Positions 1 through 64,000 of a stretch of DNA of 64,000 bases are shown here, piece after piece. Positions within the stretch are counted from its first letter, which is position 1. Each line of letters begins with the position of its first letter. Under the pieces are notes generated by a model. The model was not told where the DNA came from, did no database searches, and saw nothing but the letters and a program-made list of their open reading frames with translations. The position numbers and the translations under genes were made by a program. This DNA is from Modestobacter italicus (GTDB lineage Bacteria; Actinomycetota; Actinomycetes; Mycobacteriales; Geodermatophilaceae): assembly GCF_000306785.1 (NCBI RefSeq), contig NC_017955.1:1178001-1242000 (forward strand), read 5' to 3'.

Positions 1-834
1 GGCTCCGGGGTCGTGGTGGACGCCGAGGGCGGCTACATCGTCACCAACAACCACGTGATCTCCGGCGCCGCGGACGCCGAGGACGCCTCGATCCGCGCGG
101 TGTTCAGCGACGGCAGCGGCTCCGCGGCCGAGATCGTCGGCCGCGACCCGGCCAGCGACATCGCCGTGCTCAAGGTCGACAAGCCAGGGCTGGCCGAGGC
201 GACCCTGGGGGAGTCCGAGGACCTGGTGGTCGGCGACCCGGTGGTGGCCATCGGCTCGCCGCTCGGCCTGGCCGGCACGGTCACCAGCGGCATCGTCAGC
301 GCGCTGGACCGGCCGGTGCGGCTGTCCGGCGAGGGCAGCGACACCAACGCGGTGATCAGCGCGGTGCAGACCGACGCCCCGATCAACCCGGGCAACTCCG
401 GCGGCGCGCTGGTCGACGGCACCGGCGCGGTGATCGGCATCAACACCGCGATCGCCTCGGTGGGCGGCTCCAGCACGACCGGCGGCTCGATCGGGCTCGG
501 CTTCGCGATCCCGATCGACACGGTGCGCGACATCGCCGAGCAGCTCATCTCGACCGGTACCGCCGTGCACGCCTCGCTGGGCGTCAACGCCCGCACCGTC
601 ACCGACGGCACCCGGGACGGCGCGCTGGTGCTCAACGTCGAGCCCGACAGCCCGGCCGCCGACGCCGGCGTGCAGGAGCAGGACGTCGTCATCGCCGTCG
701 ACGGTGCACCGGTCGCCAGCTCCGAGGAGCTCGTGGTCGCCGTCGACGCCCACGACCCGGGCGACACCATCACCCTGGAGCTCGTCCGCAACGGCAGCTC
801 GCAGGAGGTCCAGGCCACCCTCGCCACCGCGTAG
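1..834 (+). CDS. htrA: HtrA/DegP-type trypsin-like serine protease with PDZ domain, 5' end outside window
   Basis: Envelope quality-control serine protease; only the last 277 codons are inside the window and the frame is open from base 1. The chymotrypsin-like triad is visible: His in TNNHV (codon 52-54), Asp in SDIAVLKV (157-159) and Ser in GNSGGAL (397-399). A PDZ domain follows (about 600-820), with the ligand-groove region LGVNA and SPAADAGVQEQDVVIAVDG. The missing N-terminus would carry the membrane anchor normally found in actinobacterial HtrA. tatB follows 94 bases downstream on the same strand, an order also found in mycobacteria, so membrane stress and export functions are grouped. 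The family assignment is firm; which HtrA paralogue it is cannot be decided from the fragment. Confidence 0.95.
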   Translation, partial: GSGVVVDAEGGYIVTNNHVISGAADAEDASIRAVFSDGSGSAAEIVGRDPASDIAVLKVDKPGLAEATLGESEDLVVGDPVVAIGSPLGLAGTVTSGIVSALDRPVRLSGEGSDTNAVISAVQTDAPINPGNSGGALVDGTGAVIGINTAIASVGGSSTTGGSIGLGFAIPIDTVRDIAEQLISTGTAVHASLGVNARTVTDGTRDGALVLNVEPDSPAADAGVQEQDVVIAVDGAPVASSEELVVAVDAHDPGDTITLELVRNGSSQEVQATLATA

Positions 835-928
835 CCGGACCTCGAGCGGTGGGTTGCCGCTCACCAGGGGCACAGCCGGCCCACCTACGCTGGAGGCGAC
901 CGCGGTGGCACGGCTGAGGGGAGGAACG

Positions 929-1321
929 GTGTTCGACTCGATCGGCTGGGGCGAGATCGTCGTCCTCGCGCTGGCCGCGCTGTTCATCTTCGGCCCCGAG
1001 CGGCTGCCCACCCTGGCCAAGGACGCCGCCGCCGGGCTGAAGAAGGTGCGCGAGGCGATCACCGGCGTGCGCGGGCAGCTGCACGACTCGCTGGGTGACG
1101 ACTTCGACCACCTGCGCGACGTGGACCTGCGGCAGTACCACCCCAAGACGTTCATCCGGCAGCAGCTGCTGGCCGACGACGACGCCCCGGTCCGCCGCGG
1201 CAGCGCATCCGGCACCACCGGCGCGACGGCGGCCACCGCCGCGGGGCGGGTCCGCCCCTCGGAGCGGACCCGGGCCCGGGACTCCGCGACACCCCCGCCG
1301 TTCGACGCCGACGCCACCTGA
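929..1321 (+). CDS. tatB: Sec-independent protein translocase subunit TatB
   Basis: Twin-arginine translocase component that recognises folded substrates with TatC. The 130-residue protein opens with a short periplasmic end, one membrane helix (GWGEIVVLALAALFIF), the hinge FGPERLP typical of TatA/TatB, then an amphipathic helix (LPTLAKDAAAGLKKVREAI) and a longer charged, disordered tail. The length and the E in the membrane segment favour TatB over TatA. The GTG start at 929 is chosen because GAGGGGAGG lies just upstream and the membrane helix starts at once. It lies between htrA and a convergent mrp. The gene ends directly against a copy of the dispersed stem-loop repeat and a strong bidirectional terminator. 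Confidence 0.93.
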   Translation: MFDSIGWGEIVVLALAALFIFGPERLPTLAKDAAAGLKKVREAITGVRGQLHDSLGDDFDHLRDVDLRQYHPKTFIRQQLLADDDAPVRRGSASGTTGATAATAAGRVRPSERTRARDSATPPPFDADAT

Positions 1322-1322
1322 C

Positions 1323-1382
1323 GAAGGACCTCGGTGCCCCCCACCCTCGCTGACGCTCGGCGCGGGCCCCTGCACCGAGGCC
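1323..1382 (+). repeat. Dispersed stem-loop repeat, copy 1
   Basis: A 60 bp element starting one base after the tatB stop. It opens with GAAGGACC and contains CCCCCCAC, a central CTCGC...GCTCG inverted part and GGGCCCCTGCA, then closes with GGCC. The outer stem CCTCGGTG (1329-1336) pairs perfectly with CACCGAGG (1373-1380). Related copies lie at 6556, 29296, 46644 (reversed) and 60028. Confidence 0.85.
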
Positions 1383-1390
1383 GCCCGACG

Positions 1391-1430
1391 ACAGCGGCCG
1401 GTCACCCCGGGAGGGGTGACCGGCCGCTGT
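1391..1430. terminator. Bidirectional terminator between tatB and mrp
   Basis: Perfect 18 bp inverted repeat (1391-1408 with 1413-1430) and a 4-base loop GGGA, lying between two convergent genes. The stem is GC-rich without a long T run, as usual for high-GC actinobacteria. Confidence 0.85.
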
Positions 1431-1443
1431 TCGTTCCGGGGGA

Positions 1444-2604
1444 CTACCGGCGGACCGGGGTGAGCCCCAGCGACATGCCGGACAGCCCGCGCTGGCGGAC
1501 GGCGAGGGAGTCCGCGATCGCGGCCAGCGCCTGGGCGGCCGGCGCCTCGGGCTCGGCCAGCACGATCGGCGCACCGGCGTCGCCGGCCTCGCGCAGCCGG
1601 GTGTCCAGCGGGATCTGACCGAGCAGCGGCACCCGGGCGCCGAGGGTCTTGGTCAGCGCGTCGGAGACGGCCTGGCCGCCACCGGAGCCGAAGACCTCCA
1701 TGCGCTGGCCGTCGGGGAGCTCCAGCCAGGACATGTTCTCCACGACCCCGACCACCTGCTGGTGGGTCTGGGTGGCGATGGCACCGGCCCGCTCGGCCAC
1801 CTCGGCGGCGGCCAGCTGCGGGGTGGTGACCACCAGGATCTCGGCGTTGGGCACCAGCTGGGCCACCGAGATCGCGACGTCCCCGGTGCCCGGGGGGAGG
1901 TCCATCAGCAGGACGTCGAGGTCGCCCCACCACACGTCGGCGAGGAACTGCTGCAGCGCGCGGTGCAGCATCGGCCCGCGCCAGACGACCGGGGTGTTGC
2001 CGGGGGTGAACATGCCGATCGAGATGACCTTCACGCCGTAGGACTGCGGCGGCATGATCATGTTCTCGACCTGGGTCGGCTTCTCGTCGACGCCGAGCAT
2101 GCGGGGCACCGAGTGGCCGTAGATGTCGGCGTCCACGACACCGACCGACAGGCCCTTCTTCGCCAGCGCGGCGGCCAGGTTCACCGTGACGCTGGACTTG
2201 CCGACGCCGCCCTTGCCGGAGGCCACCGCGTAGACGCGGGTCAGCGAGCCGGGCTGGGCGAACGGGATGACCGGCTCGGCGGCGTCCGTGCCGCGGACGG
2301 TCTTGCGCAGCTCGGTGCGCTGCTCGTCGCTCATCACGTCCAGGCCGACCTGGACGCTGGTGACGCCGGGGACCGCGCCCACGGCCTGGGTGACGCGGTT
2401 GGTGATCGTCTCGCGCATGGGGCAGCCGGCGACGGTCAGGTAGACCTCGATGCGCACGGCACCCGGGTCACCGCCGACGCCGATCTGCACGTCCTTGACC
2501 ATGCCCAGCTCGGGCAGCGGACGGTTGATCTCCGGGTCCTGGACGGTCGCCAGCGCCGCGTTCACGGCGTCGAGGGCCGGCGAACCGGTCAACGTGTCGG
2601 TCAT
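1444..2604 (-). CDS. mrp: Mrp/ApbC-family P-loop ATPase, iron-sulfur cluster carrier
   Basis: Cytosolic P-loop ATPase of the Mrp/NBP35 group that carries or inserts Fe-S clusters. The 386 residues contain an N-terminal MIP18/DUF59 domain (about 8-95, with the family Cys in VAGCPMRET), then the deviant Walker A SGKGGVGKSS and the Mrp signature region DLPPGTGDVAISVAQ. The start at 2604 (MTDTLTGSP) has AAGGAG upstream, and a TACAGT -10-like box lies further up. Oddity: the segment ENMSWLELPDGQRMEVFG sits where enterobacterial ApbC has a CxxC cluster ligand, and no cysteine is present. The gene converges on tatB through the terminator at 1391-1430. Confidence 0.93.
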   Translation of the reverse strand: MTDTLTGSPALDAVNAALATVQDPEINRPLPELGMVKDVQIGVGGDPGAVRIEVYLTVAGCPMRETITNRVTQAVGAVPGVTSVQVGLDVMSDEQRTELRKTVRGTDAAEPVIPFAQPGSLTRVYAVASGKGGVGKSSVTVNLAAALAKKGLSVGVVDADIYGHSVPRMLGVDEKPTQVENMIMPPQSYGVKVISIGMFTPGNTPVVWRGPMLHRALQQFLADVWWGDLDVLLMDLPPGTGDVAISVAQLVPNAEILVVTTPQLAAAEVAERAGAIATQTHQQVVGVVENMSWLELPDGQRMEVFGSGGGQAVSDALTKTLGARVPLLGQIPLDTRLREAGDAGAPIVLAEPEAPAAQALAAIADSLAVRQRGLSGMSLGLTPVRR

Positions 2605-2771
2605 GGGCGGATGTGTCTCCTTCGACGGGGAGCCTGCGCGCACCTGCTCGTGACCAGCGCGCGGGCGTCCTGCCACTGTACGGCGGCTGGGCGGGGTGCC
2701 TGCCCGGCCCGGGGTGTGACGCCCGGAACTGCCCGGGCCCCCGGCGCGCGAGGTCGGGGACGGCGGATCAC

Positions 2772-2777
2772 TAGGGT
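2772..2777 (+). promoter_or_regulatory. -10 box of a leaderless promoter for azlC
   Basis: TAGGGT ends 7 bases before the GTG at 2785 and no Shine-Dalgarno sequence is present. This is the usual actinobacterial leaderless geometry. Confidence 0.55.
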
Positions 2778-2784
2778 CCCGGGG

Positions 2785-3480
2785 GTGCCCCGGTCCGCCC
2801 GCTCCGCCACGCTCCGGGACGCCGTCGGGCTCGGCGTGGCCGTCGGGCTGTACGGGGTCGCCTTCGGCGCGGCCGCGGTGGGCGCCGGGCTGGACCCGTG
2901 GCAGGCGCTGGCGATGTCGCTGCTGATGTTCACCGGCGCCTCCCAGTTCGCGCTGGTCGGGGTGCTCGGCGCCGGCGGGGGAGCGCTCGCCGCGATCGGC
3001 AGCGCGCTGCTGCTGGGCACCCGCAACACCGTCTACGGCGTCCGGCTCGCGCCGATGCTGACCCCGCAGGGGCGGCTGCGCCGGGCCGGTGCCGCGCACT
3101 GGGTGATCGACGAGACGACGGCGATGGCGGTCGCCGCGCCCGACCGCGAGCTCGGCCGGCTCGCCTTCTGGGTCACCGGCGCCACCATCTACCTGGGCTG
3201 GAACGCCACCACGCTGGTCGGCGCGCTCGGTGCCGGCGCGCTGGGGGCCACGGCGCAGGCCGCGCTGGACTCCGTCGTCCCGGCGGCGTTCCTGGCGCTG
3301 CTGTGGCCGCGGCTGCGGCAGGGTGCCCCCGAGGCGGCGGTGCAGCGCCGGGTCGCCCTCGGTGGGGCGGTCGTGGCGCTGGCGCTGACGCCGTTCGTCC
3401 CGGCCGGTGTCCAGGTCGTGCTCGCCGTCGTCGCGGTGGTGCTCGCCGGGCGGCCGCGCACCCGGGAGGTGGCCCCGTGA
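2785..3480 (+). CDS. azlC: AzlC-family branched-chain amino acid exporter, large subunit
   Basis: Inner-membrane permease subunit that works with AzlD to export branched-chain amino acids or their analogues. The 231-residue protein is mostly hydrophobic. It has the family features GVAFGAAAVGAGL and the MFTGASQFALVG segment near the N-terminus, then ARNTVYG-like GTRNTVYGVRLAP and HWVIDETTAM in the middle. The GTG at 2785 was chosen because it is 7 bases after a TAGGGT -10 box and the first membrane segment follows about 18 residues later. Its stop overlaps the GTG of azlD by 4 bases (GTGA), so the two are translationally coupled. Confidence 0.9.
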   Translation: MPRSARSATLRDAVGLGVAVGLYGVAFGAAAVGAGLDPWQALAMSLLMFTGASQFALVGVLGAGGGALAAIGSALLLGTRNTVYGVRLAPMLTPQGRLRRAGAAHWVIDETTAMAVAAPDRELGRLAFWVTGATIYLGWNATTLVGALGAGALGATAQAALDSVVPAAFLALLWPRLRQGAPEAAVQRRVALGGAVVALALTPFVPAGVQVVLAVVAVVLAGRPRTREVAP

Positions 3481-3794
3481 GCGCCGGGATGCTGTGGACG
3501 GTCGTGCTGGTCGGCGCGGCCGGCTGCTACCTGCTGAAGTACGCCGGGCTGTCGGTGCCGGCGGCCTGGGTGCAGCACCCGGCGGTGGTCCGGGTGGTCG
3601 ACTTCGTGCCCGCGGCGCTGCTGGCCGCGCTGGTCGCGGTGCAGGCGGCGACGTCGGACGGCGCGCTGGTGGCCGACGGCCGGCTGGTCGGGCTGGCGGT
3701 GGCGGCGCTGGCCCTGGCGCTGCGGGCACCGTTCATCGTCGTCCTGCTGCTGGCCGGCGCCGCGGGCGCGCTGGTGCACGTCCTCACCGGCTGA
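3477..3794 (+). CDS. azlD: AzlD-family branched-chain amino acid exporter, small subunit
   Basis: Small integral membrane partner of AzlC, 105 residues and about four membrane segments. The AGCYLLKYAGLSVP opening and RVVDFVPAALLAALVAVQA segment match the AzlD family, as does the late RAPFIVVLLLAGAAGALV helix. The GTG start overlaps the azlC stop, the typical AzlCD arrangement. A long hairpin follows at once and separates it from the convergent DUF1003 gene. Confidence 0.9.
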   Translation: MSAGMLWTVVLVGAAGCYLLKYAGLSVPAAWVQHPAVVRVVDFVPAALLAALVAVQAATSDGALVADGRLVGLAVAALALALRAPFIVVLLLAGAAGALVHVLTG

Positions 3795-3810
3795 GCGCCG
3801 CGCTGCCCCG

Positions 3811-3869
3811 CCGAGTGGCAGCTGAGCGTGGCGGCGGGACCGGCTGGGCCACGCTCAGCTGTCACTCGG
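3811..3869. terminator. Long imperfect hairpin terminator between convergent genes
   Basis: CCGAGTGGCAGCTGAGCGTGG (3811 on) pairs with CCACGCTCAGCTGTCACTCGG (to 3869) with one mismatch. It overlaps the last codons of the DUF1003 gene. Its ends (CCGAGTG..CAGCTGAG) resemble the hairpin at 14686-14757. Confidence 0.75.
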
Positions 3870-4413
3870 CGCGGCTGGTGCCGACCGGGTCGCCCTGCTC
3901 GCGGCGCTTCTTCTTCTTCTTGCGCTCGCCGCCGTCGTCCGCGCCGTCGTCGGGCAGCAGCCGGTTCAGCTCGCCGCGGATGAAGTCGCGGGTGGCCAGC
4001 TCGCCGACGGCCACCCGCAGCGAGGCGAGCTCTCGGGCCAGGTACTCGGTGTCCGCCCGGGTCTGCGCGGCCCGGCTGCGGTCCTCCTCGGCCTGCACCC
4101 GGTCCCGGTCGGCCTGCCGGTTCTGCGCCAGCAGGATCAGCGGCGCGGCGTAGGCGGCCTGGGTGGAGAACGCCAGGTTCAGCAGGATGAACGGGTAGGG
4201 GTCCCACCGCAGGTTCACCGCGGCGACGTTGAGCACGATCCAGACGATCACGATGATCGTCTGGACGGCGAGGAACCGGCCGGTGCCCAGGAACCGGGCG
4301 ATCCCCTCGGCGAACCGGCCGACCGCGTCGGGGTCCAGCCGCAGGAAGTCGCCCAGCCCGCGGCTGCCCCGGGGCTGGTCGAGCCGCTGCTCGGGTCGGC
4401 GCTCGTCAGCCAC
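3862..4413 (-). CDS. DUF1003 membrane protein
   Basis: Conserved bacterial inner-membrane protein of unknown role, 183 residues. Two membrane segments are clear: one near FLAVQTIIVIVWIVLNV and one in the DUF1003 hallmark WDPYPFILLNLAFSTQAAYAAPLILLAQNRQADRDR. They are followed by a long charged, probably coiled-coil tail and a Lys-rich C-terminus. It overlaps the upstream MgtE-like gene by 8 bases and is probably co-transcribed with it. Such pairs near mrp occur in other actinobacteria, which suggests a shared ion- or envelope-related job, but no function can be read from the sequence. Confidence 0.88.
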   Translation of the reverse strand: MADERRPEQRLDQPRGSRGLGDFLRLDPDAVGRFAEGIARFLGTGRFLAVQTIIVIVWIVLNVAAVNLRWDPYPFILLNLAFSTQAAYAAPLILLAQNRQADRDRVQAEEDRSRAAQTRADTEYLARELASLRVAVGELATRDFIRGELNRLLPDDGADDGGERKKKKKRREQGDPVGTSRAE

Positions 4414-5644
4414 GTCGGGCCCGCTCGCGCCAGTCCTCGGGCAGCAGGTGGTCCAGCACGTCGTCCACGCTGACCGCCCCGACGAGCCGGCCCTGCGCGT
4501 CGACGACCGGGGCGGCCACCAGGTTGTAGGTGGCGAAGTAACGGGTCACCTCGGCCAGCGGGGCCTCCGGCCGGAGCGGCTCCAGGTCGTCCAGCGCACC
4601 GCTGACCAGGGTCGACGGTGGCTCGCGGAGCAGCCGCTGGATGTGCGCCAGCCCCAGGTAGCGCCCGGTCGGCGTGGCCGAGGGCGGCCGGCAGACGTAG
4701 ACCTGGCTGGCCAGCGCGGGGGTGATCTCCGGGGCGCGGACCCGGGCCAGCGCCTCGGCGATCGTCGCGTCGTGGCTGAGGATCACCGGCTCGCTGGTCA
4801 TGATCCCGCCGGCGGTGTCCTCGGAGTACTTGAGCAGCTGGCGGACCGGCTCGGCCTCGTCGGGCTCCATCAGCTCCAGCAGCCGGTCGCGGTCGACGTT
4901 GGACAGCTCGGCCAGCAGGTCCGCGGCGTCGTCGGGGTCCATCTCCTCCAGGACGTCGGCGGCCCGCCCCTCCTCGAGGGTGCCCAGGATGACGATCTGC
5001 TCGGCCTCGGGGAGCTCGCCGAGCACGTCGGCGAGCCGCTCGTCGCCCATCGCCTCCGCGACCTCGTGCCGCCGCTTGATCGGCAGCTCCTGCAGCGCGT
5101 GGGCCACGTCGGCGGCGTTCAGCTCGCGGTAGGTGGCGATCAGCGTCTCGGCGCTCTGCCCGGTCTGCGGCAGCGCCAGCCCGCTGACCTCGTCCCAGGC
5201 CAGCTGGCGGAGCTGGCCGCGGCGGCCGAGCCGGCCGGGCTCGGAGACGGCCAGCCGGGAGAGCACCCAGTCCCCGGTGCGGGTCTGCTCGATGGCGGCG
5301 TCGACCACGGTGGCGGCGCGGCCGGACTCGTTGATCGTCACCGACCGGTCCAGCAGTTCGCCGAGCACCAGGGTCTCGCCGACCCGCTGCTCGAAGCGCT
5401 TGAGGTTCAGCGTGCCCGACGACAGCATCACCGAGTTGGCGTCCACGCCGGTCACCCGGCCCATCGGGACGAAGATCCGGCGCCGCGCGACCACCTCGAC
5501 GATCAGGCCGAGCGCCCGCGGCGGTGCGGTGTCTACCCGCAGCGCGACCAGCACGTCGCGCACCTTGCCGACCCGGTCCCCGTTGGGGTCGAAGACGGTC
5601 AAGCCGGCCACCCGACTCACGTACGCCCTCGTCACCGTCGCCAC
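4406..5644 (-). CDS. Soluble MgtE N-domain plus CBS-pair protein
   Basis: The 412-residue protein contains the two regulatory modules of MgtE magnesium transporters but no membrane helices. It begins with a PRC-barrel-like part (about 1-90, AGLTVFDPNGDRVGKVRDVLV). A MgtE N-terminal helical domain follows (about 170-275, ELNAADVAHALQELP, GRAADVLEEMDPDDAADLLAEL), then a CBS pair (about 285-405, ending VSVDDVLDHLLPEDW). The MgtE pore is absent, so it is a sensor or regulator rather than a channel; Mg2+ or nucleotide binding is inferred from the CBS pair only. It is transcribed with the DUF1003 gene that overlaps its 3' end. Confidence 0.88.
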   Translation of the reverse strand: MATVTRAYVSRVAGLTVFDPNGDRVGKVRDVLVALRVDTAPPRALGLIVEVVARRRIFVPMGRVTGVDANSVMLSSGTLNLKRFEQRVGETLVLGELLDRSVTINESGRAATVVDAAIEQTRTGDWVLSRLAVSEPGRLGRRGQLRQLAWDEVSGLALPQTGQSAETLIATYRELNAADVAHALQELPIKRRHEVAEAMGDERLADVLGELPEAEQIVILGTLEEGRAADVLEEMDPDDAADLLAELSNVDRDRLLELMEPDEAEPVRQLLKYSEDTAGGIMTSEPVILSHDATIAEALARVRAPEITPALASQVYVCRPPSATPTGRYLGLAHIQRLLREPPSTLVSGALDDLEPLRPEAPLAEVTRYFATYNLVAAPVVDAQGRLVGAVSVDDVLDHLLPEDWRERARRG

Positions 5645-5656
5645 GGGGGCTGAGGC

Positions 5657-5662
5657 TACCGT
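5657..5662 (+). promoter_or_regulatory. -10 box of a leaderless promoter for the PhzF-like gene
   Basis: TACCGT ends 7 bases before the GTG at 5670. It lies in the short gap between divergent genes (upstream gene starts at 5644). Confidence 0.5.
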
Positions 5663-5669
5663 CGCCGTC

Positions 5670-6551
5670 GTGGTGGCCCCGGGAACCGACCAGCTCAGCT
5701 ACGAGATCGTGGACGTCTTCGCGCCCCGGCCGTTCTCCGGCAACCAGCTCGCGGTGGTGCTGGACGCCGGTGACCTGACCACCGGGCAGTGCCAGGCGCT
5801 GGCCGCCGAGTTCGGCTTCTCCGAGTCCACGTTCGTCAGCGCGCCCACCACCGGGGACGCCTCCTACCGGGTGCGGATCTTCACCCCGCGCACCGAGCTG
5901 CCCTTCGCCGGGCACCCCAGCGTGGGCACCGCGCACACCCTGGTCCGGCTCGGCCGGCTGCCCGCCGGCGTGGTCCGGCAGGAGTGCGGCGCCGGGGTGG
6001 TCGCGGTCGAGGTGGACGACGACGGTGCCCGGCTCTCCGGCGGGACAGTGTCGCTGCGACCCGGCCCGGACGCCGCGGAGCTGGCCGCCGCCGTGGGGCT
6101 GGGGGCCGACGACCTGACCGGCCGGCCCGCGCACCTGGTCGGCTGCGGCATCGACTTCGCCCAGCTGGAGGTGCGCCCCGGGGCGGCCGGGAAGGCCGAG
6201 GCGGACCCGGCGGCGCTGGCCGCGCTGCTGCCCGGCGTGCAGGGCGGCGTCTCGGTGCTCGAGCGGGACGCCGGCACGAGCTCCGGCACCGTCCGGGTGT
6301 TCGCCGCCGGGCTGGACTTCGCGGAGGACCCGGCCACCGGCTCCGCGGCGCTGGGCACCGGGATCTGGCTGGCCGCCGAGGGCCTGGCCGGCGAGGGCGT
6401 CACCGACTACCGGCTCGCCCAGGGCGCGGCGGTCGGCCGGCCCTCGGAGCTGGCCGGCAGGGTCACCGTCGCCGACGGCGCCGTCGTGGCGGTCAGCGTG
6501 GCCGGTGCGGTCCGCCCGATCGCCACCGGCACGGTCCGCGTGCCCCGATGA
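5670..6551 (+). CDS. PhzF-family isomerase/epimerase-like protein
   Basis: Member of the PhzF/diaminopimelate-epimerase fold family, 293 residues; the substrate is unknown. The N-terminal half has FAPRPFSGNQLAVVLDA and FGFSESTFV, with the Glu that acts in PhzF, then TPRTELPFAGHPSVGTAH. The C-terminal half has the GLDFAEDPATGSAALGTG phosphate/turn motif. The GTG at 5670 (or the next one at 5673) fits a leaderless mRNA with TACCGT upstream. The stop overlaps the possible ATG of the EamA-type gene. The family name is no evidence for phenazine synthesis: no other phz gene is near. Confidence 0.88.
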   Translation: MVAPGTDQLSYEIVDVFAPRPFSGNQLAVVLDAGDLTTGQCQALAAEFGFSESTFVSAPTTGDASYRVRIFTPRTELPFAGHPSVGTAHTLVRLGRLPAGVVRQECGAGVVAVEVDDDGARLSGGTVSLRPGPDAAELAAAVGLGADDLTGRPAHLVGCGIDFAQLEVRPGAAGKAEADPAALAALLPGVQGGVSVLERDAGTSSGTVRVFAAGLDFAEDPATGSAALGTGIWLAAEGLAGEGVTDYRLAQGAAVGRPSELAGRVTVADGAVVAVSVAGAVRPIATGTVRVPR

Positions 6552-7528
6552 CTGTGAAGGACCCCGCTGCTCCCCACCACTCGCAGGCTCGTGGCGGGCC
6601 CCTGCAGCAGGGCCGTGGGTCGGGACCGGCCTGGGCGATCCACCGGCCCGGCGGCCGGGACGTCGGGCTGATGGCCGTGGCGGTCGTCGGCGTCTCCTTC
6701 TCCGGTCCGCTCACCACGATGGTCGCCGCCTCCTTCCTGGCCATCGCGTTCTGGCGCAACGCGGCCGGCGCGGCGGTGCTGTTGCCGGTGCTGCTCGTCG
6801 GCGAGCGGTCGACCGTGCGCGCCCTGCGACCCCGCCAGCTGGGCAGCTCGGTCGTCGCCGGGCTGTTCCTCGCCGCGCACTTCGCCACCTGGCTGCCCAG
6901 CCTGTCGATGACGACGGTCGCCGCCTCCACGGCCCTGGTGACGACGACGCCGATCTGGACGTCGCTGGCCGCCCGCGCCGCCGGGGTGCAGCTGCCCGTG
7001 CAGGTGTGGTGGGGGCTGGCGCTGGCCGTGCTCGGCGCCGCGCTGATCGCCGGGGTCGACGTCACCGTCTCCTGGGAGGCGCTGGCCGGTGACGGGCTCG
7101 CGCTGCTCGGCGCGATCTGCGCCGGTGGCTACATGCTCGCCGGCGCGCGCGCCCGGGAGCACCTGAGCACCTCGGTCTACGCGGTCGCCTGCTACACGAC
7201 GTGCGCGGTCGCGCTGGCCGTCGCGGCGCTGGTGGCCGACGTGCCGCTGACCGGGTTCAGCGCCCGGGACTGGTGGCTGATCGCGGCGATCACCTTCTGC
7301 GCGCAGCTGCTCGGCCACACGCTGCTGAACCTGGTGCTCTCCTCGGTCGGCCCGACGGTCGTGGGGCTGGCCGTCCTGCTGGAGGTGCCCGGGGCGCTGG
7401 TCGTCGCCCTGGTGCTGCTGCAGCAGGCGCCGCCGCTGCTGGCGCTGCCCGGCATGGTCGCCGTCGTCATCGGGGTGGCCCTCGTCGTCCGGGCCGGGCG
7501 CCCCGCCCCGGAGGCCGAGCCGCTGTAG
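6548..7528 (+). CDS. EamA/DMT-superfamily transporter with a repeat-encoded N-terminus
   Basis: Drug/metabolite-type permease, 326 residues if translation starts at the ATG overlapping the phzF stop. Ten membrane helices in two EamA halves can be followed, from MAVAVVGVSFSGPL and FWRNAAGAAVLLPVLL through the second half AICAGGYMLAGARAREHLS to GMVAVVIGVALVV. With this start, codons for residues 4-22 come from the dispersed stem-loop repeat (6556-6614), and the first membrane helix begins only at about residue 40. An ATG at 6671 just before that helix would remove the repeat from the product. The start is unresolved; no Shine-Dalgarno is seen at 6548. Substrate unknown. Confidence 0.85.
   Translation: MTVKDPAAPHHSQARGGPLQQGRGSGPAWAIHRPGGRDVGLMAVAVVGVSFSGPLTTMVAASFLAIAFWRNAAGAAVLLPVLLVGERSTVRALRPRQLGSSVVAGLFLAAHFATWLPSLSMTTVAASTALVTTTPIWTSLAARAAGVQLPVQVWWGLALAVLGAALIAGVDVTVSWEALAGDGLALLGAICAGGYMLAGARAREHLSTSVYAVACYTTCAVALAVAALVADVPLTGFSARDWWLIAAITFCAQLLGHTLLNLVLSSVGPTVVGLAVLLEVPGALVVALVLLQQAPPLLALPGMVAVVIGVALVVRAGRPAPEAEPL
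6556..6614 (+). repeat. Dispersed stem-loop repeat, copy 2
   Basis: A 59 bp copy beginning with GAAGGACC 5 bases after the phzF stop. The outer stem is CCC-GCTGC pairing with GCAGC-GGG, different bases from copy 1 but still paired. It lies within the presumed phzF-eamA transcript. Confidence 0.82.
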
Positions 7529-7546
7529 CCGGGCGCGCCGGCTGGC

Positions 7547-7552
7547 TACCCT
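7547..7552 (+). promoter_or_regulatory. -10 box upstream of the citE-like gene
   Basis: TACCCT followed by a leader of about 27 bases containing CGGAGG before the GTG at 7586. This one is a leadered promoter. Confidence 0.45.
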
Positions 7553-7585
7553 CCGGCGACCAGCGTCGTCGACAGCGGAGGCACC

Positions 7586-8539
7586 GTGGCCGAGCTCCGA
7601 TCCCGTCGTTCCAACCTCGCCGTCCCGGGCAGCAACCCCCGGTTCCTGGAGAAGGCGAAGGGGCTGCCCGCCGACCAGGTGTTCCTGGACCTGGAGGACG
7701 CCTGCGCGCCGCTGGCCAAGCCCGCCGCGCGCAAGAACGTCGTCGCGGCGCTGAACGAGGGCGGCTGGGGGGAGAAGGTCCGCGCGGTCCGGGTCAACGA
7801 CTGGACGACGGAGTGGACCCACACCGACGTGATCGAGGTCGTCGGCGGGGCGGGCGCCGAGCTGGACTGCCTCGTGCTGCCCAAGGTCGCCGGCGCCGCG
7901 CAGGTGCAGGCGCTGGACCTGCTGCTCACCCAGGTGGAGAAGGCCTCCGGCCTGGAGGTCGGCCGGATCGGCATCGAGGCGCAGATCGAGACCGCGCAGG
8001 GCCTGGCCGACGTGCACGGCATCGCCGCCGCCAGCCCGCGGGTCGAGACGCTCGTCTTCGGCCCGGCCGACTTCATGGCCAGCATCGGCATGCGGTCGCT
8101 CGTGGTCGGCGGGCTGCACCCGGACTACCCCGGCGACCCGCTGCACTCCGTCCTGGTGCAGATCCTGGTGGCCGCGCGGGCCAACGGGGTGCAGGCCATC
8201 GACGGGCCGTTCCTGCAGGTGCGCGACGTGCCCGCGTTCACCGCGGCCGCCCGGCGGTCGGCGATGCTCGGCTTCGACGGCAAGTGGGTGCTGCACCCGG
8301 ACCAGATCGCGGCCGCCAACGAGGTCTACTCGCCGGCGCAGGAGGACTACGACCACGCCGAGCTGATCCTGGACGCCTACGCCTGGGCGACCTCGGACGC
8401 CGGCGGCCGGAAGGGCTCGGCGATGCTCGGCGACGAGATGATCGACGAGGCCAGCCGCAAGATGGCGCTGGTCGTCGCCGGCAAGGGCCGGGCCGCGGGG
8501 ATGTCCCGGACCTCGGCCTTCACCCCGCCCGGGGAGTGA
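7586..8539 (+). CDS. HpcH/HpaI aldolase - CitE-like CoA-ester lyase
   Basis: TIM-barrel lyase of the citrate lyase beta / malyl-CoA lyase family, 317 residues. It is expected to cleave or form a beta-hydroxyacyl-CoA with Mg2+ help. Family features are NLAVPGSNPRFLEKA, FLDLEDACAP (acidic residues near the metal site), RVNDWTTEW, IEAQIETAQGL and FGPADFMASIG. A long C-terminal part with GFDGKWVLHPDQI follows. Length and sequence style are closer to malyl-CoA or beta-methylmalyl-CoA lyases than to short CitE proteins, but the substrate is inference. The GTG start has CGGAGG 5-6 bases upstream. It runs towards the DUF4190 gene with only 3 bases between the stops. Confidence 0.88.
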   Translation: MAELRSRRSNLAVPGSNPRFLEKAKGLPADQVFLDLEDACAPLAKPAARKNVVAALNEGGWGEKVRAVRVNDWTTEWTHTDVIEVVGGAGAELDCLVLPKVAGAAQVQALDLLLTQVEKASGLEVGRIGIEAQIETAQGLADVHGIAAASPRVETLVFGPADFMASIGMRSLVVGGLHPDYPGDPLHSVLVQILVAARANGVQAIDGPFLQVRDVPAFTAAARRSAMLGFDGKWVLHPDQIAAANEVYSPAQEDYDHAELILDAYAWATSDAGGRKGSAMLGDEMIDEASRKMALVVAGKGRAAGMSRTSAFTPPGE

Positions 8540-8542
8540 GGC

Positions 8543-8902
8543 CTACGGGCTGAAGGTGCCGTTGCCGATCGAGGCGAGCACGGAGATCCACAGCAGCAGC
8601 CCGACGACGATCAGCGTGGTCGAGATGCCGCCGATGATGATCGCGGCGAGGGTCAGGCCGTCGCCGCCCTCGCCGGTCCGGCGCAGCTGCCGGCGGGCGA
8701 CGATGCCGCAGACCAGCCCGGCCGGCGGGAAGACAAAGGTGAGCGCCAGCGCGACGACGGCGAGCTGGTTGGTCGGCGGCCGCCAGCCGTAGCCCGGTGG
8801 CGGGCCGTAGCCGGGCGGTGGGCCGTACGCCGGCGGCGCCCACCCCGGCGGCGGGGCGTACGCGGGCGGCGGGTCACCGCGGTACAGGTCGTCCTGGCTC
8901 AC
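8543..8902 (-). CDS. Small DUF4190-type membrane protein with a Pro/Tyr/Gly-rich N-terminus
   Basis: A 119-residue protein. Residues 10-50 form a PPP/YGPPPGYG-rich cytoplasmic stretch. Two membrane segments follow (AVVALALTFVFPPAGLVCGIVA and LTLAAIIIGGISTTLIVVGLLLWISVLA), joined by RRQLRRTGEGGDG, which is the DUF4190 pattern. The GTG at 8902 gives VSQDDLYRG; no better start is closer. The role is unknown. It lies just downstream of the lipoprotein gene on the same strand (16 bases), so the two may form one transcript. Confidence 0.82.
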   Translation of the reverse strand: MSQDDLYRGDPPPAYAPPPGWAPPAYGPPPGYGPPPGYGWRPPTNQLAVVALALTFVFPPAGLVCGIVARRQLRRTGEGGDGLTLAAIIIGGISTTLIVVGLLLWISVLASIGNGTFSP

Positions 8903-8918
8903 CGCGCCAGTGTGCGGG

Positions 8919-9620
8919 TCAGCCGCCGACGGCCGCGGCAGGCAGGGCCGCCATCCGGACGGCGATCGACCGGGCCGCCGCCGCGGTGGTCGCCGGGTCC
9001 TCACCGATGAGCACCGACAGCACCGCCCCGCGGGCCTGCGCGACGACGACCTGCCTGCCCCCGTCGGCGAGCCGGTACTGCAGCACGACGCTGTCCTCGG
9101 CCAGGCCGTCGGCGGGCGGGCCCGGCTCGAAGGTGTACTCGTCGGCCGGGCAGCCGCCGAAGGCCTGCACCAGCTCCTGGACGGCGGTGGCCGCGGCCGT
9201 GGCCGAGTCGTAGGCGATCGCCTCCGCCGAGACCTGCGGGGTGCCGGTGCCGTCCAGCCCGACCACCGGGTGCTTCGTCGTCCGGTGCACCTCGGAGCTG
9301 GCGGTGGCGCCGCAGATGCCGGCGAGGCTGGGGTTGTCGGCCAGCGCGGCGCCCTCCGACAGCGGGTTGGCCTGCACCGACCAGCCGGCCGGCAGGTCGC
9401 CGGCACGCAGCGCCACCGCCAGGGCCGCGTCGGCGGGGGAGGTGGCCAGCGCCGGGTCGGCGGCCGCCTCCGCGGCGGCGGCAGCTTCCGCCGCCGGCGG
9501 TTCGGCCGACCCGCTGGCGGGGGTGGTCGCGGAGGTCCCGGTCGAGCCGCCGCCGGTGCAGCCGGCCAGGGTCAGGACGGCGACCGCCACCGTGCCGAGG
9601 AGGACGCCGCGGGACCGCAC
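8919..9620 (-). CDS. Sensor-domain lipoprotein (PknH-like extracellular domain type)
   Basis: Secreted lipoprotein of 233 residues. A signal peptide (MRSRGVLLGT, then hydrophobic) ends in the lipobox LAGC with Cys21, followed by an Ala/Glu-rich linker. A globular domain comes next, with two cysteines (GICG and FGGCPADEY) spaced as in the extracellular sensor domains of mycobacterial PknH and LpqQ/LppH-type lipoproteins, which form disulfides. The likely place is the outer face of the membrane; the ligand is unknown. Transcribed with the DUF4190 gene. Confidence 0.82.
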   Translation of the reverse strand: MRSRGVLLGTVAVAVLTLAGCTGGGSTGTSATTPASGSAEPPAAEAAAAAEAAADPALATSPADAALAVALRAGDLPAGWSVQANPLSEGAALADNPSLAGICGATASSEVHRTTKHPVVGLDGTGTPQVSAEAIAYDSATAAATAVQELVQAFGGCPADEYTFEPGPPADGLAEDSVVLQYRLADGGRQVVVAQARGAVLSVLIGEDPATTAAAARSIAVRMAALPAAAVGG

Positions 9621-9675
9621 CTCCGCGACGGTAACCGCCGGTGCTGTGCGCCCGGTCGTCGTGCAGGCTCGGGTG

Positions 9676-10194
9676 GTGAGCAGTCGGGGATGGGTCTCGG
9701 TGCGGGACGACGCGGACCGCTGGTGGCTGCTGACCGCCTACGACGACGGGTGGTGCACGGCGCCGGTGACCGTCCCGACGGCGGCCGACACCCGGCGGCG
9801 GCTGCGCGCGTTCCTGGCCTGGACCGTCGCGGTCGGCGGGCTGTTCGCCGCCGCGGTGGGGGTCGGCTTCCTGCTGCCCGGCGTGACCTGGCTGCCGTGG
9901 GTGCTGCTCGCCGCCTGCCTGGGCGCCGTCGCGGCGGCCGCGGTCGGCGCGGCACGGCGGCGGGCCGCGCGCCGGCCGCCGGTGTTCGGCTCGTCCGCCC
10001 AGCACGCCGCCGGCGTGGCCGGGGCCACCCGGGTCGGCTGGGACCAGGTCCGGGCGGTGGCCGTGCAGCGCGACGGGCACGAGGACGTCGTCACGGTGGC
10101 GCTCCGGCGGGGGAAGCCGCTGGTCTACCGCTCGCCGGACCGGACGCTCGGCCGGCTCTTCGCCCTCTGGTCCCCGGCCCCACCGACCAGCTGA
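9676..10194 (+). CDS. Small membrane protein of unknown function
   Basis: A 172-residue protein with an N-terminal soluble part (WVSVRDDADRWWLLTAYDDGWCT), two membrane helices (about 47-67 and 73-93, AFLAWTVAVGGLFAAAVGVGFLL and WVLLAACLGAVAAAAVGAA), and a C-terminal beta-rich tail (VAVQRDGHEDVVTVALRRGKP) like a PH-type domain. The GTG at 9676 is preferred, but 9673 and 9661 are equally in frame. It is divergent from the sensor lipoprotein. I do not recognise a named family. Confidence 0.65.
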   Translation: MSSRGWVSVRDDADRWWLLTAYDDGWCTAPVTVPTAADTRRRLRAFLAWTVAVGGLFAAAVGVGFLLPGVTWLPWVLLAACLGAVAAAAVGAARRRAARRPPVFGSSAQHAAGVAGATRVGWDQVRAVAVQRDGHEDVVTVALRRGKPLVYRSPDRTLGRLFALWSPAPPTS

Positions 10195-10204
10195 CCGGAC
10201 AGTT

Positions 10205-10234
10205 GAGCTCTGCCCCCACCTGGGGGCAGAGCTC
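10205..10234. terminator. Bidirectional terminator
   Basis: A perfect 13 bp stem, GAGCTCTGCCCCC (10205-10217) with GGGGGCAGAGCTC (10222-10234), and a 4-base loop. It lies between the ends of two convergent genes. Confidence 0.85.
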
Positions 10235-10249
10235 GACTGCCCGCGGACC

Positions 10250-12301
10250 TCAGCCGGCGCCGCCGCTCAGGTCGTACAGCGTGACGCCGTCGACGGTCTG
10301 CGCGGTGTAGTTCTGCTGCACCCAGGCGGCGATCTCGGCCGACGCGCTGCTGCCGCCGTCGCTGCTCATCCCGAGGCCGCCGCCGATGAACCAGTGGACC
10401 GCGCCGTCGGCGACGAGCTCCTGGAACTGCGCGAGCGTGGGGGAGGGGTCGCTGCCGTTGAAGCCACCGAGGGCCATCACCGGGTCGCCGGTCGCCAGCT
10501 GGTAGCCCGCGGCGGTGTTGGAACCGACCGCCGCGGCCACCCAGGTGTAGGAGTCGGCGTGCTCCTCGAGCGTCGCGACCACCTCGTCGCTCGGGTCGGT
10601 CGCGTTGAGCAGCCCGCCGGCACCACCGCCGCCGATGGGTCGGCCGATCGCCCCGCCAGCCGTCGCCCCGCCCGGCGGCGTGCCCAGCTGGCCGGGGGCT
10701 CCGCCGGCCCGGCCGCCGAAGCCGCCCGCGGGCGGGGTCCCGCCACCGGGCCCGCCGCGCCCGCCGCCGAAGCCGGTGCCGACGCTGACCGTCGGCCCGG
10801 CGGAGGGGATGGAGCCGGTGTGCGCCGTCCCCGCCGTCTGCACCGCGTAGGCGGCCGGCCCGCCGAGGGCGGCGAGGACGCCCACGGCGAGCAGCGTCGC
10901 GGTGAGCGCCCGGCCGACCCGGTCGACGACCAGCAGCCCGAGCCCGGCGACCAGGCCGGCGCCGAGGACGAGCCAGCGCAGCCAGGGCAGGAAGTCCGCA
11001 GACCGGTCCAGCAGCACGAACGACCACAGCGCGGTGCCGGCCAGGGTCAGCGCCAGCACGACCCGGGCCCACGCCCGGCCGCGGCGCTGCCAGAGCAGCC
11101 CGCCACCGATGCCGACCAGGGCCGCGATCGCCGGCGCCAGAGCCACCGTGTAGTACGCGTGGAAGATGCCGGCCATGAAGCTGAAGGTCAGCCCGGTGAC
11201 CAGCAGCCAGCTGCCCCAGGTCAGCAGCGCCGCGCGGCGCAGGTCGGTGCGCGGCGCCCGGCCGAGCGTGACCAGCCCGGCGACCAGCAGCACCAGCGCG
11301 GCCGGCAGCAGCCAGGCGACCTGACCGCCGATCTCCGCGCCGAACAGCCGGGTCAGGCCGGTCGAGCCCCAGTTCCCGCCGCCGTTCCCGCCGCCACCGC
11401 CGACGCTGCCGGTCTCGTCGCCGGTGAGCCGGCCCAGGCCGTTGTAGCCCCAGATGAGCTCCCACACCGAGTTGGTCTGCGAGCCGCCGACGTAGGGCCG
11501 CCAGGACGCCGGCACCAGCTCGACGACCGCCACCCACCAGCCGGCCGAGACCAGCAGCGCACCCCCCGCGGCGAGCACGTGCAGCACGCGCCGGCCCAGC
11601 GTGGTGGGCGCGGCGACCAGGTAGACCAGCGCGAACCCGGGGACGACGAGCACCGCCTGCAGCGTCTTGGTCAGGAACGCGACGCCGATCAGCACGCCGA
11701 CGCCGAGCATCCACCGCAGGCTCGCCCGCTCCACCGCCCGCACGGTGGCGTAGCCGGCCAGGCTCATCAGCAGCACGAGCAGCGCGTCGGGGTTGTCGAA
11801 GCGGAACATCAGCACCGCGACCGGGGTCAGCGCCATCGCCGCTCCGGCCAGCAGGCCGGCACCGGGACCGGCCACCCGGCGCACCGAGAGGTACACGACG
11901 CCGACGGTGGCCACGCCCATCAGCGCCTGCGGCACCAGCAGCGACCAGGAGTTCAGCCCGAACAGCCGGACGGCGATCTCCATGACCCACAGCGACGCCG
12001 GGGGCTTGTCGACGGTGATCGAGTTCGCCGCGTCCGAGGAGCCGTAGAAGAAGGCCTCCCAGCTCTGCGACCCGGCCTGCACGGCCGCGGCGTAGAAGGC
12101 GTTGGCCCAGCCGGAGGCGGCCAGGTCCCACAGGTACAGCAGCCCGGTGGCGGCCAGCAGTGCGAGCAGCGACGGGCGCACCCAGCCCGGGTCGTCGTCC
12201 CGGCCGCGCACGAAGCGGCGGGCGCGCGAGGTCGGCACGGTGGGCGGCGGCTCCGGTGCGTGCGCCGGGGGCTGGCCGGGGGAGTCGAGGACGGTGCTCA
12301 T
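10250..12301 (-). CDS. ArnT/PMT-like glycosyltransferase family 39 membrane protein
   Basis: Polyprenyl-phosphate-sugar dependent transferase, 683 residues with about a dozen membrane helices. The first extracytoplasmic loop carries the ITVDKPPASLW motif (the catalytic acidic residue of GT39 enzymes). RFDNPDALLVLLM follows in the next segments. A Gly-rich stretch (GSVGGGGGNGGG) and a long Gly/Pro linker precede a C-terminal soluble domain of about 120 residues (SYTWVAAAVGSNTAAGYQL...WFIGGG), as in the YkcB-type subgroup. It overlaps the upstream GT2-GtrA gene by 4 bases (ATGA). The partner would supply the lipid-linked sugar, and this enzyme would transfer it to an envelope acceptor that the sequence does not reveal. 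Confidence 0.9.
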   Translation of the reverse strand: MSTVLDSPGQPPAHAPEPPPTVPTSRARRFVRGRDDDPGWVRPSLLALLAATGLLYLWDLAASGWANAFYAAAVQAGSQSWEAFFYGSSDAANSITVDKPPASLWVMEIAVRLFGLNSWSLLVPQALMGVATVGVVYLSVRRVAGPGAGLLAGAAMALTPVAVLMFRFDNPDALLVLLMSLAGYATVRAVERASLRWMLGVGVLIGVAFLTKTLQAVLVVPGFALVYLVAAPTTLGRRVLHVLAAGGALLVSAGWWVAVVELVPASWRPYVGGSQTNSVWELIWGYNGLGRLTGDETGSVGGGGGNGGGNWGSTGLTRLFGAEIGGQVAWLLPAALVLLVAGLVTLGRAPRTDLRRAALLTWGSWLLVTGLTFSFMAGIFHAYYTVALAPAIAALVGIGGGLLWQRRGRAWARVVLALTLAGTALWSFVLLDRSADFLPWLRWLVLGAGLVAGLGLLVVDRVGRALTATLLAVGVLAALGGPAAYAVQTAGTAHTGSIPSAGPTVSVGTGFGGGRGGPGGGTPPAGGFGGRAGGAPGQLGTPPGGATAGGAIGRPIGGGGAGGLLNATDPSDEVVATLEEHADSYTWVAAAVGSNTAAGYQLATGDPVMALGGFNGSDPSPTLAQFQELVADGAVHWFIGGGLGMSSDGGSSASAEIAAWVQQNYTAQTVDGVTLYDLSGGAG

Positions 12302-13593
12302 CGGACGGTCTCCATCGCCGGGACGGCGGGGTCGGGGGCAGCGGGGTCGGTCAGGGGCGGGCTGGTGCGGCGCGCGGTGCGGAACACCCAGCCGCGCAGG
12401 AGGACGAAGCGGAGCAGGGTGGCCAGCGCGTTGGCGGCGACCAGGACGACGACCTCGGTGCTGCGGGCCGGCGTGCCGGTGGCGTGCAGGACGGCGAGGC
12501 TGCCGCTGGTCAGCGCCAGGCCGAGGCCGAACACGACCAGGCCCTGCAGCTGGGCGCGGCCGGCGCCGGGGCCGCCGCGGATGCCGAAGGTGATCCGCCG
12601 GTTGGCCGCGGTGTTCGCGACCGCGGTCACCAGCAGCGCGACCAGGTTGGCCGGCTGTGCGGCGACGACCCCGCGCAGCGCGACGAACAGCACCAGGTAG
12701 GCCAGCGTGGACAGCACTCCGATGGTGGCGAACCGGACCAGCTGCCCGACCAGCCCGGCCGGGACGCCGGGCACCGGGTCGGCCAGCGGCCCGCGGCCGA
12801 GGGAGGCGCGGAGCTCGGCGACCGGCAGCCGGCCGGTGGCCAGTGCGCGCAGCATCCGGGCGATCCCGGCCAGGTCGGCCTTCGCCGTCGCCACGATGTC
12901 CACCCGGCTGTCCGGGTCGTCCACCCAGTCGACCGGGACCTCGTGCACCCGCAGCCCGCTGCGCTCGGCGAGCACCAGCAGCTCGGTGTCGAAGAACCAG
13001 CCGGTGTCCTCGACCAGCGGCAGCAGCCGGGCGGCGACGTCGGCGCGGATCGCCTTGAAGCCGCACTGGGCGTCCGAGAGCCGGGTGGCCAGCGCCCCGC
13101 GCAGCAGCAGGTTGTAGCCCCGGGAGATGACCTCGCGCTTCGCGCCGCGCACCACCCGGGAGGACGGCGCGAGCCGGGTGCCGACGGCCAGGTCGGAGTG
13201 GCCGCTGATCAGCGGGGCGACCAGCGGCAGCAGGGCGGCGAGGTCGGTGGACAGGTCGACGTCCATGTAGACCAGCACCGGCGCGGGCGAGGCCAGCCAC
13301 GCGGTGCGCAGCGCCCGGCCGCGGCCGGCCTCGGGCAGCACCAGCACCTCGATGCCGGGCAGCTCGGCGGCGACCCGCCGGGCGACCGCGACGGTGCCGT
13401 CGGTGCTGGCGTTCTCGGCGACGGTGATCCGGAACGGGTAGGGGAGCTGGCCGGACAGGTGGGCGTGCAGCCGGCGCAGGCAGGGCTCGAGGTCGGTCTC
13501 CTCGTCGTGGACGGGGACGACGACGTCGACGACCGGCGTGCGGAGGTCGGGGCCGCCGGGCGGCGCGGTGGTGCTCGGGTCGTGCGAGGGCAT
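12298..13593 (-). CDS. Bifunctional GT2 polyprenyl-phosphate glycosyltransferase with GtrA domain
   Basis: A 431-residue protein. The N-terminal GT-A domain (about 20-255) has VVDVVVPVHDEE, VYMDVDLSTDL (DxD) and CGFKAIRADVA; it charges polyprenyl phosphate with a sugar. The C-terminal GtrA domain (about 285-405) has four membrane helices (RFATIGVLSTLAYLVLFVAL, VANTAANRRITFG), thought to flip the product. The start at 13593 (MPSHDPST) leaves a short disordered N-terminus. It is first in a two-gene operon with the GT39 enzyme, with coupled ATGA start and stop. The pairing explains the pathway: activation and flipping here, final transfer by the GT39 partner. Confidence 0.9.
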   Translation of the reverse strand: MPSHDPSTTAPPGGPDLRTPVVDVVVPVHDEETDLEPCLRRLHAHLSGQLPYPFRITVAENASTDGTVAVARRVAAELPGIEVLVLPEAGRGRALRTAWLASPAPVLVYMDVDLSTDLAALLPLVAPLISGHSDLAVGTRLAPSSRVVRGAKREVISRGYNLLLRGALATRLSDAQCGFKAIRADVAARLLPLVEDTGWFFDTELLVLAERSGLRVHEVPVDWVDDPDSRVDIVATAKADLAGIARMLRALATGRLPVAELRASLGRGPLADPVPGVPAGLVGQLVRFATIGVLSTLAYLVLFVALRGVVAAQPANLVALLVTAVANTAANRRITFGIRGGPGAGRAQLQGLVVFGLGLALTSGSLAVLHATGTPARSTEVVVLVAANALATLLRFVLLRGWVFRTARRTSPPLTDPAAPDPAVPAMETVR

Positions 13594-13672
13594 GGCACGA
13601 CCGTCGGGTCCGCGGCTGGTGGGTCTCCCTGCCCCGGCTACGCGCCGGCTGTGAGTGGTGCACGCGGGGTGT

Positions 13673-13693
13673 GGCCCCGCGCACGCCGGGGCC
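13673..13693. other. Short hairpin in the divergent intergenic region
   Basis: GGCCCCG (13673-13679) pairs with CGGGGCC (13687-13693) between the divergent GT2-GtrA (start 13593) and oxidoreductase (start 13732) genes. Role unknown; it could be a chance feature in GC-rich DNA. Confidence 0.35.
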
Positions 13694-13731
13694 GGGTGTG
13701 CCCGGCGGCGCGGCGGGGGTAGCGGCAGGTC

Positions 13732-14670
13732 ATGAGAGCAGTCGGAGTGACGGAGTTCGGCGGGCCCGAGGCCCTGCACCTGGTCGACGTCCCGGCCGAG
13801 CCGCTCGGCCCGGGGCAGGTGCGGGTGCGGGTGACGGCAGCGACGGTGAACCCGACCGACACCTATTCGCGCAACGGCACCTACGCCGGCCGGGACCCGG
13901 TCAAGGAGCCGCCCTTCGTCCCGGGCATGGACGTCGCCGGGGTGCTCGCCGAGATCGGCGAGGGCGTGCAGACCGACCTGGAGGTGGGGGCGCACGTGAT
14001 GGGCATCGTCGTCCCCTCCGGGGCGCACGGCGGCTACCGCGAGGACATCGTGCTGCCGGTCGGCTCGATCGCCCGGGTGCCGGCCGGCGCGAGCGACGTC
14101 GCCGCCTCGACGCTGCCGATGAACGGCCTCACCGCCCGGCTCGCCCTGGACAAGATGGCGCTGCGGCCGGGGCAGGTCCTCGCGGTCACCGGCGCCGCCG
14201 GGGCGTTCGGCGGCTACGTCGTCCAGCTGGCGAAGACCGAGGGGCTCACCGTCGTGGCCGACGCCGCGGAGGCCGACGAGGACCTGGTCCGCGAGCTGGG
14301 TGCCGACGTCGTCGTCCGGCGCGGGGACGACGTCGCGGCGCGGATCCGGGAGCAGTTCCCCGACGGCGTCGACGGGCTGGCCGACGGGTCGGTGCAGGAC
14401 GCCGCCGTGCTGCCGGCGGTCAAGGACGGCGGTGCGGTCACCACCGTCCGCGGCTACCGCGGCGACGGGCAGCGCGACCTGCGGGTGTTCCCGGTGCTGG
14501 TGCGCGAGTACGCGCAGGAGGGCGCGGCGCTCGACCGGCTCCGCGCCCAGGTCGAGGCGGGCGAGCTGACGCTGCGGGTGGCCCAGACGTTCCCGGCGGC
14601 CGACGGCGCCGAGGCGCACCGCCGGCTCGAGGCCGGCGGCGTCCGCGGCCGGCTCGTGCTCACCTTCTGA
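13732..14670 (+). CDS. Zinc-independent MDR-family quinone oxidoreductase-like protein
   Basis: NADPH-dependent oxidoreductase of the medium-chain superfamily, 312 residues. The GroES-like half starts MRAVGVTEFGGPEALHLVDVP, with NPTDTYSRNG and PGMDVAGVLAEIGEGV. The Rossmann half has AVTGAAGAFGGYVVQLAK, and the C-terminal RLEAGGVRGRLVLTF is typical. Ligands for structural or catalytic zinc are absent, as in quinone reductase/crotonyl reductase relatives. The ATG has only a weak AGGT upstream. It is a stand-alone gene followed by a long hairpin; the substrate cannot be inferred. Confidence 0.87.
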   Translation: MRAVGVTEFGGPEALHLVDVPAEPLGPGQVRVRVTAATVNPTDTYSRNGTYAGRDPVKEPPFVPGMDVAGVLAEIGEGVQTDLEVGAHVMGIVVPSGAHGGYREDIVLPVGSIARVPAGASDVAASTLPMNGLTARLALDKMALRPGQVLAVTGAAGAFGGYVVQLAKTEGLTVVADAAEADEDLVRELGADVVVRRGDDVAARIREQFPDGVDGLADGSVQDAAVLPAVKDGGAVTTVRGYRGDGQRDLRVFPVLVREYAQEGAALDRLRAQVEAGELTLRVAQTFPAADGAEAHRRLEAGGVRGRLVLTF

Positions 14671-14685
14671 CGAGGGCGCGCCGGC

Positions 14686-14757
14686 GCCGAGTGAGCAGTT
14701 GAGGTCGTCGACGCGCGCGGACACGCCGCGCGCACCGACCACGACTGCCCACTCGGC
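14686..14757. terminator. Long imperfect hairpin terminator
   Basis: The ends GCCGAGTG (14686-14693) and CACTCGGC (14750-14757) pair, as do GCAGT with ACTGC and CGCGCGCGG with CCGCGCGC inside. It lies between convergent genes, and its ends and the CAGTTGAG motif resemble the hairpin at 3811-3869. Confidence 0.7.
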
Positions 14758-14771
14758 CCGAGCCGGGCTCG

Positions 14772-15437
14772 CTACAGGTGCTTGGCGGCCTCCCGCCGGG
14801 ACAGCGGGCTCAGCTCGTGCCCGGCGAGGAAGCCGCGCACCCAGGCAGGGTCGGTCTTGGCGAGGTCGCGCAGCGCCCAGCCGATCGCCTTCCGGATGAA
14901 GAACTCCGGGTCGGCGGCGTTGACCTCGACCACCTCGGTCAGCAGCGCCCGGTCGATGCGGTCCTTGGCACCGAGCTGGGCGATCACCGCGCTGCGCCGG
15001 AGCCACCGGTCCGGCGACCGCGCCCAGCCGCGCAGCACCGGCGCGAGGTGGGCGGGGGAGGCGAGCAGCAGGTCGCGGACCCGGGGCTGGACGCCGTCGA
15101 CCAGGTCCCACCACGCGCCGGTGGTGATCATCTCCTCGTGCAGCGGCAGCAGCTCCAGCGCGCCGCGGGCCACCGGCAGCCCGGTGAGCGCGATCGCGGC
15201 GTACCGCTCCTCCCGGTGCGCCGCGCCCCGCCAGAGCGCGCCCGCCGCCTGGCCGACGTCCGCTGCGGTCGCCGGCGGGTCGGCCGTCGCCGCTGCGCGG
15301 GTCAACCGGCGCACCTCGGTCAGCCGCACGCCGAGGCAGGGCTCCGTCGTCTTGAGGTAGGCCTGCATGCCGCGGGCTCGCTCGGGGTCGGCGGCCGCGC
15401 GCAGCGCGGCGCGCACGGCCGGGACGAGCGCCTCCAC
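14772..15437 (-). CDS. AlkD-like DNA alkylation repair protein (HEAT-repeat glycosylase family)
   Basis: A 221-residue all-helical protein of the DNA alkylation repair family, which removes alkylated bases. Visible family features are MQAYLKTTEPCLGVRLTEVRR near the N-terminus, HREERYAAIAL, WWDLVDGVQPRVRDLLL, WLRRSAVIAQL and the C-terminal DPEFFIRKAIGWALRDLAKTDPAWVRGFL with the conserved Trp/Asp region. The GTG at 15437 is taken as start because it lies 11 bases after the upstream gene's stop and leaves the usual short N-terminus; it is not certain. Transcribed with the small membrane protein ahead of it. Confidence 0.85.
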   Translation of the reverse strand: MEALVPAVRAALRAAADPERARGMQAYLKTTEPCLGVRLTEVRRLTRAAATADPPATAADVGQAAGALWRGAAHREERYAAIALTGLPVARGALELLPLHEEMITTGAWWDLVDGVQPRVRDLLLASPAHLAPVLRGWARSPDRWLRRSAVIAQLGAKDRIDRALLTEVVEVNAADPEFFIRKAIGWALRDLAKTDPAWVRGFLAGHELSPLSRREAAKHL

Positions 15438-15448
15438 CGCGGCGGGCC

Positions 15449-15832
15449 TCAGCGGCGCCGGGCGGCCATCGGCAGCCAGACCGCCAGGCCCATCAGCAGC
15501 ATGGCCAGCGGCACGTGCACCGCCACGCTGCCGCCACCCGCGCGGCCGAGGGCGTACTCGACCACCAGCAGGACCAGCAGCAGCGCCGTCCCGACCAGCA
15601 GGTCGCGGCGGTGCCGCAGCCACACGACGGCGGCGACGGTGGCGACCGCCGCCAGGGTCACCGTCGCCTCGGCGCCGTGCTGGTGCACCGAGTACCAGGT
15701 GCCGCCGTCGGTGCCGGGGCGGAGGAACAGCCCAGCCCACAGCGCCTGCAGCAGGACCCCGAGCGAGGTCAGCCCGACCAGCGCGGACCAGACGGGGTGC
15801 GGCTTCACAGAGGTGGTCCCGGTCGTGGCCAT
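15449..15832 (-). CDS. Small four-helix membrane protein, unknown
   Basis: A 127-residue hydrophobic protein with four predicted helices (WSALVGLTSLGVLLQALWAGLFL, AEATVTLAAVATVAAVVWL, LLVGTALLLVLLVVEYALG, HVPLAMLLMGLAVWLPM) and short loops, one containing HQHGAEA. The ATG at 15832 is close to the divergent ThDP enzyme start (84 bases). Its stop is 11 bases before the AlkD-like start, so the two are probably one operon. It resembles small DoxX- or DUF-type membrane proteins, but I cannot name the family. Confidence 0.72.
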   Translation of the reverse strand: MATTGTTSVKPHPVWSALVGLTSLGVLLQALWAGLFLRPGTDGGTWYSVHQHGAEATVTLAAVATVAAVVWLRHRRDLLVGTALLLVLLVVEYALGRAGGGSVAVHVPLAMLLMGLAVWLPMAARRR

Positions 15833-15916
15833 GGCCTGATCCTGCCAGCCGCCGGAGCCCGTGCGAGGCTGCCAGCGAGGCCGCTCACGGGCGTGCGGCC
15901 GGCACCGGGAGGCGAC

Positions 15917-17458
15917 GTGAACGGCGCGCAGGCAGTCATCCGCACCCTCGTGGCCGGTGGGGTGGAGGTGTGCTTCGCCAACCCCGGCACCTCGGAGATG
16001 CACTTCGTCGCCGCACTGGACGACGTGCCGGAGATGCGGGCGGTGCTCACCCTGTTCGAGGGGGTCGCCACCGGCGCGGCCGACGGGTACGCCCGGATGA
16101 CCGGCCGGCCGGCGGCCACCCTGCTGCACCTGGGCCCGGGGCTGGGCAACGGGCTGGCGAACCTGCACAACGCGCGCCGGGCCCGGGTCCCGCTGGTCAA
16201 CGTGGTCGGCGACCACGCGCTGGGCCACAAGCGGCTGGACGCGCCGCTGGAGTCCGACATCGACGCGGTCGCCGGCACGGTGTCGGGCTGGGTGCGCCGG
16301 TCGCTGACCACCGGCGACGTCGGCGCCGACACCACCGACGCGATCGCCGCCGCCCGCGGGTGGCCCGGCCAGGTGGCCACCCTGGTGCTGCCGGCCGATG
16401 TGTCCTGGAGCGAGGGGGCGGCCGTCGGTCCGGTCCGGCACGCGCGGCCCGCACCCCGGGTCCCGGACGACGGCATCGAGGGCCTGGCCGACGTGCTCGG
16501 CCCCTCGACGGTGCTCTTCCTCGGCGGGACGGCGCTGCAGGAGGCGGGGCTGCGGGCGGCGGCGAAGGTCGCCGCGGGCACCGGCACCCGGCTGCTGGCC
16601 GAGACCTTCCCGGCCCGGATGCAGCGCGGCGCCGGTCTGCCCGACGTGCTCAAGCTGCCGTACCCGCCGGACGGGGCTCGCAAGCAGCTGGACGGCGTCG
16701 AGCACCTGGTGCTGGCCGGCGCGGTGGAGCCGGTGGCGTTCTTCGGCTACCCCGGCACGGACGGGCGGCTGGTGCCCGAGGGCTGCACCGTGCACGTGCT
16801 GGCCACGCCCGCGGAGGAGGTCGTCGCGGCGCTGCAGGCGCTCGCCGACCGGGTCGCCGCCGACGCGACGCCGCAGGTCGCCGAGGTCCGGCGCCCGGAG
16901 CTGCCCACCGGCCGGCTGGACCTCCGGGCGTTCGCCGAGGTGGTCGGCGCGCTGCTCCCCGAGCGGGCGGTCGTCGTCGACGAGGCGGTGACCAGCGGGT
17001 ACTTCCTGCCCGGGGCCACCGTCGGGGCACCCGGGCACGACTGGCTGACGCTGACCGGCGGCGCCATCGGCCAGGGGCTGCCGGTGGCGACCGGCGCCGC
17101 GGTGGCCGACCCCAGCCGCCCGGTGATCGCGCTACAGGCCGACGGCAGCGCGATGTACACGATCCAGGCGCTGTGGACCCAGGCCCGCGAGCAGCTCGAC
17201 GTCACCACCGTCGTCTGCGACAACGGCGCCTACGCCATCCTCGCCGCCGAGCTGGAGAACGTCGGCGCCGCGAGCGGGGGAGAGCGGGCCGGGCGGCTGC
17301 TGGACCTGGGCGGGCCGGCGCTGGACTTCGTCGCGCTGGCCACCGGCATGGGCGTGCCCGCCACCCGGGCCACCACCGCCGAGGAGCTGGCCGCGCAGTT
17401 CCGCGCCGCGCTCGCCGAGCCCGGGCCGCACCTGATCGACGCCGTCCTCCAGCGGTAG
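15917..17458 (+). CDS. Thiamine-diphosphate enzyme of the acetolactate synthase large-subunit type
   Basis: A 513-residue ThDP-dependent enzyme related to acetolactate synthase and benzoylformate decarboxylase. The N-terminal PYR domain has CFANPGTSEMHF and the catalytic Glu region LFEGVATGAADGYARMTG. A central domain follows. The C-terminal PP domain has LTGGAIGQGLPVATGAA and the metal/ThDP motif ALQADGSAMYTIQALW...CDNGAYAIL, with ADGS replacing the usual GDGS. Its length is slightly shorter than biosynthetic IlvB, and no small subunit gene (ilvN) or ilvC is near. A decarboxylase or lyase on an unknown 2-oxo acid is therefore as likely as branched-chain synthesis. GGGAGG lies 5 bases before the GTG start. 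Confidence 0.85.
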   Translation: MNGAQAVIRTLVAGGVEVCFANPGTSEMHFVAALDDVPEMRAVLTLFEGVATGAADGYARMTGRPAATLLHLGPGLGNGLANLHNARRARVPLVNVVGDHALGHKRLDAPLESDIDAVAGTVSGWVRRSLTTGDVGADTTDAIAAARGWPGQVATLVLPADVSWSEGAAVGPVRHARPAPRVPDDGIEGLADVLGPSTVLFLGGTALQEAGLRAAAKVAAGTGTRLLAETFPARMQRGAGLPDVLKLPYPPDGARKQLDGVEHLVLAGAVEPVAFFGYPGTDGRLVPEGCTVHVLATPAEEVVAALQALADRVAADATPQVAEVRRPELPTGRLDLRAFAEVVGALLPERAVVVDEAVTSGYFLPGATVGAPGHDWLTLTGGAIGQGLPVATGAAVADPSRPVIALQADGSAMYTIQALWTQAREQLDVTTVVCDNGAYAILAAELENVGAASGGERAGRLLDLGGPALDFVALATGMGVPATRATTAEELAAQFRAALAEPGPHLIDAVLQR

Positions 17459-17556
17459 CCCGGCGCGGCCGTCGTCCGCCGCCGCGCCGCGGGCCGTTGA
17501 CGCCCGGCCCCGGCGGTGGGCTGATGGTCGGCACGGGCCGACGAGGGGACGCAGCG

Positions 17557-19080
17557 ATGCGGCTGCCGATCATCTACGTGCGTGGTTTCGCCGGGGACAC
17601 CCGCGGGATCGACCGGGCGGTGGACGACCCGTTCTACGGGTTCAACGAGGGCTCGGTGCACGTCCGGGTGGGCGGCGACGCGCAGCCGCAGTTCCACCAG
17701 TTCGAGAGCCCGCTGCTGCGGCTGATGCTCGACGACGACGGCGGCGGGACCTACCGGCCGCTCGTGCAGGGCGGCCAGCGCGCCTTCCTCGAGGCGCAGG
17801 ACGACGGGTCGGTGCCGCCGCGGACGATCTGGGTGCACCGCTTCTACGACCGGGCGGCCTCCACCTTCGGGCAGCGGCCGGAGGCGTTCACCCTGGAGCG
17901 GGCGGCGGAGGACCTGTACGCCCTGGTGCAGCTGGTGCGGGCCAAGACCGGCGCGCCGCGGGTGCACCTGGTCGCGCACTCGATGGGCGGGCTGATCTGC
18001 CGCTCGATGATCCAGCGGGTGGTGCCGGAGGCGACCGGCCGGCCCGACGGCGCCGCGGACGTCGTGGACCGGCTGTTCACCTACGGCACCCCGCACGGGG
18101 GCATCGAGTTCGCGGTCGGCTTCGGCCTGGCCGAGGAGCTGCGCGACTTCTTCGACCTCGGCGGCGCGGCCGTCTTCGGCCCGGACCGGATGTGGGACTA
18201 CCTGACCCCCGCGGACCGGCGGGACGGCGGCCCACCCGAGGGCTGGGACCCGGCGGCCATGCCCGCCGACGGGTTCCCGCTCGACCGGGTGTTCTGCCTG
18301 GTCGGCACCGACCCGGCCGACTACGGCGCCGCCGGCGGCCTGGCGTCGCGGGCGGTGGGGGCGCGCAGCGACGGGCTGGTGCAGATCGACCACGCCTACG
18401 TGCCCGGCGCGCACCGCGCCTTCGTGCACCGCAGCCACAGCGGTCGGTACGGGCTGGTCAACTCCGAGGAGGGGTACCAGAACCTGCGCCGGTTCCTGTT
18501 CGGCGACCTGCAGGTGACCGTCGAGCTGCGGGGGCTGACCCGGCCCGACCCCGGGGACGACGTCGTGTGGCAGCTGGAGACCCAGCTGGCGATCCGCGGG
18601 CTGCCGGTCGTCGTCCACGAGCAGACGACGGCGCACCAGTGTCCGGTCCAGCTCGAGTGGCCCGACCCCGGCACCGACGACGACAGCAACCCGGTCCCGC
18701 TGCTCACCACCTTCCTGCTCTCCGACCAGGCGCCGGCGCCCCGGCCGGCCCGGCTCCGGCACGCCCTCCGGCTCCGGCTGATCTCGCTGCGCGAGGAGCA
18801 CGGCTGCTGCCGGTTCGGCGACCACCTCGAGCAGACCGCCGACGTCGAGGACACCCTGGTGGTCGACATCGAGCCGGGGCTGCCGTGCCCGCGGGCGTGG
18901 GCGACCTGGAACTCGCAGATCCCGGGCGCGATCCGGGACTGGGAGCCCGCCGGCCCGCCGATCGGCGACGCCGACGGGACCACCGGCGTGTGGTGCACCG
19001 AGGTGCCGCTGCCCGCGACCGCGCGGCCGGTCCTCGGTCCGCGGGCCCGGGTGCGGCTCACCGTGACGGCGCGGGGCTGA
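17557..19080 (+). CDS. Lipase-like alpha/beta hydrolase
   Basis: A 507-residue hydrolase. The opening MRLPIIYVRGFAG resembles the beta-strand/oxyanion region of lipases, and the nucleophile elbow is VHLVAHSMGGLICRS. DRLFTYGTPHGGIEF and a later DGLVQIDHAY / HRSHSGRYG region supply candidate Asp and His. A second part (from about residue 320) is beta-rich and of unknown type (LQVTVELRGLTR...VRLTVTARG). There is no signal peptide, so it is predicted cytosolic. The start at 17557 has GAGGGGAC 8 bases upstream. The substrate is unknown, and the C-terminal domain sets it apart from ordinary lipases. Confidence 0.8.
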   Translation: MRLPIIYVRGFAGDTRGIDRAVDDPFYGFNEGSVHVRVGGDAQPQFHQFESPLLRLMLDDDGGGTYRPLVQGGQRAFLEAQDDGSVPPRTIWVHRFYDRAASTFGQRPEAFTLERAAEDLYALVQLVRAKTGAPRVHLVAHSMGGLICRSMIQRVVPEATGRPDGAADVVDRLFTYGTPHGGIEFAVGFGLAEELRDFFDLGGAAVFGPDRMWDYLTPADRRDGGPPEGWDPAAMPADGFPLDRVFCLVGTDPADYGAAGGLASRAVGARSDGLVQIDHAYVPGAHRAFVHRSHSGRYGLVNSEEGYQNLRRFLFGDLQVTVELRGLTRPDPGDDVVWQLETQLAIRGLPVVVHEQTTAHQCPVQLEWPDPGTDDDSNPVPLLTTFLLSDQAPAPRPARLRHALRLRLISLREEHGCCRFGDHLEQTADVEDTLVVDIEPGLPCPRAWATWNSQIPGAIRDWEPAGPPIGDADGTTGVWCTEVPLPATARPVLGPRARVRLTVTARG

Positions 19081-19126
19081 CCGGCGCGAGGTCTGCCGGC
19101 CGCCCAGCAGCGGGGAGTCGGCGGGG

Positions 19127-19828
19127 TCAGCCGAGGGCGGCGGCGATGCTCTCCTCGGTCCGCGCCCTGTCCAGGCCGAGGCCGGTGAGCACGCCGTCGC
19201 CGTCCTCCCGCTCCAGGAGGGCGAGCAGCAGGTGCTCGGTGCCGATGTACTTGTGGCCCAGCCGGAGCGCCTCGCGGAAGGTGAGCTCCAGCGCCTTCTT
19301 GGCGCTGCCGTCGAACGGGATGAGCGCGGGGACGTCATCGGCGGCGGCCGGCAGCGTGGCGGTCACCGCCTGCCGGACGGCGTCGGGGGACAGGCCCTGG
19401 GCGGCGAGCGCCCTGCCGGCCAGCGACTCGGGGTCTCGGAGCAGCCCGAGCACCAGGTGGGCGCTGGTGACCTCGGCGTTGCCGGCCGTGCGCGCCTCCT
19501 CCTGGGCCGCGGCCACCGCGTGCCGGGCCCGGGCGGTGAACCGGGTGAAGCCCTGCTCAGGGTCCAGCGGCGGGTCCTTGGGCACGAACCGCTTCTGGGC
19601 GGCCTGCTTGGTCACCCCCATGCTGCGGCCGATGTCGGTCCAGGAGGCGCCGGAGCGGCGGGCCTGGTCGACGAAGTGGCCGATCAGGTGGTCGGCGACC
19701 TCGCCGAGGGCGTCGGCGGCGAGGACGGCGTCGGTCAGCTGGTCCAGCGGCTCGTCGTGGACCTTCTGGATGGCGGTGATCAGGTCGTCGAGGCGGACGG
19801 TGGGCGGCATCTGCACCGGGCTGCTCAT
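19127..19828 (-). CDS. HTH plus double Clp-N domain regulatory protein
   Basis: A 233-residue protein without AAA ATPase modules. An N-terminal helix-turn-helix is followed by two Clp N-terminal repeats of the ClpA/ClpC type. The HTH lies around residues 50-85 (SGASWTDIGRSMGVTKQAAQKRF). The Clp repeats are about 93-160 (FTARARHAVAAAQEEARTAGN, SAHLVLGLLRDP) and 170-233 (FDGSAKKALELTFREALRLG, TEHLLLALLERE). Clp-N domains bind protein substrates or adaptors, so a protein-quality-controlled transcription factor is plausible. The promoter region just upstream carries two GTCAAC-N5-GTTGAC palindromes (19832-19877), good candidates for autoregulation. Divergent from the coiled-coil membrane gene. 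Confidence 0.85.
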   Translation of the reverse strand: MSSPVQMPPTVRLDDLITAIQKVHDEPLDQLTDAVLAADALGEVADHLIGHFVDQARRSGASWTDIGRSMGVTKQAAQKRFVPKDPPLDPEQGFTRFTARARHAVAAAQEEARTAGNAEVTSAHLVLGLLRDPESLAGRALAAQGLSPDAVRQAVTATLPAAADDVPALIPFDGSAKKALELTFREALRLGHKYIGTEHLLLALLEREDGDGVLTGLGLDRARTEESIAAALG

Positions 19829-19831
19829 GCC

Positions 19832-19877
19832 GTCAACGCTAGGTTGACGATCCCAGGATCGTCAACCCGTGGTTGAC
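19832..19877. promoter_or_regulatory. Double palindromic operator between the Clp-N/HTH gene and the coiled-coil gene
   Basis: GTCAAC-N5-GTTGAC occurs at 19832-19848 and again at 19861-19877, 29 bases apart. Between them GTTGACGATCC (19843-19853) and GGATCGTCAAC (19856-19866) form an 11 bp palindrome around CA. The first site is 3 bases upstream of the Clp-N/HTH ATG, so binding would block its promoter. Confidence 0.75.
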
Positions 19878-19945
19878 GAGACCCGGCGTTTCCGGATGAT
19901 CAATCCGGGGCATCCCTCGGGCTCCTAGACCCGAGGGAGACCACC

Positions 19946-20395
19946 GTGGACACCTGGCTGATCGTGGTCATCGTCATCGCCGTGCTGATCGTGCTGGCGC
20001 TCCTCGCCCTCGCGGCGTCCAAGCGCAGTAAGGCGAGCGAGGCGCGCAAGCGCGAGCAGGCCCGCGAGCACCTGCGCGAGGCCGAGCTCCGCGGCGCGCG
20101 GGCGGAGCAGGAGCAGGCGCTCGCCGACGAGCAGGCCGCCCGGGCCCGCCGGGAGCGGGCGGAGGTGGAGCTGCGCGCCGCCGAGGCCGAGCGCGAGGCC
20201 GGCGAGCGGTCCCAGCACGCCCAGGAGGAGCGCTCGGCCGCCGAGCAGCTGAAGGCCCGGGCCGAGAAGCTGGCCCCGGGGCTGTCGCACGGCAACGGCC
20301 ACGTCGCGGGCGCGCAGGCCGCCGACGTCACCCAGCAGATCCGCCGCGAGGACATCCAGCGCGAGGTCGACGGCGGCGGCGCCACCCGCGCCTGA
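19946..20395 (+). CDS. Single-pass membrane protein with a long Glu/Arg/Ala coiled coil
   Basis: A 149-residue protein. Residues 4-24 form one membrane helix (WLIVVIVIAVLIVLALLALAA). Residues 25-118 are a highly charged coiled coil rich in Ala, Glu, Arg and Gln, and the C-terminus is Gly/Ala-rich. GAGGGAGA stands 6-7 bases before the GTG start. It shares its upstream region with the divergent Clp-N/HTH regulator, so it may be under the same operator. The function is unknown; proteins of this style are common scaffolds or DUF-type membrane proteins in actinobacteria. Confidence 0.78.
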   Translation: MDTWLIVVIVIAVLIVLALLALAASKRSKASEARKREQAREHLREAELRGARAEQEQALADEQAARARRERAEVELRAAEAEREAGERSQHAQEERSAAEQLKARAEKLAPGLSHGNGHVAGAQAADVTQQIRREDIQREVDGGGATRA

Positions 20396-20405
20396 CCTCC
20401 CGCAC

Positions 20406-20440
20406 CGACGGGCCGCTCCCCTCCGGGAGGCGGCCCGTCG
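20406..20440. terminator. Bidirectional terminator
   Basis: CGACGGGCCGCTCCC (20406-20420) pairs with GGGAGGCGGCCCGTCG (to 20440) with one bulged base, between two convergent genes. Confidence 0.8.
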
Positions 20441-20449
20441 TCGCGTCGG

Positions 20450-21028
20450 TCAGCGCGCCGAGGGCTCGGCCAGCGGCTGCAGGTCGCAGGCCGCGGCGAA
20501 GCCCTGCGACTCGATGCCCAGCGCGGTGTTGTTGCGGGTGTAGAAGTTGGCCAGCGCGATGGCGGCGGTCAGCTCCACCATCGCCGGCGCGCCCAGCCGG
20601 GCGAGCAGCCGGGCGGACAGCTCGTCGGTGACCGTCGGCGGGGTGGTGGTCATCGCCTCGGCGTACTCCAGCACGTCCCGCTCGCGCGGGGTGAACACGT
20701 CCGACTCCCGCCAGCGCGGCACCTCCCGGGCCTTGACCAGGTCCAGCCCCTCGTTGGCCGCCAGGAAGTAGCCCAGGTCCAGGCACCAGCTGCAGCCGAC
20801 CAGCCCGGCCACCGCCATGTGGGCGTAGGACTTCAGGTCGGCGTCGCAGCGGTCCCACTTCTGCGACTTGCGGCCCACGGTGAAGCCGAAGTCGACGATC
20901 CTGCGGTTGTGCCAGGCGACCTCGACCGGCTCGGCGACCTCGCCGAACATCCGGCGCGACATCCGCGTCACGATCGCGCCGTAGACGCCGGTCAGCTCGG
21001 CCTTGGGGATCCTCGTGCTGCTGGCCAT
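20450..21028 (-). CDS. Carboxymuconolactone decarboxylase / AhpD-like protein
   Basis: A 192-residue protein of the AhpD-like fold. The redox-type motif is GCSWCLDLGYFLA (CxxC followed by an acidic and an aromatic position), embedded in the helical LKSYAHMAVAGLVGCSWC region. The C-terminal half (MVELTAAIALANFYTRNNTALG) is typical of the larger CMD relatives. A peroxidase, reductase or stress role is inferred from the CxxC; no alkyl hydroperoxide reductase gene is near. The ATG at 21028 has GAGGAG 5 bases upstream. Divergent from the GT2 gene. Confidence 0.85.
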   Translation of the reverse strand: MASSTRIPKAELTGVYGAIVTRMSRRMFGEVAEPVEVAWHNRRIVDFGFTVGRKSQKWDRCDADLKSYAHMAVAGLVGCSWCLDLGYFLAANEGLDLVKAREVPRWRESDVFTPRERDVLEYAEAMTTTPPTVTDELSARLLARLGAPAMVELTAAIALANFYTRNNTALGIESQGFAAACDLQPLAEPSAR

Positions 21029-21088
21029 GACTCCTCCTCGGGTGGGTGTCCTGGCATGAAGACGCCGCCCGCCCCCCGGATGTGACAC

Positions 21089-21108
21089 CCCCACCGCCTT
21101 CGGTGGGG
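21089..21108. other. Perfect hairpin in the 5' region between divergent genes
   Basis: CCCCACCG (21089-21096), loop CCTT, CGGTGGGG (21101-21108). It lies 136 bases before the GT2 start and 61 bases before the AhpD-like start. It could end antisense transcription or form part of the GT2 leader. Confidence 0.45.
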
Positions 21109-21243
21109 CGCCGGTCGTCACCCGTCCGGGGGGACGCCGGCCCGGCGGCCCACCAGATCCGGGTCGGCGATGCCGAAGAGACCAGGTGACGACGGCCGCA
21201 GGCGGCGCCGAGTCACCCCTCTGACGGAACAGGCACCGGGACC

Positions 21244-23217
21244 ATGACCACAGAGCACACGACACCGCGACCGCGGGTGTTCGTCGAGCGCCGCGAGAGC
21301 GGGCGCCGGTACGGCCGGACCGCCACCGAGATCACGGGTGCGCTGCAGGCCCCAGGAGCGACCGTGCAGTACCGCGACGCGCTCACCCCGGGCCAGCGCC
21401 GTCGGGTGCTGGGGGTCGGCGCGGCGCACGTCGTCGTCTCCCTGGCGCTCGCGGTGTACCTGCTGCTGCCCGGCAACCTGCCGCAGCTGGCCGGGAACGC
21501 GCTGACGGACGCGCTGTCGGTGGCGGGCCTGGTCCTGATGGTCCTGCTGCAGCTCATCGCCGGGGTCCGGACCTGGACCGTGGCCTACCACGCCGGCGCC
21601 GCGCGGGACCCGATCCCGATGCGGCCGCGCCCCGGGCGGCGGGTCGCCGTCCTCACCACGATCGTGCCCGGCAAGGAGCCGGTGGAGCTGGTCATGGCCA
21701 CGCTGCGCGCCATGACGCGCATCCGCCACGACGGGCCGCTGGACGTGTGGCTGCTCGACGAGGGCGACGACCCGGAGGTCCGGCGACGGTGCGCGGAGAT
21801 CGGGGTCAAGCACTTCAGCCGCAAGGGCCGGCCCGAGTGGAACCAGCCCGAGGGGCCGTTCCGGGCGAAGACCAAGCACGGCAACCACAACAGCTGGCGC
21901 TCGGTGCACGAGCAGGACTACGACGTCGTCGCCCAGATGGACCCCGACCACGTGCCGTTCCCGAACTTCCTCGAGCGGACGCTGGGCTACTTCTCCGACG
22001 AGGACGTCGCCTTCGTCGTCGCACCGCAGGTGTACGGCAACCTGGACGAGTCCTTCGTCGCGCGGGGTTCGGCCGAGCTGGCCTACCTGTTCCACGGGAT
22101 CATCCAGCGGGGCGGCAACGGCCACGAGGCGCCGCTGCTGATCGGCACCAACCACCTGTACCGGCCGGCCGCGCTCGCGCAGATCGGCGGCTACCAGGAC
22201 TGCATCATCGAGGACCACCTGACGTCGATGGTCGTCTACACCACGGTCAACGAGGTCACCGGCGGGAACTGGAAGGGCGTCTACACCCCCGACATCGTCG
22301 CCGTCGGCGAGGGCCCGGCGACGTACTCGGACTTCTTCAGCCAGCAGAAGCGCTGGGCGTACGGGATCTGGCAGATCGCCCGCCAGCACTCGCCGCGGGT
22401 GTTCGGGCAGATGCGGACCCCGGCGCAGCGGCTGTCGTTCCTGGCGCTGCAGGCGCACTACCCGACGACGTCGATCGCCTGGGTGGGCGGCATCGCGCTG
22501 ACCGTGCTGTACCTGGTGGGCTGCGTCTCGATCACCCACCTGCCGCTGCTGCAGTGGGGCGTGCTGTTCGGGGCCAACCTGGCCCTCGGCCTGCTCTTCA
22601 CCTTCAGCATGCGCCGCTACAACCTGGTCGAGCACGAGCGGCGCTCGTGGGGCCTGACCGGCTTCGCGCTGGACATGCTGACCGCCCCGGTCTACGTCGC
22701 CGCCGCGGCCGCTCAGCTCGCCGGGCGCCCGCTGGTCTACGTGGTCACGGCCAAGGGCAGCGCCGCCACCGGTGACACCTGGCGGACGTTCCGCCCGCAC
22801 CTCATCTGGGCCGCGGTCGCGCTGGGCTCCATCACCGCCGGGCTGCTCGAGGACCACGACTTCGTGACCCTCTACTTCTGGGCGGGCCTGACCGCGGCCG
22901 TCTGCCTGGCGCCGATGCTGCACGTCGGCTCGATGCGGCTCGCCGCGACCGTGCCGTCGGTGCTCTCCCGGGTCCAGCCCGTGGTCGGCAGCCGGCGCAT
23001 CGGCCAGGTCCTGGTCGCCCAGGGGCTGCTCACCCGGGCACAGCTGCGCGAGCTCATCGACCTGCAGGCCACCAGCGACGCCGCGTGGACCCGCCTCGGC
23101 GACCTGGCCGTCGCGCAGGGCATGGTCACGCCGGTCCAGCTCGCCGCTGCGCTGCGGGTGGCCACCCCGACGCGCCGGGCCTCCCGGGAGCTCGCCGCCC
23201 AGGCCGCCCTCATGTGA
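21244..23217 (+). CDS. Processive GT2 glycosyltransferase (cellulose-synthase-like) with C-terminal MshEN-like domain
   Basis: A 657-residue inner-membrane polysaccharide synthase. Two helices (about 57-77 and 85-107) precede a GT-A domain with LLDEGDDPEV, QMDPDHVPF (DxD), IEDHLTSM and the product-binding QQKRW at 367-371. Four or five helices follow. Instead of the usual PilZ domain the C-terminus (about 585-645) has two half-motifs, IGQVLVAQGLLTRAQLRELI and RLGDLAVAQGMVTPVQLAAAL. These match the twin pattern of MshEN domains, which bind c-di-GMP in MshE/GspE-type ATPases and NfrB-like enzymes. Control by c-di-GMP is therefore likely but inferred. The polymer is unknown, and no bcsB or glycosidase gene is near. 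The upstream region 21029-21243 holds one hairpin and no recognisable riboswitch. Confidence 0.88.
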   Translation: MTTEHTTPRPRVFVERRESGRRYGRTATEITGALQAPGATVQYRDALTPGQRRRVLGVGAAHVVVSLALAVYLLLPGNLPQLAGNALTDALSVAGLVLMVLLQLIAGVRTWTVAYHAGAARDPIPMRPRPGRRVAVLTTIVPGKEPVELVMATLRAMTRIRHDGPLDVWLLDEGDDPEVRRRCAEIGVKHFSRKGRPEWNQPEGPFRAKTKHGNHNSWRSVHEQDYDVVAQMDPDHVPFPNFLERTLGYFSDEDVAFVVAPQVYGNLDESFVARGSAELAYLFHGIIQRGGNGHEAPLLIGTNHLYRPAALAQIGGYQDCIIEDHLTSMVVYTTVNEVTGGNWKGVYTPDIVAVGEGPATYSDFFSQQKRWAYGIWQIARQHSPRVFGQMRTPAQRLSFLALQAHYPTTSIAWVGGIALTVLYLVGCVSITHLPLLQWGVLFGANLALGLLFTFSMRRYNLVEHERRSWGLTGFALDMLTAPVYVAAAAAQLAGRPLVYVVTAKGSAATGDTWRTFRPHLIWAAVALGSITAGLLEDHDFVTLYFWAGLTAAVCLAPMLHVGSMRLAATVPSVLSRVQPVVGSRRIGQVLVAQGLLTRAQLRELIDLQATSDAAWTRLGDLAVAQGMVTPVQLAAALRVATPTRRASRELAAQAALM

Positions 23218-23345
23218 CCCTGCGGTTCGTCGCCGCCAAAGACGCGCTGTCGTTGGTCCGTTCCGCCACCGAAGGCGCGCTCTTGGTGGTTGGGTGCGCC
23301 GCCGATGGCGCGTTGCGGTGGTCCGCCGTCGGTGGTGCGGTGGTC
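23214..23345 (-). repeat. Tandem 33 bp degenerate repeat
   Basis: Three clear units (23280-23312, 23247-23279, 23214-23246) and one degenerate unit (23313-23345). Read on the minus strand each begins CGCG(C/T)C(A/T)T(C/T)GG(C/T)GGCG. Units stay in phase and would read RAIGGAPNHQE, RAFGGGTDQRQ and RVFGGDEPQGH in one open frame (start possible at 23351). They abut the GT2 stop. No gene is assigned. Confidence 0.7.
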
Positions 23346-23460
23346 AGGCACGGGGGAGACCGGTGCGCCAGGCGAGGCGGCGAGCTGGGCGCGGTCCCGG
23401 TCGAGGACCGCGCCCGGGAGGACGCTCTGGTGCGCTGAGGGCCATTCCCCGGGCGCCGGC

Positions 23461-24246
23461 TCAGAGGGTCTTGACGAGTCCTCCGTCGATGCGGACGTCG
23501 CTGCCGGTGACGTTGCCGGCCCGGTCGCTGGCGAGCAGCAGCACGAGGTCGGCGATCTCCCGGGGGGCGGTGAACCGGCCGGTCGATGCCTGGGCAGCCT
23601 GCTGGCGGACCACCTCGTCGGGTTCGAGGCCGTTCGCCCTGCCCACCGTGGCCGCGACCCCGCTCCCGCCGAGCCACAGGTCGGTCTGCACGGGCCCGGG
23701 GCTGATGGTGTTCACCCGCAGCCGCGGGCCGAACTCCTGGGACAGCGACTTGCACAGGTTGGTCAACGCGCCCTTGGCCGCGCTGTAGTCGATGACGCCC
23801 GGGTCGGGCAGGAAGGCGTTGACCGAGCTGATCGTGACGATGTTCGCGCCCGGCCGGTCGAGCATGGCGGGGATCGCGGCGCGCATCGTGCGGGCGGCTG
23901 CCAGGAAGTTGATCGTGAGCCCCCAGCTCCAGTCCTCGTCGGTGAGGGCCAGGAAGCCGTCCAGCCGTGCCTTCACGGCGCCGACGTTGTTGACCAGCAC
24001 GTCGATCCCGCCGTGCAGGTCCACGGCCTCCTCGACCAGGCGGTCCGGCCCGTCCGGGGCCATCAGGTCGACCAGCACCGGCCGGACGGCGCCGGTCGCG
24101 GCGAGCTCGTCGAGCTCCGGGCTGCCCTTGAGCGCGCCCGCCACGACGCGCACGCCCTCGTCGACCAGCGCACGGGTGATGGCCAGCCCGATGCCCCGGC
24201 TGGCCCCGGTCACGACGGCGACCTGCCCGGCCAGGCCCAGGTCCAC
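23461..24246 (-). CDS. Short-chain dehydrogenase/reductase
   Basis: Classical SDR of 261 residues. The nucleotide motif TGASRGIG (about 14-21) is followed by NNVGAV, the catalytic Ser in TISSVNAF and YSAAKGAL (YxxxK). SPGPVQTDL and the C-terminal GSDVRIDGGLVKTL complete the family pattern. The GTG start at 24246 is 2 bases from the stop of the hydrolase, so the two are one operon. That operon is divergent from a TetR regulator that probably controls it. The substrate is unknown; the pairing with an alpha/beta hydrolase suggests breakdown of a small organic compound. Confidence 0.9.
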   Translation of the reverse strand: MDLGLAGQVAVVTGASRGIGLAITRALVDEGVRVVAGALKGSPELDELAATGAVRPVLVDLMAPDGPDRLVEEAVDLHGGIDVLVNNVGAVKARLDGFLALTDEDWSWGLTINFLAAARTMRAAIPAMLDRPGANIVTISSVNAFLPDPGVIDYSAAKGALTNLCKSLSQEFGPRLRVNTISPGPVQTDLWLGGSGVAATVGRANGLEPDEVVRQQAAQASTGRFTAPREIADLVLLLASDRAGNVTGSDVRIDGGLVKTL

Positions 24247-24248
24247 GG

Positions 24249-25043
24249 TCAGAACCCCTGGGCCTTGAGCCAGGACAGGGACGCGTCGGCGACGTCACGC
24301 CAGCCGTGGTCGATGGTCAGCGAGTGCGCGCGGTCCTCGAACTCGAGGACGTCGGTGGTCGCCTCGCTGTGCCGGTACTGCTTCAGCGTCGCGCGGGTGA
24401 CCGCCTCGGGGACGGTGTGGTCGCGGCCGCCCATGACCAGCAGCAGCGGGCCCCGGCCGGAGTTGTCCGTGTCCACCTTGGCCGGGGAGTGCGGGTTGAC
24501 GTTCGCTGCGGCGGCCTCGAACAGCGGCTTGCCCGGCGCCGGGATGGCCCAGCGCTCGAACAGTGCGTCGGACTCCTCGACCGACACAGCGTTGCCGAAG
24601 GCGTAGCGGAACTGCTCGGCGGTGAGGGAGACCGCGCGGTGCCGGTTCGCCGGGTTCCTGAACACCGGGAGCGTGGCCCGCAGCGCCGACAGCGGCAGCG
24701 GCAGCACGCCCTTGATCTGGGCGGCGTCGATGGCCACCGCCGCGGCGGCCAGGTCCTCGCCGAGCAGCCGCTGGGCGATCAGCCCGCCGAAGGAGTGGCC
24801 GATCAGGACGGGCTTGGTCGGGAGCGCTCGGATGATCTCGGCGTAGTGCGCGACGACGTCGTCGATCCCGTGGTCCGCGATCGCCTCGGGCACCTCCCGC
24901 GCCTTCTCCACCGTGTCCGGGTCGCCGGGCCAGCCCGGCGCCGTCGCGGCGTACCCGGCGGCCTCGAACAGGTCGATCCAGTCGTCCCACGACCGGGCGT
25001 GCAGCCAGAGCCCGTGGATGAACAGGACGGGGGTGGCGCTCAT
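24249..25043 (-). CDS. Alpha/beta hydrolase
   Basis: A 264-residue alpha/beta hydrolase. FIHGLWLHARSWDDW gives the oxyanion HG, LIGHSFGGLIAQRL is the nucleophile elbow, GGRDHTVPE holds the acidic residue and DRAHSLTIDHGW the catalytic His. The ATG at 25043 has GAGGG upstream. First gene of a two-gene operon with the SDR, divergent from TetR across a palindromic candidate operator. No signal peptide; cytosolic. Confidence 0.9.
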   Translation of the reverse strand: MSATPVLFIHGLWLHARSWDDWIDLFEAAGYAATAPGWPGDPDTVEKAREVPEAIADHGIDDVVAHYAEIIRALPTKPVLIGHSFGGLIAQRLLGEDLAAAAVAIDAAQIKGVLPLPLSALRATLPVFRNPANRHRAVSLTAEQFRYAFGNAVSVEESDALFERWAIPAPGKPLFEAAAANVNPHSPAKVDTDNSGRGPLLLVMGGRDHTVPEAVTRATLKQYRHSEATTDVLEFEDRAHSLTIDHGWRDVADASLSWLKAQGF

Positions 25044-25105
25044 GGCAGGCCCTCCGGGCTCAGACGTGGATTGACGAACGAGGGGTGATCCAGGGGTGGG
25101 ACGGT

Positions 25106-25133
25106 CAGGTGTACCGATCGATCTACCCACCTG
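25106..25133. promoter_or_regulatory. Candidate TetR operator
   Basis: A 28 bp imperfect palindrome with ends CAGGTG and CACCTG and the central palindrome GATCGATC. It lies between the divergent hydrolase (start 25043) and tetR (start 25208), just upstream of the tetR -10 box. Confidence 0.55.
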
Positions 25134-25139
25134 GGGCGG

Positions 25140-25145
25140 TACCGT
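25140..25145 (+). promoter_or_regulatory. -10 box of the tetR promoter
   Basis: TACCGT 7 bases downstream of the candidate operator; it would start an mRNA with a leader of about 55 bases before 25208. Confidence 0.45.
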
Positions 25146-25207
25146 AGGGGTGCGGTGGCAGCCGAGCAAGAGGTGTCGGCACCGGTCCCGAGGAGTCCTG
25201 AGAACGC

Positions 25208-25834
25208 ATGACCCACCCGACGTCCGGTGCACCTGCTCCGTCGCGGCCCCAGCGGCCGTCGCAGGCGCGGGAGCGCATCCTCAGCACCGCGGACAGGCTC
25301 TTCTACAACGAGGGGATCCACGCGGTCGGCATCCACCGCGTGGTCGAGGAGGCGGCGGTCACCCGGGTCACCCTGTACCGCCACTTCCCGTCCAAGGACG
25401 ACCTCATCTCGGCCTACCTGGAGCGCCGTGCCCAGTACGACCGCGACCAGGTCGGCGGGTTGATCGCGCGCCACCCCGACGACCCCCGTCGGGTGCTGAC
25501 GGAGCTGGCCACGGCGCTCACGGCCGACGACTTCGCTGCCATGAGCCGCGGGTGCCCGTTCATCAACGCCTCCGCGGAGTTCACCGGCAGCCATCCCGCA
25601 CGGCTGCACGCACGCGAGATCCGGCGCTGGGTCACGGCCGAGCTGGAGGGTCTGCTCCTCCGGCTGGGGCACAGGAGCCCGGCGGCCACGGCCGACCAGC
25701 TGATGATGCTCCGGACCGGAGCCGTCGTCTCCGGCGCGCTCGACGGCAACGAGGGGCTCGACGACCACTTCCTCGCCGGCTGGGAGAAGCTGATCGACGA
25801 CGGTCTGCCCGGCCGGTCCCCGGCGACCGGCTGA
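25208..25834 (+). CDS. TetR-family transcriptional regulator
   Basis: A 208-residue regulator. The N-terminal HTH reads RERILSTADRLFYNEGIHAVGIHRVVEEAAVTRVTLYRHFPSKDDLI (about 21-67). The C-terminal ligand domain has a CPFINASAEF segment common in TetR proteins of oxidoreductase operons. Divergent from the hydrolase-SDR operon with a 28 bp palindrome between them, so it most likely represses that operon and itself. The inducer is unknown. A strong hairpin at 25888 ends the transcript. Confidence 0.9.
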   Translation: MTHPTSGAPAPSRPQRPSQARERILSTADRLFYNEGIHAVGIHRVVEEAAVTRVTLYRHFPSKDDLISAYLERRAQYDRDQVGGLIARHPDDPRRVLTELATALTADDFAAMSRGCPFINASAEFTGSHPARLHAREIRRWVTAELEGLLLRLGHRSPAATADQLMMLRTGAVVSGALDGNEGLDDHFLAGWEKLIDDGLPGRSPATG

Positions 25835-25887
25835 GGGCTCGAGGGGAGCACGGAGCGCACCCGTCGCGTGGCCGACCCGGTGGCACG

Positions 25888-25909
25888 GGTTCACCCGGTC
25901 GGGTGAACC
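25888..25909 (+). terminator. Terminator after tetR
   Basis: GGTTCACCC (25888-25896), loop GGTC, GGGTGAACC (25901-25909); the stem extends with a bulge to CACG/CGTG. Confidence 0.7.
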
Positions 25910-25988
25910 TGCCCGTGACGAGGTCACAGTCTGTCCACAGGACCTCGACGCGAGACGGTTTCGTCCGCTTACAGTCACCGCACTCAAA

Positions 25989-27257
25989 ATGACCTGGTGG
26001 CTGTTCAACGGGGGTGTCGTGCCGGCTGTGAGCTCTGTCGTCGACCTCGTCGACGGCGAGGTGCGGGAGCTGATCCGCCGGCGGGGACTGGACCCGTTCA
26101 CCGACCCGGGCCCGGTGCGCCTGCTCGTCCGCGACGTGGTCGCCGACTACTCGGAGCGGTCGCTGTCCTCGGCGCTGCCGCCGATCGGCGACCCGGACGG
26201 CGTGGCCCGGGACGTGCTGGACCGAGTCGCCGGCTACGGGCCGCTGCAGCGCTGGCTGGACGACCCGGAGGTCGAGGAGATCTGGGTCAACGAGCCGGGT
26301 CGGGTCTTCGTCGCCCGCCGCGGCCGCAGCGAGCTGACCACCACGATCCTGGGTGCCGGGCAGCTGGCCGACCTGGTCGAGCGGATGCTGCGGACGTCGG
26401 GTCGCCGCATCGACATGAGCACACCGTTCGTCGACGCGATGCTCCCCGACGGGTCCCGGCTGCACGTCGTCATCCCCGACGTCACCCGCCGGCACATGGC
26501 GGTCAACATCCGGAAGTTCGTGCTGCAGGCGCACAGCCTCGACGAGCTCGTGGCGCTCGGGACGCTGACCTCCCAGGCGGCCCGCTTCCTCGAGGCCGCC
26601 GTCGCTGCGGGGCTCAACGTCCTGGTCTCCGGCGGGACGCAGGCCGGCAAGACGACGATGCTCAACTGCCTGTGCGCGGCCATCCCCGCCCGGGAGCGGG
26701 TGGTCACCTGCGAGGAGGTCTTCGAGCTGCGGGTGCCGCTGCCCGACGTGGTCGCCATGCAGACCCGGCAGCCCAACCTGGAGGGCGCGGGCGAGATCCC
26801 GCTGCGCCGGCTGGTCAAGGAGGCGCTGCGGATGCGGCCCTCCCGGCTGGTGGTGGGCGAGGTCCGGCAGGAGGAGTGCCTGGACCTGCTCATCGCCCTG
26901 AACAGCGGGTTGCCCGGCATGTGCACGCTGCACGCCAACAGCGCCCGCGAGGCCGTGGTCAAGATGTGCACCCTGCCGCTGCTGGCCGGCGAGAACATCG
27001 GCCACGCCTTCGTCGTCCCCACCGTCGCCTCCAGCGTCGACCTCGTCGTGCACGTGGGCACCGACCCCAACGGGCAGCGCCGGCTGCGGGAGGTCGTGGC
27101 CCTGTCTGGCCGCACCGAGGGCAGCGTGGTCGAGACCGCCGACGTCTTCACCACCCGCGACGGCCGGCTGGTGCGCGCCGACGGCTGCCCGCCCCACGCC
27201 GACCGCTTCGCCGCGCACGGCTTCGACCTGGCCGCGCTGCTGGGGGACCGGTCGTGA
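25989..27257 (+). CDS. tadA: Tad/Flp pilus assembly ATPase (CpaF/TadA)
   Basis: Secretion ATPase of the CpaF group, 422 residues, which powers Flp pilus assembly at the membrane. Features in order are an N-terminal helical domain, the PLQRWLDDPEVEEIWVNEPG segment, Walker A GGTQAGKTT (from about residue 215), the Asp-box CEEVFELR, Walker B SRLVVGEVRQEE and the His-box CTLHANSAREA. The ATG at 25989 lies 11 bases after TACAGT, giving an almost leaderless mRNA; a GTG at 26019 with GGGGG before it is the alternative start. First of six tightly packed tad genes. TadZ, CpaB, secretin and a prepilin peptidase are not in the cluster. Confidence 0.92.
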   Translation: MTWWLFNGGVVPAVSSVVDLVDGEVRELIRRRGLDPFTDPGPVRLLVRDVVADYSERSLSSALPPIGDPDGVARDVLDRVAGYGPLQRWLDDPEVEEIWVNEPGRVFVARRGRSELTTTILGAGQLADLVERMLRTSGRRIDMSTPFVDAMLPDGSRLHVVIPDVTRRHMAVNIRKFVLQAHSLDELVALGTLTSQAARFLEAAVAAGLNVLVSGGTQAGKTTMLNCLCAAIPARERVVTCEEVFELRVPLPDVVAMQTRQPNLEGAGEIPLRRLVKEALRMRPSRLVVGEVRQEECLDLLIALNSGLPGMCTLHANSAREAVVKMCTLPLLAGENIGHAFVVPTVASSVDLVVHVGTDPNGQRRLREVVALSGRTEGSVVETADVFTTRDGRLVRADGCPPHADRFAAHGFDLAALLGDRS

Positions 27258-28120
27258 CCTCCTCCGGCGGACTGCTCGGGCTCGGGCTCGGCATCGGGCT
27301 GCTGCTGATCTGGCGCAGCGGCTCCCGGGCACCGGTGCGCCGGTCCGGCGGCGGCCGACCCGGCCGGCGTCAGCAGCTGCTCGCCGCCGCCGGCCTGACC
27401 GGCATCAACTCCGCCCAGCTGCTCGCCCTGCAGGTGGTCCTGGGCCTGGTCGCGACGGTGCTCGTGCTGCTCACCACCCGGACGGTCACCATCAGCCTGG
27501 TCTTCGGGGTGTTCGGCGCCGCCGTCCCGTACCTGCTGGTGCGCCGGCTCGCCGCCAAGCGCCGGGCCGACCTCCGCGAGGTGTGGCCCGAGGTCGTGGA
27601 CAACCTGGCGTCCGCGGTGCGCGCCGGCCTGTCCCTGCCCGAGGCGCTGGCCGCGCTCGCCGTCCGCGGCCCTGACGTGCTCCGCCCGGCGTTCGGGCGG
27701 TTCGCCGCCGACCACCGGAGCAGCGGCCGGTTCAGCGACGCGCTCGACCGGCTCAAGGACGACCTCGCCGACCCGGTGGGCGACCGGATCGTCGAGACGC
27801 TGCGGGTCGCCCGCGAGGTCGGCGGCAGCGACCTGGGGCGGGTGCTCCGCACGCTGGCCGCCTTCCTCCGCGAGGACGCCCGCGCCCGGGCCGAGCTGGA
27901 GACCCGGCAGGGCTGGGTGGTGCAGGCCGCCCGGCTCGCCGTCGGGGCGCCGTGGGTCGTGCTGCTCCTGCTGGCCACCCAGCAGCAGACGTTGAGCGCC
28001 TACGACAGCCCGGTCGGGACGGCGTTGCTGGCCGGCGGCGGCGTGGTCTGCCTGGTCGCCTACCGGCTGATGCTGCGGATCGGCCGGCTCCCCGAGGACG
28101 TCCGGGTGCTGCAGACATGA
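27254..28120 (+). CDS. tadB: Tad pilus inner-membrane platform protein TadB
   Basis: A 288-residue member of the GspF/T2SSF family. Two helices near the N-terminus (about 45-90) are followed by the cytoplasmic T2SSF domain (VVDNLASAVRAGLSLPEALAAL, REVGGSDLGRVLRTLAAFLREDARARAELETRQG) and two C-terminal helices. The GTG start overlaps the tadA stop by 4 bases. TadB and TadC together form the platform driven by TadA. Confidence 0.92.
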   Translation: MTSSGGLLGLGLGIGLLLIWRSGSRAPVRRSGGGRPGRRQQLLAAAGLTGINSAQLLALQVVLGLVATVLVLLTTRTVTISLVFGVFGAAVPYLLVRRLAAKRRADLREVWPEVVDNLASAVRAGLSLPEALAALAVRGPDVLRPAFGRFAADHRSSGRFSDALDRLKDDLADPVGDRIVETLRVAREVGGSDLGRVLRTLAAFLREDARARAELETRQGWVVQAARLAVGAPWVVLLLLATQQQTLSAYDSPVGTALLAGGGVVCLVAYRLMLRIGRLPEDVRVLQT

Positions 28121-29058
28121 GCGCCGGACTGACCGGGATGCTGCTGGGGCTGGCCGCGGCCACCGGCGTGCTGCTCGTCGTGGCCTTCTCCCCGCCGTTC
28201 CGGCAGGTGCGGCTGGTCGACCGGCTGGCGCCGTACGTGCACGACAGCCCGGCGCCGTCCCGGCTGCTCGGCACGGCGACCCAGCCGGGCATGCTCACCG
28301 CTGCGCGGCGGGTCTTCGGCCCGGTGCTGGTCGACGGCGCCCGGCACGTCGACCGGCTGCTCGGCGGCCGCGTCGCCGTCCGCCGCCGGCTGGACGCCCT
28401 CGGTTCGGACACCACGGTCGAGGACCTCCGGGTCGAGCAGGTGGTGTGGGGCGGGCTCGGGCTGCTCGGTGCCGCCGTGGTCGCCGCGGTGGGTTCGGCC
28501 GTGGCCGGGTCGGTGAACGTGCTCTCCGTCGTCCTGCTCTGCGTCGGGGGCCTGGTCGGTGGCGTGCTGGGTCGCGACTGGTGGCTCACCCAGCAGGTCC
28601 AGCGCCGCGAGGAGCTGCTGCTCGCGGAGTTCCCGGTCGTCGCCGAGCTGCTCGCCCTGGCGGTGACCGCGGGGGAGAGCCCGACCGCGGCGATCGCCCG
28701 GGTGACCCGGCTGTCCGGCGGCGAGCTGGCCCGGGAGCTCAACGCCACCCTCGGTCGCGCCCGGGCCGGCGTGCCGCTGGTCGAGGCGCTGCAGCAGCTG
28801 GCCGACCGCACCTCGCTGGACGCACTGGCCCGCTTCGTCGACGGCCTGGTCGTCGCCATCGAGCGCGGCACCCCGCTGGCCGAGGTGCTCCGGGCCCAGG
28901 CCGCCGACGTCCGGGAGGCCGGGAAGCGGCAGCTGCTGGAGGCCGGTGGCCGCAAGGAGATCCAGATGATGGTGCCGGTCGTCTTCCTGGTGCTGCCGGT
29001 CACCGTCCTGTTCGCCCTGTTCCCGGGGCTGATCAGCATCGTCTCGCTGGCGCAGTGA
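28117..29058 (+). CDS. tadC: Tad pilus inner-membrane platform protein TadC
   Basis: A 313-residue T2SSF-family protein, with an N-terminal helix, a cytoplasmic loop, two helices (about 110-150), the T2SSF domain (LLLAEFPVVAELLALAVTAGESPTAAIARV, RGTPLAEVLRAQAADVREAGKRQLLEAGGRKEIQMM) and a last helix pair VPVVFLVLPVTVLFALFPGLISI. The ATG overlaps the tadB stop by 4 bases. Partner of TadB. Confidence 0.92.
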   Translation: MSAGLTGMLLGLAAATGVLLVVAFSPPFRQVRLVDRLAPYVHDSPAPSRLLGTATQPGMLTAARRVFGPVLVDGARHVDRLLGGRVAVRRRLDALGSDTTVEDLRVEQVVWGGLGLLGAAVVAAVGSAVAGSVNVLSVVLLCVGGLVGGVLGRDWWLTQQVQRREELLLAEFPVVAELLALAVTAGESPTAAIARVTRLSGGELARELNATLGRARAGVPLVEALQQLADRTSLDALARFVDGLVVAIERGTPLAEVLRAQAADVREAGKRQLLEAGGRKEIQMMVPVVFLVLPVTVLFALFPGLISIVSLAQ

Positions 29059-29087
29059 CGCCGGTGACCCACAGAGGAGGACGTTCG

Positions 29088-29294
29088 ATGCGCGCGTACG
29101 CGTACCTGCTGGCTGCACTTGCGGCCCTGACCGCCCGGCTGCGGGAGGACGACCCCGAGCGGGGCGACGTCCCGGGCTGGGTGATGGTCACGGTGATGAC
29201 GGCGGCCCTGGTGCTGGCCATCCTGGTGCCGTTCCGGACGGCGATCGTGGACGCGGTCTCCCGGGCGCTGGAGTCCGTCACGAGTGCCGGCTGA
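29088..29294 (+). CDS. Small Flp-like pilin
   Basis: A 68-residue protein. A basic N-terminal leader (MRAYAYLLAALAALTARLREDDPERGDVPG) is followed by one hydrophobic segment (WVMVTVMTAALVLAILV) and a short C-terminus (FRTAIVDAVSRALESVTSAG). The position between tadC and the TadE-like genes and the small size fit the structural pilin. A processing site near the Gly before WVMV is likely but not proven; no prepilin peptidase gene is in the window. GAGGAGG stands 7 bases before the ATG. Confidence 0.75.
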   Translation: MRAYAYLLAALAALTARLREDDPERGDVPGWVMVTVMTAALVLAILVPFRTAIVDAVSRALESVTSAG

Positions 29295-29748
29295 GGAAGG
29301 ACCCCTCTGCCCCCCACCACTCGCGAGCTCGCGGCGGGCCCCTGCACAGGGGCCGGGGGAGAGCGTCTCCGAGCGGGGCAGTGCGGTCGTCGACTTCGTG
29401 CTGGTCGGCGCCCTGATCGTGGCGCTGTTGCTCGCGGTGCTGCAGATCGCGGTCTACGTGCACCTGCGCAACGTCGTCGTGGCCAGCGCCCAGGAGGGTG
29501 CTCGCTACGCGGCGGACGCCGACGTGCCGACCGCGGCCGGCGCCGGCCGGACGCTGGAGGTGGTCGGGCAGGCGACCTCCGCCGGCACGGCGGCCGGCCT
29601 GAGCTGCACGTCGGTGCAGGAGGTCGACGGCAGCGGGCTGACCCTGGTCGTCGTCCGGTGCACCGGTGCGGTGCCGAGCATCTTCGCCGCGCTGGGGGAG
29701 CTGCTGCCGCTGCAGGCCACCGGGCGTGCGGTGGAGGAGGCGCCGTGA
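29284..29748 (+). CDS. TadE-like pseudopilin whose first codons lie in a dispersed repeat
   Basis: A 154-residue protein. The TadE-like core starts SERGSAVVDFVLVGALIVALLLAVLQIAVYVHLRNVVVASAQEGARYAA (about 29-77), then a soluble domain with two Cys (LSCTSV, VRCTG). The only start codon ahead of this core is the GTG at 29284, which overlaps the pilin stop. With it, residues 5-24 are encoded by the stem-loop repeat (29296-29354) and are Pro-rich, unlike the rest. No in-frame ATG, GTG, TTG or CTG lies between the repeat and the core, so the repeat is apparently translated. Coupled to the next gene by a 4-base overlap. Confidence 0.82.
   Translation: MPAEEGPLCPPPLASSRRAPAQGPGESVSERGSAVVDFVLVGALIVALLLAVLQIAVYVHLRNVVVASAQEGARYAADADVPTAAGAGRTLEVVGQATSAGTAAGLSCTSVQEVDGSGLTLVVVRCTGAVPSIFAALGELLPLQATGRAVEEAP
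29296..29354 (+). repeat. Dispersed stem-loop repeat, copy 3
   Basis: A 59 bp copy starting one base after the pilin stop. The outer stem is CCCCT-C-TGC pairing with GCA-C-AGGGG, bases different from copies 1 and 2. It lies inside the tad operon and inside the reading frame of the TadE-like gene. Confidence 0.85.
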
Positions 29749-30203
29749 GCCGGTGGCGGGCCCGGCTGGCCGGCGAGGGCGGGTCGGCGATCGTGGAGTT
29801 CGTCTTCATCGCGCTGGTGGTGTTCCTGCCGCTGGTCTACCTGGTGGCCGGGTTCTCCTCGGTGCAGCGCGGGGTGTTCGCCGCGACCGAGGCGGCGCGG
29901 GAGGCCGGCCGGGCGCTGGGCACCGCGCCGGACCCGGTCACCGGCCAGGCGCGGGCCGAGGCGGCGGTCGCGATCGCGGTGGAGGACCAGTCGGTGGAGG
30001 CGACCGACGTGGTGCTCGCCTACGCCCCGGCCGGCGCGGGCTGCGGCGCGGCGGGCGGTTACCAGCCTGCGTTGACGCCGGGGGAGGAGTTCCTGGTGTG
30101 CGTGACGGTGACCGTGCGGGTGCCGCTGCTGCCGGACTTCATCGACGCCAACACCGCCACCGGTGCGTTCGTGGTCGAGCGCGACCGCTACGTCGACGGC
30201 TGA
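29745..30203 (+). CDS. Second TadE/TadG-like minor pilin
   Basis: A 152-residue protein with the TadE pattern GEGGSAIVEFVFIALVVFLPLVYLVAGFSSVQRGVFAATEAAREAGRAL at the N-terminus (helix about 14-36), then a small extracytoplasmic domain with Cys residues (GAGCGAAGG, LVCVTVTVRV). The GTG start overlaps the preceding stop by 4 bases. Last gene of the tad operon, followed by a hairpin. Minor pilins of this type may start or anchor the fibre. Confidence 0.85.
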   Translation: MSRWRARLAGEGGSAIVEFVFIALVVFLPLVYLVAGFSSVQRGVFAATEAAREAGRALGTAPDPVTGQARAEAAVAIAVEDQSVEATDVVLAYAPAGAGCGAAGGYQPALTPGEEFLVCVTVTVRVPLLPDFIDANTATGAFVVERDRYVDG

Positions 30204-30234
30204 CCCGACCGCCGCTGGATCGGACAGCAACCGA

Positions 30235-30252
30235 GCTCCGCGTGGGCGGAGC
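30235..30252. terminator. Terminator after the tad operon
   Basis: GCTCCGC (30235-30241), loop GTGG, GCGGAGC (30246-30252), between the convergent tad operon and the 30269-31570 gene. Confidence 0.6.
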
Positions 30253-30268
30253 CCGCGACGCGCTCAGC

Positions 30269-31570
30269 TCAACAGGCGCCGGGCCCGGTCGTCGCGACCG
30301 GGATGAACTCCAACCGCAGGGTGTCGGACCGCGGCAGCACGATGGCCGGACGGGCTGCGGGTGCCCAGTCCGCGGGGACGAGCAGGTACTGGTCCCCCGC
30401 CTGCGGGACGAGCTTCAGCCCTTGGTACCGGAATCCGTACGCACCCTCGGGACTGGTTGCCGGCTCCTCCGTCAGGCCGGCGGTGGACAGGTTGAGGCTC
30501 TTCTCGCTGTAGAGGACGACGTCGGGCGCGCACCGCAGATTGGCCCAGAACCCGTGCGCGTCCTGCGGCCCCAGCCGGAGCGCGTAGCTCCCGACGGCCC
30601 AGAACAGTCCGACACCGAAGAGGACGGACAGGCAGACCCACTTCGCGACGGTCAGGGCGACGTGGCCGGGCCGGTGGTCTGGCTCCGCCGGCCGTGTTGC
30701 CGCCAGGAGGGCCCGCCGGGCCAGCGCAGAGACGCTGCGCCGTGACGCCGTAGCAGCGGTTGCGCGTTCCCGCTCGGCTGTTCCGGTCGGTGCCAGGGTG
30801 GCCCGCAGGCGGGCGGCCCAGGCCAGCAGCACCACTCCCGCTGACAGGCTGATCCCGCGGCCCTCCGGGAACGAGGACGGGAACACCTGCAGGCGGAGCA
30901 GCGTCTCGGCGGCCACCAGAGCCAGCAGCGCGGCGCCTGCCGCGGCGACGACGGGCAGGAGCGTGAAGGACAGCCAGCGGCGGACCCTGTCGGACGACCG
31001 CTCGAGCGGCAGGCGGTAGATCCACAGCGACACGAGCATCACTGCTGCCAGGGTGGCCAGCGGCATGACCGCGGTGCTCGCACTCAGGATGAGCAGGCCC
31101 TGCGTCGGCAGTTCGAGGACGGTGTAGTTCACCCCGAAGTACCGGTAGTAGCCGATGGCGTACATCAGCCCGAAGTAGATGAAGAGCGCGGTCAACAGGG
31201 TCGTCGGGGCGACGATCGACCCGACGACCTGCAGCGCCTTGGGAACGGCCTCGGCCGCCTCGAACGGCGCCGCGGCGCTCCGATCCTGCTGGTCCGACGA
31301 CTCGGGCCCGTCCTGCTGGCGTCGGGGCTCCCCCTCCACGACCGGCGGCAACACGTCGGTCGGCGGCGCGGAGCGGTCGACTGTGCCCGCGGCTCCCGAC
31401 CCGTCGCGCGGCGCGGGGACGGCCGGGTCGGAGACCCGGTCGGCGCTGGCCGCCAGGCGGGGTCCGGCCGGAGCCGGCCGGCCACGTGGACAAGGGTCCG
31501 TGCCGGTGACCTCGCCTGCGGTGACTGCCGCGGGAGGGTCCCGGTGCCCGGTGCCGGTCCACTGAGTCAC
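30269..31570 (-). CDS. Multi-pass membrane protein of unknown function
   Basis: A 433-residue protein. The first 100 residues are disordered and rich in Pro, Ala and Gly. About five membrane helices follow (ALFIYFGLMYAIGYYRYFGV, GLLILSASTAVMPLATLAAVMLVSLWIY, WLSFTLLPVVAAAGAALLALVA, a weaker one near SLSAGVVLLAWAA, KWVCLSVLFGVGLFWAVGSYAL). An extracytoplasmic C-terminal domain of about 110 residues ends in a single Cys. The GTG overlaps the stop of the Pro/Ala lipoprotein gene by 4 bases, so the two are one operon. I do not recognise the family. It looks like accessory DNA: the codon choice is less extreme than in its neighbours. Confidence 0.75.
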   Translation of the reverse strand: MTQWTGTGHRDPPAAVTAGEVTGTDPCPRGRPAPAGPRLAASADRVSDPAVPAPRDGSGAAGTVDRSAPPTDVLPPVVEGEPRRQQDGPESSDQQDRSAAAPFEAAEAVPKALQVVGSIVAPTTLLTALFIYFGLMYAIGYYRYFGVNYTVLELPTQGLLILSASTAVMPLATLAAVMLVSLWIYRLPLERSSDRVRRWLSFTLLPVVAAAGAALLALVAAETLLRLQVFPSSFPEGRGISLSAGVVLLAWAARLRATLAPTGTAERERATAATASRRSVSALARRALLAATRPAEPDHRPGHVALTVAKWVCLSVLFGVGLFWAVGSYALRLGPQDAHGFWANLRCAPDVVLYSEKSLNLSTAGLTEEPATSPEGAYGFRYQGLKLVPQAGDQYLLVPADWAPAARPAIVLPRSDTLRLEFIPVATTGPGAC

Positions 31571-32544
31571 CCGGCATCCTCCGTTTCGAACGGCTCGCAG
31601 ACGACCTCGATGGTGACGTCGGCCGGCACGGTCACCTCAGTCCCGGGTTCGGGGTCGATGTCGGTGATGCTGCACGCGCTGTAGAGCGGCTCGCCCTGGT
31701 CGTCGACGAGCTCGGCGTAGTCGGGGCCCGGGTTTGGGATCTCGACCAGTTCCCCGTCGACGTAGCCGAGGATCACAACGGACAGGGTGATGCAGTCGGC
31801 GTCGTGGCCGGCGGTCTCGCACTCGTCCCGGAAGCCCAGCCTCCACGACCCCTCGTCCGCGAGGTCACCTCCCACTCCGGGGAGGTCGTAGGTGACGGTC
31901 CCGGGCGGCGGGTTGGGGTTCGGCTTGGGGGCCGGGGCCGGGGCCGGGGCTGGGGCCGGTGCGGGCTTCGGTGCGGGTGCGGGTGCGGGTGCGGGTGCGG
32001 GTGCGGGCTTGGGTGCCGGTGCCGGTGCCGGTGCCGGTGCGGGCTTGGGTGCGGGGGCGGGCCCCAAAGGGGGCTTGGGTGCCGGTGCCGGTGCGGGGGC
32101 GGGTGCCGGCTTGGGAGCCGGTGCGGGCTTGGGAGCCGGTGCGGGCTTGGGTGCCGGCTTTGGCGCCGGTGTAGGTGCCGGTGCCGGTCCGGGTCCGGGG
32201 GCCGGCTGGGGAGCCGGTGCGGGCTTCGGTGCGGGGGCGGGTCCCGGGGCTGGCGTGGGAGCCGGTGCAGGGGCCGGCTTGGGAGCTGGCGCGGGGGCCG
32301 GCTCCGGAGCTGGGGCAGGAGGCACGCCTGGAGGTGGCTGTCCCGGCTCAGTGTCCCCCGGCGGGGTACCCGGCTCGCCCGACGGCTGGCCAGACCCGGT
32401 GCCCGGCTCAGCGGACGACGGGCTCCCGGTCGGCGAGCCTGCGTCAGCAGAAGTCGAGTCGGGCCCTGACGCGCAGCCTGCCGCGAGCAGTGCGGCCATC
32501 AGGCCGGCGCGGACCAGACGAGTTCGCTGCTTCGACCGCTCCAT
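31567..32544 (-). CDS. Lipoprotein with a long Pro/Ala/Lys repeat stalk
   Basis: A 325-residue secreted lipoprotein. The signal peptide ends in LLAAGC (Cys24), followed by a Ser/Gly/Pro linker. Residues 75-210 are an almost pure P-A-P-A stretch with spaced Lys (APKPAPAPKPAP style), which should form an extended, wall-spanning stalk. The C-terminal domain of about 110 residues (VTYDLPGVGGDL, a pair of Cys in ECETAGHDADC, CSITDID, VCEPFE) is compact and unknown. This is an architecture for presenting a domain outside the cell wall. Translationally coupled with the membrane protein that follows. The repeat DNA (31915-32322) is prone to slippage. Confidence 0.8.
   Translation of the reverse strand: MERSKQRTRLVRAGLMAALLAAGCASGPDSTSADAGSPTGSPSSAEPGTGSGQPSGEPGTPPGDTEPGQPPPGVPPAPAPEPAPAPAPKPAPAPAPTPAPGPAPAPKPAPAPQPAPGPGPAPAPTPAPKPAPKPAPAPKPAPAPKPAPAPAPAPAPKPPLGPAPAPKPAPAPAPAPAPKPAPAPAPAPAPAPKPAPAPAPAPAPAPKPNPNPPPGTVTYDLPGVGGDLADEGSWRLGFRDECETAGHDADCITLSVVILGYVDGELVEIPNPGPDYAELVDDQGEPLYSACSITDIDPEPGTEVTVPADVTIEVVCEPFETEDAG
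31915..32322 (-). repeat. Coding low-complexity repeat (Pro-Ala-Lys stalk)
   Basis: About 400 bp of six- and twelve-base units such as GGTGCC/GGTGCGGGCTTG on the plus strand, translated on the minus strand as PAPAPKPA. The plus strand is rich in G-runs, so quadruplex formation and length variation are possible. Confidence 0.85.
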
Positions 32545-33532
32545 GGCCAGGTCCCCCAGACAATCTGAAGTCTGTTGTGTGAATGGACAGAGGTCCCTCC
32601 GCCAGTCCTGGTACGTCTACGACGTGACTTTCTGACCACGACAGCAACGTGATGGCCTCAGGCGTCGCGCGTCGGAGCCGTGCTGCTGAGCGACCGCGTG
32701 CCACGTGCCTCCCCGGACCACCTGGTGCAGCAGCTGGCCCCCGCATCTCGGCGAGGACGATGACGGGCACCGCCTGGTGTCCAGGCCGGCGGCCGCTGTC
32801 CCGACGGGTCGTCGCCGAACAGCGGGAACACGGCCGGTCCGATGTCGTCGCTGTTCGCCTCGCTCAGGGACGAACGACTCGAGCAGACCCATGGCGCCAG
32901 CCTGGGGACCTCCGCCGAGCCCGATGTCGCCCTGGAGCAGGCGGCTGCCACAGGACGCCTCGAACGCGGTCCTCGGAGTCAGCGGTGTTCGGCTGGATGG
33001 CGACGGCGTTGCCGGCGTCCTGACTGGACCGTCAGGTGTCATCGTCGGTCGGCCGCCTCAGGCCCACCTCACGAGAGACGGGGTGCGCCACACCAGCGCG
33101 GGCCGACGACATGACGGTGGCGCCCGGATGTGGGCACCCCGTCATCGACAGACCTCTCGCACGCCCGAACGACAGGGCGTGGCGGTGGCATGTCGACAGC
33201 ATCGAAGGTCCGGTGTCCCGATCCGATCGACGACCCGCATCCCCGGCCACGTCGACACCGATCAGGTGCTCGTCAGCCATGTCCGGCTCCCCAGGTGACC
33301 CGTGTCCCGTCCTGGCCCGTGTCGCTCGTGGAGGCCAGGGTGACGGTCCCGCGTCACCGCATCGTCACCGGAGACGGTCGCTGGCCGCGTCCGGAGTTCG
33401 AGGCAGGCGCGGCGGTCGCTGGACGTACTGACCGAGGAGGTGTTTGACGGCTGAGGGTGGGGGGTGAGGAAGATCTGCGAGTGAGGTCGAGCTGCTCGGG
33501 AACCGATCCTCAGGCCCTGCGCACGACGTCGC
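32545..33532. other. About 1 kb without a convincing gene
   Basis: No open frame here has the codon bias or recognisable protein pattern of its neighbours. Short minus-strand frames read locally protein-like (for example SEANSDDIGPAVFPLFGDDPSG, and a different frame around 32960-33020), then break. This fits a decayed gene but does not prove it. The first 40 bases contain CAGAC-N8-GTCTG (32557-32574), probably part of the lipoprotein promoter. Nothing else was seen. Confidence 0.5.
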
Positions 33533-34522
33533 TCAGCAGCCTGGCACGCTCTCGGTCTCGGTGATCGCGAACGCGTCGTCCAGGTGCACGACGACCCCGT
33601 CGTCCTCGGCGGTCAGCACGAGCGCGTGGTAGCCGCCGTCGTCGGTGTCCGCCCAGATCCACGGGACCGTGGCCCCTGGGTACTGCGCCAGGACGGCCCC
33701 CTCCACCTGCGCAGCAGTCTCGTCGGAGACGGCGTCCCGACCGTGGCCCCACCTGTCGTGCGCGTCCGGGAGTTCGTCGGTGCCGGTGATGGCGTACGCG
33801 GCGTCGAGGTGGACGGCGAGGTCCGTGCCGTCGGCGGTGTCGAGGTAGGCGTGGTAGCCGCCGTCATCGTCCGACCGGACCCACCAGATGCTGGCGTCGG
33901 GGTACGCGACCAGGACGGCGTCCCTGACCTCGGCTGCCGCGTCGTCGGGGACCGAGGCCTGGGAGTCGTTCCCGCACGCGCCGTCCCAGCTGTGACCGGC
34001 CCAGCCGTGACCCGCCCGGCCCTGACCCGCCCAGCCGTGACCGTCGCCGTCGTGTCCGTGGGCGTCGGGGAGCTCCTCGGTGCCGGTGATCGCGAAGGCG
34101 TCGTCCAGGTGGACGGCGAGGTCCGTGCCGTCGGCGGTGTCCAGGTAGGCGTCGTAGCCGCCGTCGGGGTCCGACCGGATCCACCAGATCGTCGCGTCGG
34201 GGTACTGGGCCAGCACCGCGTCCTCCACCTTCGCCGCGGTGTCGTCGGAGACCCCGGCGTCGTCGCCGTGCCACCAGTCCCGCCAGCCGTGGCCGGGGAG
34301 GTCGGAGTCGGGATCGGCGGGCGAGGCCTCCGTGGACGTGGCTGCCGCCGGCTCGGCCGGCAACGGGGAGCCGCCTCCGGCCGCGTTGGCGGCCAGCGTG
34401 CCGGCCACGATCACCCCGGCCAGCAGTCCGGTGCCGACGAGTGCGCCGGAGGTGATCCACCTCCGGCGCCGGTGGGACGGTGGCTGTGCCTGCGGTCCCG
34501 CGTGCTGCTCGGACTCGTCCAT
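33533..34522 (-). CDS. Membrane-anchored protein with three PepSY-like repeats
   Basis: A 329-residue protein. A basic N-terminus and one helix (ITSGALVGTGLLAGVIVAGTLAANA, 23-47) act as signal or anchor. Three homologous units follow at 91-154, 191-254 and 265-326. Each reads VSDDTAAKVEDAVLAQYPDATIWWIRSD, then DGGY.AYLDTADGTDLAVHLDDAFAITGTEELPDA. The unit pattern (helix with AVLAQYP, then beta strands) is like PepSY-type inhibitory domains. Units 1 and 2 are separated by a Gly/His/Trp-rich linker with HGWAGQG motifs. Probably extracytoplasmic; function unknown. The similarity among units shows recent internal duplication. Confidence 0.78.
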   Translation of the reverse strand: MDESEQHAGPQAQPPSHRRRRWITSGALVGTGLLAGVIVAGTLAANAAGGGSPLPAEPAAATSTEASPADPDSDLPGHGWRDWWHGDDAGVSDDTAAKVEDAVLAQYPDATIWWIRSDPDGGYDAYLDTADGTDLAVHLDDAFAITGTEELPDAHGHDGDGHGWAGQGRAGHGWAGHSWDGACGNDSQASVPDDAAAEVRDAVLVAYPDASIWWVRSDDDGGYHAYLDTADGTDLAVHLDAAYAITGTDELPDAHDRWGHGRDAVSDETAAQVEGAVLAQYPGATVPWIWADTDDGGYHALVLTAEDDGVVVHLDDAFAITETESVPGC

Positions 34523-34790
34523 CGCTGGCCTCCCCGGAAGTCGCCTCGGCGGCGAGGATGGCGTGTGATCCAGGTCACCCACCAGTGGTGATCGCGTGTC
34601 GTTATGCCATTCACAGCCAACTGCCAGGCGCTCGAGCCTGGCTCTCAGCCGCTGCGAAGGTGTCTGTGCTCGCCCGGACGAGGCGTGATGGAGCGGTGAC
34701 GCACCACCCATAGCTTCGGTGTCGACCGGCCACGACTCAGAGGTGCGCTGCCCCTGGAGGCGGGGCCAGGAGCGCCAGGAGGCGACACGG

Positions 34791-35921
34791 ATGCGCATCA
34801 GGTGGCCCTGGAAGAGGACCCCTCCGGCTGCCACGGCCGAACTGGACTCCCTGGCATCGACTCTGCCCGCGCGCGCCTGGCGCGAGGAGGCACTTGCCCG
34901 GGCAGCCGAGATCCAGGCCCTGTCGGACTGGATGGACAACCTGCAAGAGCCGCGCGGTGAGACGGACTCGGACGCGGACACGCGCCTCGCCGACGCCATC
35001 AGGAGCCACGTCGCGGCCGTGCAGAAGGCGGCGAGCGGTGGTCGCCCGAGGCTGCACACCTCGGCGCGCCTGGCCCGCGCCACCAGCAACATCCACGCCG
35101 CGGAGACCGACCTGCTGCGCCGCGCCCCCGAGAGGTACCTCCGGGGCGAGCTGCCCAGCATGGACGCGCACGTGCGGCGACACCTGCCGGTCGACGACCC
35201 GCGCCGCGTGCGGATCGAGGACATCGCCCGCAGGGACCTGGACGACGGCAACGGCCACGGAGCTCTGCACCCGCGGGACCGGGAGAGCATCATCGCCGCG
35301 ATGCGGGCGGCGAGCTCGGCCGCCGCGCGGGAGCAGCAGCGGGTCCGGAGCTTCGGCGCGATCATCTCGTGGGCCAGCGTCCTGCTGTTCACCATCGCCG
35401 GCCTCGTCGCGCTCCTGGGGATCCTCCGCCCGCAACTGCTCGCCCTGTGCTTCGAGCCCCAACCGACGCCGACGGAGCCACCGATGCTCATCTGCCCGAC
35501 GGGGCAGAGTGTCCTGCCCGACGGTGAAGGCAGCTCGGGGGCGGACATCGATGCCACGGTGCAGAGCACGGTGAGCAAGTGGGACGTGCCGCTGATCGAG
35601 ATCATCGGGATCGTGGCCGCCGGGGTCACGGGGGCGATCGCCCTGCGTCGGATCCAGGGGACCTCGACGCCCTTCACCGTCCCGGTGGTCCTCAACGTCC
35701 TCAAGCTGCCGACCGGCGCGTTGACCGCTGTCCTGGGGCTGTTGCTCATGCGCGGTGGCTTCGTCCCCGGCCTGACCGCGCTGGACAGCACGCCGCAGGT
35801 GCTCGCCTGGGCGGTGGTCTTCGGCGCCAGCCAGCAGTTGTTCACCGGCATGGTGGACCGTCAGGCGGCGTCCGTCCTGGACGCCACGGGCGACAAGACG
35901 TACAAGGCGACGACGGGGTAG
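34791..35921 (+). CDS. Orphan membrane protein with helical N-terminal domain
   Basis: A 376-residue protein. Residues 1-185 are soluble, helical and Arg/Ala-rich. Four helices follow: SFGAIISWASVLLFTIAGLVALLGIL, PLIEIIGIVAAGVTGAIAL, VLNVLKLPTGALTAVLGLLLM, and QVLAWAVVFGASQQLFTGMV. The loop between the first two carries two Cys (LCFEPQ, LICPTG). The ATG at 34791 is chosen for the GGAGG 8 bases upstream; an in-frame GTG at 34719 has none. No family recognised. It lies in the accessory-looking stretch between the tad operon and the hydrolase. Confidence 0.75.
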   Translation: MRIRWPWKRTPPAATAELDSLASTLPARAWREEALARAAEIQALSDWMDNLQEPRGETDSDADTRLADAIRSHVAAVQKAASGGRPRLHTSARLARATSNIHAAETDLLRRAPERYLRGELPSMDAHVRRHLPVDDPRRVRIEDIARRDLDDGNGHGALHPRDRESIIAAMRAASSAAAREQQRVRSFGAIISWASVLLFTIAGLVALLGILRPQLLALCFEPQPTPTEPPMLICPTGQSVLPDGEGSSGADIDATVQSTVSKWDVPLIEIIGIVAAGVTGAIALRRIQGTSTPFTVPVVLNVLKLPTGALTAVLGLLLMRGGFVPGLTALDSTPQVLAWAVVFGASQQLFTGMVDRQAASVLDATGDKTYKATTG

Positions 35922-35926
35922 GCAGG

Positions 35927-36688
35927 TCACCTGCTCCCAGTCGCCCGCTCGATGCGTCCCAGCCACTCGCCGAGCAGGGCGCGCAGGAGTTCGGGCTGCT
36001 CGTGGGGGAGGGCGTGGCCCGCGTCGTCGACCACCGACAGCGTCGTGTGCGGGTGGACGTCGAGCAGGTCGACCGCGGCCGCGTAACCGACGGTCGAGTC
36101 CAGCCGCCCGGCCACGACCAGCGTCGGCCCCTCGAACGGCGGGCCCTCGGCGGTCAGCTCCCACCGCGCGCCGATCCGCTCCATCGCCGTCCAGTCGACG
36201 AGCGCGGCCGCCGGGGCCACATACCGCTCGTACCGCTCCAGCATCGCCGGGGTCTGCACCACGAAGTAGCTGCGGAACTCGTCGTCCCCGAGGTCGCCCG
36301 GCCCGGCGACGACGCGGTGCGCCGGGAGGTCACGCCCGCCCGGCAGCAACGGGCAGACCAGCGCCAGGCCGGCGACCTGCGCCGGGCGCCGCGCGGCCAG
36401 CGCCTGCGCGTAGTACGCGCCCGCCGAGTGCCCGACGAGCAGGAACGGGTCCCCGCCGGTCACCTCGTCGGCGAAGGTGAGCAACGCGTCCAGGACGTCG
36501 TCGGCACTGCGCATCGCCTCGGGGGCGGCCGTCGCGCCCATGCCCGGCAGGTCCGGGTAGACCCGCCGCAGCCCGGGGCGGGAGAGGGCCGGCTCGAAGC
36601 AGGCCTCGGCCTCCCGGTGGTCGACCCCGGCGCCGTGCAGCACCAGCACCGGCCGGCCCGCACCGTGCTCGACGGCGTGCACGACCAC
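35927..36688 (-). CDS. Alpha/beta hydrolase
   Basis: A 253-residue hydrolase with VLVLHGAGVDHR (oxyanion), LLVGHSAGAYYAQAL (nucleophile elbow), VVAGRLDSTVGY (acid) and DDAGHALPHEQPEL (His). It follows the GltS-like flavoprotein gene by 1 base on the same strand, so the two are co-transcribed, although a metabolic link is not obvious. The GTG start at 36688 gives VVHAVEHGAGRP. Cytosolic. Confidence 0.88.
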   Translation of the reverse strand: MVVHAVEHGAGRPVLVLHGAGVDHREAEACFEPALSRPGLRRVYPDLPGMGATAAPEAMRSADDVLDALLTFADEVTGGDPFLLVGHSAGAYYAQALAARRPAQVAGLALVCPLLPGGRDLPAHRVVAGPGDLGDDEFRSYFVVQTPAMLERYERYVAPAAALVDWTAMERIGARWELTAEGPPFEGPTLVVAGRLDSTVGYAAAVDLLDVHPHTTLSVVDDAGHALPHEQPELLRALLGEWLGRIERATGSR

Positions 36689-36689
36689 C

Positions 36690-38261
36690 TCAGCCGACCG
36701 CGGTGGGGGAGGGGGGCGCGCTGCCGCCCTGCGGTGCGTCGGTCATCAGCCGGACGATCTCCGCCCGGTCGGCCGCCGGCGGCAGCCCCCAGCCGGGCTC
36801 GTACTCGTAGACCTCGGCGAGCGGACGGGACGCCGTCCGCCCGGTGAGGATCTCCACCGCGGAGCTGTCGATCAGCCCCGGGTGCTCCACCCCGCACGCC
36901 TCGGAGACCTTGCGCAGGTCGCGGCGCAGCGTGGTGATGTAGGTGGCCGCCCGCACCGACTTCAGCGCCGGGTCCAAGCCGTGCGCCAGCCACGGGTTCT
37001 GCGTCGCCACCCCGGTCGGGCAGGTGTCGGTGTGGCACTTCTGCGCCTGGATGCAGCCGATCGCCAGCATCGCCTCGCGGGCGACGTTGACCAGGTCGCA
37101 GCCCAGCGCGAAGGCGACGATCGCGTTGTCCGGCAGCCCGAGCTTGCCGCCGCCGATGAAGGTCACCTGCTCGGCCAGCCCGGCCCGCGCGAAGGTGGAG
37201 TAGACCCGGGCGAACCCGAGCTGGAAGGGCAGCGACACCGAGTCGGTGAAGATCAGCGGTGCCGCGCCGGTGCCGCCCTCGCCGCCGTCGACGGTCACGA
37301 AGTCCACGCCGCGGTCGGTGGTCGCCATCAGCCCGGTGAGGTCGCGCCAGAAGTCCATGTCACCCACTGCGGCCTTGATGCCGACCGGCAGCCCGGTCTC
37401 GGTGGCCAGCAGCTCCACCCAGTCCAGCAGGCTGTCCGCGTCGGAGAACTCCGCGTGCCGGGACGGGCTGATGCAGTCCACCCCCTCGGGCACGCCGCGG
37501 GCCGCGGCGATCTCCGCGGACACCTTGGCCGCCGGCAGCACGCCGCCCAGCCCCGGCTTGGCGCCCTGGCTCAGCTTCACCTCCAGCGCCCGGACCGGGG
37601 CGGAGGCGACCAGGTCCTTGAGCCGGGCCAGGTCGAACCGGCCGTGCTCGTCGCGGCAGCCGAAGTACGCCGTCCCGATCTGGAACACCAGCTCCCCGCC
37701 GTGCCGGTGGTGGACCGACAGCCCGCCCTCGCCGGTGTTCTGTAGGCAGCCGGCCAGCGCGGCCCCGCGGTTGAGCGACTCGACCGCCCGGCCGGACAGC
37801 GAGCCGAAGCTCATCGCCGAGATGTTGACCACCGACTCCGGGCGGAACGCCCGCGCCCGGCCCCTGGGCCCGCCGAGGACCTTCGCGCTGGGCAGCGGGG
37901 TCTCCTGCCCGGCCAGCGCGTGCGTGGTGGGCACCGCCCGGCCGAAGGTGCGGTGGTTGATCACCGGGTAGCCGGCGGTGTACTCGAGGTCGTTGTCGGT
38001 GCCGAAGCCGAAGTAGTTGTTCTGCTTCTTCGCCGAGGCGTACACCCAGCGGCGCTGGTCGCGGGTGAACGGCCGCTCCTCGTTGTTGCCGGCCACCAGG
38101 TACTGCCGCAGCTCCGGCCCGACGGCCTCCAGCAGGTAGCGGGCGTGGCCGAGCACCGGGAAGTTGCGCAGCAGGGTGTGCTCGCGCTGCAGCAGGTCCC
38201 GGGCCGCGACCCCGGCCAGGGCGGAGAGTCCGGCGGCTGCGGCGCGGGTGGCCCAGGTCAT
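36690..38261 (-). CDS. FMN-binding glutamate-synthase-family protein
   Basis: A 523-residue protein with an N-terminal hydrophobic helix and the synthase domain of GltB-type enzymes. Family features are NISAMSFGSLSGRAVESLNRGA, NTGEGGLSVHHRHGG, LEVKLSQGAKPGLGG, VDFVTVDGGEGGTGAAPLIF and the Fe-S cluster cysteines in CIQAQKCHTDTCPTGVATQ. The glutaminase domain of GltB is missing, so it is the stand-alone GltS-like oxidoreductase common in bacteria. Its reaction in vivo is not established. Operon with the hydrolase that follows. Confidence 0.9.
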   Translation of the reverse strand: MTWATRAAAAGLSALAGVAARDLLQREHTLLRNFPVLGHARYLLEAVGPELRQYLVAGNNEERPFTRDQRRWVYASAKKQNNYFGFGTDNDLEYTAGYPVINHRTFGRAVPTTHALAGQETPLPSAKVLGGPRGRARAFRPESVVNISAMSFGSLSGRAVESLNRGAALAGCLQNTGEGGLSVHHRHGGELVFQIGTAYFGCRDEHGRFDLARLKDLVASAPVRALEVKLSQGAKPGLGGVLPAAKVSAEIAAARGVPEGVDCISPSRHAEFSDADSLLDWVELLATETGLPVGIKAAVGDMDFWRDLTGLMATTDRGVDFVTVDGGEGGTGAAPLIFTDSVSLPFQLGFARVYSTFARAGLAEQVTFIGGGKLGLPDNAIVAFALGCDLVNVAREAMLAIGCIQAQKCHTDTCPTGVATQNPWLAHGLDPALKSVRAATYITTLRRDLRKVSEACGVEHPGLIDSSAVEILTGRTASRPLAEVYEYEPGWGLPPAADRAEIVRLMTDAPQGGSAPPSPTAVG

Positions 38262-38436
38262 GCCGTCACTGTGCTCCCGGAGTCGGCTGCGCGGAACGTC
38301 CTCGGGCGCCGCACGACCCGGCGACGCGCCGGTGGGGTCTTCACAGGCCTCGCACAGCTCGCTTCACTGTCCTGACCGCGGCCGTGACCCAGGCCGCCCG
38401 CACCCCACCGGGCGTGCCCGGGGAACGGGAAGCGCC

Positions 38437-40158
38437 ATGTGGTCTCGCCGTGCAGGACGCACCAGCCCATCGCGGACCCTCGTGGTCCTCGCCGCCGCGG
38501 TGACGACGGTCGTCGCCACCGCCCCCGCCGCGACCGCGGCGCCGGCCGCCGAGCAGGGGCCGGCCGCGGAGTACGTCGTCGCCTTCACCGGCAGCCCGGA
38601 GGCCGCGACCGCCGCCGTCCAGGCCGCCGGTGGCTCGGTCACCGACGTGACCGAGGAGGTCGGCGTCGCCCTGGTGACGTCGAGCAACACCCGGTTCCTG
38701 GACGACGTCCGGGCCCGCGGCGAGATCGCGGGCGCGGCGCGCAACCACGCCGTCGGCACCAGTGACCCCGGCATGCCGCACCGGTTCGCCGACGAGCGGC
38801 CGGCGGGCCGCCCGGGCGGCGGCGGACCGGGCCACGGCGGTGGCCCGGCGGGGCACGGCCCCGGCGAGGAACCCCTCGCAGACCTTCAGTGGGACATGGA
38901 GATGATCGGCGCGACCCCGGACGCGGCGCAGCGCCGGGCCACCGGCAAGGGCGTCGACGTCGGGATCATGGACTCCGGGATCGACGCCAGCCACCCGGAC
39001 CTGGCGCGGAACTTCGACGCCGCACGGTCGCGGAACTTCACCACCGACATGCCCGACATCGACGGCCCGTGCGAGGTGCCGAGCTGCGTCGACCCGGCGG
39101 ACGTGGACGAGAACGGGCACGGCACGCACGTCGCGGGCATCGTCGCCGCCGACGACAACGGCTTCGGCATCGGCGGGGTGGCCCCCGACGCCACCCTGGT
39201 CAACGTGCGGGCCGGTCAGGACTCCGGCTACTTCTTCCTCTACGAGACCGTCGCGGCGCTGGTGTACTCGGCCGAGATCCGGCTCGACGTGGTGAACATG
39301 AGCTTCTACACCGACCCGTGGCTCTACAACTGCACCTCCCGGGACGAGTACCTGGAGGGCACCGTCACCGACGAGGAGCTCGCCGAGCAGCGCCTCGTCC
39401 GCGATCTGCTCGGCGGCGCGCTGGGCTACGCGAGCAGCCGGGGCGTCACCCTGGTCAGCTCGGCCGGCAACGCGGCCACCGACCTGGCCGCACCCACCCG
39501 CACCGACGAGACCAGCCCGGACTACCCGCCGGACGCCGCCCGCCCGCGGGTGGTCGCGAACACCTGCCTGACCCTGCCCACCGAGGCGCCGAACGTGATC
39601 TCGGTGTCCGCGGTCGGGCCGTCGACCACCAAGGCCGACTACTCCAACTACGGGCTGGGTGACATCGACATCGCCGCCCCGGGCGGCTGGTACCGCGACC
39701 TCGTCGGGACCCCGGCGTACATGACGGCCGGCAACCTGATCCTGTCGTCCTACCCGCTGCAGGCGGCGATCGCCGAGGGGCTGGCCGACCCGAACGGCCA
39801 GCCGGTCGACGACATGTCGGTGCGGTACTGCGACGCGGCGGGGGTCTGCGGCTTCTACACCTACCTGCAGGGGACGTCGATGGCGGCACCGCACGTCGCC
39901 GGGGTCGCCGCCCTGGTCGTCGAGGCGTTCGGCCGGCCGACCGGGCACGGCGGGCGGGCCCTCGACCCGGCGGTCGTGGCCCGGGTGCTGGCCTGGTCCG
40001 CGGAGGACCACCCCTGCCCGGCCGGCGGGGTCGAGGACTACTCCGACGAGGGCCGGGACCCGGTGGCGTACAACGCCGTCTGCCAGGGCACGACCGACGT
40101 CAACGGCCTCTATGGCGAGGGCATCGTCGACGCCGCGGCCGCAGTGGGCGGTCGCTGA
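38437..40158 (+). CDS. Secreted S8-family subtilisin-like serine protease
   Basis: A 573-residue protein. The signal peptide is in the first 36 residues (AATAAPAAEQ end), followed by an I9-type propeptide (EYVVAFTGSPEAATAAVQAAG, about 45-105) and a Gly/His-rich linker. The catalytic domain has Asp179 in GIMDSGID, His228 in NGHGTHVAG and Ser481 in GTSMAAPHVAG. Several Cys (GPCEVPSC, YNCTS, YCDAAGVCG, HPCP, AVCQG) suggest disulfides. It is an extracellular or wall-associated protease. The ATG at 38437 is 13 bases after GGGGAACGGGA. Upstream, 38262-38436 holds the divergent promoters only. Confidence 0.92.
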   Translation: MWSRRAGRTSPSRTLVVLAAAVTTVVATAPAATAAPAAEQGPAAEYVVAFTGSPEAATAAVQAAGGSVTDVTEEVGVALVTSSNTRFLDDVRARGEIAGAARNHAVGTSDPGMPHRFADERPAGRPGGGGPGHGGGPAGHGPGEEPLADLQWDMEMIGATPDAAQRRATGKGVDVGIMDSGIDASHPDLARNFDAARSRNFTTDMPDIDGPCEVPSCVDPADVDENGHGTHVAGIVAADDNGFGIGGVAPDATLVNVRAGQDSGYFFLYETVAALVYSAEIRLDVVNMSFYTDPWLYNCTSRDEYLEGTVTDEELAEQRLVRDLLGGALGYASSRGVTLVSSAGNAATDLAAPTRTDETSPDYPPDAARPRVVANTCLTLPTEAPNVISVSAVGPSTTKADYSNYGLGDIDIAAPGGWYRDLVGTPAYMTAGNLILSSYPLQAAIAEGLADPNGQPVDDMSVRYCDAAGVCGFYTYLQGTSMAAPHVAGVAALVVEAFGRPTGHGGRALDPAVVARVLAWSAEDHPCPAGGVEDYSDEGRDPVAYNAVCQGTTDVNGLYGEGIVDAAAAVGGR

Positions 40159-40293
40159 CCAGCGCCGGCACGCCCGTGGGAGGCAGGGACCGTCTCCGTG
40201 ACACGGCGGTGACGGTCCGCCGGGCACTGTGGGTGTGACGGGCGAAACGTCTCCCGGAGCTCCTGGGAGACGGCCCTCTCCCCGGAGGTCGAG

Positions 40294-40467
40294 ATGACCA
40301 GCATCGAACCCGTGCCGCCGGATGGCACCCCTGACGAGGAGGGCGCTGCCGAGCGTGTGCAGCGCGGCTCCCAGCAGGGCCTGACGGCCGAGGAGGTGGC
40401 CGACATCGAGGCGCGCATGCGTCCCCGCGCACGCGGCCCCCAGCCACCGGCGAGTCGGGGAGCATGA
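40294..40467 (+). CDS. Small acidic protein of unknown function (57 residues)
   Basis: A short open frame beginning MTSIEPVPPDG with an excellent GGAGG 6 bases upstream. It ends one base before the ATG of the next gene (TGAGATG arrangement), so translation is probably coupled. The body is a Glu/Ala-rich helix (QQGLTAEEVADIEARMRPRA) with a Pro/Arg tail. There is no membrane segment and no known family. Confidence 0.7.
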   Translation: MTSIEPVPPDGTPDEEGAAERVQRGSQQGLTAEEVADIEARMRPRARGPQPPASRGA

Positions 40468-40468
40468 G

Positions 40469-40882
40469 ATGGCCCTGTTCTTCAGCAACGCCTCGGGGGT
40501 CACGGCGTGGGTCTCGCTCGTCTGGGACAACAGGGCCACGGGGTGCGGCCCGTTCTCCAGCTTCCGCAAGTCCGGGTGGTACCGGCTGGAGATCGACCAG
40601 ACGAGGAACCTCTGGGACATCAACCTGCTGAACGCCAACCCCGTCGGAGCCTTCTTCGGGGAGCAGTTCCAGGGAGGCCAGGGGCTGACGTGGGGCGACC
40701 TGGGCGTCAACAACGAGCTGTTGATCCGACCGGAGGGGTTCGACCAGTGCTACGACGACCTCAACGGCTGCACCCAGCGGGCCAGGTTCGGGGTCCTCGC
40801 GTTCAACACGGCACCGAGCACCCTGATCAGGCTCCTCCCGCACCGTCCGGAGGAGCCGACCTGGGAGGAGTTCACGTTCTGA
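40469..40882 (+). CDS. Unknown 137-residue protein coupled to the small acidic protein
   Basis: The protein begins MALFFSNASGVTAWVSLVWDN and is rich in aromatic residues and Asn. It has Cys at TGCGPFSS, FDQCYDDL and NGCTQR, and Trp at regular positions (GWYRLEID, NLWDINLLN, LTWGDLG), suggesting a compact beta sandwich. There is no signal peptide. Some resemblance to DUF1036-type proteins (an N..W..GWW pattern) is only a guess. The start overlaps the spacing of the preceding stop, so the pair should be made together. Confidence 0.68.
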   Translation: MALFFSNASGVTAWVSLVWDNRATGCGPFSSFRKSGWYRLEIDQTRNLWDINLLNANPVGAFFGEQFQGGQGLTWGDLGVNNELLIRPEGFDQCYDDLNGCTQRARFGVLAFNTAPSTLIRLLPHRPEEPTWEEFTF

Positions 40883-41097
40883 GGGGGACCCTCTGATGCC
40901 CGGTTCCCCGGGTGGTCGTCCCGGGACACCGAGCAGGCGCTGCGCACAGCCCCCTCGCCGAGACCACCGTCGGGGTCGTGGTCGGAGGTCTCGGACAGGC
41001 CCGTGAGGGACGCGGCGGCCGACTGAGCGGGCCGTGTCCGGGTAGGAGGGGCGCGGGGGCCGAGCCCAGGCCCCGCCGTCCTCCCGAGGAGGCCCCC

Positions 41098-41298
41098 GTG
41101 AGCACAGCCCGCAACGTCCCCGATCGGTCCTCCTCGTCGTCCGGCTCCGCGGGGGAGGAGGGCGGCGAGGACACCGGGCTGTTCCAGTCGCACGGCTGGC
41201 TGACCCCGGTCACCGTGGTGGTCGCCATCGTGGTCATGTTCACCGCGATGCTGCTGCTCACCTGGGGTGCCGGCGGCGGGCAGCTCTTCGGCGGCTGA
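41098..41298 (+). CDS. Small single-pass membrane protein, paralogue A
   Basis: A 66-residue protein. A Ser/Gly/Glu-rich N-terminus is followed by SHGWLTPVTVVVAIVVMFTAMLLLTWGAGGGQLFGG. The end shares WLTPV, a helix with AM and LTWxAGG plus a terminal F with the next gene. GAGGAGG stands 5 bases before the GTG. Unknown family. Confidence 0.7.
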   Translation: MSTARNVPDRSSSSSGSAGEEGGEDTGLFQSHGWLTPVTVVVAIVVMFTAMLLLTWGAGGGQLFGG

Positions 41299-41408
41299 CG
41301 GCCCGGGAGCCGCGTCCGGAGGGCCGCCACGGGCGGCGCTCGCGAGTAGCGTCCGGGCCGGAGCCGAGCACGGGCCCCGGTCCCGGGCCGCCTCCCAGGA
41401 GGCACGTG

Positions 41409-41669
41409 ATGAGCACTCCTACGCCCGCCCGCGACACCACCGGCACCGCGTTCGTCCCCAGCCCGAGGCAGGCGGCGGACCCGCCGGTCGATGCCTTCGC
41501 GGCTCAGCGGTCGAGCAACCGCCAGGCCGACGTCACCGAGCCGCTGGGCCGCTTCGCCCGGCATCCCTGGCTGACCCCGGTCCTGGGTGTCGCGTGCACG
41601 CTCGCCATCTTCATCGCGATGATCGTGCTGACCTGGGCCGCCGGCGGCGCCACACCGTTCAACGAGTGA
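41409..41669 (+). CDS. Small single-pass membrane protein, paralogue B
   Basis: An 86-residue protein with a longer polar N-terminus, then RHPWLTPVLGVACTLAIFIAMIVLTWAAGGATPFNE. The conserved tail WLTPV...IAM..LTWAAGG shows it is a tandem paralogue of the gene at 41098. The ATG at 41409 has AGGAGG 6 bases upstream; the GTG at 41406 is too close to it. Unknown family. Confidence 0.7.
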   Translation: MSTPTPARDTTGTAFVPSPRQAADPPVDAFAAQRSSNRQADVTEPLGRFARHPWLTPVLGVACTLAIFIAMIVLTWAAGGATPFNE

Positions 41670-41690
41670 GCCGGCAGGGTCGTCGGCGCC

Positions 41691-41924
41691 TCACTGCACC
41701 GTGTCGCGGTTCTGCGCGTGCTCGCTGAGCTGCGGGAACTCCAGCACCTCCACCCGGCTCGCGTGCACGGCGGCGGTGGTCCGCGCCCAGCACAGCCGGC
41801 ACAGGTGGTGCGGCTCGGGTGGCAGCAGCGGGCGGCCGCCCAGCTCGCGCACCTCGACCCAGCCCACGGCCGAGGGGGAGTCGGCCACCTCGGCACACTC
41901 GTCGCAGCGGTACAGCACGCTCAT
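41691..41924 (-). CDS. Small protein with two CxxC zinc-ribbon knuckles
   Basis: A 77-residue protein. CDEC (residues 8-11) and CRLC, about 33 residues later, form a likely zinc site; the rest is short and polar. The ATG at 41924 (MSVLYRCDEC) is chosen for GGGAGG about 7 bases upstream. It could bind nucleic acid or protein; no partner is evident. Confidence 0.7.
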   Translation of the reverse strand: MSVLYRCDECAEVADSPSAVGWVEVRELGGRPLLPPEPHHLCRLCWARTTAAVHASRVEVLEFPQLSEHAQNRDTVQ

Positions 41925-42011
41925 CGCACGGCCTCCCGGCATGAGGAACGTCGTCGGTCCTCGGCCCCCCAGGGTCCTCCCTCGACGGCCGCCGCGCAGC
42001 AGGCCCCGAGC

Positions 42012-42248
42012 TCAGGCGCCGCGGTCGGCCTCGGCCTGGACCACGGCGAGCAGGCTGGTCTGCAGCGTCTGGTCGGTGTGGTCGCCGCGCTCCAGCGCCT
42101 CGCGGGCCGGGCCGGGCAGCTGGCCCACCTCGATGTCGTCCAGCCAGACGGTGTCCCCACCGACCTGCCGGCCCAGCCGCAGCGCGTCCCCCTCCCGCTG
42201 CACCAGGTACGCCTCGCCGCCGAGCTCGATCGTCGTCGATTCGCTCAT
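42012..42248 (-). CDS. Small cytosolic protein of unknown function (78 residues)
   Basis: Begins MSESTTIELGGEAYLVQREGDALRLGRQVGG. A beta-rich first half is followed by a helical second half (DQTLQTSLLAVVQAEAD). No Cys, no membrane segment. The divergent GGDEF-EAL gene starts 114 bases away. No family recognised. Confidence 0.6.
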   Translation of the reverse strand: MSESTTIELGGEAYLVQREGDALRLGRQVGGDTVWLDDIEVGQLPGPAREALERGDHTDQTLQTSLLAVVQAEADRGA

Positions 42249-42362
42249 GAGCGGTGCCCTACCCTCGGTGGCGGCTCGTTCACACGCCGAGCGTGCCCAC
42301 CGGGGCTCCCCGGGACGGGGCGCGAACGGTGCCCCGAGGTCAGCGTCACGAGGAGGGCACGC

Positions 42363-44141
42363 GTGTCACGGACGGCGGCCGGACCGCAGCTCCCCCTCGA
42401 CGTCAGCCACCGGGACGGCGGGGACCGGGAGAACGCCGACCTCGTCGCCGGGGTCCTGGACGCGCTGCCCTCGCCCACGGTGCTCATCGACGCCGACGGC
42501 ACGATGCTGCTGGTCAACTCGGCCTGGGCCGCCGCCGCCGACCTGCTCGGCGACGACCGGCTCCGGGTCGGCGTCGGCGCCAACTACTACTCGGTGGTCC
42601 TCAGCCTCTCCGCCGGGCCGACCAACCACGAGCGCGTCGCCGCGCTCCGGGAGCTCGCGCAGGGGCGGCGGGAGGCGGTCGCCGTCGACTACGCGCTGGA
42701 CACCGACCTCGGGCTGCGCTGGTTCCACCTCCAGGCCTCCCGGGCCGACCGGTCGGGCCGGGTCGTCGTCACCCACACCGACGTCACCTCCCGCGTCGAG
42801 GCGGAGCAGGCCTCCGCCTGGCAGGCCCGGCACGACCACCTCACCGACCTGCCCAACCGGGTGCACCTGCACGAGCTGATCGACGCCGAGCTGCGCCGCC
42901 GCGACCGCGGCGCGATGAGCGTGCTGTTCCTGGACGCCGACGGCTTCAAGGACGTCAACGACACCCTCGGCCACGACGTCGGGGACGCGCTGCTGCGCGA
43001 GCTGGCGTCCCGGCTGAGCAGCTGCACCCGGGACGCGGACACCGTCGGCCGGCTGGGCGGCGACGAGTTCGTCGTGCTGTGCCGCAACTGCGACGTCGAC
43101 GGCGCTCTCCGGCTGGCCGAGCGCTTCCAGCGGACCTTCGACGAGCCCTTCGTCCTCGGCGCCCGCCGCATCCCGCTGACGGTCAGCATCGGCGTCGCCA
43201 CCGCGGCCGCCGACGACGACGTGACCCGCTCCACCGACCTGGTCCGGGACGCCGACCTGGCCATGTACGCGGCCAAGGGGGCCGGCCGCAACCGCGTCCG
43301 GGTGTTCCACCCGGACCTGCGCTGGGCCGTCGAGCAGAAGGTGCTCGTCGCCGGCGAGCTGCGCGAGGCCATCGAGACCGGCCAGCTGGTGCTGCACTAC
43401 CAGCCGATCCAGCACCTGCTCAGCGGCGAGGTGTCCGGCGCCGAGGCGCTGGTCCGCTGGCAGCACCCCGAGCGGGGGCTGGTCATGCCGGGTGACTTCA
43501 TCCCCGTCGCGGAGCAGAACGGCCTCGTCGTCCCGCTCACCCGGTGGGTGCTGCAGGAGGCCACCCGGCAGACCGCGGCCTGGGAGCGGGCCGGCGTCCC
43601 GATGGTGACCGCGGTCAACATCAGCGCCGCCCACTTCGGCACCGGCACGCTGGTCGCCGACGTGCACGACGCCCTGGCCGCCAGCGGCCTGGCGCCCGAG
43701 CGGCTGGTCCTCGAGCTCACCGAGACCAGCGTCGCGGAGGACCCGGTGCGGGCCGCGGCCCAGTTCGCCCAGCTGCGGGTCACCGGGGTCGAGGTCTCCA
43801 TCGACGACTTCGGCAGCGGGTTCTCCTCGCTCAGCCAGCTGGTGTCGATCCCCGCCGGGATCCTCAAGCTCGACCGCAGCCTGGTCGCCGGCACCGAGAC
43901 GCGGCGCAGCGAGTCCGCCGCCGCGATCGCCGCGGTCGTGGGCCTCGCCACCGCCTGCGGGATGCGCAGCCTGGCCGAGGGGGTCGAGACCGCCGACCAG
44001 CTGACCCTGGTCCGGGAGCTCGGCTGCACCTTCGCCCAGGGCCACCACATCGCCCGGCCGATGCCCGCCGCCGACCTGCTCAGCTACCTCGAGGGACGCC
44101 GGCTCACCGGACGACGCCCGGTACGGCTGCGGATCGGCTGA
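42363..44141 (+). CDS. PAS-GGDEF-EAL cyclic-di-GMP enzyme
   Basis: A 592-residue cytosolic protein with a PAS-like sensor (about 20-140, ending VVVTHTDVTSRVEAEQASAWQA), a GGDEF domain (about 148-305) and an EAL domain (about 320-580). The GGDEF motif is intact at 232-236 and preceded by an RxxD I-site at 223-226, so product inhibition is expected. The EAL signature EAL (361-363), NISAAHF, ELTETSV, IDDFGSGFSSL, KLDRSLV and AEGVET are all present, so phosphodiesterase activity is plausible as well. AGGAGGG lies 5 bases before the GTG. It is the only c-di-GMP turnover enzyme in the window, about 20 kb from the GT2-MshEN synthase. Confidence 0.93.
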   Translation: MSRTAAGPQLPLDVSHRDGGDRENADLVAGVLDALPSPTVLIDADGTMLLVNSAWAAAADLLGDDRLRVGVGANYYSVVLSLSAGPTNHERVAALRELAQGRREAVAVDYALDTDLGLRWFHLQASRADRSGRVVVTHTDVTSRVEAEQASAWQARHDHLTDLPNRVHLHELIDAELRRRDRGAMSVLFLDADGFKDVNDTLGHDVGDALLRELASRLSSCTRDADTVGRLGGDEFVVLCRNCDVDGALRLAERFQRTFDEPFVLGARRIPLTVSIGVATAAADDDVTRSTDLVRDADLAMYAAKGAGRNRVRVFHPDLRWAVEQKVLVAGELREAIETGQLVLHYQPIQHLLSGEVSGAEALVRWQHPERGLVMPGDFIPVAEQNGLVVPLTRWVLQEATRQTAAWERAGVPMVTAVNISAAHFGTGTLVADVHDALAASGLAPERLVLELTETSVAEDPVRAAAQFAQLRVTGVEVSIDDFGSGFSSLSQLVSIPAGILKLDRSLVAGTETRRSESAAAIAAVVGLATACGMRSLAEGVETADQLTLVRELGCTFAQGHHIARPMPAADLLSYLEGRRLTGRRPVRLRIG

Positions 44142-44191
44142 CCGGTCCCTCGGTTTGCCCTGCACGGCCGGTGCGACGAGGGTCATCGGTC

Positions 44192-45145
44192 GTGCGCCCC
44201 CGACGTCCCGCCCTGCTGTCCGTGACCGCCGCCGTCCTGCTGGTCACGGGCTGCGGTGCGGAGTCCGTGGCCGCGCCGGCGAGCAGCGCCCCGTCGTCCG
44301 AGCCGACCGCCACGGCGGCGGAGACGACGACCGCGCCGCCCACCCCGACGCAGCAGGAGCTGCCCGGCGGCGGCACCCAGGTCTTCCCCGGCCACCGGCT
44401 GGTCGGCTTCTCCGGCGCCCCCAGCTCACCCGCGCTGGGCCCGATGACCGGCGACCTCGCCGCGGCCACCGAGCAGCTGCGCCAGCAGTCCGCCGCCTAC
44501 GGCACCGACCGCCCGGTGCTGCCGATCGTCGAGCTCATCGCCACCGTCGTGCAGTCGGTGCCCGGGCCCAACGGCGACTACTCTGTCGCCGCCGACGACG
44601 CCACCGTGCAGCAGTACCTGGACGCCGCCCGCGCGGCCGGCGGCATCCTGCTGCTGGGCATCCAGCCGGGCAGCGGGGACTTCCTGCCCGCCGTCCAGTA
44701 CTACGAGAAGTGGCTGACCGAGCCCGACGTCGGCGTGGCGCTGGACCCGGAGTGGGCGATCGAGCCCGGCGAGGTGCCCGGCGACGTCTTCGGCTCCACC
44801 ACCGGCGCCGAGCTCGACGGGGTCTCGGCCTACCTCGACGGGCTGGTCACCGCCGGCGACCTGCCGCAGAAGGTGATGCTCTACCACCAGCTGCACGCCG
44901 ACATCGTCTCCGGCCAGGAGGCCCTGGTCGACCGGCCCGGGGTGGCCGTGGTGAAGAGCGTCGACGGCATCGGCGCGGCGGCGGACAAGATCGGCACCTA
45001 CCAGCGGGTGATGGCCGGCACCCCACCGTTCGTACACGCCGGGTTCAAGCTGTTCTACGAGGAGGACACCCGCTCCGGGCCGCTGATGACCCCGCAGGAG
45101 GTCCTCGCGCTCGTCCCGCAGCCGGAGTACGTGCTCTACGAGTGA
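44192..45145 (+). CDS. Lipoprotein of unknown function
   Basis: A 317-residue secreted lipoprotein. The lipobox is LLVTGC (Cys21), followed by a Ser/Thr/Pro linker to about residue 65. The compact domain (HRLVGFSGAPSSPALGPMTGDL, LPIVELIATVVQS, GGILLLGIQPGSGDFLPAVQYYEKWL, VGVALDPEWAIEPG, LYHQLH, FKLFYEEDTRSGPLMTPQEVL) has a TIM-barrel-like rhythm like polysaccharide-associated lipoproteins, but this is only an impression. It follows the GGDEF-EAL gene by 50 bases on the same strand. Confidence 0.75.
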   Translation: MRPRRPALLSVTAAVLLVTGCGAESVAAPASSAPSSEPTATAAETTTAPPTPTQQELPGGGTQVFPGHRLVGFSGAPSSPALGPMTGDLAAATEQLRQQSAAYGTDRPVLPIVELIATVVQSVPGPNGDYSVAADDATVQQYLDAARAAGGILLLGIQPGSGDFLPAVQYYEKWLTEPDVGVALDPEWAIEPGEVPGDVFGSTTGAELDGVSAYLDGLVTAGDLPQKVMLYHQLHADIVSGQEALVDRPGVAVVKSVDGIGAAADKIGTYQRVMAGTPPFVHAGFKLFYEEDTRSGPLMTPQEVLALVPQPEYVLYE

Positions 45146-45146
45146 G

Positions 45147-45461
45147 TCACCCCGGCTCGCCGCGCAGCTTCCGCCGGGCCACCACGACCAGGTCCACCAG
45201 GGCGACCGCCGCCAGCACGAACAACGCGACCGGGATGACCACCGGGACGTCGGCGCCCAGCGCCAGCACCCCGAGCACGGTGCACAGGACCAGCCCGAAG
45301 GCGGCCAGCACCAGCCGCAGGGTCAGCGCACTGCGGGCGGCGGCGGCACCGCCCTCGGGCAGGGTGCGGGCGGAGGCGGGGATGCCGCCGGGGAAGTCCT
45401 CACGCTCGTACTCGGTGAGGTCGTCCGGTCCGGGCCGGTCGTCCGGCGATGACGTGCTCAT
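45147..45461 (-). CDS. Small two-helix membrane protein (DUF6343-like)
   Basis: A 104-residue protein with a polar N-terminus (DDLTEYEREDFPGGIPASARTLPEGG). Two helices follow (LRLVLAAFGLVLCTVLGVLAL and VVIPVALFVLAAVALVDLVVV), preceded by the ARSALTLRL stretch seen in DUF6343 proteins. The family is a tentative call. Divergent from prfB with 46 bases between the starts. Confidence 0.65.
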   Translation of the reverse strand: MSTSSPDDRPGPDDLTEYEREDFPGGIPASARTLPEGGAAAARSALTLRLVLAAFGLVLCTVLGVLALGADVPVVIPVALFVLAAVALVDLVVVARRKLRGEPG

Positions 45462-45493
45462 GCTGCGGTGAGGTACCCCGCCGCCGGGCGCAC

Positions 45494-45499
45494 TACCCT
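45494..45499 (+). promoter_or_regulatory. -10 box of a leaderless prfB promoter
   Basis: TACCCT ends 8 bases before the GTG at 45508; no Shine-Dalgarno present. Confidence 0.55.
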
Positions 45500-45507
45500 G
45501 GACTGCT

Positions 45508-46620
45508 GTGGCTGCTGACTTCTCCGTCGTCCTGGACGAGCTCGACACGACCCTGAAGTCCATCGAGGCCGTGATGCGGGTCGACGACCTGCGCCGCGAG
45601 GTCGCCGAACTCGAGCAGAAGGCCGCCGCGCCCGACCTCTGGAACGACGTCGAGGCCGCCCAGGCGCTCACCTCCCGGCTCTCCTACCTGCAGGGCGACC
45701 TGCGCCGGGTGGAGGAGCTGCGCAGCCGGCTCGACGACGTCGGGCTGCTGCACGAGATGGCCGCGGAGGAGGGCGACGAGGCCACCACCGCCGAGACCGA
45801 GCGCGAGCTGCAGAGCATCCGCACCGTGCTCGACGAGCTGGAGGTCCGCACGCTGCTCTCCGGTGAGTACGACGCCCGCGAGGCGCTGGTGACCATCCGC
45901 TCGGAGGCCGGGGGCGTCGACGCCGCCGACTTCGCCGAGATGCTCATGCGGATGTACCTGCGCTGGGCCGAGCGGCACAAGTACCCGACCGAGGTCTACG
46001 ACGTCTCCTACGCCGAGGAGGCCGGGATCAAGTCGGCCACCTTCGCCGTCAAGCAGCCCTACGCCTACGGCACCCTCTCCGTCGAGCAGGGCACCCACCG
46101 GCTGGTGCGGATCTCGCCCTTCGACAACCAGGGCCGCCGGCAGACCTCCTTCGCCGGGGTCGAGGTGCTGCCCGTCGTCGAGCAGACCGACCACGTCGAC
46201 ATCCCGGAGAACGAGATCCGGGTCGACGTCTTCCGCTCCTCCGGTCCCGGTGGGCAGAGCGTGAACACCACCGACTCCGCCGTCCGGATGACCCACATCC
46301 CGACCGGCATCGTCGTCTCCTGCCAGAACGAGAAGTCGCAGATCCAGAACCGGGCCGCCGCGCTCCGGGTGCTGCAGGCCCGGCTGCTCGTCGTCCGGCA
46401 GGCCGAGCAGCGGGCCGAGATGGACGCGCTCAAGGGGGAGGGGAGCAGCTGGGGCAACCAGATGCGCTCCTACGTCCTGCACCCGTACCAGATGGTCAAG
46501 GACCTGCGGACCGAGACCGAGAGCGGCAACCCCTCGAACGTCCTGGACGGCGACATCGACGCCTTCATCGAGGCCGGCATCCGCTGGCGCCGCCAGCAGG
46601 AGAACGCCGAGCTCAACTGA
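45508..46620 (+). CDS. prfB: Peptide chain release factor 2
   Basis: RF2, 370 residues, releases the peptide at UGA and UAA codons. The anticodon-like SPF is at 203-205 ([11 protein letters not shown]) and the catalytic GGQ at 248-250 ([10 protein letters not shown]). The N-terminal helical domain has [13 protein letters not shown]. The frame is continuous: there is no programmed +1 frameshift with an internal UGA as in E. coli prfB. Leaderless start after TACCCT. It heads the conserved prfB-ftsE-ftsX-smpB order, although a reversed repeat copy and a separate promoter stand between it and ftsE. Confidence 0.96.
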
Positions 46621-46643
46621 GGCCAGAGAGACACGCCACAGCC

Positions 46644-46701
46644 GGCCTCGGTGCAGGGGCCCGCGGCGAGCTTGCGAGTCGTGGGGGGCAGCGAGGTCCT
46701 T
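46644..46701 (-). repeat. Dispersed stem-loop repeat, copy 4 (reversed)
   Basis: A 58 bp copy in the opposite orientation between prfB and ftsE. Read on the minus strand it has AAGGACCTCG, CTGCCCCCCAC, CTCGC, AGCTCG, GGGCCCCTGCA and ends CGAGGCC. The outer stem is CCTCG-C-TGC with GCA-C-CGAGG. It is the only copy not starting right after a stop codon in the same orientation. Confidence 0.83.
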
Positions 46702-46764
46702 ATACCGCGCGCGATCGTGGCGTGGCGCGCCGGTCAGACGGACCAGGATGCGGGTCGGCCCAGG

Positions 46765-46770
46765 TACCGT
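46765..46770 (+). promoter_or_regulatory. -10 box of a leaderless ftsE promoter
   Basis: TACCGT ends 8 bases before the GTG at 46779; no Shine-Dalgarno present. Confidence 0.55.
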
Positions 46771-46778
46771 CGTCCCTC

Positions 46779-47468
46779 GTGATCGAATTGCAACACGTCA
46801 CCAAGATCTATCCCACCAGCCCCCGGCCGGCGTTGGATGACGTCTCGATGCAGATCGACAAGGGGGAGTTCGTCTTCCTCATCGGCTCCTCGGGTTCGGG
46901 CAAGTCGACCTTCCTCCGGTTGCTGCTGAAGGAGGACAGCCCCACCAAGGGCGTCATCAAGGTCAACGACAAGAACCTGAACACGATGAGCAAGTGGCAG
47001 GTGCCCAAGCTCCGCCGCACCATGGGCTGCGTCTTCCAGGACTTCCGGCTGCTGCGCAACAAGACGGTGGCCGAGAACGTGGCCTTCGCCCTCGAGGTGA
47101 TCAACAAGCCGCAGCGGACCATCAAGCGCGTCGTCCCCGAGGTGCTGGAGATGGTCGGCCTCGACGGCAAGGAGGGCCGGCTGCCCGGCGAGCTCTCCGG
47201 TGGCGAGCAGCAGCGCGTGGCGATCGCCCGCGCCTTCGTCAACCGGCCGCTGGTGCTGCTGGCCGACGAGCCCACCGGCAACCTGGACCCGGAGACGAGC
47301 CAGGACATCATGCTGCTGCTGGAGCGGATCAACCGCACCGGCACCACCGTCGTGATGGCCACGCACGACTACCACATCGTCGACTCGATGCGGCGCCGCG
47401 TGATCGAGCTGAACGACGGCATCCTCAGCCGCGACCAGAGCCGCGGCGTCTACGGCCTCGGCCGCTGA
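46779..47468 (+). CDS. ftsE: Cell division ATP-binding protein FtsE
   Basis: ABC-type ATPase, 229 residues, partner of FtsX; the pair controls cell-wall hydrolases at the division site. Walker [10 protein letters not shown] (36-44), the Q-loop in CVFQDFRLL, signature [14 protein letters not shown], Walker [13 protein letters not shown] and the switch His in ATHDYHIV are all present. The GTG at 46779 fits a leaderless mRNA from TACCGT; an upstream in-frame ATG would add a stretch without homology. ftsX follows 39 bases later. Confidence 0.96.
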
Positions 47469-47507
47469 GACGCCCGCCGGACCGCTGAAACACACGACAG
47501 GGAACTG

Positions 47508-48392
47508 ATGCGCGTCAACTTCGTCCTCTCCGAGGTGGCCGCCGGGCTGCGCCGGAACCTGACCATGACGGTCGCGATGATCCTGACCACCGGGATCTCG
47601 CTGGGCCTCATGGGCACCGGCCTGCTGATCGCCAACATGATCGGCGACATGCGCGAGATCTACTACGACAAGATCCAGGTCTCGATCTACCTCGCCGACG
47701 GCATCACCGATCCGCAGCGGGACGCGATCGCCGCGCAGCTGGACTCCTCGCCGGAGGTCAAGGACTACATCTACGAGTCCAAGGCCGACGCGTACGCCCG
47801 CTTCACCCAGCAGTTCCAGGAGCAGCCGGCGCTGATCGCCAACACCCCGGAGGACGCGCTGCCGGAGAGCTTCCGGGTGGAGCTGGTGAACCCGCAGCGC
47901 TACCCGGTGATCGCCGAGCAGTTCCCGAACGGGCAGAACGGCGTCGACGAGGTGCGCGACGAGGGTGACTTCCTCGACCGGCTGTTCAGCCTGCTCAACG
48001 GCGCGCGGAACGCGACCATCGCGGTGGCCGTCGTCCAGGCCCTGGCCGCGCTGCTGCTGATCTCCAACACGATCCAGCTCGCGGCCTTCAACAGACGCAA
48101 CGAGACCAACATCATGCGGTTGGTCGGTGCCTCGCGCTGGTACACCCAGCTGCCGTTCATCCTCGAGGCCGCGCTGGCCGGGCTGATCGGTGCGCTGCTC
48201 GCGATCGGTGGGCTGGTGCTCACCAAGATCCTGTTCGTCGACAAGACGCTCGCCGGGCCGATCAAGGCGGGGATCATCCCGCCGGTCGACTGGTCGGCGA
48301 TCGCCGCGATCAGCCCGGTCATCGCCGCCGCCGGCGTCGGGCTGGCCGCCGTCGCCGCCTACGTCACGCTGCGGCTCTACGTCCGCCTGTAG
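47508..48392 (+). CDS. ftsX: Cell division protein FtsX
   Basis: A 294-residue permease-like partner of FtsE. The first helix (LTMTVAMILTTGISLGLMGTGLLIANMI) is followed by a large extracytoplasmic domain (about 50-170, with the FRVELVNPQRYPVI stretch of actinobacterial FtsX) that in mycobacteria binds the hydrolase RipC. Three C-terminal helices close the protein, with NTIQLAAFNRRNETNIMRLVGAS in the cytoplasmic loop. CAGGGAA stands 4 bases before the ATG. A strong hairpin follows. Confidence 0.95.
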   Translation: MRVNFVLSEVAAGLRRNLTMTVAMILTTGISLGLMGTGLLIANMIGDMREIYYDKIQVSIYLADGITDPQRDAIAAQLDSSPEVKDYIYESKADAYARFTQQFQEQPALIANTPEDALPESFRVELVNPQRYPVIAEQFPNGQNGVDEVRDEGDFLDRLFSLLNGARNATIAVAVVQALAALLLISNTIQLAAFNRRNETNIMRLVGASRWYTQLPFILEAALAGLIGALLAIGGLVLTKILFVDKTLAGPIKAGIIPPVDWSAIAAISPVIAAAGVGLAAVAAYVTLRLYVRL

Positions 48393-48407
48393 CGCAGCCC
48401 GTCCTCG

Positions 48408-48444
48408 TCATGGCGGCTGACCCGACCGGGGTCAGCCGCCATGA
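48408..48444 (+). terminator. Terminator between ftsX and smpB
   Basis: A perfect 16 bp stem (48408-48423 with 48429-48444) and a 5-base loop. The smpB promoter follows within 20 bases. Confidence 0.8.
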
Positions 48445-48462
48445 TCGGTTGCGGCCCCTGGG

Positions 48463-48468
48463 TAATCT
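48463..48468 (+). promoter_or_regulatory. -10 box of a leaderless smpB promoter
   Basis: TAATCT, the best -10 in the window, ends 6 bases before the ATG at 48475. TTGCGG lies upstream and could act as a -35. Confidence 0.65.
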
Positions 48469-48474
48469 GAGGTC

Positions 48475-48951
48475 ATGCCGCGGGAACAGGGGCGCAAGTT
48501 CATCGCCCAGAACAAGAAGGCGCGGCACGACTACTCGATCCTGGACACCTACGAGGTGGGCCTGGTGCTCACCGGCACCGAGGTGAAGAGCCTGCGTGCC
48601 GGTCGGGCCTCGCTCGTCGACGGGTTCGCCACCGTCGACGACGGCGAGGTGTGGCTGCAGCACGTGCACATCCCGGAGTACACCGAGGGCACGTGGAACA
48701 ACCACACCCCGCGGCGCAAGCGGAAGATCCTCATGCACCGCAGCGAGATCGAGAAGCTGATCGGGAAGACGAAGGAGGGCGGGCTGACCCTGGTCCCGCT
48801 CGACCTGTACTTCAAGGACGGCAAGGTCAAGGCCACGCTCGCGCTCGCCAAGGGCAAGAAGACCTACGACAAGCGGCAGGACCTCGCCGAGCGCGACTCG
48901 CGCCGGGAGATGGAGCGGGCCTTCGGCCGCTACGTCAAGGGCCGCCGGTGA
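48475..48951 (+). CDS. smpB: tmRNA-binding protein SmpB
   Basis: A 158-residue SmpB, the protein partner of tmRNA in ribosome rescue. The N-terminal [39 protein letters not shown] and C-terminal [25 protein letters not shown] tail are diagnostic. It starts leaderlessly from TAATCT. Its RNA partner ssrA is in this window at 60142-60517, about 11 kb downstream. The stop overlaps the GTG of the oxidoreductase gene by 3 bases. Confidence 0.97.
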
Positions 48952-49871
48952 GGGGCGTCGCCTACGACCGCTTCGGCGGCCCCGAGGTGCTGCAGCTGCG
49001 CGAGGACCTGCCCGAGCCGCCGGTCGGACCGGACGCCGTGCTGGTCCGGGTGCGGGCCGCCGGGGTCAACCCGGTCGACATCGGCATCCGCGAGGGGCAC
49101 CTCGCCGGCGCCTTCCCGCACCACTTCCCGATCGTCCCCGGCTGGGACCTCGCCGGGGTCGTCGAGCAGGTCGGCCCCGCGGTGGTCGACTTCGCCCCCG
49201 GTGACGAGGTCTTCGGCTACCTCCGCCGGGACGACGTCCAGTGGGGGACAGCGGCCGAGCTGGTCCCGGCCCCGCAGCGCTGCATCGCGCACAAGCCCGA
49301 GTCGCTGGGGTTCTCCGAGGCCGGGGCGCTGCCGCTGGCCGGGCTGACCGCCTACCAGGCGCTCACCGAGGCCCTCGACGTCGGCGAGGGCGACCGGGTG
49401 CTGGTGCACCGCGCGGCCGGCGGGGTCGGCTTCTTCGCCGTCCAGATCGCCGCTGCGCTGGGTGCGCACGTCATCGGCACTGCCAGCCCGCGCAACCACG
49501 GCTTCCTGCGCGACGCCGGCGCCGCCGAGGTGCTCGACTACAACGCCGGCCCGATCAGCGAGCAGCTGTCCGAGCCGGTCGACGCCGTGCTGGACCTGAT
49601 CGGCGGGCCGGCGCTCGGCGACGCCCCCGACCAGGTGCGCGACCCGGCCCGGATCGCCAGCATCGTCGACCCGGTGGTGCGCGACCTGGGCGGCCGGTAC
49701 GTGTTCGTCCGGCCCGACCAGCACGACCTCGAGGAGCTCGGCCGGATGGCCGACGCCGGCCAGCTGCGGGTCGCGATCGCCAAGGCGTTCCCGCTGGACC
49801 AGGTCGCGGACGCGCAGCGGCTGGTCGCCGAGGGGCACGTCCGCGGCAAGGTCGTCGTCACCCTGAGCTGA
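48948..49871 (+). CDS. MDR-family NADP-dependent quinone oxidoreductase-like protein
   Basis: A 307-residue zinc-free medium-chain oxidoreductase. [24 protein letters not shown] opens the GroES-like half, with [12 protein letters not shown] and [13 protein letters not shown]. The Rossmann half has [25 protein letters not shown], and [12 protein letters not shown] closes the protein. Translation is coupled to smpB (GTGA overlap), which is unusual company for a metabolic enzyme. A paralogue of the same superfamily lies at 13732. Confidence 0.87.
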
Positions 49872-49976
49872 GCGGCGCCCCGGCACGGTGACGCGGCGCG
49901 GCGCGGCGCCCGGCCGGGGAGCCGCACCGGACCGCGGTCCGGCCACGGGTGCACGTCCGCGGTACAGGCTGCGCCC

Positions 49977-51140
49977 ATGCGCAGGACGCGGCGGGCCCTG
50001 TTCCTCGTGACACCGCTGGTCACCGCGGTGTCCCTGCTCGGTGGGCCGCTGCCGGCCCTCGCGGACGCCCCGCGTCCGCCGGACGTCGCCGGCCTGCAGA
50101 GCGCGCTCACCGACCTGGTGCAGCAACCGGGCGGCCCACCCGGGGCCATCGTGACGCTGGGCCGCGCGGGGCACCTCGACGTGCTGACCGCCGGGGCCGC
50201 CGACCTCGCGACCGGGCGCCCTCCCGCTGCCGGGGACGCCATGCGGGTCGCCAGCGTGGCGAAGGCGTTCAACGCAGCGACCGCGTTGAGCCTGGTGTCG
50301 CGGGGCGACCTGTCCCTCGACGAGACCGTCGGCGGCCGGCGGCCCGACTTGCCGCACGAGTGGTGGCCGGTGACCCTCCGCCAGTTGCTCGGGCACACCA
50401 GCGGCATCCCGGACTTCAGCCGGGGCGACGCGTTCGTGGCCGCACTGCTCGGGTCGCTGCTGGACCCGCCGCCGCCCCGGCGGCTCCTCTCCTACGTCGA
50501 CGAGCCGGCCCTGCTCTTCCCCCCGGGCACCGAGTACCGCTACTCCAACTCCGACAACGTCGTGGCCGGGCTGATGATCGAGGCGGCCACCGGCCGGTCC
50601 TACGCCGACGTGCTGGAGAGCCAGGTGCTCCGGCCCGCCGGCCTGACCGCCACGAGCCTCCCGGTGGGGGCCGACCTGCCGGCCCCGTACGTCCACGGCT
50701 ACGACGTCTCCGAGCAGCCGCCGGAGGACGTGAGCGCGGCCATCGCCGCGGGCTGGGCGTGGGCCTCCGGTGGTGTCGTCTCGACCCCCGCCGACCTCGC
50801 CCGGTTCATCGGCGAGGACGTCCGGGGCGCCTTCACGGATCGGCGGACCCGGCACGAGCAGTTCGACTTCCGGCCAGGATCGTCCGAGCCGCCCGGCCCG
50901 GGCCGCAACTCGGCCGGCCTCGGGTTGTTCCGCTACGAGACCCGCTGCGGCACGGTCTACGGCCACACCGGCAACACCGCCGGGTACACCCAGTTCGCCG
51001 CCGCCACCGGGGACGGTCGTCGGACGGTGACGGTGTCCGTCAACGGCCAGATCACGCCGTCCGGCGCGCCCGAGCTGTTCGAGCAGGTGCGCGCGGTCTA
51101 CGAGATGGCCACCTGCGCCGCCGTCGCCCGGCACCGGTGA
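49977..51140 (+). CDS. Secreted serine hydrolase of the beta-lactamase / DD-peptidase family
   Basis: A 387-residue protein with a signal peptide (cleavage near ALADAP, residue 30). Class C beta-lactamase-type motifs are SVAK (Ser93, Lys96), the YSN triad at 189-191 and HTGNTAG near 330. They are the active-site marks of DD-carboxypeptidases, esterases and class C enzymes. HTG instead of KTG points to the peptidase/esterase subgroup rather than a true cephalosporinase, so antibiotic resistance should not be assumed. Stand-alone gene. Confidence 0.88.
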   Translation: MRRTRRALFLVTPLVTAVSLLGGPLPALADAPRPPDVAGLQSALTDLVQQPGGPPGAIVTLGRAGHLDVLTAGAADLATGRPPAAGDAMRVASVAKAFNAATALSLVSRGDLSLDETVGGRRPDLPHEWWPVTLRQLLGHTSGIPDFSRGDAFVAALLGSLLDPPPPRRLLSYVDEPALLFPPGTEYRYSNSDNVVAGLMIEAATGRSYADVLESQVLRPAGLTATSLPVGADLPAPYVHGYDVSEQPPEDVSAAIAAGWAWASGGVVSTPADLARFIGEDVRGAFTDRRTRHEQFDFRPGSSEPPGPGRNSAGLGLFRYETRCGTVYGHTGNTAGYTQFAAATGDGRRTVTVSVNGQITPSGAPELFEQVRAVYEMATCAAVARHR

Positions 51141-51176
51141 GCTCGGGGCCGCGCGGACCGTCCCCGCCGCCGGCGC

Positions 51177-51182
51177 TACGTT
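51177..51182 (+). promoter_or_regulatory. -10 box of a leaderless promoter for the amidohydrolase gene
   Basis: TACGTT ends 6 bases before the GTG at 51189. Confidence 0.5.
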
Positions 51183-51188
51183 CACCGG

Positions 51189-52106
51189 GTGAGCCTCCGT
51201 CCCCCGGTCGACGACGCCGACGTCCCGCGGTACTGGCAGGAGCTGGGGCTGCCCGGCCTGGTCGACGTGCACGTGCACTTCCTGCCCGAGCGGGTGCAGG
51301 CCAAGGTCTGGCAGTACTTCGCCGACGCCGAGGCGCACTACGGCGCGCCCTGGCCGGTCAGCTACGCGCTGCCGGTCGACGAGCGGCTCGCCGTCCTGGC
51401 CGGGCTCGGGGTCCGCGCGTTCCCGACCCTGCCGTACCCGCACAAGGCCGGCATGGGCGCCTGGCTCAACGACCAGGCCGCGGCCTTCGCCCGGGCGCAC
51501 CCGCAGGTGCTGCACTCGGCCACCTTCTACCCCGAGCCCGAGGCGCCGGTCTACGTCGCCGCGGCGCTGGACGCCGGGGCGCGGGTGTTCAAGGTGCACG
51601 TGCAGGTCGGGGACTTCGACCCGCGCGACGAGCTGCTGCTGCCGGTGTGGGAGCGGCTGGAGCAGACCGGGACGCCGGTGGTCATCCACTGCGGCTCCGG
51701 TCCGCTGCGCGGGGAGCACACCGGCCCGGCGCCGATGGCCGGCCTGCTCGAGCGGTTCCCGCGGCTGCAGCTGGTGATCGCCCACCTCGGCATGCCGGAG
51801 TACGCCGCGTTCCTCGAGCTCGCGGAGACGTACGAGCGGGTGCACCTGGACACCACCATGTTCGCCACCGACTTCACCGAGCGGCTGATGCCCTTCGACC
51901 GCGCGCTGCTGCCCCGGCTCGCCGCGCTGCGGGACAAGGTCGTGCTCGGCAGCGACTTCCCGACCATCCCGTACCCCTACGCCCACCAGCTCGCCGCGCT
52001 GCACCGGCTCGACCTGGGGGAGGACTGGCTGCGCGCCGTCCTGTGGGAGAACGGCGCGCGGTTGTTCGGCATCGACCAGCCGCCTCCGGCCGACGGCCTG
52101 CGCTAG
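51189..52106 (+). CDS. Amidohydrolase-family metal-dependent hydrolase
   Basis: A 305-residue TIM-barrel hydrolase of the amidohydrolase-2 group. The metal motif VDVHVHF opens the barrel. VFKVHVQVGDF and VIHCGSGP give further ligands, and the late LGSDFPTIPYPY holds the conserved Asp. Members include decarboxylases and lactonases; the substrate is unknown. Leaderless start from TACGTT. The gene stands alone and ends 18 bases before a convergent stop. Confidence 0.87.
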   Translation: MSLRPPVDDADVPRYWQELGLPGLVDVHVHFLPERVQAKVWQYFADAEAHYGAPWPVSYALPVDERLAVLAGLGVRAFPTLPYPHKAGMGAWLNDQAAAFARAHPQVLHSATFYPEPEAPVYVAAALDAGARVFKVHVQVGDFDPRDELLLPVWERLEQTGTPVVIHCGSGPLRGEHTGPAPMAGLLERFPRLQLVIAHLGMPEYAAFLELAETYERVHLDTTMFATDFTERLMPFDRALLPRLAALRDKVVLGSDFPTIPYPYAHQLAALHRLDLGEDWLRAVLWENGARLFGIDQPPPADGLR

Positions 52107-52124
52107 CCCGCCGGCCGGTGGGCC

Positions 52125-52451
52125 TCAGCTGGCGCTCCCCGGCGCGGTGTACGCCGGCCGCACCTGGGTCGCCGCGTCCAGGTCCTCCGGGCTGAGCAGC
52201 TGGGCCGTGTGCACGCGAGCAGCACCGGCTCCGGTGACGGTGAGGGACACCGCTGCGGCCGCACGCTCGTCGGGGAGCTCGACCACGACGTAGGCGTCGT
52301 CCACGCCGAGGGCGAAGTCGAAGCTCACCAGCCTCCCGCCGACGCTGGACGCGGTCTTCTCCATGGTCGTCCGCCGGTCGGAGCCGCCCACCTGCAGCAG
52401 CGCCTTGGCTCCCTGGGGCGCGTAGTCGACGATGAACATGTAGCGGGGCAT
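52125..52451 (-). CDS. GYD-domain protein
   Basis: A 108-residue single-domain protein. MPRYMFIVDYAPQGAKALLQVGGSDRR and SVGGRLVSFDFALGVDDAYVVVELPD follow the GYD pattern (ferredoxin-like fold), here with DFALGVDDAY in place of the typical Gly-Tyr-Asp region. Function unknown for the family. GGAGAGGG stands before the ATG. Divergent from the GNAT gene. Confidence 0.8.
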   Translation of the reverse strand: MPRYMFIVDYAPQGAKALLQVGGSDRRTTMEKTASSVGGRLVSFDFALGVDDAYVVVELPDERAAAAVSLTVTGAGAARVHTAQLLSPEDLDAATQVRPAYTAPGSAS

Positions 52452-52599
52452 GGCGGTCCCTCTCCTGGGCCCCCGTGCCGCTCCGATGCTCCCGCTCCGG
52501 TGCCGCACGACGTCGAGCCGGGTCGCGGCACCTGCCTGCTCCCGCGCGGCGGCGACCGCACGGCGGCGGCCGGTGACCACCGGGCGGACCCCGTTCGCC

Positions 52600-52605
52600 T
52601 ACGGT
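52600..52605 (+). promoter_or_regulatory. -10 box of a leaderless promoter for the GNAT gene
   Basis: TACGGT ends 7 bases before the GTG at 52613. Confidence 0.5.
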
Positions 52606-52612
52606 CGGGCCC

Positions 52613-53605
52613 GTGGAGTCCAGCTGGCATCGCCTGCCCGAAGGCCTGACCGCCCGCCCCATGCGCCCGGACGACGTCGTCGCGATCGTCGCCCTGGAGG
52701 CCGCCGCGGAGCCGCTCGACCAGACCGGTGACCTCGCCAGCCCCGAGGACCTCACCGCCTGGTTCGTCAACGACCTGGTCGACCTCGAGCGCGACACCCG
52801 GGTGGTCTGCGCCGGCGACGAGCTCGTCGGCTGGGCCAGCGCGATCGCACCGCCCACCTTCCGGGACGCCTACGGCGTGCACCTGGAGGGCCGGGTCCAC
52901 CCCGGCTGGCGCGGGCGGGGCATCGGCCGCGCGCTGCTCGCCTGGCAGCTCGAGCGCGGCCGGGAGCTGCACGCCCAGCGGCACCCCGAGGCCCCGGCCC
53001 GGCTGACGGCGACGGTCTACACGACGATGCCCACGCTGGAGGCGCTGGTCCGCCGGGCGGGGCTGCAGCCGGTCCGCTGGTTCTTCCACATGGAACGCCC
53101 GCTCACCGACCTGCCGCCGCGCCGCCGCCCCGAGGGGGTGGAGCTGGTGCCGTTCAGCTGGGACCGGGACGACGAGGTGCGCCGCGCGCACAACGCCGCG
53201 TTCACCGAGCACTACGGCTCCAGCGAGCGGGACGTCGCTTCGTGGGAGGTCATGTTCACCGGCCAGCCGTCGTTCCGGCCCGACCTGTCGGTGCTGGCCG
53301 TCTCCGGCGGTGCGGTCGTGGGGTACGCGCTGTCCTACGTCTCCGAGGCGACCGCGGCGGCGACCGGCTCCCGGGAGAGCTACTTCGGGCAGATCGGCGT
53401 CGTCCCGGCGGCCCGGGGGCGCGGGCTGTCCAAGGCCGTGATCATCGAGGCGCTGCACACCGCGGCGGCCGCCGACTGCCAGACCGCCGGGCTCGAGGTG
53501 GACAGCGAGAACGTCACCGGCGCGCTGGGCCTCTACGAGAGCCTGGGCTTCGCCACCCACCGCACCCAGGTCTCCTGGTCGGAGCACCTCGCCCCGCTGA
53601 CCTGA
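52613..53605 (+). CDS. Tandem-GNAT N-acetyltransferase
   Basis: A 330-residue protein with two GNAT domains. The first (about 12-150) has VHPGWRGRGIGRALLAWQL, the acetyl-CoA loop. The second (about 170-325) has VVPAARGRGLSKAVIIEALH and GLYESLGFATHR. The double layout is like mycothiol synthase MshD, but the MshD active-site pattern is not clear to me, so the substrate stays open. Leaderless start. A perfect 22 bp hairpin ends the gene. Confidence 0.87.
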   Translation: MESSWHRLPEGLTARPMRPDDVVAIVALEAAAEPLDQTGDLASPEDLTAWFVNDLVDLERDTRVVCAGDELVGWASAIAPPTFRDAYGVHLEGRVHPGWRGRGIGRALLAWQLERGRELHAQRHPEAPARLTATVYTTMPTLEALVRRAGLQPVRWFFHMERPLTDLPPRRRPEGVELVPFSWDRDDEVRRAHNAAFTEHYGSSERDVASWEVMFTGQPSFRPDLSVLAVSGGAVVGYALSYVSEATAAATGSRESYFGQIGVVPAARGRGLSKAVIIEALHTAAAADCQTAGLEVDSENVTGALGLYESLGFATHRTQVSWSEHLAPLT

Positions 53606-53660
53606 CGCCGAGAGCGCGCTCCCGGTGACCGTGGGGGCCACCGGGAGCGCGCTCTCGGCG
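53606..53660. terminator. Bidirectional terminator
   Basis: A perfect 22 bp stem (53606-53627 with 53639-53660) and an 11-base loop, between the convergent GNAT and MFS genes. Confidence 0.88.
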
Positions 53661-53673
53661 TACGGGCCGGTGG

Positions 53674-55176
53674 CTAGCCGGCCATCGCGGGCTCGGCCGG
53701 CAGGTCGTCCTTCTTCGCCGAGATGGACACGGCGGCGATCACCAGGGCGACGGCGAGGAACACCGCGCCCCAGAGGAAGGCGACGTGGTACCCCTGCACG
53801 AACGCCTCGCCGGGCGCCTCACCGGGGTTGTCGGCCAGGTGACCGGTGACCGCCGAGGCGTAGAAGGTGCTCAGCAGCGCCAGGCCCAGCGAGCCGCCGA
53901 CCTGCTGCGAGGTGTTCAGCACCGCGGAGGCGATGCCGGCGTCGTGCTCGGCCACGCCGACCAGCGCGGTGCTGGACGCCGGGACGAAGACCGCCGCCAG
54001 GCCGAAGCTGATCGCGATCTCGGCGGGCAGCACCTCGGTGACGTAGGCGCTGGTCGACTCGATCTGGGTCAGCCAGAGCATGCCGAGCACGGCCAGCCCG
54101 AGACCGGCGACGATCAGCGGACGCGGCCCGACCCGGGGGAGCAGCTGGGAGACGATCCCGGCGCCGATGATGATGCCGCCGCTGAAGGGCAGGAACGCGA
54201 AGCCCGACTCCAGCGGGCTGTAACCCAGGGTCTGCTGGAAGTAGAAGGTCAGGAACAGGAAGATCGCGAAGATCCCGGCCCCGACCAGCAGGAAGACCAG
54301 GTACGAGCCACCCCGGTTGCGGTCCAGGACGACGCGCAGCGGCAGCAGCGGGTGGCTGGCGCGGCGCTCGTAGAGCACGAACGACACGAGCAGCACGGCC
54401 GCGGCGGCGAGCAGCCCCAGGGTGACCGGGTCCGACCAGCCCACGCCCTCCTCGGCGGCCTTGCTGAACCCGTAGACCAGGCTGACCAGTCCCAGAGCGG
54501 ACAGCAGCACGCCGGGGACGTCGTAGCGCCGGTCACCGGTGGCCCGGCTCTCCGTCACCAGCACGACGGCGAACGCCATGGTGACCGCGGCGATCGGCAC
54601 GTTGATGCCCAGCGTCCAGCGCCACGAGGCGTACTCGGTGAGCACGCCGCCGAGGATCAGGCCGATCGCGGCGCCACCACCGGAGATCGCGCCGAAGACG
54701 CCGAAGGCCCGGGCCCGCTCCTTGGCGTCGGTGAAGGTCACCGCGAGCAGCGACAGGGCGGCCGGCGCCAGCAGCGCGGCGAACGCGCCCTGCAGACCGC
54801 GGGCGGCGAACAGCAGCTCCTGGTTCGGGGCGATGCCACCGAGCGCGGAGGCACCGGCGAAGCCGGCCAGGCCGATCAGGAAGGCACGCTTGCGGCCGAT
54901 GAAGTCGGCGATCCGGCCGCCGAGCAGCAGCAGGCCACCGAACGCGAGGGTGTAGGCGGTCACCACCCACTGGATGTTGGCGGCGCTGATCCCCAGGTCG
55001 TTCCCGGCGTCGGGCAGGGCGATGTTCACCACGGAGACGTCGAGCACGATCATCAGCTGGGCGACGGCGATGACCGCCAGGGCCAGCCAGCGGCGGGGGT
55101 CGGGTGCGGTGTCGAGCGCCGGGGTGGTCCCGGACGACGTCGTCCCCGGCGGGGTGGTGAGGCTGTCTGCGGGCAT
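53674..55176 (-). CDS. MFS transporter of the DHA2 (14-helix) drug-export type
   Basis: A 500-residue permease with about 14 helices. The DHA2 pattern begins AVIAVAQLMIVLDVSVVNIALPDAG, then VVTAYTLAFGGLLLLGGRIADFIGRKR (motif A) and GFAFLPFSGGIIIGAG later. It is probably an exporter of hydrophobic drugs or metabolites. The ATG at 55176 has AGGA 11-14 bases upstream. The TetR gene lies directly upstream on the same strand (140 bases), suggesting local control. Confidence 0.9.
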   Translation of the reverse strand: MPADSLTTPPGTTSSGTTPALDTAPDPRRWLALAVIAVAQLMIVLDVSVVNIALPDAGNDLGISAANIQWVVTAYTLAFGGLLLLGGRIADFIGRKRAFLIGLAGFAGASALGGIAPNQELLFAARGLQGAFAALLAPAALSLLAVTFTDAKERARAFGVFGAISGGGAAIGLILGGVLTEYASWRWTLGINVPIAAVTMAFAVVLVTESRATGDRRYDVPGVLLSALGLVSLVYGFSKAAEEGVGWSDPVTLGLLAAAAVLLVSFVLYERRASHPLLPLRVVLDRNRGGSYLVFLLVGAGIFAIFLFLTFYFQQTLGYSPLESGFAFLPFSGGIIIGAGIVSQLLPRVGPRPLIVAGLGLAVLGMLWLTQIESTSAYVTEVLPAEIAISFGLAAVFVPASSTALVGVAEHDAGIASAVLNTSQQVGGSLGLALLSTFYASAVTGHLADNPGEAPGEAFVQGYHVAFLWGAVFLAVALVIAAVSISAKKDDLPAEPAMAG

Positions 55177-55316
55177 GGCAGAGCTGTCCTTCCTGCGCGC
55201 AGCGCAGTGGAGAAGGGGAGGGAGGCGTGCGGGCACGGACGGCCGGCGGCGGTGCGCGGTCGTCGATCGGTGGTGCGGGGAGGCCGGCGGTCAGCGCCGG
55301 TCGGGGGTGGAGCGGG

Positions 55317-55946
55317 TCAGCTGATGGGCTGGGCGAGTCCTGCGCCGGCCCAGCGCAGGCAGTCCCGGACCGAGTCCACGAGCTGGTCGAAGGTGTCGTC
55401 GGGATCCCATGCCTCGACCGCGGTGGTGAACGCGGCCATGGCGGTGTTGAAGACCAACGTGGTCCTCAGGTCGTCGCCGTCGGGGAGACGGCGGGCGATC
55501 CAGGCCTTCAGGTCGGGCGCGAAGCTGTCGCAGGTGCCCCTGGCCGTGTGGATCAGCCAGGGAGCCTGCTCGATCACCCGCTTCTGCACGGGCAGCCACT
55601 CGGGCAGCAGCTTCGCCATGTCGACGAAGAGGTCGGTCAGCGCCTCCCACAGCGGAGCGTCGTTCGAGTCGTCCTCCAGGAGCGCGCGCCACTGCGCGAG
55701 CTCCTCGGGGTCGAGGTCGAAGGCGACGGCCTCCTTGCTGGGGAAGTAGCTGAAGAAGGTGGTGCGGGAGACACCGGCCTCGGCGGCGATGTCCTCGACA
55801 CTGACGGCGTCGAAGCCGCGCTCGCTGATCAGGCGCAGCGCGGTGGAGCGGATGGTGCGCCAGGCGGCGAGCTTCTTGCGCTCTCGCAGCCCCATGACGG
55901 CGTTCACGGCGCAGCGTGGCGAACTCGCTGCCTTCGCTCTCCCCAT
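55317..55946 (-). CDS. TetR-family regulator of the MFS gene
   Basis: A 209-residue regulator if it starts at 55946. The HTH reads TALRLISERGFDAVSVEDIAAEAGVSRTTFFSYFPSKEAVAFD (about 35-78), and the C-terminus has the LPEWLPVQKRVIEQAPWL helix of this subgroup. The ATG at 55946 lies 9 bases after a TACGGT -10 box, so a leaderless start is likely; an ATG at 55895 would shorten the N-terminus. It probably represses itself and the downstream exporter. Confidence 0.85.
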   Translation of the reverse strand: MGRAKAASSPRCAVNAVMGLRERKKLAAWRTIRSTALRLISERGFDAVSVEDIAAEAGVSRTTFFSYFPSKEAVAFDLDPEELAQWRALLEDDSNDAPLWEALTDLFVDMAKLLPEWLPVQKRVIEQAPWLIHTARGTCDSFAPDLKAWIARRLPDGDDLRTTLVFNTAMAAFTTAVEAWDPDDTFDQLVDSVRDCLRWAGAGLAQPIS

Positions 55947-55955
55947 CACGCACTC

Positions 55956-55985
55956 ACCGTAGACCGAAAGCTGAACTGAGTACAA
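55956..55985 (-). promoter_or_regulatory. Promoter of the TetR gene
   Basis: On the minus strand TTGTAC (55985-55980), 18 bases, TACGGT (55961-55956), then 9 bases to the ATG at 55946. An inverted repeat GAACT-N7-AGTTC (55973-55989) overlaps the -35 box and is a candidate operator. Confidence 0.5.
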
Positions 55986-56026
55986 GTTCTTACTGCGTCA
56001 AGTTCTGGCACAGTTCACCTCCCGGC

Positions 56027-56032
56027 TACGGT
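56027..56032 (+). promoter_or_regulatory. -10 box of a leaderless promoter for the SCO6745-like gene
   Basis: TACGGT ends 6 bases before the ATG at 56039. Confidence 0.5.
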
Positions 56033-56038
56033 CTGCCC

Positions 56039-56908
56039 ATGGTCAGCGCCGATCAGCTCTCTCCTTCCCTGCGGGTCGTGGCCCGAACCCACCGCCGGCT
56101 GGAGCCGCTGCACTCGCACGTGTACTTCGCCCCCGAGACCGACGAGCACCTGACGGCGCTCGGCATCCGGCCGGGCCGGATGGTCTACTTCGCCGGCCGC
56201 GCGGCGGCCATGGGCGCGGTCGGCCCCGGCGTGGTGACGGCGACCTTCGGCAACTTCGCGCCGGCGATCGTGGCCCGGCACGTGCCGCGGGCCTGGACGC
56301 TCGCGTCCCCGGAGCAGGTGCTCGCCGCCCGGGCCGCGGCGGCGCGGGCCTCGCTGACGCGGCTGCTCGCCGACCCGCCGGCCGAGGACGTCGCCGAGCT
56401 CGCCCAGCTGCTGCGCGAGGCGTGCACCGTGCTCACCCCCGAGGGGCGGCCGCTCTACGCCGGGCACGCCGACCAGCCGTGGCCGGAGGACCCGCTGCTG
56501 CAGGTGTGGCACGGGGTCACCCTGCTGCGCGAGCACCGCGGCGACGGGCACGTGCTCACCCTCGTGCGGCACGGGCTCAGCGGCCTGGAGGCGCTGGTCA
56601 CCCACACGCTCACCGGCCGCGGCTTCACCGAGCAGTCCGCCCGGACCACCCGCGGCTGGTCGGACGAGGAGTGGGCGGCGGCGGTCGCCGGGCTGACCGA
56701 CCGCGGCCTGGTCGCCGACGGCGGGCTCACCGCGGACGGCGTCGCGCTGCGCGCGGCGGTCGAGCAGGAGACCGACGAGCTGTCCGCCGCGCCCTTCGTG
56801 CACCTGGGGGCCGAGCGCACCGAGCGGGTGGCCGACCTCGGCGGCCGGCTCGCCGCCCGGCTGGTCGCCAACGGCGCCTACCCGGCCGGGGTCTTCGCCG
56901 CCCGCTGA
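56039..56908 (+). CDS. SCO6745-family helical protein
   Basis: A 289-residue protein of the actinobacterial family typified by Streptomyces SCO6745. The opening ARTHRRLEPLHSHVYFAPETDEHLTALGI, the GRMVYFAGRAAAMGAVGPGVVTATFGNFAP segment and W(T/S)LASPEQVLAARAAA are typical. A late winged-helix-like stretch (SARTTRGWSDEEWAAAVAGLTDRGLVADGGLTADG) may bind nucleic acid. Function unknown. Leaderless start from TACGGT, divergent from the TetR gene. Confidence 0.82.
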   Translation: MVSADQLSPSLRVVARTHRRLEPLHSHVYFAPETDEHLTALGIRPGRMVYFAGRAAAMGAVGPGVVTATFGNFAPAIVARHVPRAWTLASPEQVLAARAAAARASLTRLLADPPAEDVAELAQLLREACTVLTPEGRPLYAGHADQPWPEDPLLQVWHGVTLLREHRGDGHVLTLVRHGLSGLEALVTHTLTGRGFTEQSARTTRGWSDEEWAAAVAGLTDRGLVADGGLTADGVALRAAVEQETDELSAAPFVHLGAERTERVADLGGRLAARLVANGAYPAGVFAAR

Positions 56909-56960
56909 GCCCGGTCGGGCAGACGCGCCGGAGGAGGTCGACGCCGACGGCGTCCCTCCC

Positions 56961-56966
56961 TATGGT
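56961..56966 (+). promoter_or_regulatory. -10 box of the SLC13 gene promoter
   Basis: TATGGT followed by a leader of about 22 bases with GGAGGGG before the ATG at 56996. Confidence 0.45.
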
Positions 56967-56995
56967 CTGGGTCACGTTCCACCCCTGGAGGGGCG

Positions 56996-58618
56996 ATGAC
57001 CACCACCGAGCGCGGTCCCCAGCAGCCGGCGCGGACGGACGTCGACGCGGCCTTCATCGGCTCGGCGACCTATCGCAGCCTGGGGGAGCAGACCCTCAGC
57101 CCGGCCGAGGAGCGGTTCGAGAAGGGGCGCCGGACGGTCGGCCTGTTCCTCGCACCCGCGGTCACCGTGGTCGTGGCGCTGCTGCCGCTGGACCTGCCCC
57201 GTCAGCAGCACCTGCTCGCCGCGGTGCTGCTCGGCGTCATCGTCCTGTGGATCACCGAGCCGGTGCCGATCCCGATCGGTGGGCTCATCGGCATCGGGGC
57301 GATCGTCGTCCTGGGCGTCGTCCCGGCCGACGAGGCGGTGGCGCCCTTCGGCTCGACGACGGTGTTCACCTTCATCGGCGCGTTCATCCTCGCCCAGGCG
57401 ATGCTCCGGCACGGTCTGGCCCGGCGGTTCGCGATGTTCGTGCTGTCGCTGCGCTGGGTCGGGACGTCCACCTACCGGGTGGTCATCGCGTTCGGTGCGA
57501 TCACCGCCCTGCTGTCGGCCTTCGTGTCGAACACCGCGACGGTGGCGATGCTGCTGCCGACGGCGATCGGCATCCTGTCGGTGATCGCGAAGCTGCTGCA
57601 GAGCAAGGGGCTGGTCGAGCAGGACTTCGACCCGCTGCGGCTGCGCGTGGGCGTGGCCCTGATGCTGATGCTCGCCTACGGCGCCAGCGTGGGCGGTCTG
57701 CTCACCCCGGTCGGCACACCCCCGAACCTGATCGGCCGGGGGCTGATCGAGGAGGCCACCGGGGAGCGGATCAGCTTCCTCGACTGGATGCTGATGGCCC
57801 TGCCGATCTGCCTGCTGATGTTCTGCGCGCTGGCCTTCGTGCTGCTGCTGCTCAACCGCCCGGAGATCCGGCGGATCGAGGGCGTCAACGAGTACGTCCG
57901 CGCCGAGCGGGCCGAGCTCGGCCGCTTCTCCGTCGCCGAGCGGAACACCCTGATCGCCTTCGGGCTGACGGTCTTCTTCTGGGTCTTCCCGGGGATCATC
58001 GCGCTGGTCGCCGGGACGGACTCGAGCCTCTACGACACGGTCAGCGAGCGGCTGAACGAGGGCATCGTGGCCGTCCTCGGCGCCTCGTTGCTCTTCGTCC
58101 TGCCGACGAACTGGAAGGCGCGCGAGTTCACCCTGGTCTGGAGCGACGCGGCCAGGATCGACTGGGGCACCGTGCTGCTGTTCGGCACCGGGATCGTCTT
58201 CGGGTCACTGCTCGACGACACCGGCCTGGCGCTGACCATCGGCGAGGGGTCGGCCGACCTGCTCGGACTCACGAGCACGTTCGCGATCACGGTCTTCGCG
58301 GTGCTGCTGGCGATCCTCATCTCGGAGACGACGAGCAACACCGCGTCGGCCGCCGTGGTGGTGCCGATCATCATCCCGGTCGCGGTCGCGGCGGGGGTCA
58401 ACCCGTTCGTCCCGGCGTTGGCGGCCACCTTCGCGGCGTCGTTCGGCTTCATGCTGCCGGTCTCCACCCCGCAGAACGCGATCGTCTACGGCTCGGGCGT
58501 CGTCCCGATCACCAAGATGATCCGCAGCGGGTTCTCCTTCGACGTCCTGGGAGCGCTGCTCATCGTGGTCCTCCTGCCGGTGATGGTCGACCTGGTGCTG
58601 GGCAACCCGGGCGGCTGA
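56996..58618 (+). CDS. SLC13/DASS-family anion permease
   Basis: A 540-residue permease for dicarboxylates, sulfate or a similar anion, coupled to Na+. Two SNT motifs that coordinate Na+ and substrate are present: SNTATV in the first repeat and SNTASA in the second. The family signatures GGLLTPVGTPPNLIG and FGFMLPVSTPQNAIVYG follow them. About 11-13 helices and a polar N-terminus of 45 residues. GGAGGGG stands just before the ATG. Stand-alone gene; specificity unknown. Confidence 0.88.
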   Translation: MTTTERGPQQPARTDVDAAFIGSATYRSLGEQTLSPAEERFEKGRRTVGLFLAPAVTVVVALLPLDLPRQQHLLAAVLLGVIVLWITEPVPIPIGGLIGIGAIVVLGVVPADEAVAPFGSTTVFTFIGAFILAQAMLRHGLARRFAMFVLSLRWVGTSTYRVVIAFGAITALLSAFVSNTATVAMLLPTAIGILSVIAKLLQSKGLVEQDFDPLRLRVGVALMLMLAYGASVGGLLTPVGTPPNLIGRGLIEEATGERISFLDWMLMALPICLLMFCALAFVLLLLNRPEIRRIEGVNEYVRAERAELGRFSVAERNTLIAFGLTVFFWVFPGIIALVAGTDSSLYDTVSERLNEGIVAVLGASLLFVLPTNWKAREFTLVWSDAARIDWGTVLLFGTGIVFGSLLDDTGLALTIGEGSADLLGLTSTFAITVFAVLLAILISETTSNTASAAVVVPIIIPVAVAAGVNPFVPALAATFAASFGFMLPVSTPQNAIVYGSGVVPITKMIRSGFSFDVLGALLIVVLLPVMVDLVLGNPGG

Positions 58619-58771
58619 GCCGCGGACACCGGCTGTTCACCCGGGTGGGGGTGCCCACCCCTCGCCGGGCGTGTCACGATGGTCGACGGACCCGCGGCGC
58701 TCCGCCGGGGCATCCAGGGACGTCGGGAGGTGACCGGGCAGATGCGTGCCGAGCCCCCCAGTCACAGTCCC

Positions 58772-58838
58772 GAGGTCCCCTCCTGCTGACGCGCCCGGTC
58801 GACGCCCGACCCGCGGCGGTGCTGCGTGCGGGGACCTC
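58772..58838 (+). other. Long-range inverted repeat in the corA leader
   Basis: GAGGTCCCC (58772-58780) can pair with GGGGACCTC (58830-58838). They enclose about 49 GC-rich bases and end 39 bases before the corA start. It is a candidate structured 5' leader, but it does not match the M-box pattern that I know. Confidence 0.4.
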
Positions 58839-58877
58839 TCCTGCGTCCCCGTCCCCGCGTCCTCCGGGAGTCCCGTC

Positions 58878-60026
58878 GTGTCCGACCGCCGTCTCAGCAC
58901 GCCCCGTGCCGCCCTCTCCACCCTCACCCGCCGGCCGCGCCCGGCCGCCGTCCCGAGGTCGTCCGACGGGTCGGCTGCGCAGCTGACCCCGGTGGACCGC
59001 CCCGCGCGGATGGTGGACAACGCGGTCTACGCCGGCGGCCGGCGGATCGCCACACCCGGGTCACCCGCCGAGAGCCATGAGTGGCTGACCGAGGGCTACG
59101 AGGACCGGATGGTGTGGCTGGGCCTCTACCGCCCGGACCCCGCTGCGCTCGGTGAGCTTGCCGAGCAGTACGACCTGCCCGAGCTGGCGGTCGAGGACGC
59201 CATCAAGGCGCACCAGCGGCCGAAGTTCGAACGCTACGGCGACACGCTCTTCGTCGTCCTCAAGGCCGCCCGCTACCTGGACGCCGCCGAGGAGGTCGAC
59301 TTCGGCGAGCTGCACCTGTTCCTCGGCCGGGACTTCGTGATCACCGTCCGGCACAGCGAGTCGCCGGACCTGTCCCGGGTGCGCCGCCGGCTGGAGAGCG
59401 ACCCGGAGCTGCTGGCGCGGGGGAGCGAGGCGGTGCTCTACGCGATCCTGGACGCCGTCGTCGACGGGTACGCGCCGGTCGTCGCCGGCCTGGAGAACGA
59501 CATCGACGAGATCGAGGTCGAGGTCTTCCGCGGTGACCCGCAGGTCTCCCGGCGCATCTACGAGCTGTCCCAGGAGGTCGTGGACTTCCAGCGGGCCGCC
59601 CAGCCGCTGACCGGCATCCTGGCCGCGATCACCGCCGGGTTCGAGAAGTACGGCGTCGACGAGGAGCTGCGCAGCTACCTGCGGGACGTCGCCGACCACG
59701 TGACGTCGGTGACCGAGCGGGTGGAGGGCTTCCGGCTGCAGCTGCGCGACATCCTCACCGTGAACGCCACGCTGGTCGCGCAGCGGCAGAACGAGGAGAT
59801 CCGCGAGCTGACCGAGACGTCGCTGGCGCAGGGCGAGGAGGTCAAGAAGATCTCCGCGTGGGCCGCGATCCTGTTCGCCCCGACCCTGGTGGGCACCGTC
59901 TACGGGATGAACTTCACCCACATGCCCGAGCTCGACTGGCGGCTGGGGTACCCGCTCGCGCTGGTGCTGATGCTGATGGTCAGCGTCGTGCTGTACCTGG
60001 TGTTCAAGCGGCGCGACTGGATCTGA
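58878..60026 (+). CDS. corA: CorA-family magnesium/cobalt channel
   Basis: A 382-residue divalent-cation channel. A soluble alpha/beta N-terminus (RPKFERYGDTLFVVLKAARYL, FLGRDFVITVRHS) leads into long helices. Two C-terminal membrane helices follow, with the signature YGMNF at 342-346 (GMN filter) and the loop THMPEL. The GTG at 58878 is taken because GGGAG lies 7 bases upstream; a GTG at 58746 would add 44 residues of unrelated Pro-rich sequence across the inverted repeat. The gene ends one base before repeat copy 5. Confidence 0.92.
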   Translation: MSDRRLSTPRAALSTLTRRPRPAAVPRSSDGSAAQLTPVDRPARMVDNAVYAGGRRIATPGSPAESHEWLTEGYEDRMVWLGLYRPDPAALGELAEQYDLPELAVEDAIKAHQRPKFERYGDTLFVVLKAARYLDAAEEVDFGELHLFLGRDFVITVRHSESPDLSRVRRRLESDPELLARGSEAVLYAILDAVVDGYAPVVAGLENDIDEIEVEVFRGDPQVSRRIYELSQEVVDFQRAAQPLTGILAAITAGFEKYGVDEELRSYLRDVADHVTSVTERVEGFRLQLRDILTVNATLVAQRQNEEIRELTETSLAQGEEVKKISAWAAILFAPTLVGTVYGMNFTHMPELDWRLGYPLALVLMLMVSVVLYLVFKRRDWI

Positions 60027-60027
60027 C

Positions 60028-60086
60028 GAAGGACCCCCCCCCCCCCCGACGCTCGCAAGCTCGCGTCGGGACCCTGCAGCGGGGCC
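60028..60086 (+). repeat. Dispersed stem-loop repeat, copy 5, with a C14 tract
   Basis: A 59 bp copy starting one base after the corA stop. The 5' half has become a run of 14 C (60034-60047); CGACGCTCGCAAGCTCGCG and the end GCAGCGGGGCC are kept. Four C of the run can still pair with GGGG at the 3' end. It lies 55 bases before the tmRNA gene. Confidence 0.8.
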
Positions 60087-60141
60087 GTCGGTGGAACATC
60101 ACGAGGGCACGAGCAGTTAAGCTGTCTGCACAACTCAACAG

Positions 60142-60517
60142 GGGGGCGATTGGTCTCGACTGCGGTCGGGTGACCAGGGGAAGCGAGCCGAGGAAGGCAA
60201 CGATGAGCTCGTTAACCACGCGTTGCAAAAAACACAAGCGCCGACTCCAGTCAGCGCGACTTCGCTCTCGCTGCCTAACAGCAGCTAGGCGAGTCTGTCA
60301 GCCCGGGTTCGTCATCGACCCGGTTCCTGGCATCAGCTAGATGACTCACTGCACGCACCGGTCGCGGGTGCGTGCGGGACACCAAACAGCGGCTGGGCCC
60401 GTCACACCGACTTGTTCGCGGGATCGGTGGGGTCGAGCAGAGACAGAGCGGACTGCGCTCGGAGAAGCCCTGGTGATGCGTCGCAGGACGCGGGTTCGAT
60501 TCCCGCCGCCTCCACCA
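60142..60517 (+). ncRNA. ssrA: Transfer-messenger RNA (tmRNA)
   Basis: About 376 bases. The 5' acceptor strand GGGGGCG (60142-60148) pairs with CGCCTCC (60507-60513), followed by A and encoded CCA (60515-60517). The T arm is GCGGG-TTCGATT-CCCGC (60490-60506). The tag frame starts at GCA 60225 and ends at TAA 60276-60278, giving AKNTSADSSQRDFALAA. Its ending FALAA is the usual ClpXP degron type, and SADSSQRD resembles the mycobacterial tag. A TAAGCT box (60118-60123) upstream is the likely -10, with the mature 5' end made by RNase P. Partner of SmpB (48475). A small frame at 60341-60592 inside the gene is not a protein gene. Confidence 0.97.
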
Positions 60518-60540
60518 CACATCAATCCCCCCGTTCCACC

Positions 60541-60574
60541 ACGCAGGGCCCGGTCTGGAGACCGGGCCCTGCGT
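60541..60574 (+). terminator. Terminator of ssrA
   Basis: A 16 bp perfect inverted repeat (60541-60556 with 60559-60574) around GG, 23 bases after the CCA end. Confidence 0.85.
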
Positions 60575-60687
60575 GCGTTCCTCGGTCGGTGACCTTCACC
60601 CGGTCCGGGTGTGCCCGGTGCCACCCCGGCTCCCGACGATGGAGCCCGACCGGCGCTTCGCCGGCTGCCGAGGGGCAGGAGCCGACA

Positions 60688-62181
60688 GTGACGACCGTCC
60701 GTGTGCGCCCGCACCCCGCTCCGGACGGCGACGGTGCGCCGCCGGGCGACGCGGTGTTCGCGTCGGCCTGGCGGCGGAGGCGGCTGACCGTCGAGGAGCG
60801 GCTCGCGCGCGGCCAGGCGGCCCGCCGGGACGCGCCGAGGTCCGGGCACGGCCGGTGGGAGCCGGCGCCGGACCGCCCGGACCCGGTCGCGCTGCTCGAG
60901 CAGCAGGCCCGGACGCGGGTGCCCGAGCTCCTGCCGATCCGGTACGGCCGGATGCTCGAGTCGCCCTTCACCTTCTTCCGGGGCGCGGCGGCCGTCATGT
61001 CCGCCGACCTGGTCGGCACCCCGCGGTCCGGCGTCACCGTGCAGCTGTGCGGGGACGCGCACCTGTCGAACTTCGGCCTGTTCGGCTCGCCGGAACGACG
61101 GATGCTGTTCGACATCAACGACTTCGACGAGACCCTGCCCGGGCCGTGGGAGTGGGACGTCAAACGGCTCGCGGCCAGCTTCGAGGTGCTGGGCCGGGAG
61201 CGCGGGTTCAGCCCCGAGGACCGGCACGCGATCGTCGTGGCCGGCGTCCGCGAGTACCGGGACCGGATGCGCCGCGCCGCCGGGATGAGCGGCCTGCAGG
61301 CCTGGTACGAGCACCTCGAGGCCGGCGAGCTGCTGGAGCTGGTCCGCCGGGAGGTCGCCGTCCGACGCGTCGGACGGCGCGACGCCCGCGCCCAGGAGGA
61401 CATGGTCGCCAAGGCGCGGTCCCGCGACAGCACCCGCGTGCTGGCCCGCCGCACCGGCCTGGTCGACGGCGAGCTGCGGATCGTCGCGGACCCGCCGATC
61501 ATCGTCCCGATCGAGGACCTGGCCCGGCCCGGCACCGCCTGGGAGGACCCCGCTCCGGCGATCAAGAAGCTGCTGGCGTCCTACCGGCGCACGCTCAGCC
61601 ACCAGCACCACCCGCTGGAGGAGTACCGCTACGTGCACGCGGCCCGGAAGGTCGTCGGCGTCGGCAGCGTCGGCACCCGCTGCTACATCCTGCTGCTGGT
61701 CGGCCGGGACGACGACGACCCGCTCTTCCTGCAGGTCAAGGAGGCCGCGCCGTCGGTGCTGGAGCGCGGCCTCGGACCCAGCGCGTACCGCAACCACGGG
61801 CAGCGGGTGGTCGTCGGTCAGCGGCTGATGCAGGCGGCGACCGACATCTTCCTCGGCTGGCAGCGGATCACCGGCCTGGACGGGGTGACCCGCGACTACT
61901 ACGTGCGCCAGTTCCACGACTGGAAGGGCAGTGCCGACGTCGACAGCATGCGGGTGGCCGGGGCGACCCTGTACGCCCGCATCTGCGGCGCCACCCTCGG
62001 CCGAGCCCACGCCCGGTGGGGGGATCGCATCGCGATCGCCGCCTACCTGGGCAAGGGGCCGGCGTTCGACCGGGCCGTCGCGCAGTTCGCCACGGCCTAC
62101 GCCGACCAGAACGAGCGCGACCACGCCGCGTTCGCGGCCGCGGTCGCCGCCGGCCGGATCGAGGCCCGGACCGGCACGTAG
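60688..62181 (+). CDS. DUF2252 protein (kinase-like fold)
   Basis: A 497-residue cytosolic protein with the DUF2252 hallmarks ARTRVPELLPIRYGRMLESPFTFFRGAAAVMSADL, LCGDAHLSNFGLFGSPERRMLFDINDFDETLPGPWEWDVKRLAAS and DYYVRQFHDWKGSAD. The GDAHLSNFG and NDFDET motifs look like the catalytic HxN and DFD loops of aminoglycoside-phosphotransferase-like kinases, so phosphotransfer is likely, but the substrate is unknown. AGGAG is 6 bases before the GTG. Just after ssrA, with its own start region. Confidence 0.9.
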   Translation: MTTVRVRPHPAPDGDGAPPGDAVFASAWRRRRLTVEERLARGQAARRDAPRSGHGRWEPAPDRPDPVALLEQQARTRVPELLPIRYGRMLESPFTFFRGAAAVMSADLVGTPRSGVTVQLCGDAHLSNFGLFGSPERRMLFDINDFDETLPGPWEWDVKRLAASFEVLGRERGFSPEDRHAIVVAGVREYRDRMRRAAGMSGLQAWYEHLEAGELLELVRREVAVRRVGRRDARAQEDMVAKARSRDSTRVLARRTGLVDGELRIVADPPIIVPIEDLARPGTAWEDPAPAIKKLLASYRRTLSHQHHPLEEYRYVHAARKVVGVGSVGTRCYILLLVGRDDDDPLFLQVKEAAPSVLERGLGPSAYRNHGQRVVVGQRLMQAATDIFLGWQRITGLDGVTRDYYVRQFHDWKGSADVDSMRVAGATLYARICGATLGRAHARWGDRIAIAAYLGKGPAFDRAVAQFATAYADQNERDHAAFAAAVAAGRIEARTGT

Positions 62182-62209
62182 GGCCCGGTCCGGGCCCTAC
62201 GTGCCTTCC

Positions 62210-62902
62210 TCACATGTCGCGGTAGCGGACCGCCTCGGCCAGCGCCTCCGTCAGCGCCTGGCGGCCCACCGGGCGGCCGGGGCCGTTGGGGGCGTCAGGG
62301 CCGGGAGCCGCGTAGATCATCACGTAGGCGGCGGTGTCGCGCTGGAAGCGCCAGCCCTCCGCGAGCGGGCCGACGTCGTGGGAGTCGTAGCCGATGGCGT
62401 CGAGGAACTCCGCGACCGTCGCCTTGGCCGCCGCGTCGTCGCCGGCGATCGGGAGGGCCGAGCGCTCGGGGTCGCCTGCCGGGCGGTGCAGGGTGCCGAG
62501 CTGGTCGACGTAGATGCTGTTGAACGTCTTGACCACGTGCGACTCCGGCAGGTGCGCCTGCAGGAGCTCGCTGGTGGTGGTCGACTCGTCGTCGAGCTCG
62601 GCGATCCGCCCGTCGCGGTCGGGGTAGTAGTTGTTGGTGTCGATCACGACCTTGCCGCGCAGCGGCTCGACCGGCACCTCCCGGTAGTTCTTCAGCGGCA
62701 CGGTGACCACCACGAGGTCGCCGGCCTCGGCGGCGTCGAAGGCGGTGGCCGCCCGGGCCCGCGGGCCGAGCTCGGCCACGAGGTCGGCGAGGGTCTCCGG
62801 GCCACGGCTGTTGCTGACCACCACGTCGTAGCCGGCGGCGACCGCCAGCCGTGCCACGGTGCTGCCGATGTTCCCGCTGCCGATGAGTCCGATCGTCGTC
62901 AT
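62210..62902 (-). CDS. NADPH-dependent F420 reductase-like / NAD(P)-binding protein
   Basis: A 230-residue Rossmann protein. MTTIGLIGSGNIGSTVARLAVAAGYDVVVSNSRGPETL is the dinucleotide motif with the NADP-favouring NSRGP. VVVTVPLKNYREVP, VVIDTNNYYPDRDG and VVKTFNSIYVDQL follow the F420-dependent NADP oxidoreductase family. It may exchange hydride between F420 and NADP or act on another partner; the exact acceptor is inference. Separated by 41 bases from the MetE-like gene on the same strand. Confidence 0.87.
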   Translation of the reverse strand: MTTIGLIGSGNIGSTVARLAVAAGYDVVVSNSRGPETLADLVAELGPRARAATAFDAAEAGDLVVVTVPLKNYREVPVEPLRGKVVIDTNNYYPDRDGRIAELDDESTTTSELLQAHLPESHVVKTFNSIYVDQLGTLHRPAGDPERSALPIAGDDAAAKATVAEFLDAIGYDSHDVGPLAEGWRFQRDTAAYVMIYAAPGPDAPNGPGRPVGRQALTEALAEAVRYRDM

Positions 62903-62943
62903 GTCGGGCGCAAGGCCGGCAGCGGCAGCGGCATTCCCGCCGG

Positions 62944-63978
62944 TCAGAGCTCGGCGCGCACGATCGCCGCGGCCTGGGCGAGGGAGCGCATCTTGCCCGC
63001 CGCCGACGCCCGCGGCAGGTACTTCAGCCCGCAGTCGCTGGACAGCACCAGCCGGTCGACGTCGACGTGGTCCAGCGCCCGCCGCACCCGGTCGGCGACG
63101 ACCTCGGGCGTCTCCACCTCCGGCGTCGACAGGTCCAGCACGCCGAGCGCGACGCCCGTCCCGCGCAGCGGCCGCAGCGTGGCCGGGTCCAGGTGAGACT
63201 GCGCCGTCTCCACCGAGATTGCCGCGGCCGGGACGTCGGCCAGCTCCGGCAGCACCGAGTAGCCCTCCGGCCGCTCGGCGACCATCGCCGCGTAGCCGAA
63301 GCAGACGTGCACGTGCACCGGTCCGGGGGCGTCGGCGAGGGCCCGGGTGAGGACCTCCACGCCGTAGCGCCGGGCCACCTCCGGCCGGGCCTGCAGCCAC
63401 GGCTCGTCCAGCTGCACGATGTCCGCGCCGGCGGCGAACAGGTCGGCGATCTCGGCCCGGACGACGTCGGCGTAGGCCAGCGCCAGGAGGCGGTCGTCGC
63501 CGTAGTGGTCGTCCTGCGCCTGCTGGGTCATCGTGAACGGCCCGGGGACGGTCATCTTGACCGCCCGGTCGGTGTGCGCCCGCAGGAACCGCACGTCCTC
63601 GACCTGCACCGGCTCCGGACGGCGGATCTCCCCGGTCACCCGCGGCACGGGGATGTCCATCCCGGAGCGGTTGCGCACGGTGCCGGGGGAGTCGAGGTCC
63701 AGGCCCTCCAGCCGGGTGGCGAAGTGGTTGGAGTAGGACTCCCGGCGGATCTCGCCGTCGCCGACGATGTCCAGCCCGGCCAGCTCCTGCGCCCGGACGG
63801 CGGCCAGGGTGGCGTCGTCCTGGGCCTCCTGCAGGTGCTCCGGCGGGATCCGCCAGAGCTCGCGGGCCCGCACCCGCGGCGGGAACTGGTGCCCGAGCCG
63901 GTCGCGGTCGATCAGCCAGTCCGGCTGGGGCAGGCTGCCGACGACGGTCGTGGGCAACGGGGGGAGCGGGAGCGCCAT
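62944..63978 (-). CDS. Cobalamin-independent methionine synthase C-domain-like protein
   Basis: A 344-residue TIM-barrel protein matching the MetE C-terminal catalytic half. TTVVGSLPQPDWL (start of barrel), DGEIRRESYSNHFATRL, PGPFTM, VQLDEPWLQARPE, HVHVCFGY (His and Cys zinc ligands) and LVLSSDCGLKYLPRASAAGKMRSL (zinc Cys and the Asp-Cys-Gly-Leu-Lys motif) are present. The N-terminal half of MetE is missing, as in archaeal MetE-like and MesD/MesX-type methyltransferases. Folate type and methyl donor are unknown. It starts 22 bases before the window end, so no upstream control can be seen. Confidence 0.88.
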   Translation of the reverse strand: MALPLPPLPTTVVGSLPQPDWLIDRDRLGHQFPPRVRARELWRIPPEHLQEAQDDATLAAVRAQELAGLDIVGDGEIRRESYSNHFATRLEGLDLDSPGTVRNRSGMDIPVPRVTGEIRRPEPVQVEDVRFLRAHTDRAVKMTVPGPFTMTQQAQDDHYGDDRLLALAYADVVRAEIADLFAAGADIVQLDEPWLQARPEVARRYGVEVLTRALADAPGPVHVHVCFGYAAMVAERPEGYSVLPELADVPAAAISVETAQSHLDPATLRPLRGTGVALGVLDLSTPEVETPEVVADRVRRALDHVDVDRLVLSSDCGLKYLPRASAAGKMRSLAQAAAIVRAEL

Positions 63979-64000
63979 GGGCCCATCCTGCCGGTGCGGC

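Follow-up and report, generated by a model that had tools for sequence, protein, structure and literature searches.

Background

REP-type repeats can usually be linked to a known transposase. The attC sites of integrons act through a folded bottom strand, keep their structure over their sequence and lie after a gene's stop codon, and the repeats known as MIRU have DTGA as their target. Two papers treat REP repeats together with the RAYT enzymes (PMC2817692, PMC3733652), and a review describes MIRU as inserting at start codons and carrying an ORF coupled to the gene (PMC12548453). In this study, a hairpin repeat of about 59 bp was analyzed in the genome of Modestobacter italicus (G000; one contig of 5,575,517 bases), starting from a window, that is, the whole stretch of 64,000 nucleotides at positions 1,178,001-1,242,000.

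Similar to REP repeats, this element is a short hairpin with more than 100 copies and a strand polarity, and it lies near or overlapping stop codons. It differs in its length and its two stems with an internal loop, in arms that vary with compensation, in the lack of a Y1 transposase match in the family genomes searched, and in that no GTAG or CGTC head was seen. As neither the transposase nor the head motif was found when looked for, we do not class the repeat as REP/RAYT; an earlier sequence-only reading that called it REP-like was right as to behavior. The comparison with MIRU is one of insertion style, not of sequence. At a single site (L290) the element fills an ATGA overlap, and tandem partial units occur here; in contrast, placement is by stop codon and the folded strand is conserved. 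The likeness to attC is in the way of working only (a folded strand, structure kept over sequence, a place after the stop codon), whereas our copies are scattered beside ordinary chromosomal genes and no cassette arrays were noticed. Like an intrinsic terminator, the repeat is a GC-rich hairpin after stop codons; unlike one, it has shared sequence motifs, no U-run, and a stable strand that is antisense to the gene.

A repeat family in the Modestobacter italicus genome

The sequence-only reading had noted five stem-loops in the window, and all five were found where it had placed them, with the blocks it described as shared:

Copy 1: 1323..1382, folding strand minus, R1 match
Copy 2: 6556..6614, folding strand minus, R1 match
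Copy 3: 29296..29354, folding strand minus, R1 match
Copy 4 (reversed): 46644..46702, folding strand plus, R1 match
Copy 5: 60028..60086, folding strand minus, R1 match

R1 is a covariance model built from 26 copies, these five included, so that their matches (E 1.2e-16 to 3.6e-13; next window match E 0.35) follow by construction. As had been reported, four copies begin 1-6 bases past a stop codon, at distances of 1, 4, 1 and 1 bases (stops ending at 1321, 6551, 29294 and 60026), and the copy at 46644 does not. Copy 1 follows the TGA (1319-1321) of a TatA/B-like gene (929-1321, plus strand), and its other neighbor is a convergent Mrp/NUBPL-type ATPase gene (1444-2604, minus strand). Copy 2 follows the TGA (6549-6551) of a PhzF-like gene (5133-6551, plus strand), which the gene caller missed and Pfam found; an EamA gene comes next (6671-7528, plus strand). 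Copy 3 lies within a same-strand gene run, after the TGA (29292-29294) of a 68-aa frame that has no Pfam match, and the next gene (29398-29748) is TadE-like at 22.8 bits, marginally below the Pfam cut-off of 22.9. Copy 5 follows the TGA (60024-60026) of a CorA-like gene, with the tmRNA gene (60142-60517, plus strand) downstream. Copy 4 stands 23 bases past the stop of a release-factor gene with PCRF and RF-1 domains (45508-46620, plus strand); in its own orientation it adjoins no called gene end.

A search of the whole genome with R1 gave at least 148 matches, of which 146 scored above 45 bits. This copy count is a floor, since just 150 candidates were scored. One extra copy (L280:5171-5229, 41.7 bits) came from the R1 search of the fetched loci. 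The hairpin repeat family thus has at least about 145 members in this genome, and it is not a product of chance: a left-end pattern matched 105 times versus 31 for the same pattern read backwards, and an inner-hairpin pattern 81 times versus 0 for its reversed control. (A first, hand-made pattern was over-strict; it matched one of the five window copies, with 0.12 matches expected by chance.) If 5,000 genes are assumed, about 145 copies would mark the 3′ ends of some 3% of the genes, as a rough estimate. For the analysis of context we used 142 distinct copies with flanks; seven of the 148 R1 places were left out, a partial copy (L291:3046) was dropped and two duplicates were removed. An Rfam scan of the window placed the tmRNA alone above the gathering score, and no Rfam family matched the repeat. 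No description of the repeat was found in the literature searched, which was mainly openly accessible and included few papers in full; the loop sequence, used as a text query, returned one E. coli zeaxanthin paper that does not describe it.

One strand carries the conserved fold

Alignments examined by eye give the element the ends GAAGGACC/GGTCCTTC. The sequence-only reading had folded the GAAGGACC strand, and here our results depart from it. That strand, which is sense to the preceding gene, still folds (about -31 kcal/mol) with recurrent A·C and C·T mismatches; on its complement they appear as G·U (or G·T) pairs and tandem G·A/A·G. By RNA energies, the complement is the better-folding strand in 142/142 copies of this genome and in 131/133 copies from Geodermatophilaceae loci of relatives (a pattern recovered copies in 109 of the 118 loci). 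The working form would be a single strand, the complement of the GAAGGACC strand. Its predicted plan consists of an outer stem (about 11 pairs), AGGGN left unpaired on the 5′ side, an 8-pair inner stem, a tandem G.A/A.G mismatch and a GC-NN-GC tip; the strand would end in GGUCCUUC.

This was examined in 73 copies in register, drawn from the 76 own copies of 59 nt (three rows were removed by the register filter, and copies of other lengths were left out to keep register). All 73 are mutually distinct and show 27 different outer-arm hexamers, and still 98.7% of the cells of the 12 variable pairs hold standard pairs; when the 3′ arms were dealt to other copies, the mean over 500 deals was 76.3% and the highest value 79.3%. 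On the complement strand, all pairs except the G·A ones comprise 163 G·T versus 5 A·C cells. Since some DNA folds bulge the T paired as G.T at position 2, we also give the count without two positions that are mostly G·T, which is 40 to 5. A MAFFT alignment of 26 copies that was not fitted to any structure had 95.1% of cells paired versus 83.7% in shuffles and a covariation of 0.319 versus 0.118; these values were reached by 0/500 shuffles and by no slid version, and the number of pair types by 7/500 shuffles. After 118 distinct rows were fitted to the model, 99.0% of cells were paired and the covariation was 0.366. The repeat is therefore under a strand-specific structural constraint, in agreement with the selection on structure that had been proposed. 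The accompanying claim of a paired outer stem holds with regard to compensatory change, which is strong, but the stem is not intact in all five window copies. By eye, that of copy 5 is damaged, with two G.G mismatches where a G run lies opposite CGCTG, and copies 3 and 4 have one G.G mismatch each.

Single-sequence DNA folding of the window copies favored the complement in 5/5 cases, by margins down to 0.2 kcal/mol, and the z-scores did not stand out (-2.3 to -0.45 for the folding strand; -3.1 for the other strand of copy 1). Because of these small margins and unremarkable z-scores, the strand claim rests on covariation and not on energy. A G·U pair looks just like a G·T pair in these data, so that RNA and single-stranded DNA forms of the folded strand are indistinguishable here. 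By pattern, 38 of 272 copies extend past GGCC with a tail like GTTCCAGCACGTCACC; because the tail matches in these copies only, the right boundary given for the element is provisional. A unit of 45-46 nt made of the right half plus the tail occurs in tandem at L089 (2.7 copies), and also at L132 and L387.

Most copies stand at the stop codons of unrelated genes

On the GAAGGACC strand, a stop triplet lies 3-8 bases before GGACC in 120/142 own copies, compared with 12, 7, 4 and 7 in equal windows farther upstream. The relatives' copies gave 115/133 versus 6, 6, 9 and 8. The main spacings are TGA at -7 (TGA-N-GAAGGACC, 74 of the 142 own copies) and at -4 (25 copies), and those of the relatives are identical. 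A called gene end falls within -4 to +8 bases of 116/142 copies, some genes having been missed by the caller, and a called ORF overlaps or traverses the element in 13 of the 142. The adjoining genes look ordinary and unrelated to one another.

Where the other neighbor was clear, it was a same-strand gene in 63 cases and a convergent gene in 51. The convergent share at the copies (51/114, 45%) compares with 28/66 gene ends (42%) in the window and 250/729 (34%) in element-centered loci, so that a preference for convergent genes is not clear. Some copies occur inside operon-like runs. The well-folding strand is antisense to the gene preceding the element, and its fold hardly varies in quality between tandem, convergent and ORF contexts; the mean fold energy is -39.3 in the 63 tandem contexts and -38.7 in the 51 convergent ones.

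Turnover at orthologous junctions

Junctions with and without the element were compared in related genomes, with the states read by eye. The site of copy 5 (60028) is filled here and empty in G006, G007 and G010; the empty sequence of G006 reads ATCTGA-GGACGCC-GGTGGAACA, with flanks 96% identical, and the filled state replaces about seven bases of it. G009 and G012 hold copies with other arms at this site, and G016 a degraded form. At the site of copy 3 (29296), the element was intact in 2 of 21 genomes (this one and G006), decayed in 3 (G007, G022, G004) and absent from 16, among which G010 may hold a deletion remnant. At a third site (L290, own position 5,021,025), G007 has a bare ATGA stop/start overlap, G006 and G020 carry the element between the TGA and a second ATGA, and in G009 and G012 a newer element is nested in the remnants of an older one; this filled overlap was seen at a single site. 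At a fourth (L239), 15 of 21 genomes with both flanks have no recognizable element, three carry it forward (this genome, G007, G019), and G014, G012 and G004 carry it inverted, against the stop codon of the convergent gene. Presence and absence, decay, nesting and inversion thus all occur at orthologous sites. The filled, empty and decayed states agree with the small non-autonomous mobile element that the sequence-only reading had listed among its options.

Twenty-one pairs of copies share a junction between genomes. The element is inverted in three; the 18 pairs of the same orientation have a mean identity of 0.78 versus 0.74 for random pairs. Six of the 21 pairs reach the 90th percentile of random pairs or more (the most alike being L222/L138 at 0.97 and L190/L177 at 0.93), and the other 15 fall below it. 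At a flank identity of 93%, the elements of one pair agree at 0.93 and those of another at 0.71, and in L290/L171, with flanks 93% identical, the elements differ by whole arms. Since the mean identity of orthologous copies exceeds that of random pairs only slightly, positions are reused and the copy is often another. On a 22-genome tree, the element is present in 5/21, 9/19 and 4/18 genomes at 29296, L290 and 60028, with 3, 4 and 3 changes versus shuffled means of 4.6, 6.6 and 3.8. Presence follows the tree in part, and inheritance is therefore partial. The six alike pairs and this partial agreement with the tree are compatible with a function in place too. Two further observations run counter to mobility: no clean, constant target duplication is seen, and loss of an older copy is possible in each case (the replacement at 60028, the remnant in G010).

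What the repeat may be

Based on these observations, we favor a non-coding, non-autonomous mobile repeat with REP- and MIRU-like behavior that targets gene ends and needs a strand-specific fold, and we give this reading a probability of roughly 0.6. Such an element would settle at the 3′ end of a gene, either as a new insertion or in place of an older copy, and so come to adjoin the stop codon. The fold would be kept because a mobilizing enzyme, or an RNA or single-stranded DNA intermediate, needs it, and placement at gene ends would come from targeting and not from later selection alone. We infer that the repeat is mobile rather than merely repeatedly deleted. The folded complement strand is the probable substrate of mobilization, since the fold is kept equally well at sites where no transcript of that strand is expected.

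The main rival is a signal of the host at 3′ ends, either a terminator or an antisense-blocking hairpin that ends transcripts and is kept by selection with compensatory change. Placement at stop codons is what such a signal predicts. Some relatives that lack the element have, by eye, a hairpin of a different kind at the junction (L140, L168, L173), which would fit as well, as would the 21 pairs with a shared junction and the six unusually alike among them. Further, the 8 bases 3′ of the folded strand's stem include 3-4 T in 115/142 copies, compared with 0-1 T in 101/142 on the sense strand. However, there is no U-run, and the strand with the stable fold runs antisense to the gene. The near-equal fold energies in tandem and convergent contexts also argue against this explanation, as does a convergent share close to that of the window, although it is above the share in element-centered loci. 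Copies in operon-like runs and at the ATGA overlap, and the decayed copies at 29296, are likewise difficult to reconcile with it. A host signal accounts for the location and for the well-kept orthologues but leaves the antisense strand, operon-like sites and turnover unexplained, and we consider it unlikely. The RNA processing or attenuation signal offered by the sequence-only reading is less well supported on the same grounds, namely the antisense fold, its similarity in tandem, convergent and ORF contexts, the stop/start-overlap copies and the convergent share.

It is also conceivable, though improbable, that mutation produced the covariation by template switching between the arms, together with gene conversion, and that the repeat is neither mobile nor functional. 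The whole-arm differences of L290/L171 do resemble swaps, and the tandem units of the right half would suit such a process; nevertheless, it leaves unexplained the excess of G.T over A.C (163 to 5), the conserved G.A/A.G mismatches, the newly occupied sites and the stop-codon placement. Mobilization of a REP family by a RAYT is highly improbable, given that Y1_Tnp (PF01797) matched neither this genome nor any of the 76 family genomes (own included) while 5/14 control genomes matched, and that the ends are by eye GAAGGACC/GGTCCTTC instead of GTAG or CGTC.

Candidate enzymes

Returning to the mobile repeat, the absence of an identified mobilizing enzyme among the candidates searched speaks against that reading. 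A reverse transcriptase (RVT_1) is encoded by one gene in this genome and occurs in 21/33 genomes sampled (Modestobacter and other families of the order). RVT_1 is absent from G004 and G014, which are 100% and 99% complete and both rich in copies, so that a reverse transcriptase is at present not required as the mobilizer. A co-traveling gene was sought in similarity clusters of 850 predicted neighbors, some counted twice through overlapping loci. By eye, none of the 15 largest clusters was recognized as transposase-like, and the largest consisted of ABC ATPases; no gene shared among the loci in the manner of an autonomous partner was seen to accompany the element.

We thus have a large and evidently mobile family with a strand-specific fold, placed at the stop codons of unrelated genes, for which no RAYT-type transposase was found. 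Identification of the enzyme could reveal a recombination or retro-insertion system that is new and has a very unusual target. The family is also a natural collection of structure variants over many genomes.

Distribution across genomes

The proposed search of relatives with a covariance model revealed many more copies. Among 59 genomes, R1 matched 32/35 Geodermatophilaceae (own included) and 0/24 from other families of the order, and a pattern scan of named genomes gave at least 118 stretches. In the R1 sample, G025 had 5 matches, and G027, G029 and G031 had 0. The 80 titled rows among the matches listed are all from Geodermatophilaceae and represent Geodermatophilus, Blastococcus, Modestobacter, Klenkia, Trujillonella and an unnamed family member; among titled matches, an own locus scores highest against Modestobacter excelsi (92.7%). 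Ten viral contigs match the inner-hairpin pattern, and viral carriage was set aside since none of the ten matches R1 at E 0.1.

In a class-wide sample, R1 matched 2/197 genomes, namely this one and G111 (one match, E 1.9e-5), which belongs to another family outside the order. Across the phylum, the inner-hairpin pattern was found in 6/396 genomes, with 81 matches in our genome, 24 in G111 and one each in four others; the reversed control gave two single matches in two other genomes of the same 396. Tentatively, these findings may point to a new class of hairpin mobile elements that occurs in two or more Actinomycetes lineages (Geodermatophilaceae and that of G111), in which a non-Y1 enzyme would act on one folded strand and deliver copies to stop sites, possibly through an RNA intermediate or coupling to translation termination. 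The main type in G111 has different outer sequences and shares the plan, with a GGG-N(N)-CCCTG block and a CTCGC-NN-GCTCG tip. In that genome, the element directly follows a called stop codon in 3/10 loci examined, and the complement folds better in 9/11 examples.

Variants of the element

Inspection of aligned copies by eye revealed a subfamily of the ~59-bp hairpin element in which the unpaired GGG is replaced by GAG, the inner-stem CCC by CTC and the inner-stem GGG by GAG, all together. Copies carrying GAG/CTC/GAG were found at the following fetched loci:

L263:3040-3096
L281:2974-3030
L283:2997-3053
L301:2989-3045

This joint change hints at an extra contact of the unpaired purines or, alternatively, at common descent of the subfamily copies. 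The right half of the element, as a 45-46 nt unit, also forms minisatellite-like tandem arrays whose copy number varies among loci:

L089:1897-2021, right-half array
L132, 3072-3118, minus strand, right-half array
L387:9-99, right-half array

Related and neighboring features

A second hairpin family, related to the element and with the pattern TCCCCACC...CCCTAACCTCGCAAGCTCGGCCAGGGAACCCTGC, was observed in G111, a genome from another order (loci L419, L420 and L426-L442); the hairpin directly followed a called TAG or TAA at 3 of the 10 loci read. At the orthologous junction L239, other genomes (L309-L337) have this junction filled by different motifs that recur between genomes, as judged by eye; examples are:

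L313/L314, motif GCGACCCTCCGGGCCGCACCGCGGCC
L316/L323, motif GGTTGAGCCGC

These motifs suggest additional repeat families at gene ends.

The window's own genome contains a single reverse-transcriptase-domain gene:

G000:C1:1091468-1092118, minus strand, 484-aa frame

Counterparts are present in several sampled Modestobacter genomes; in the same genome sample, G004 and G014 had no match. Finally, inspection by eye located a perfect hairpin after copy 1:

window 1384-1440, 15 bp, T-containing tail

It is probably an ordinary terminator between the convergent genes there.
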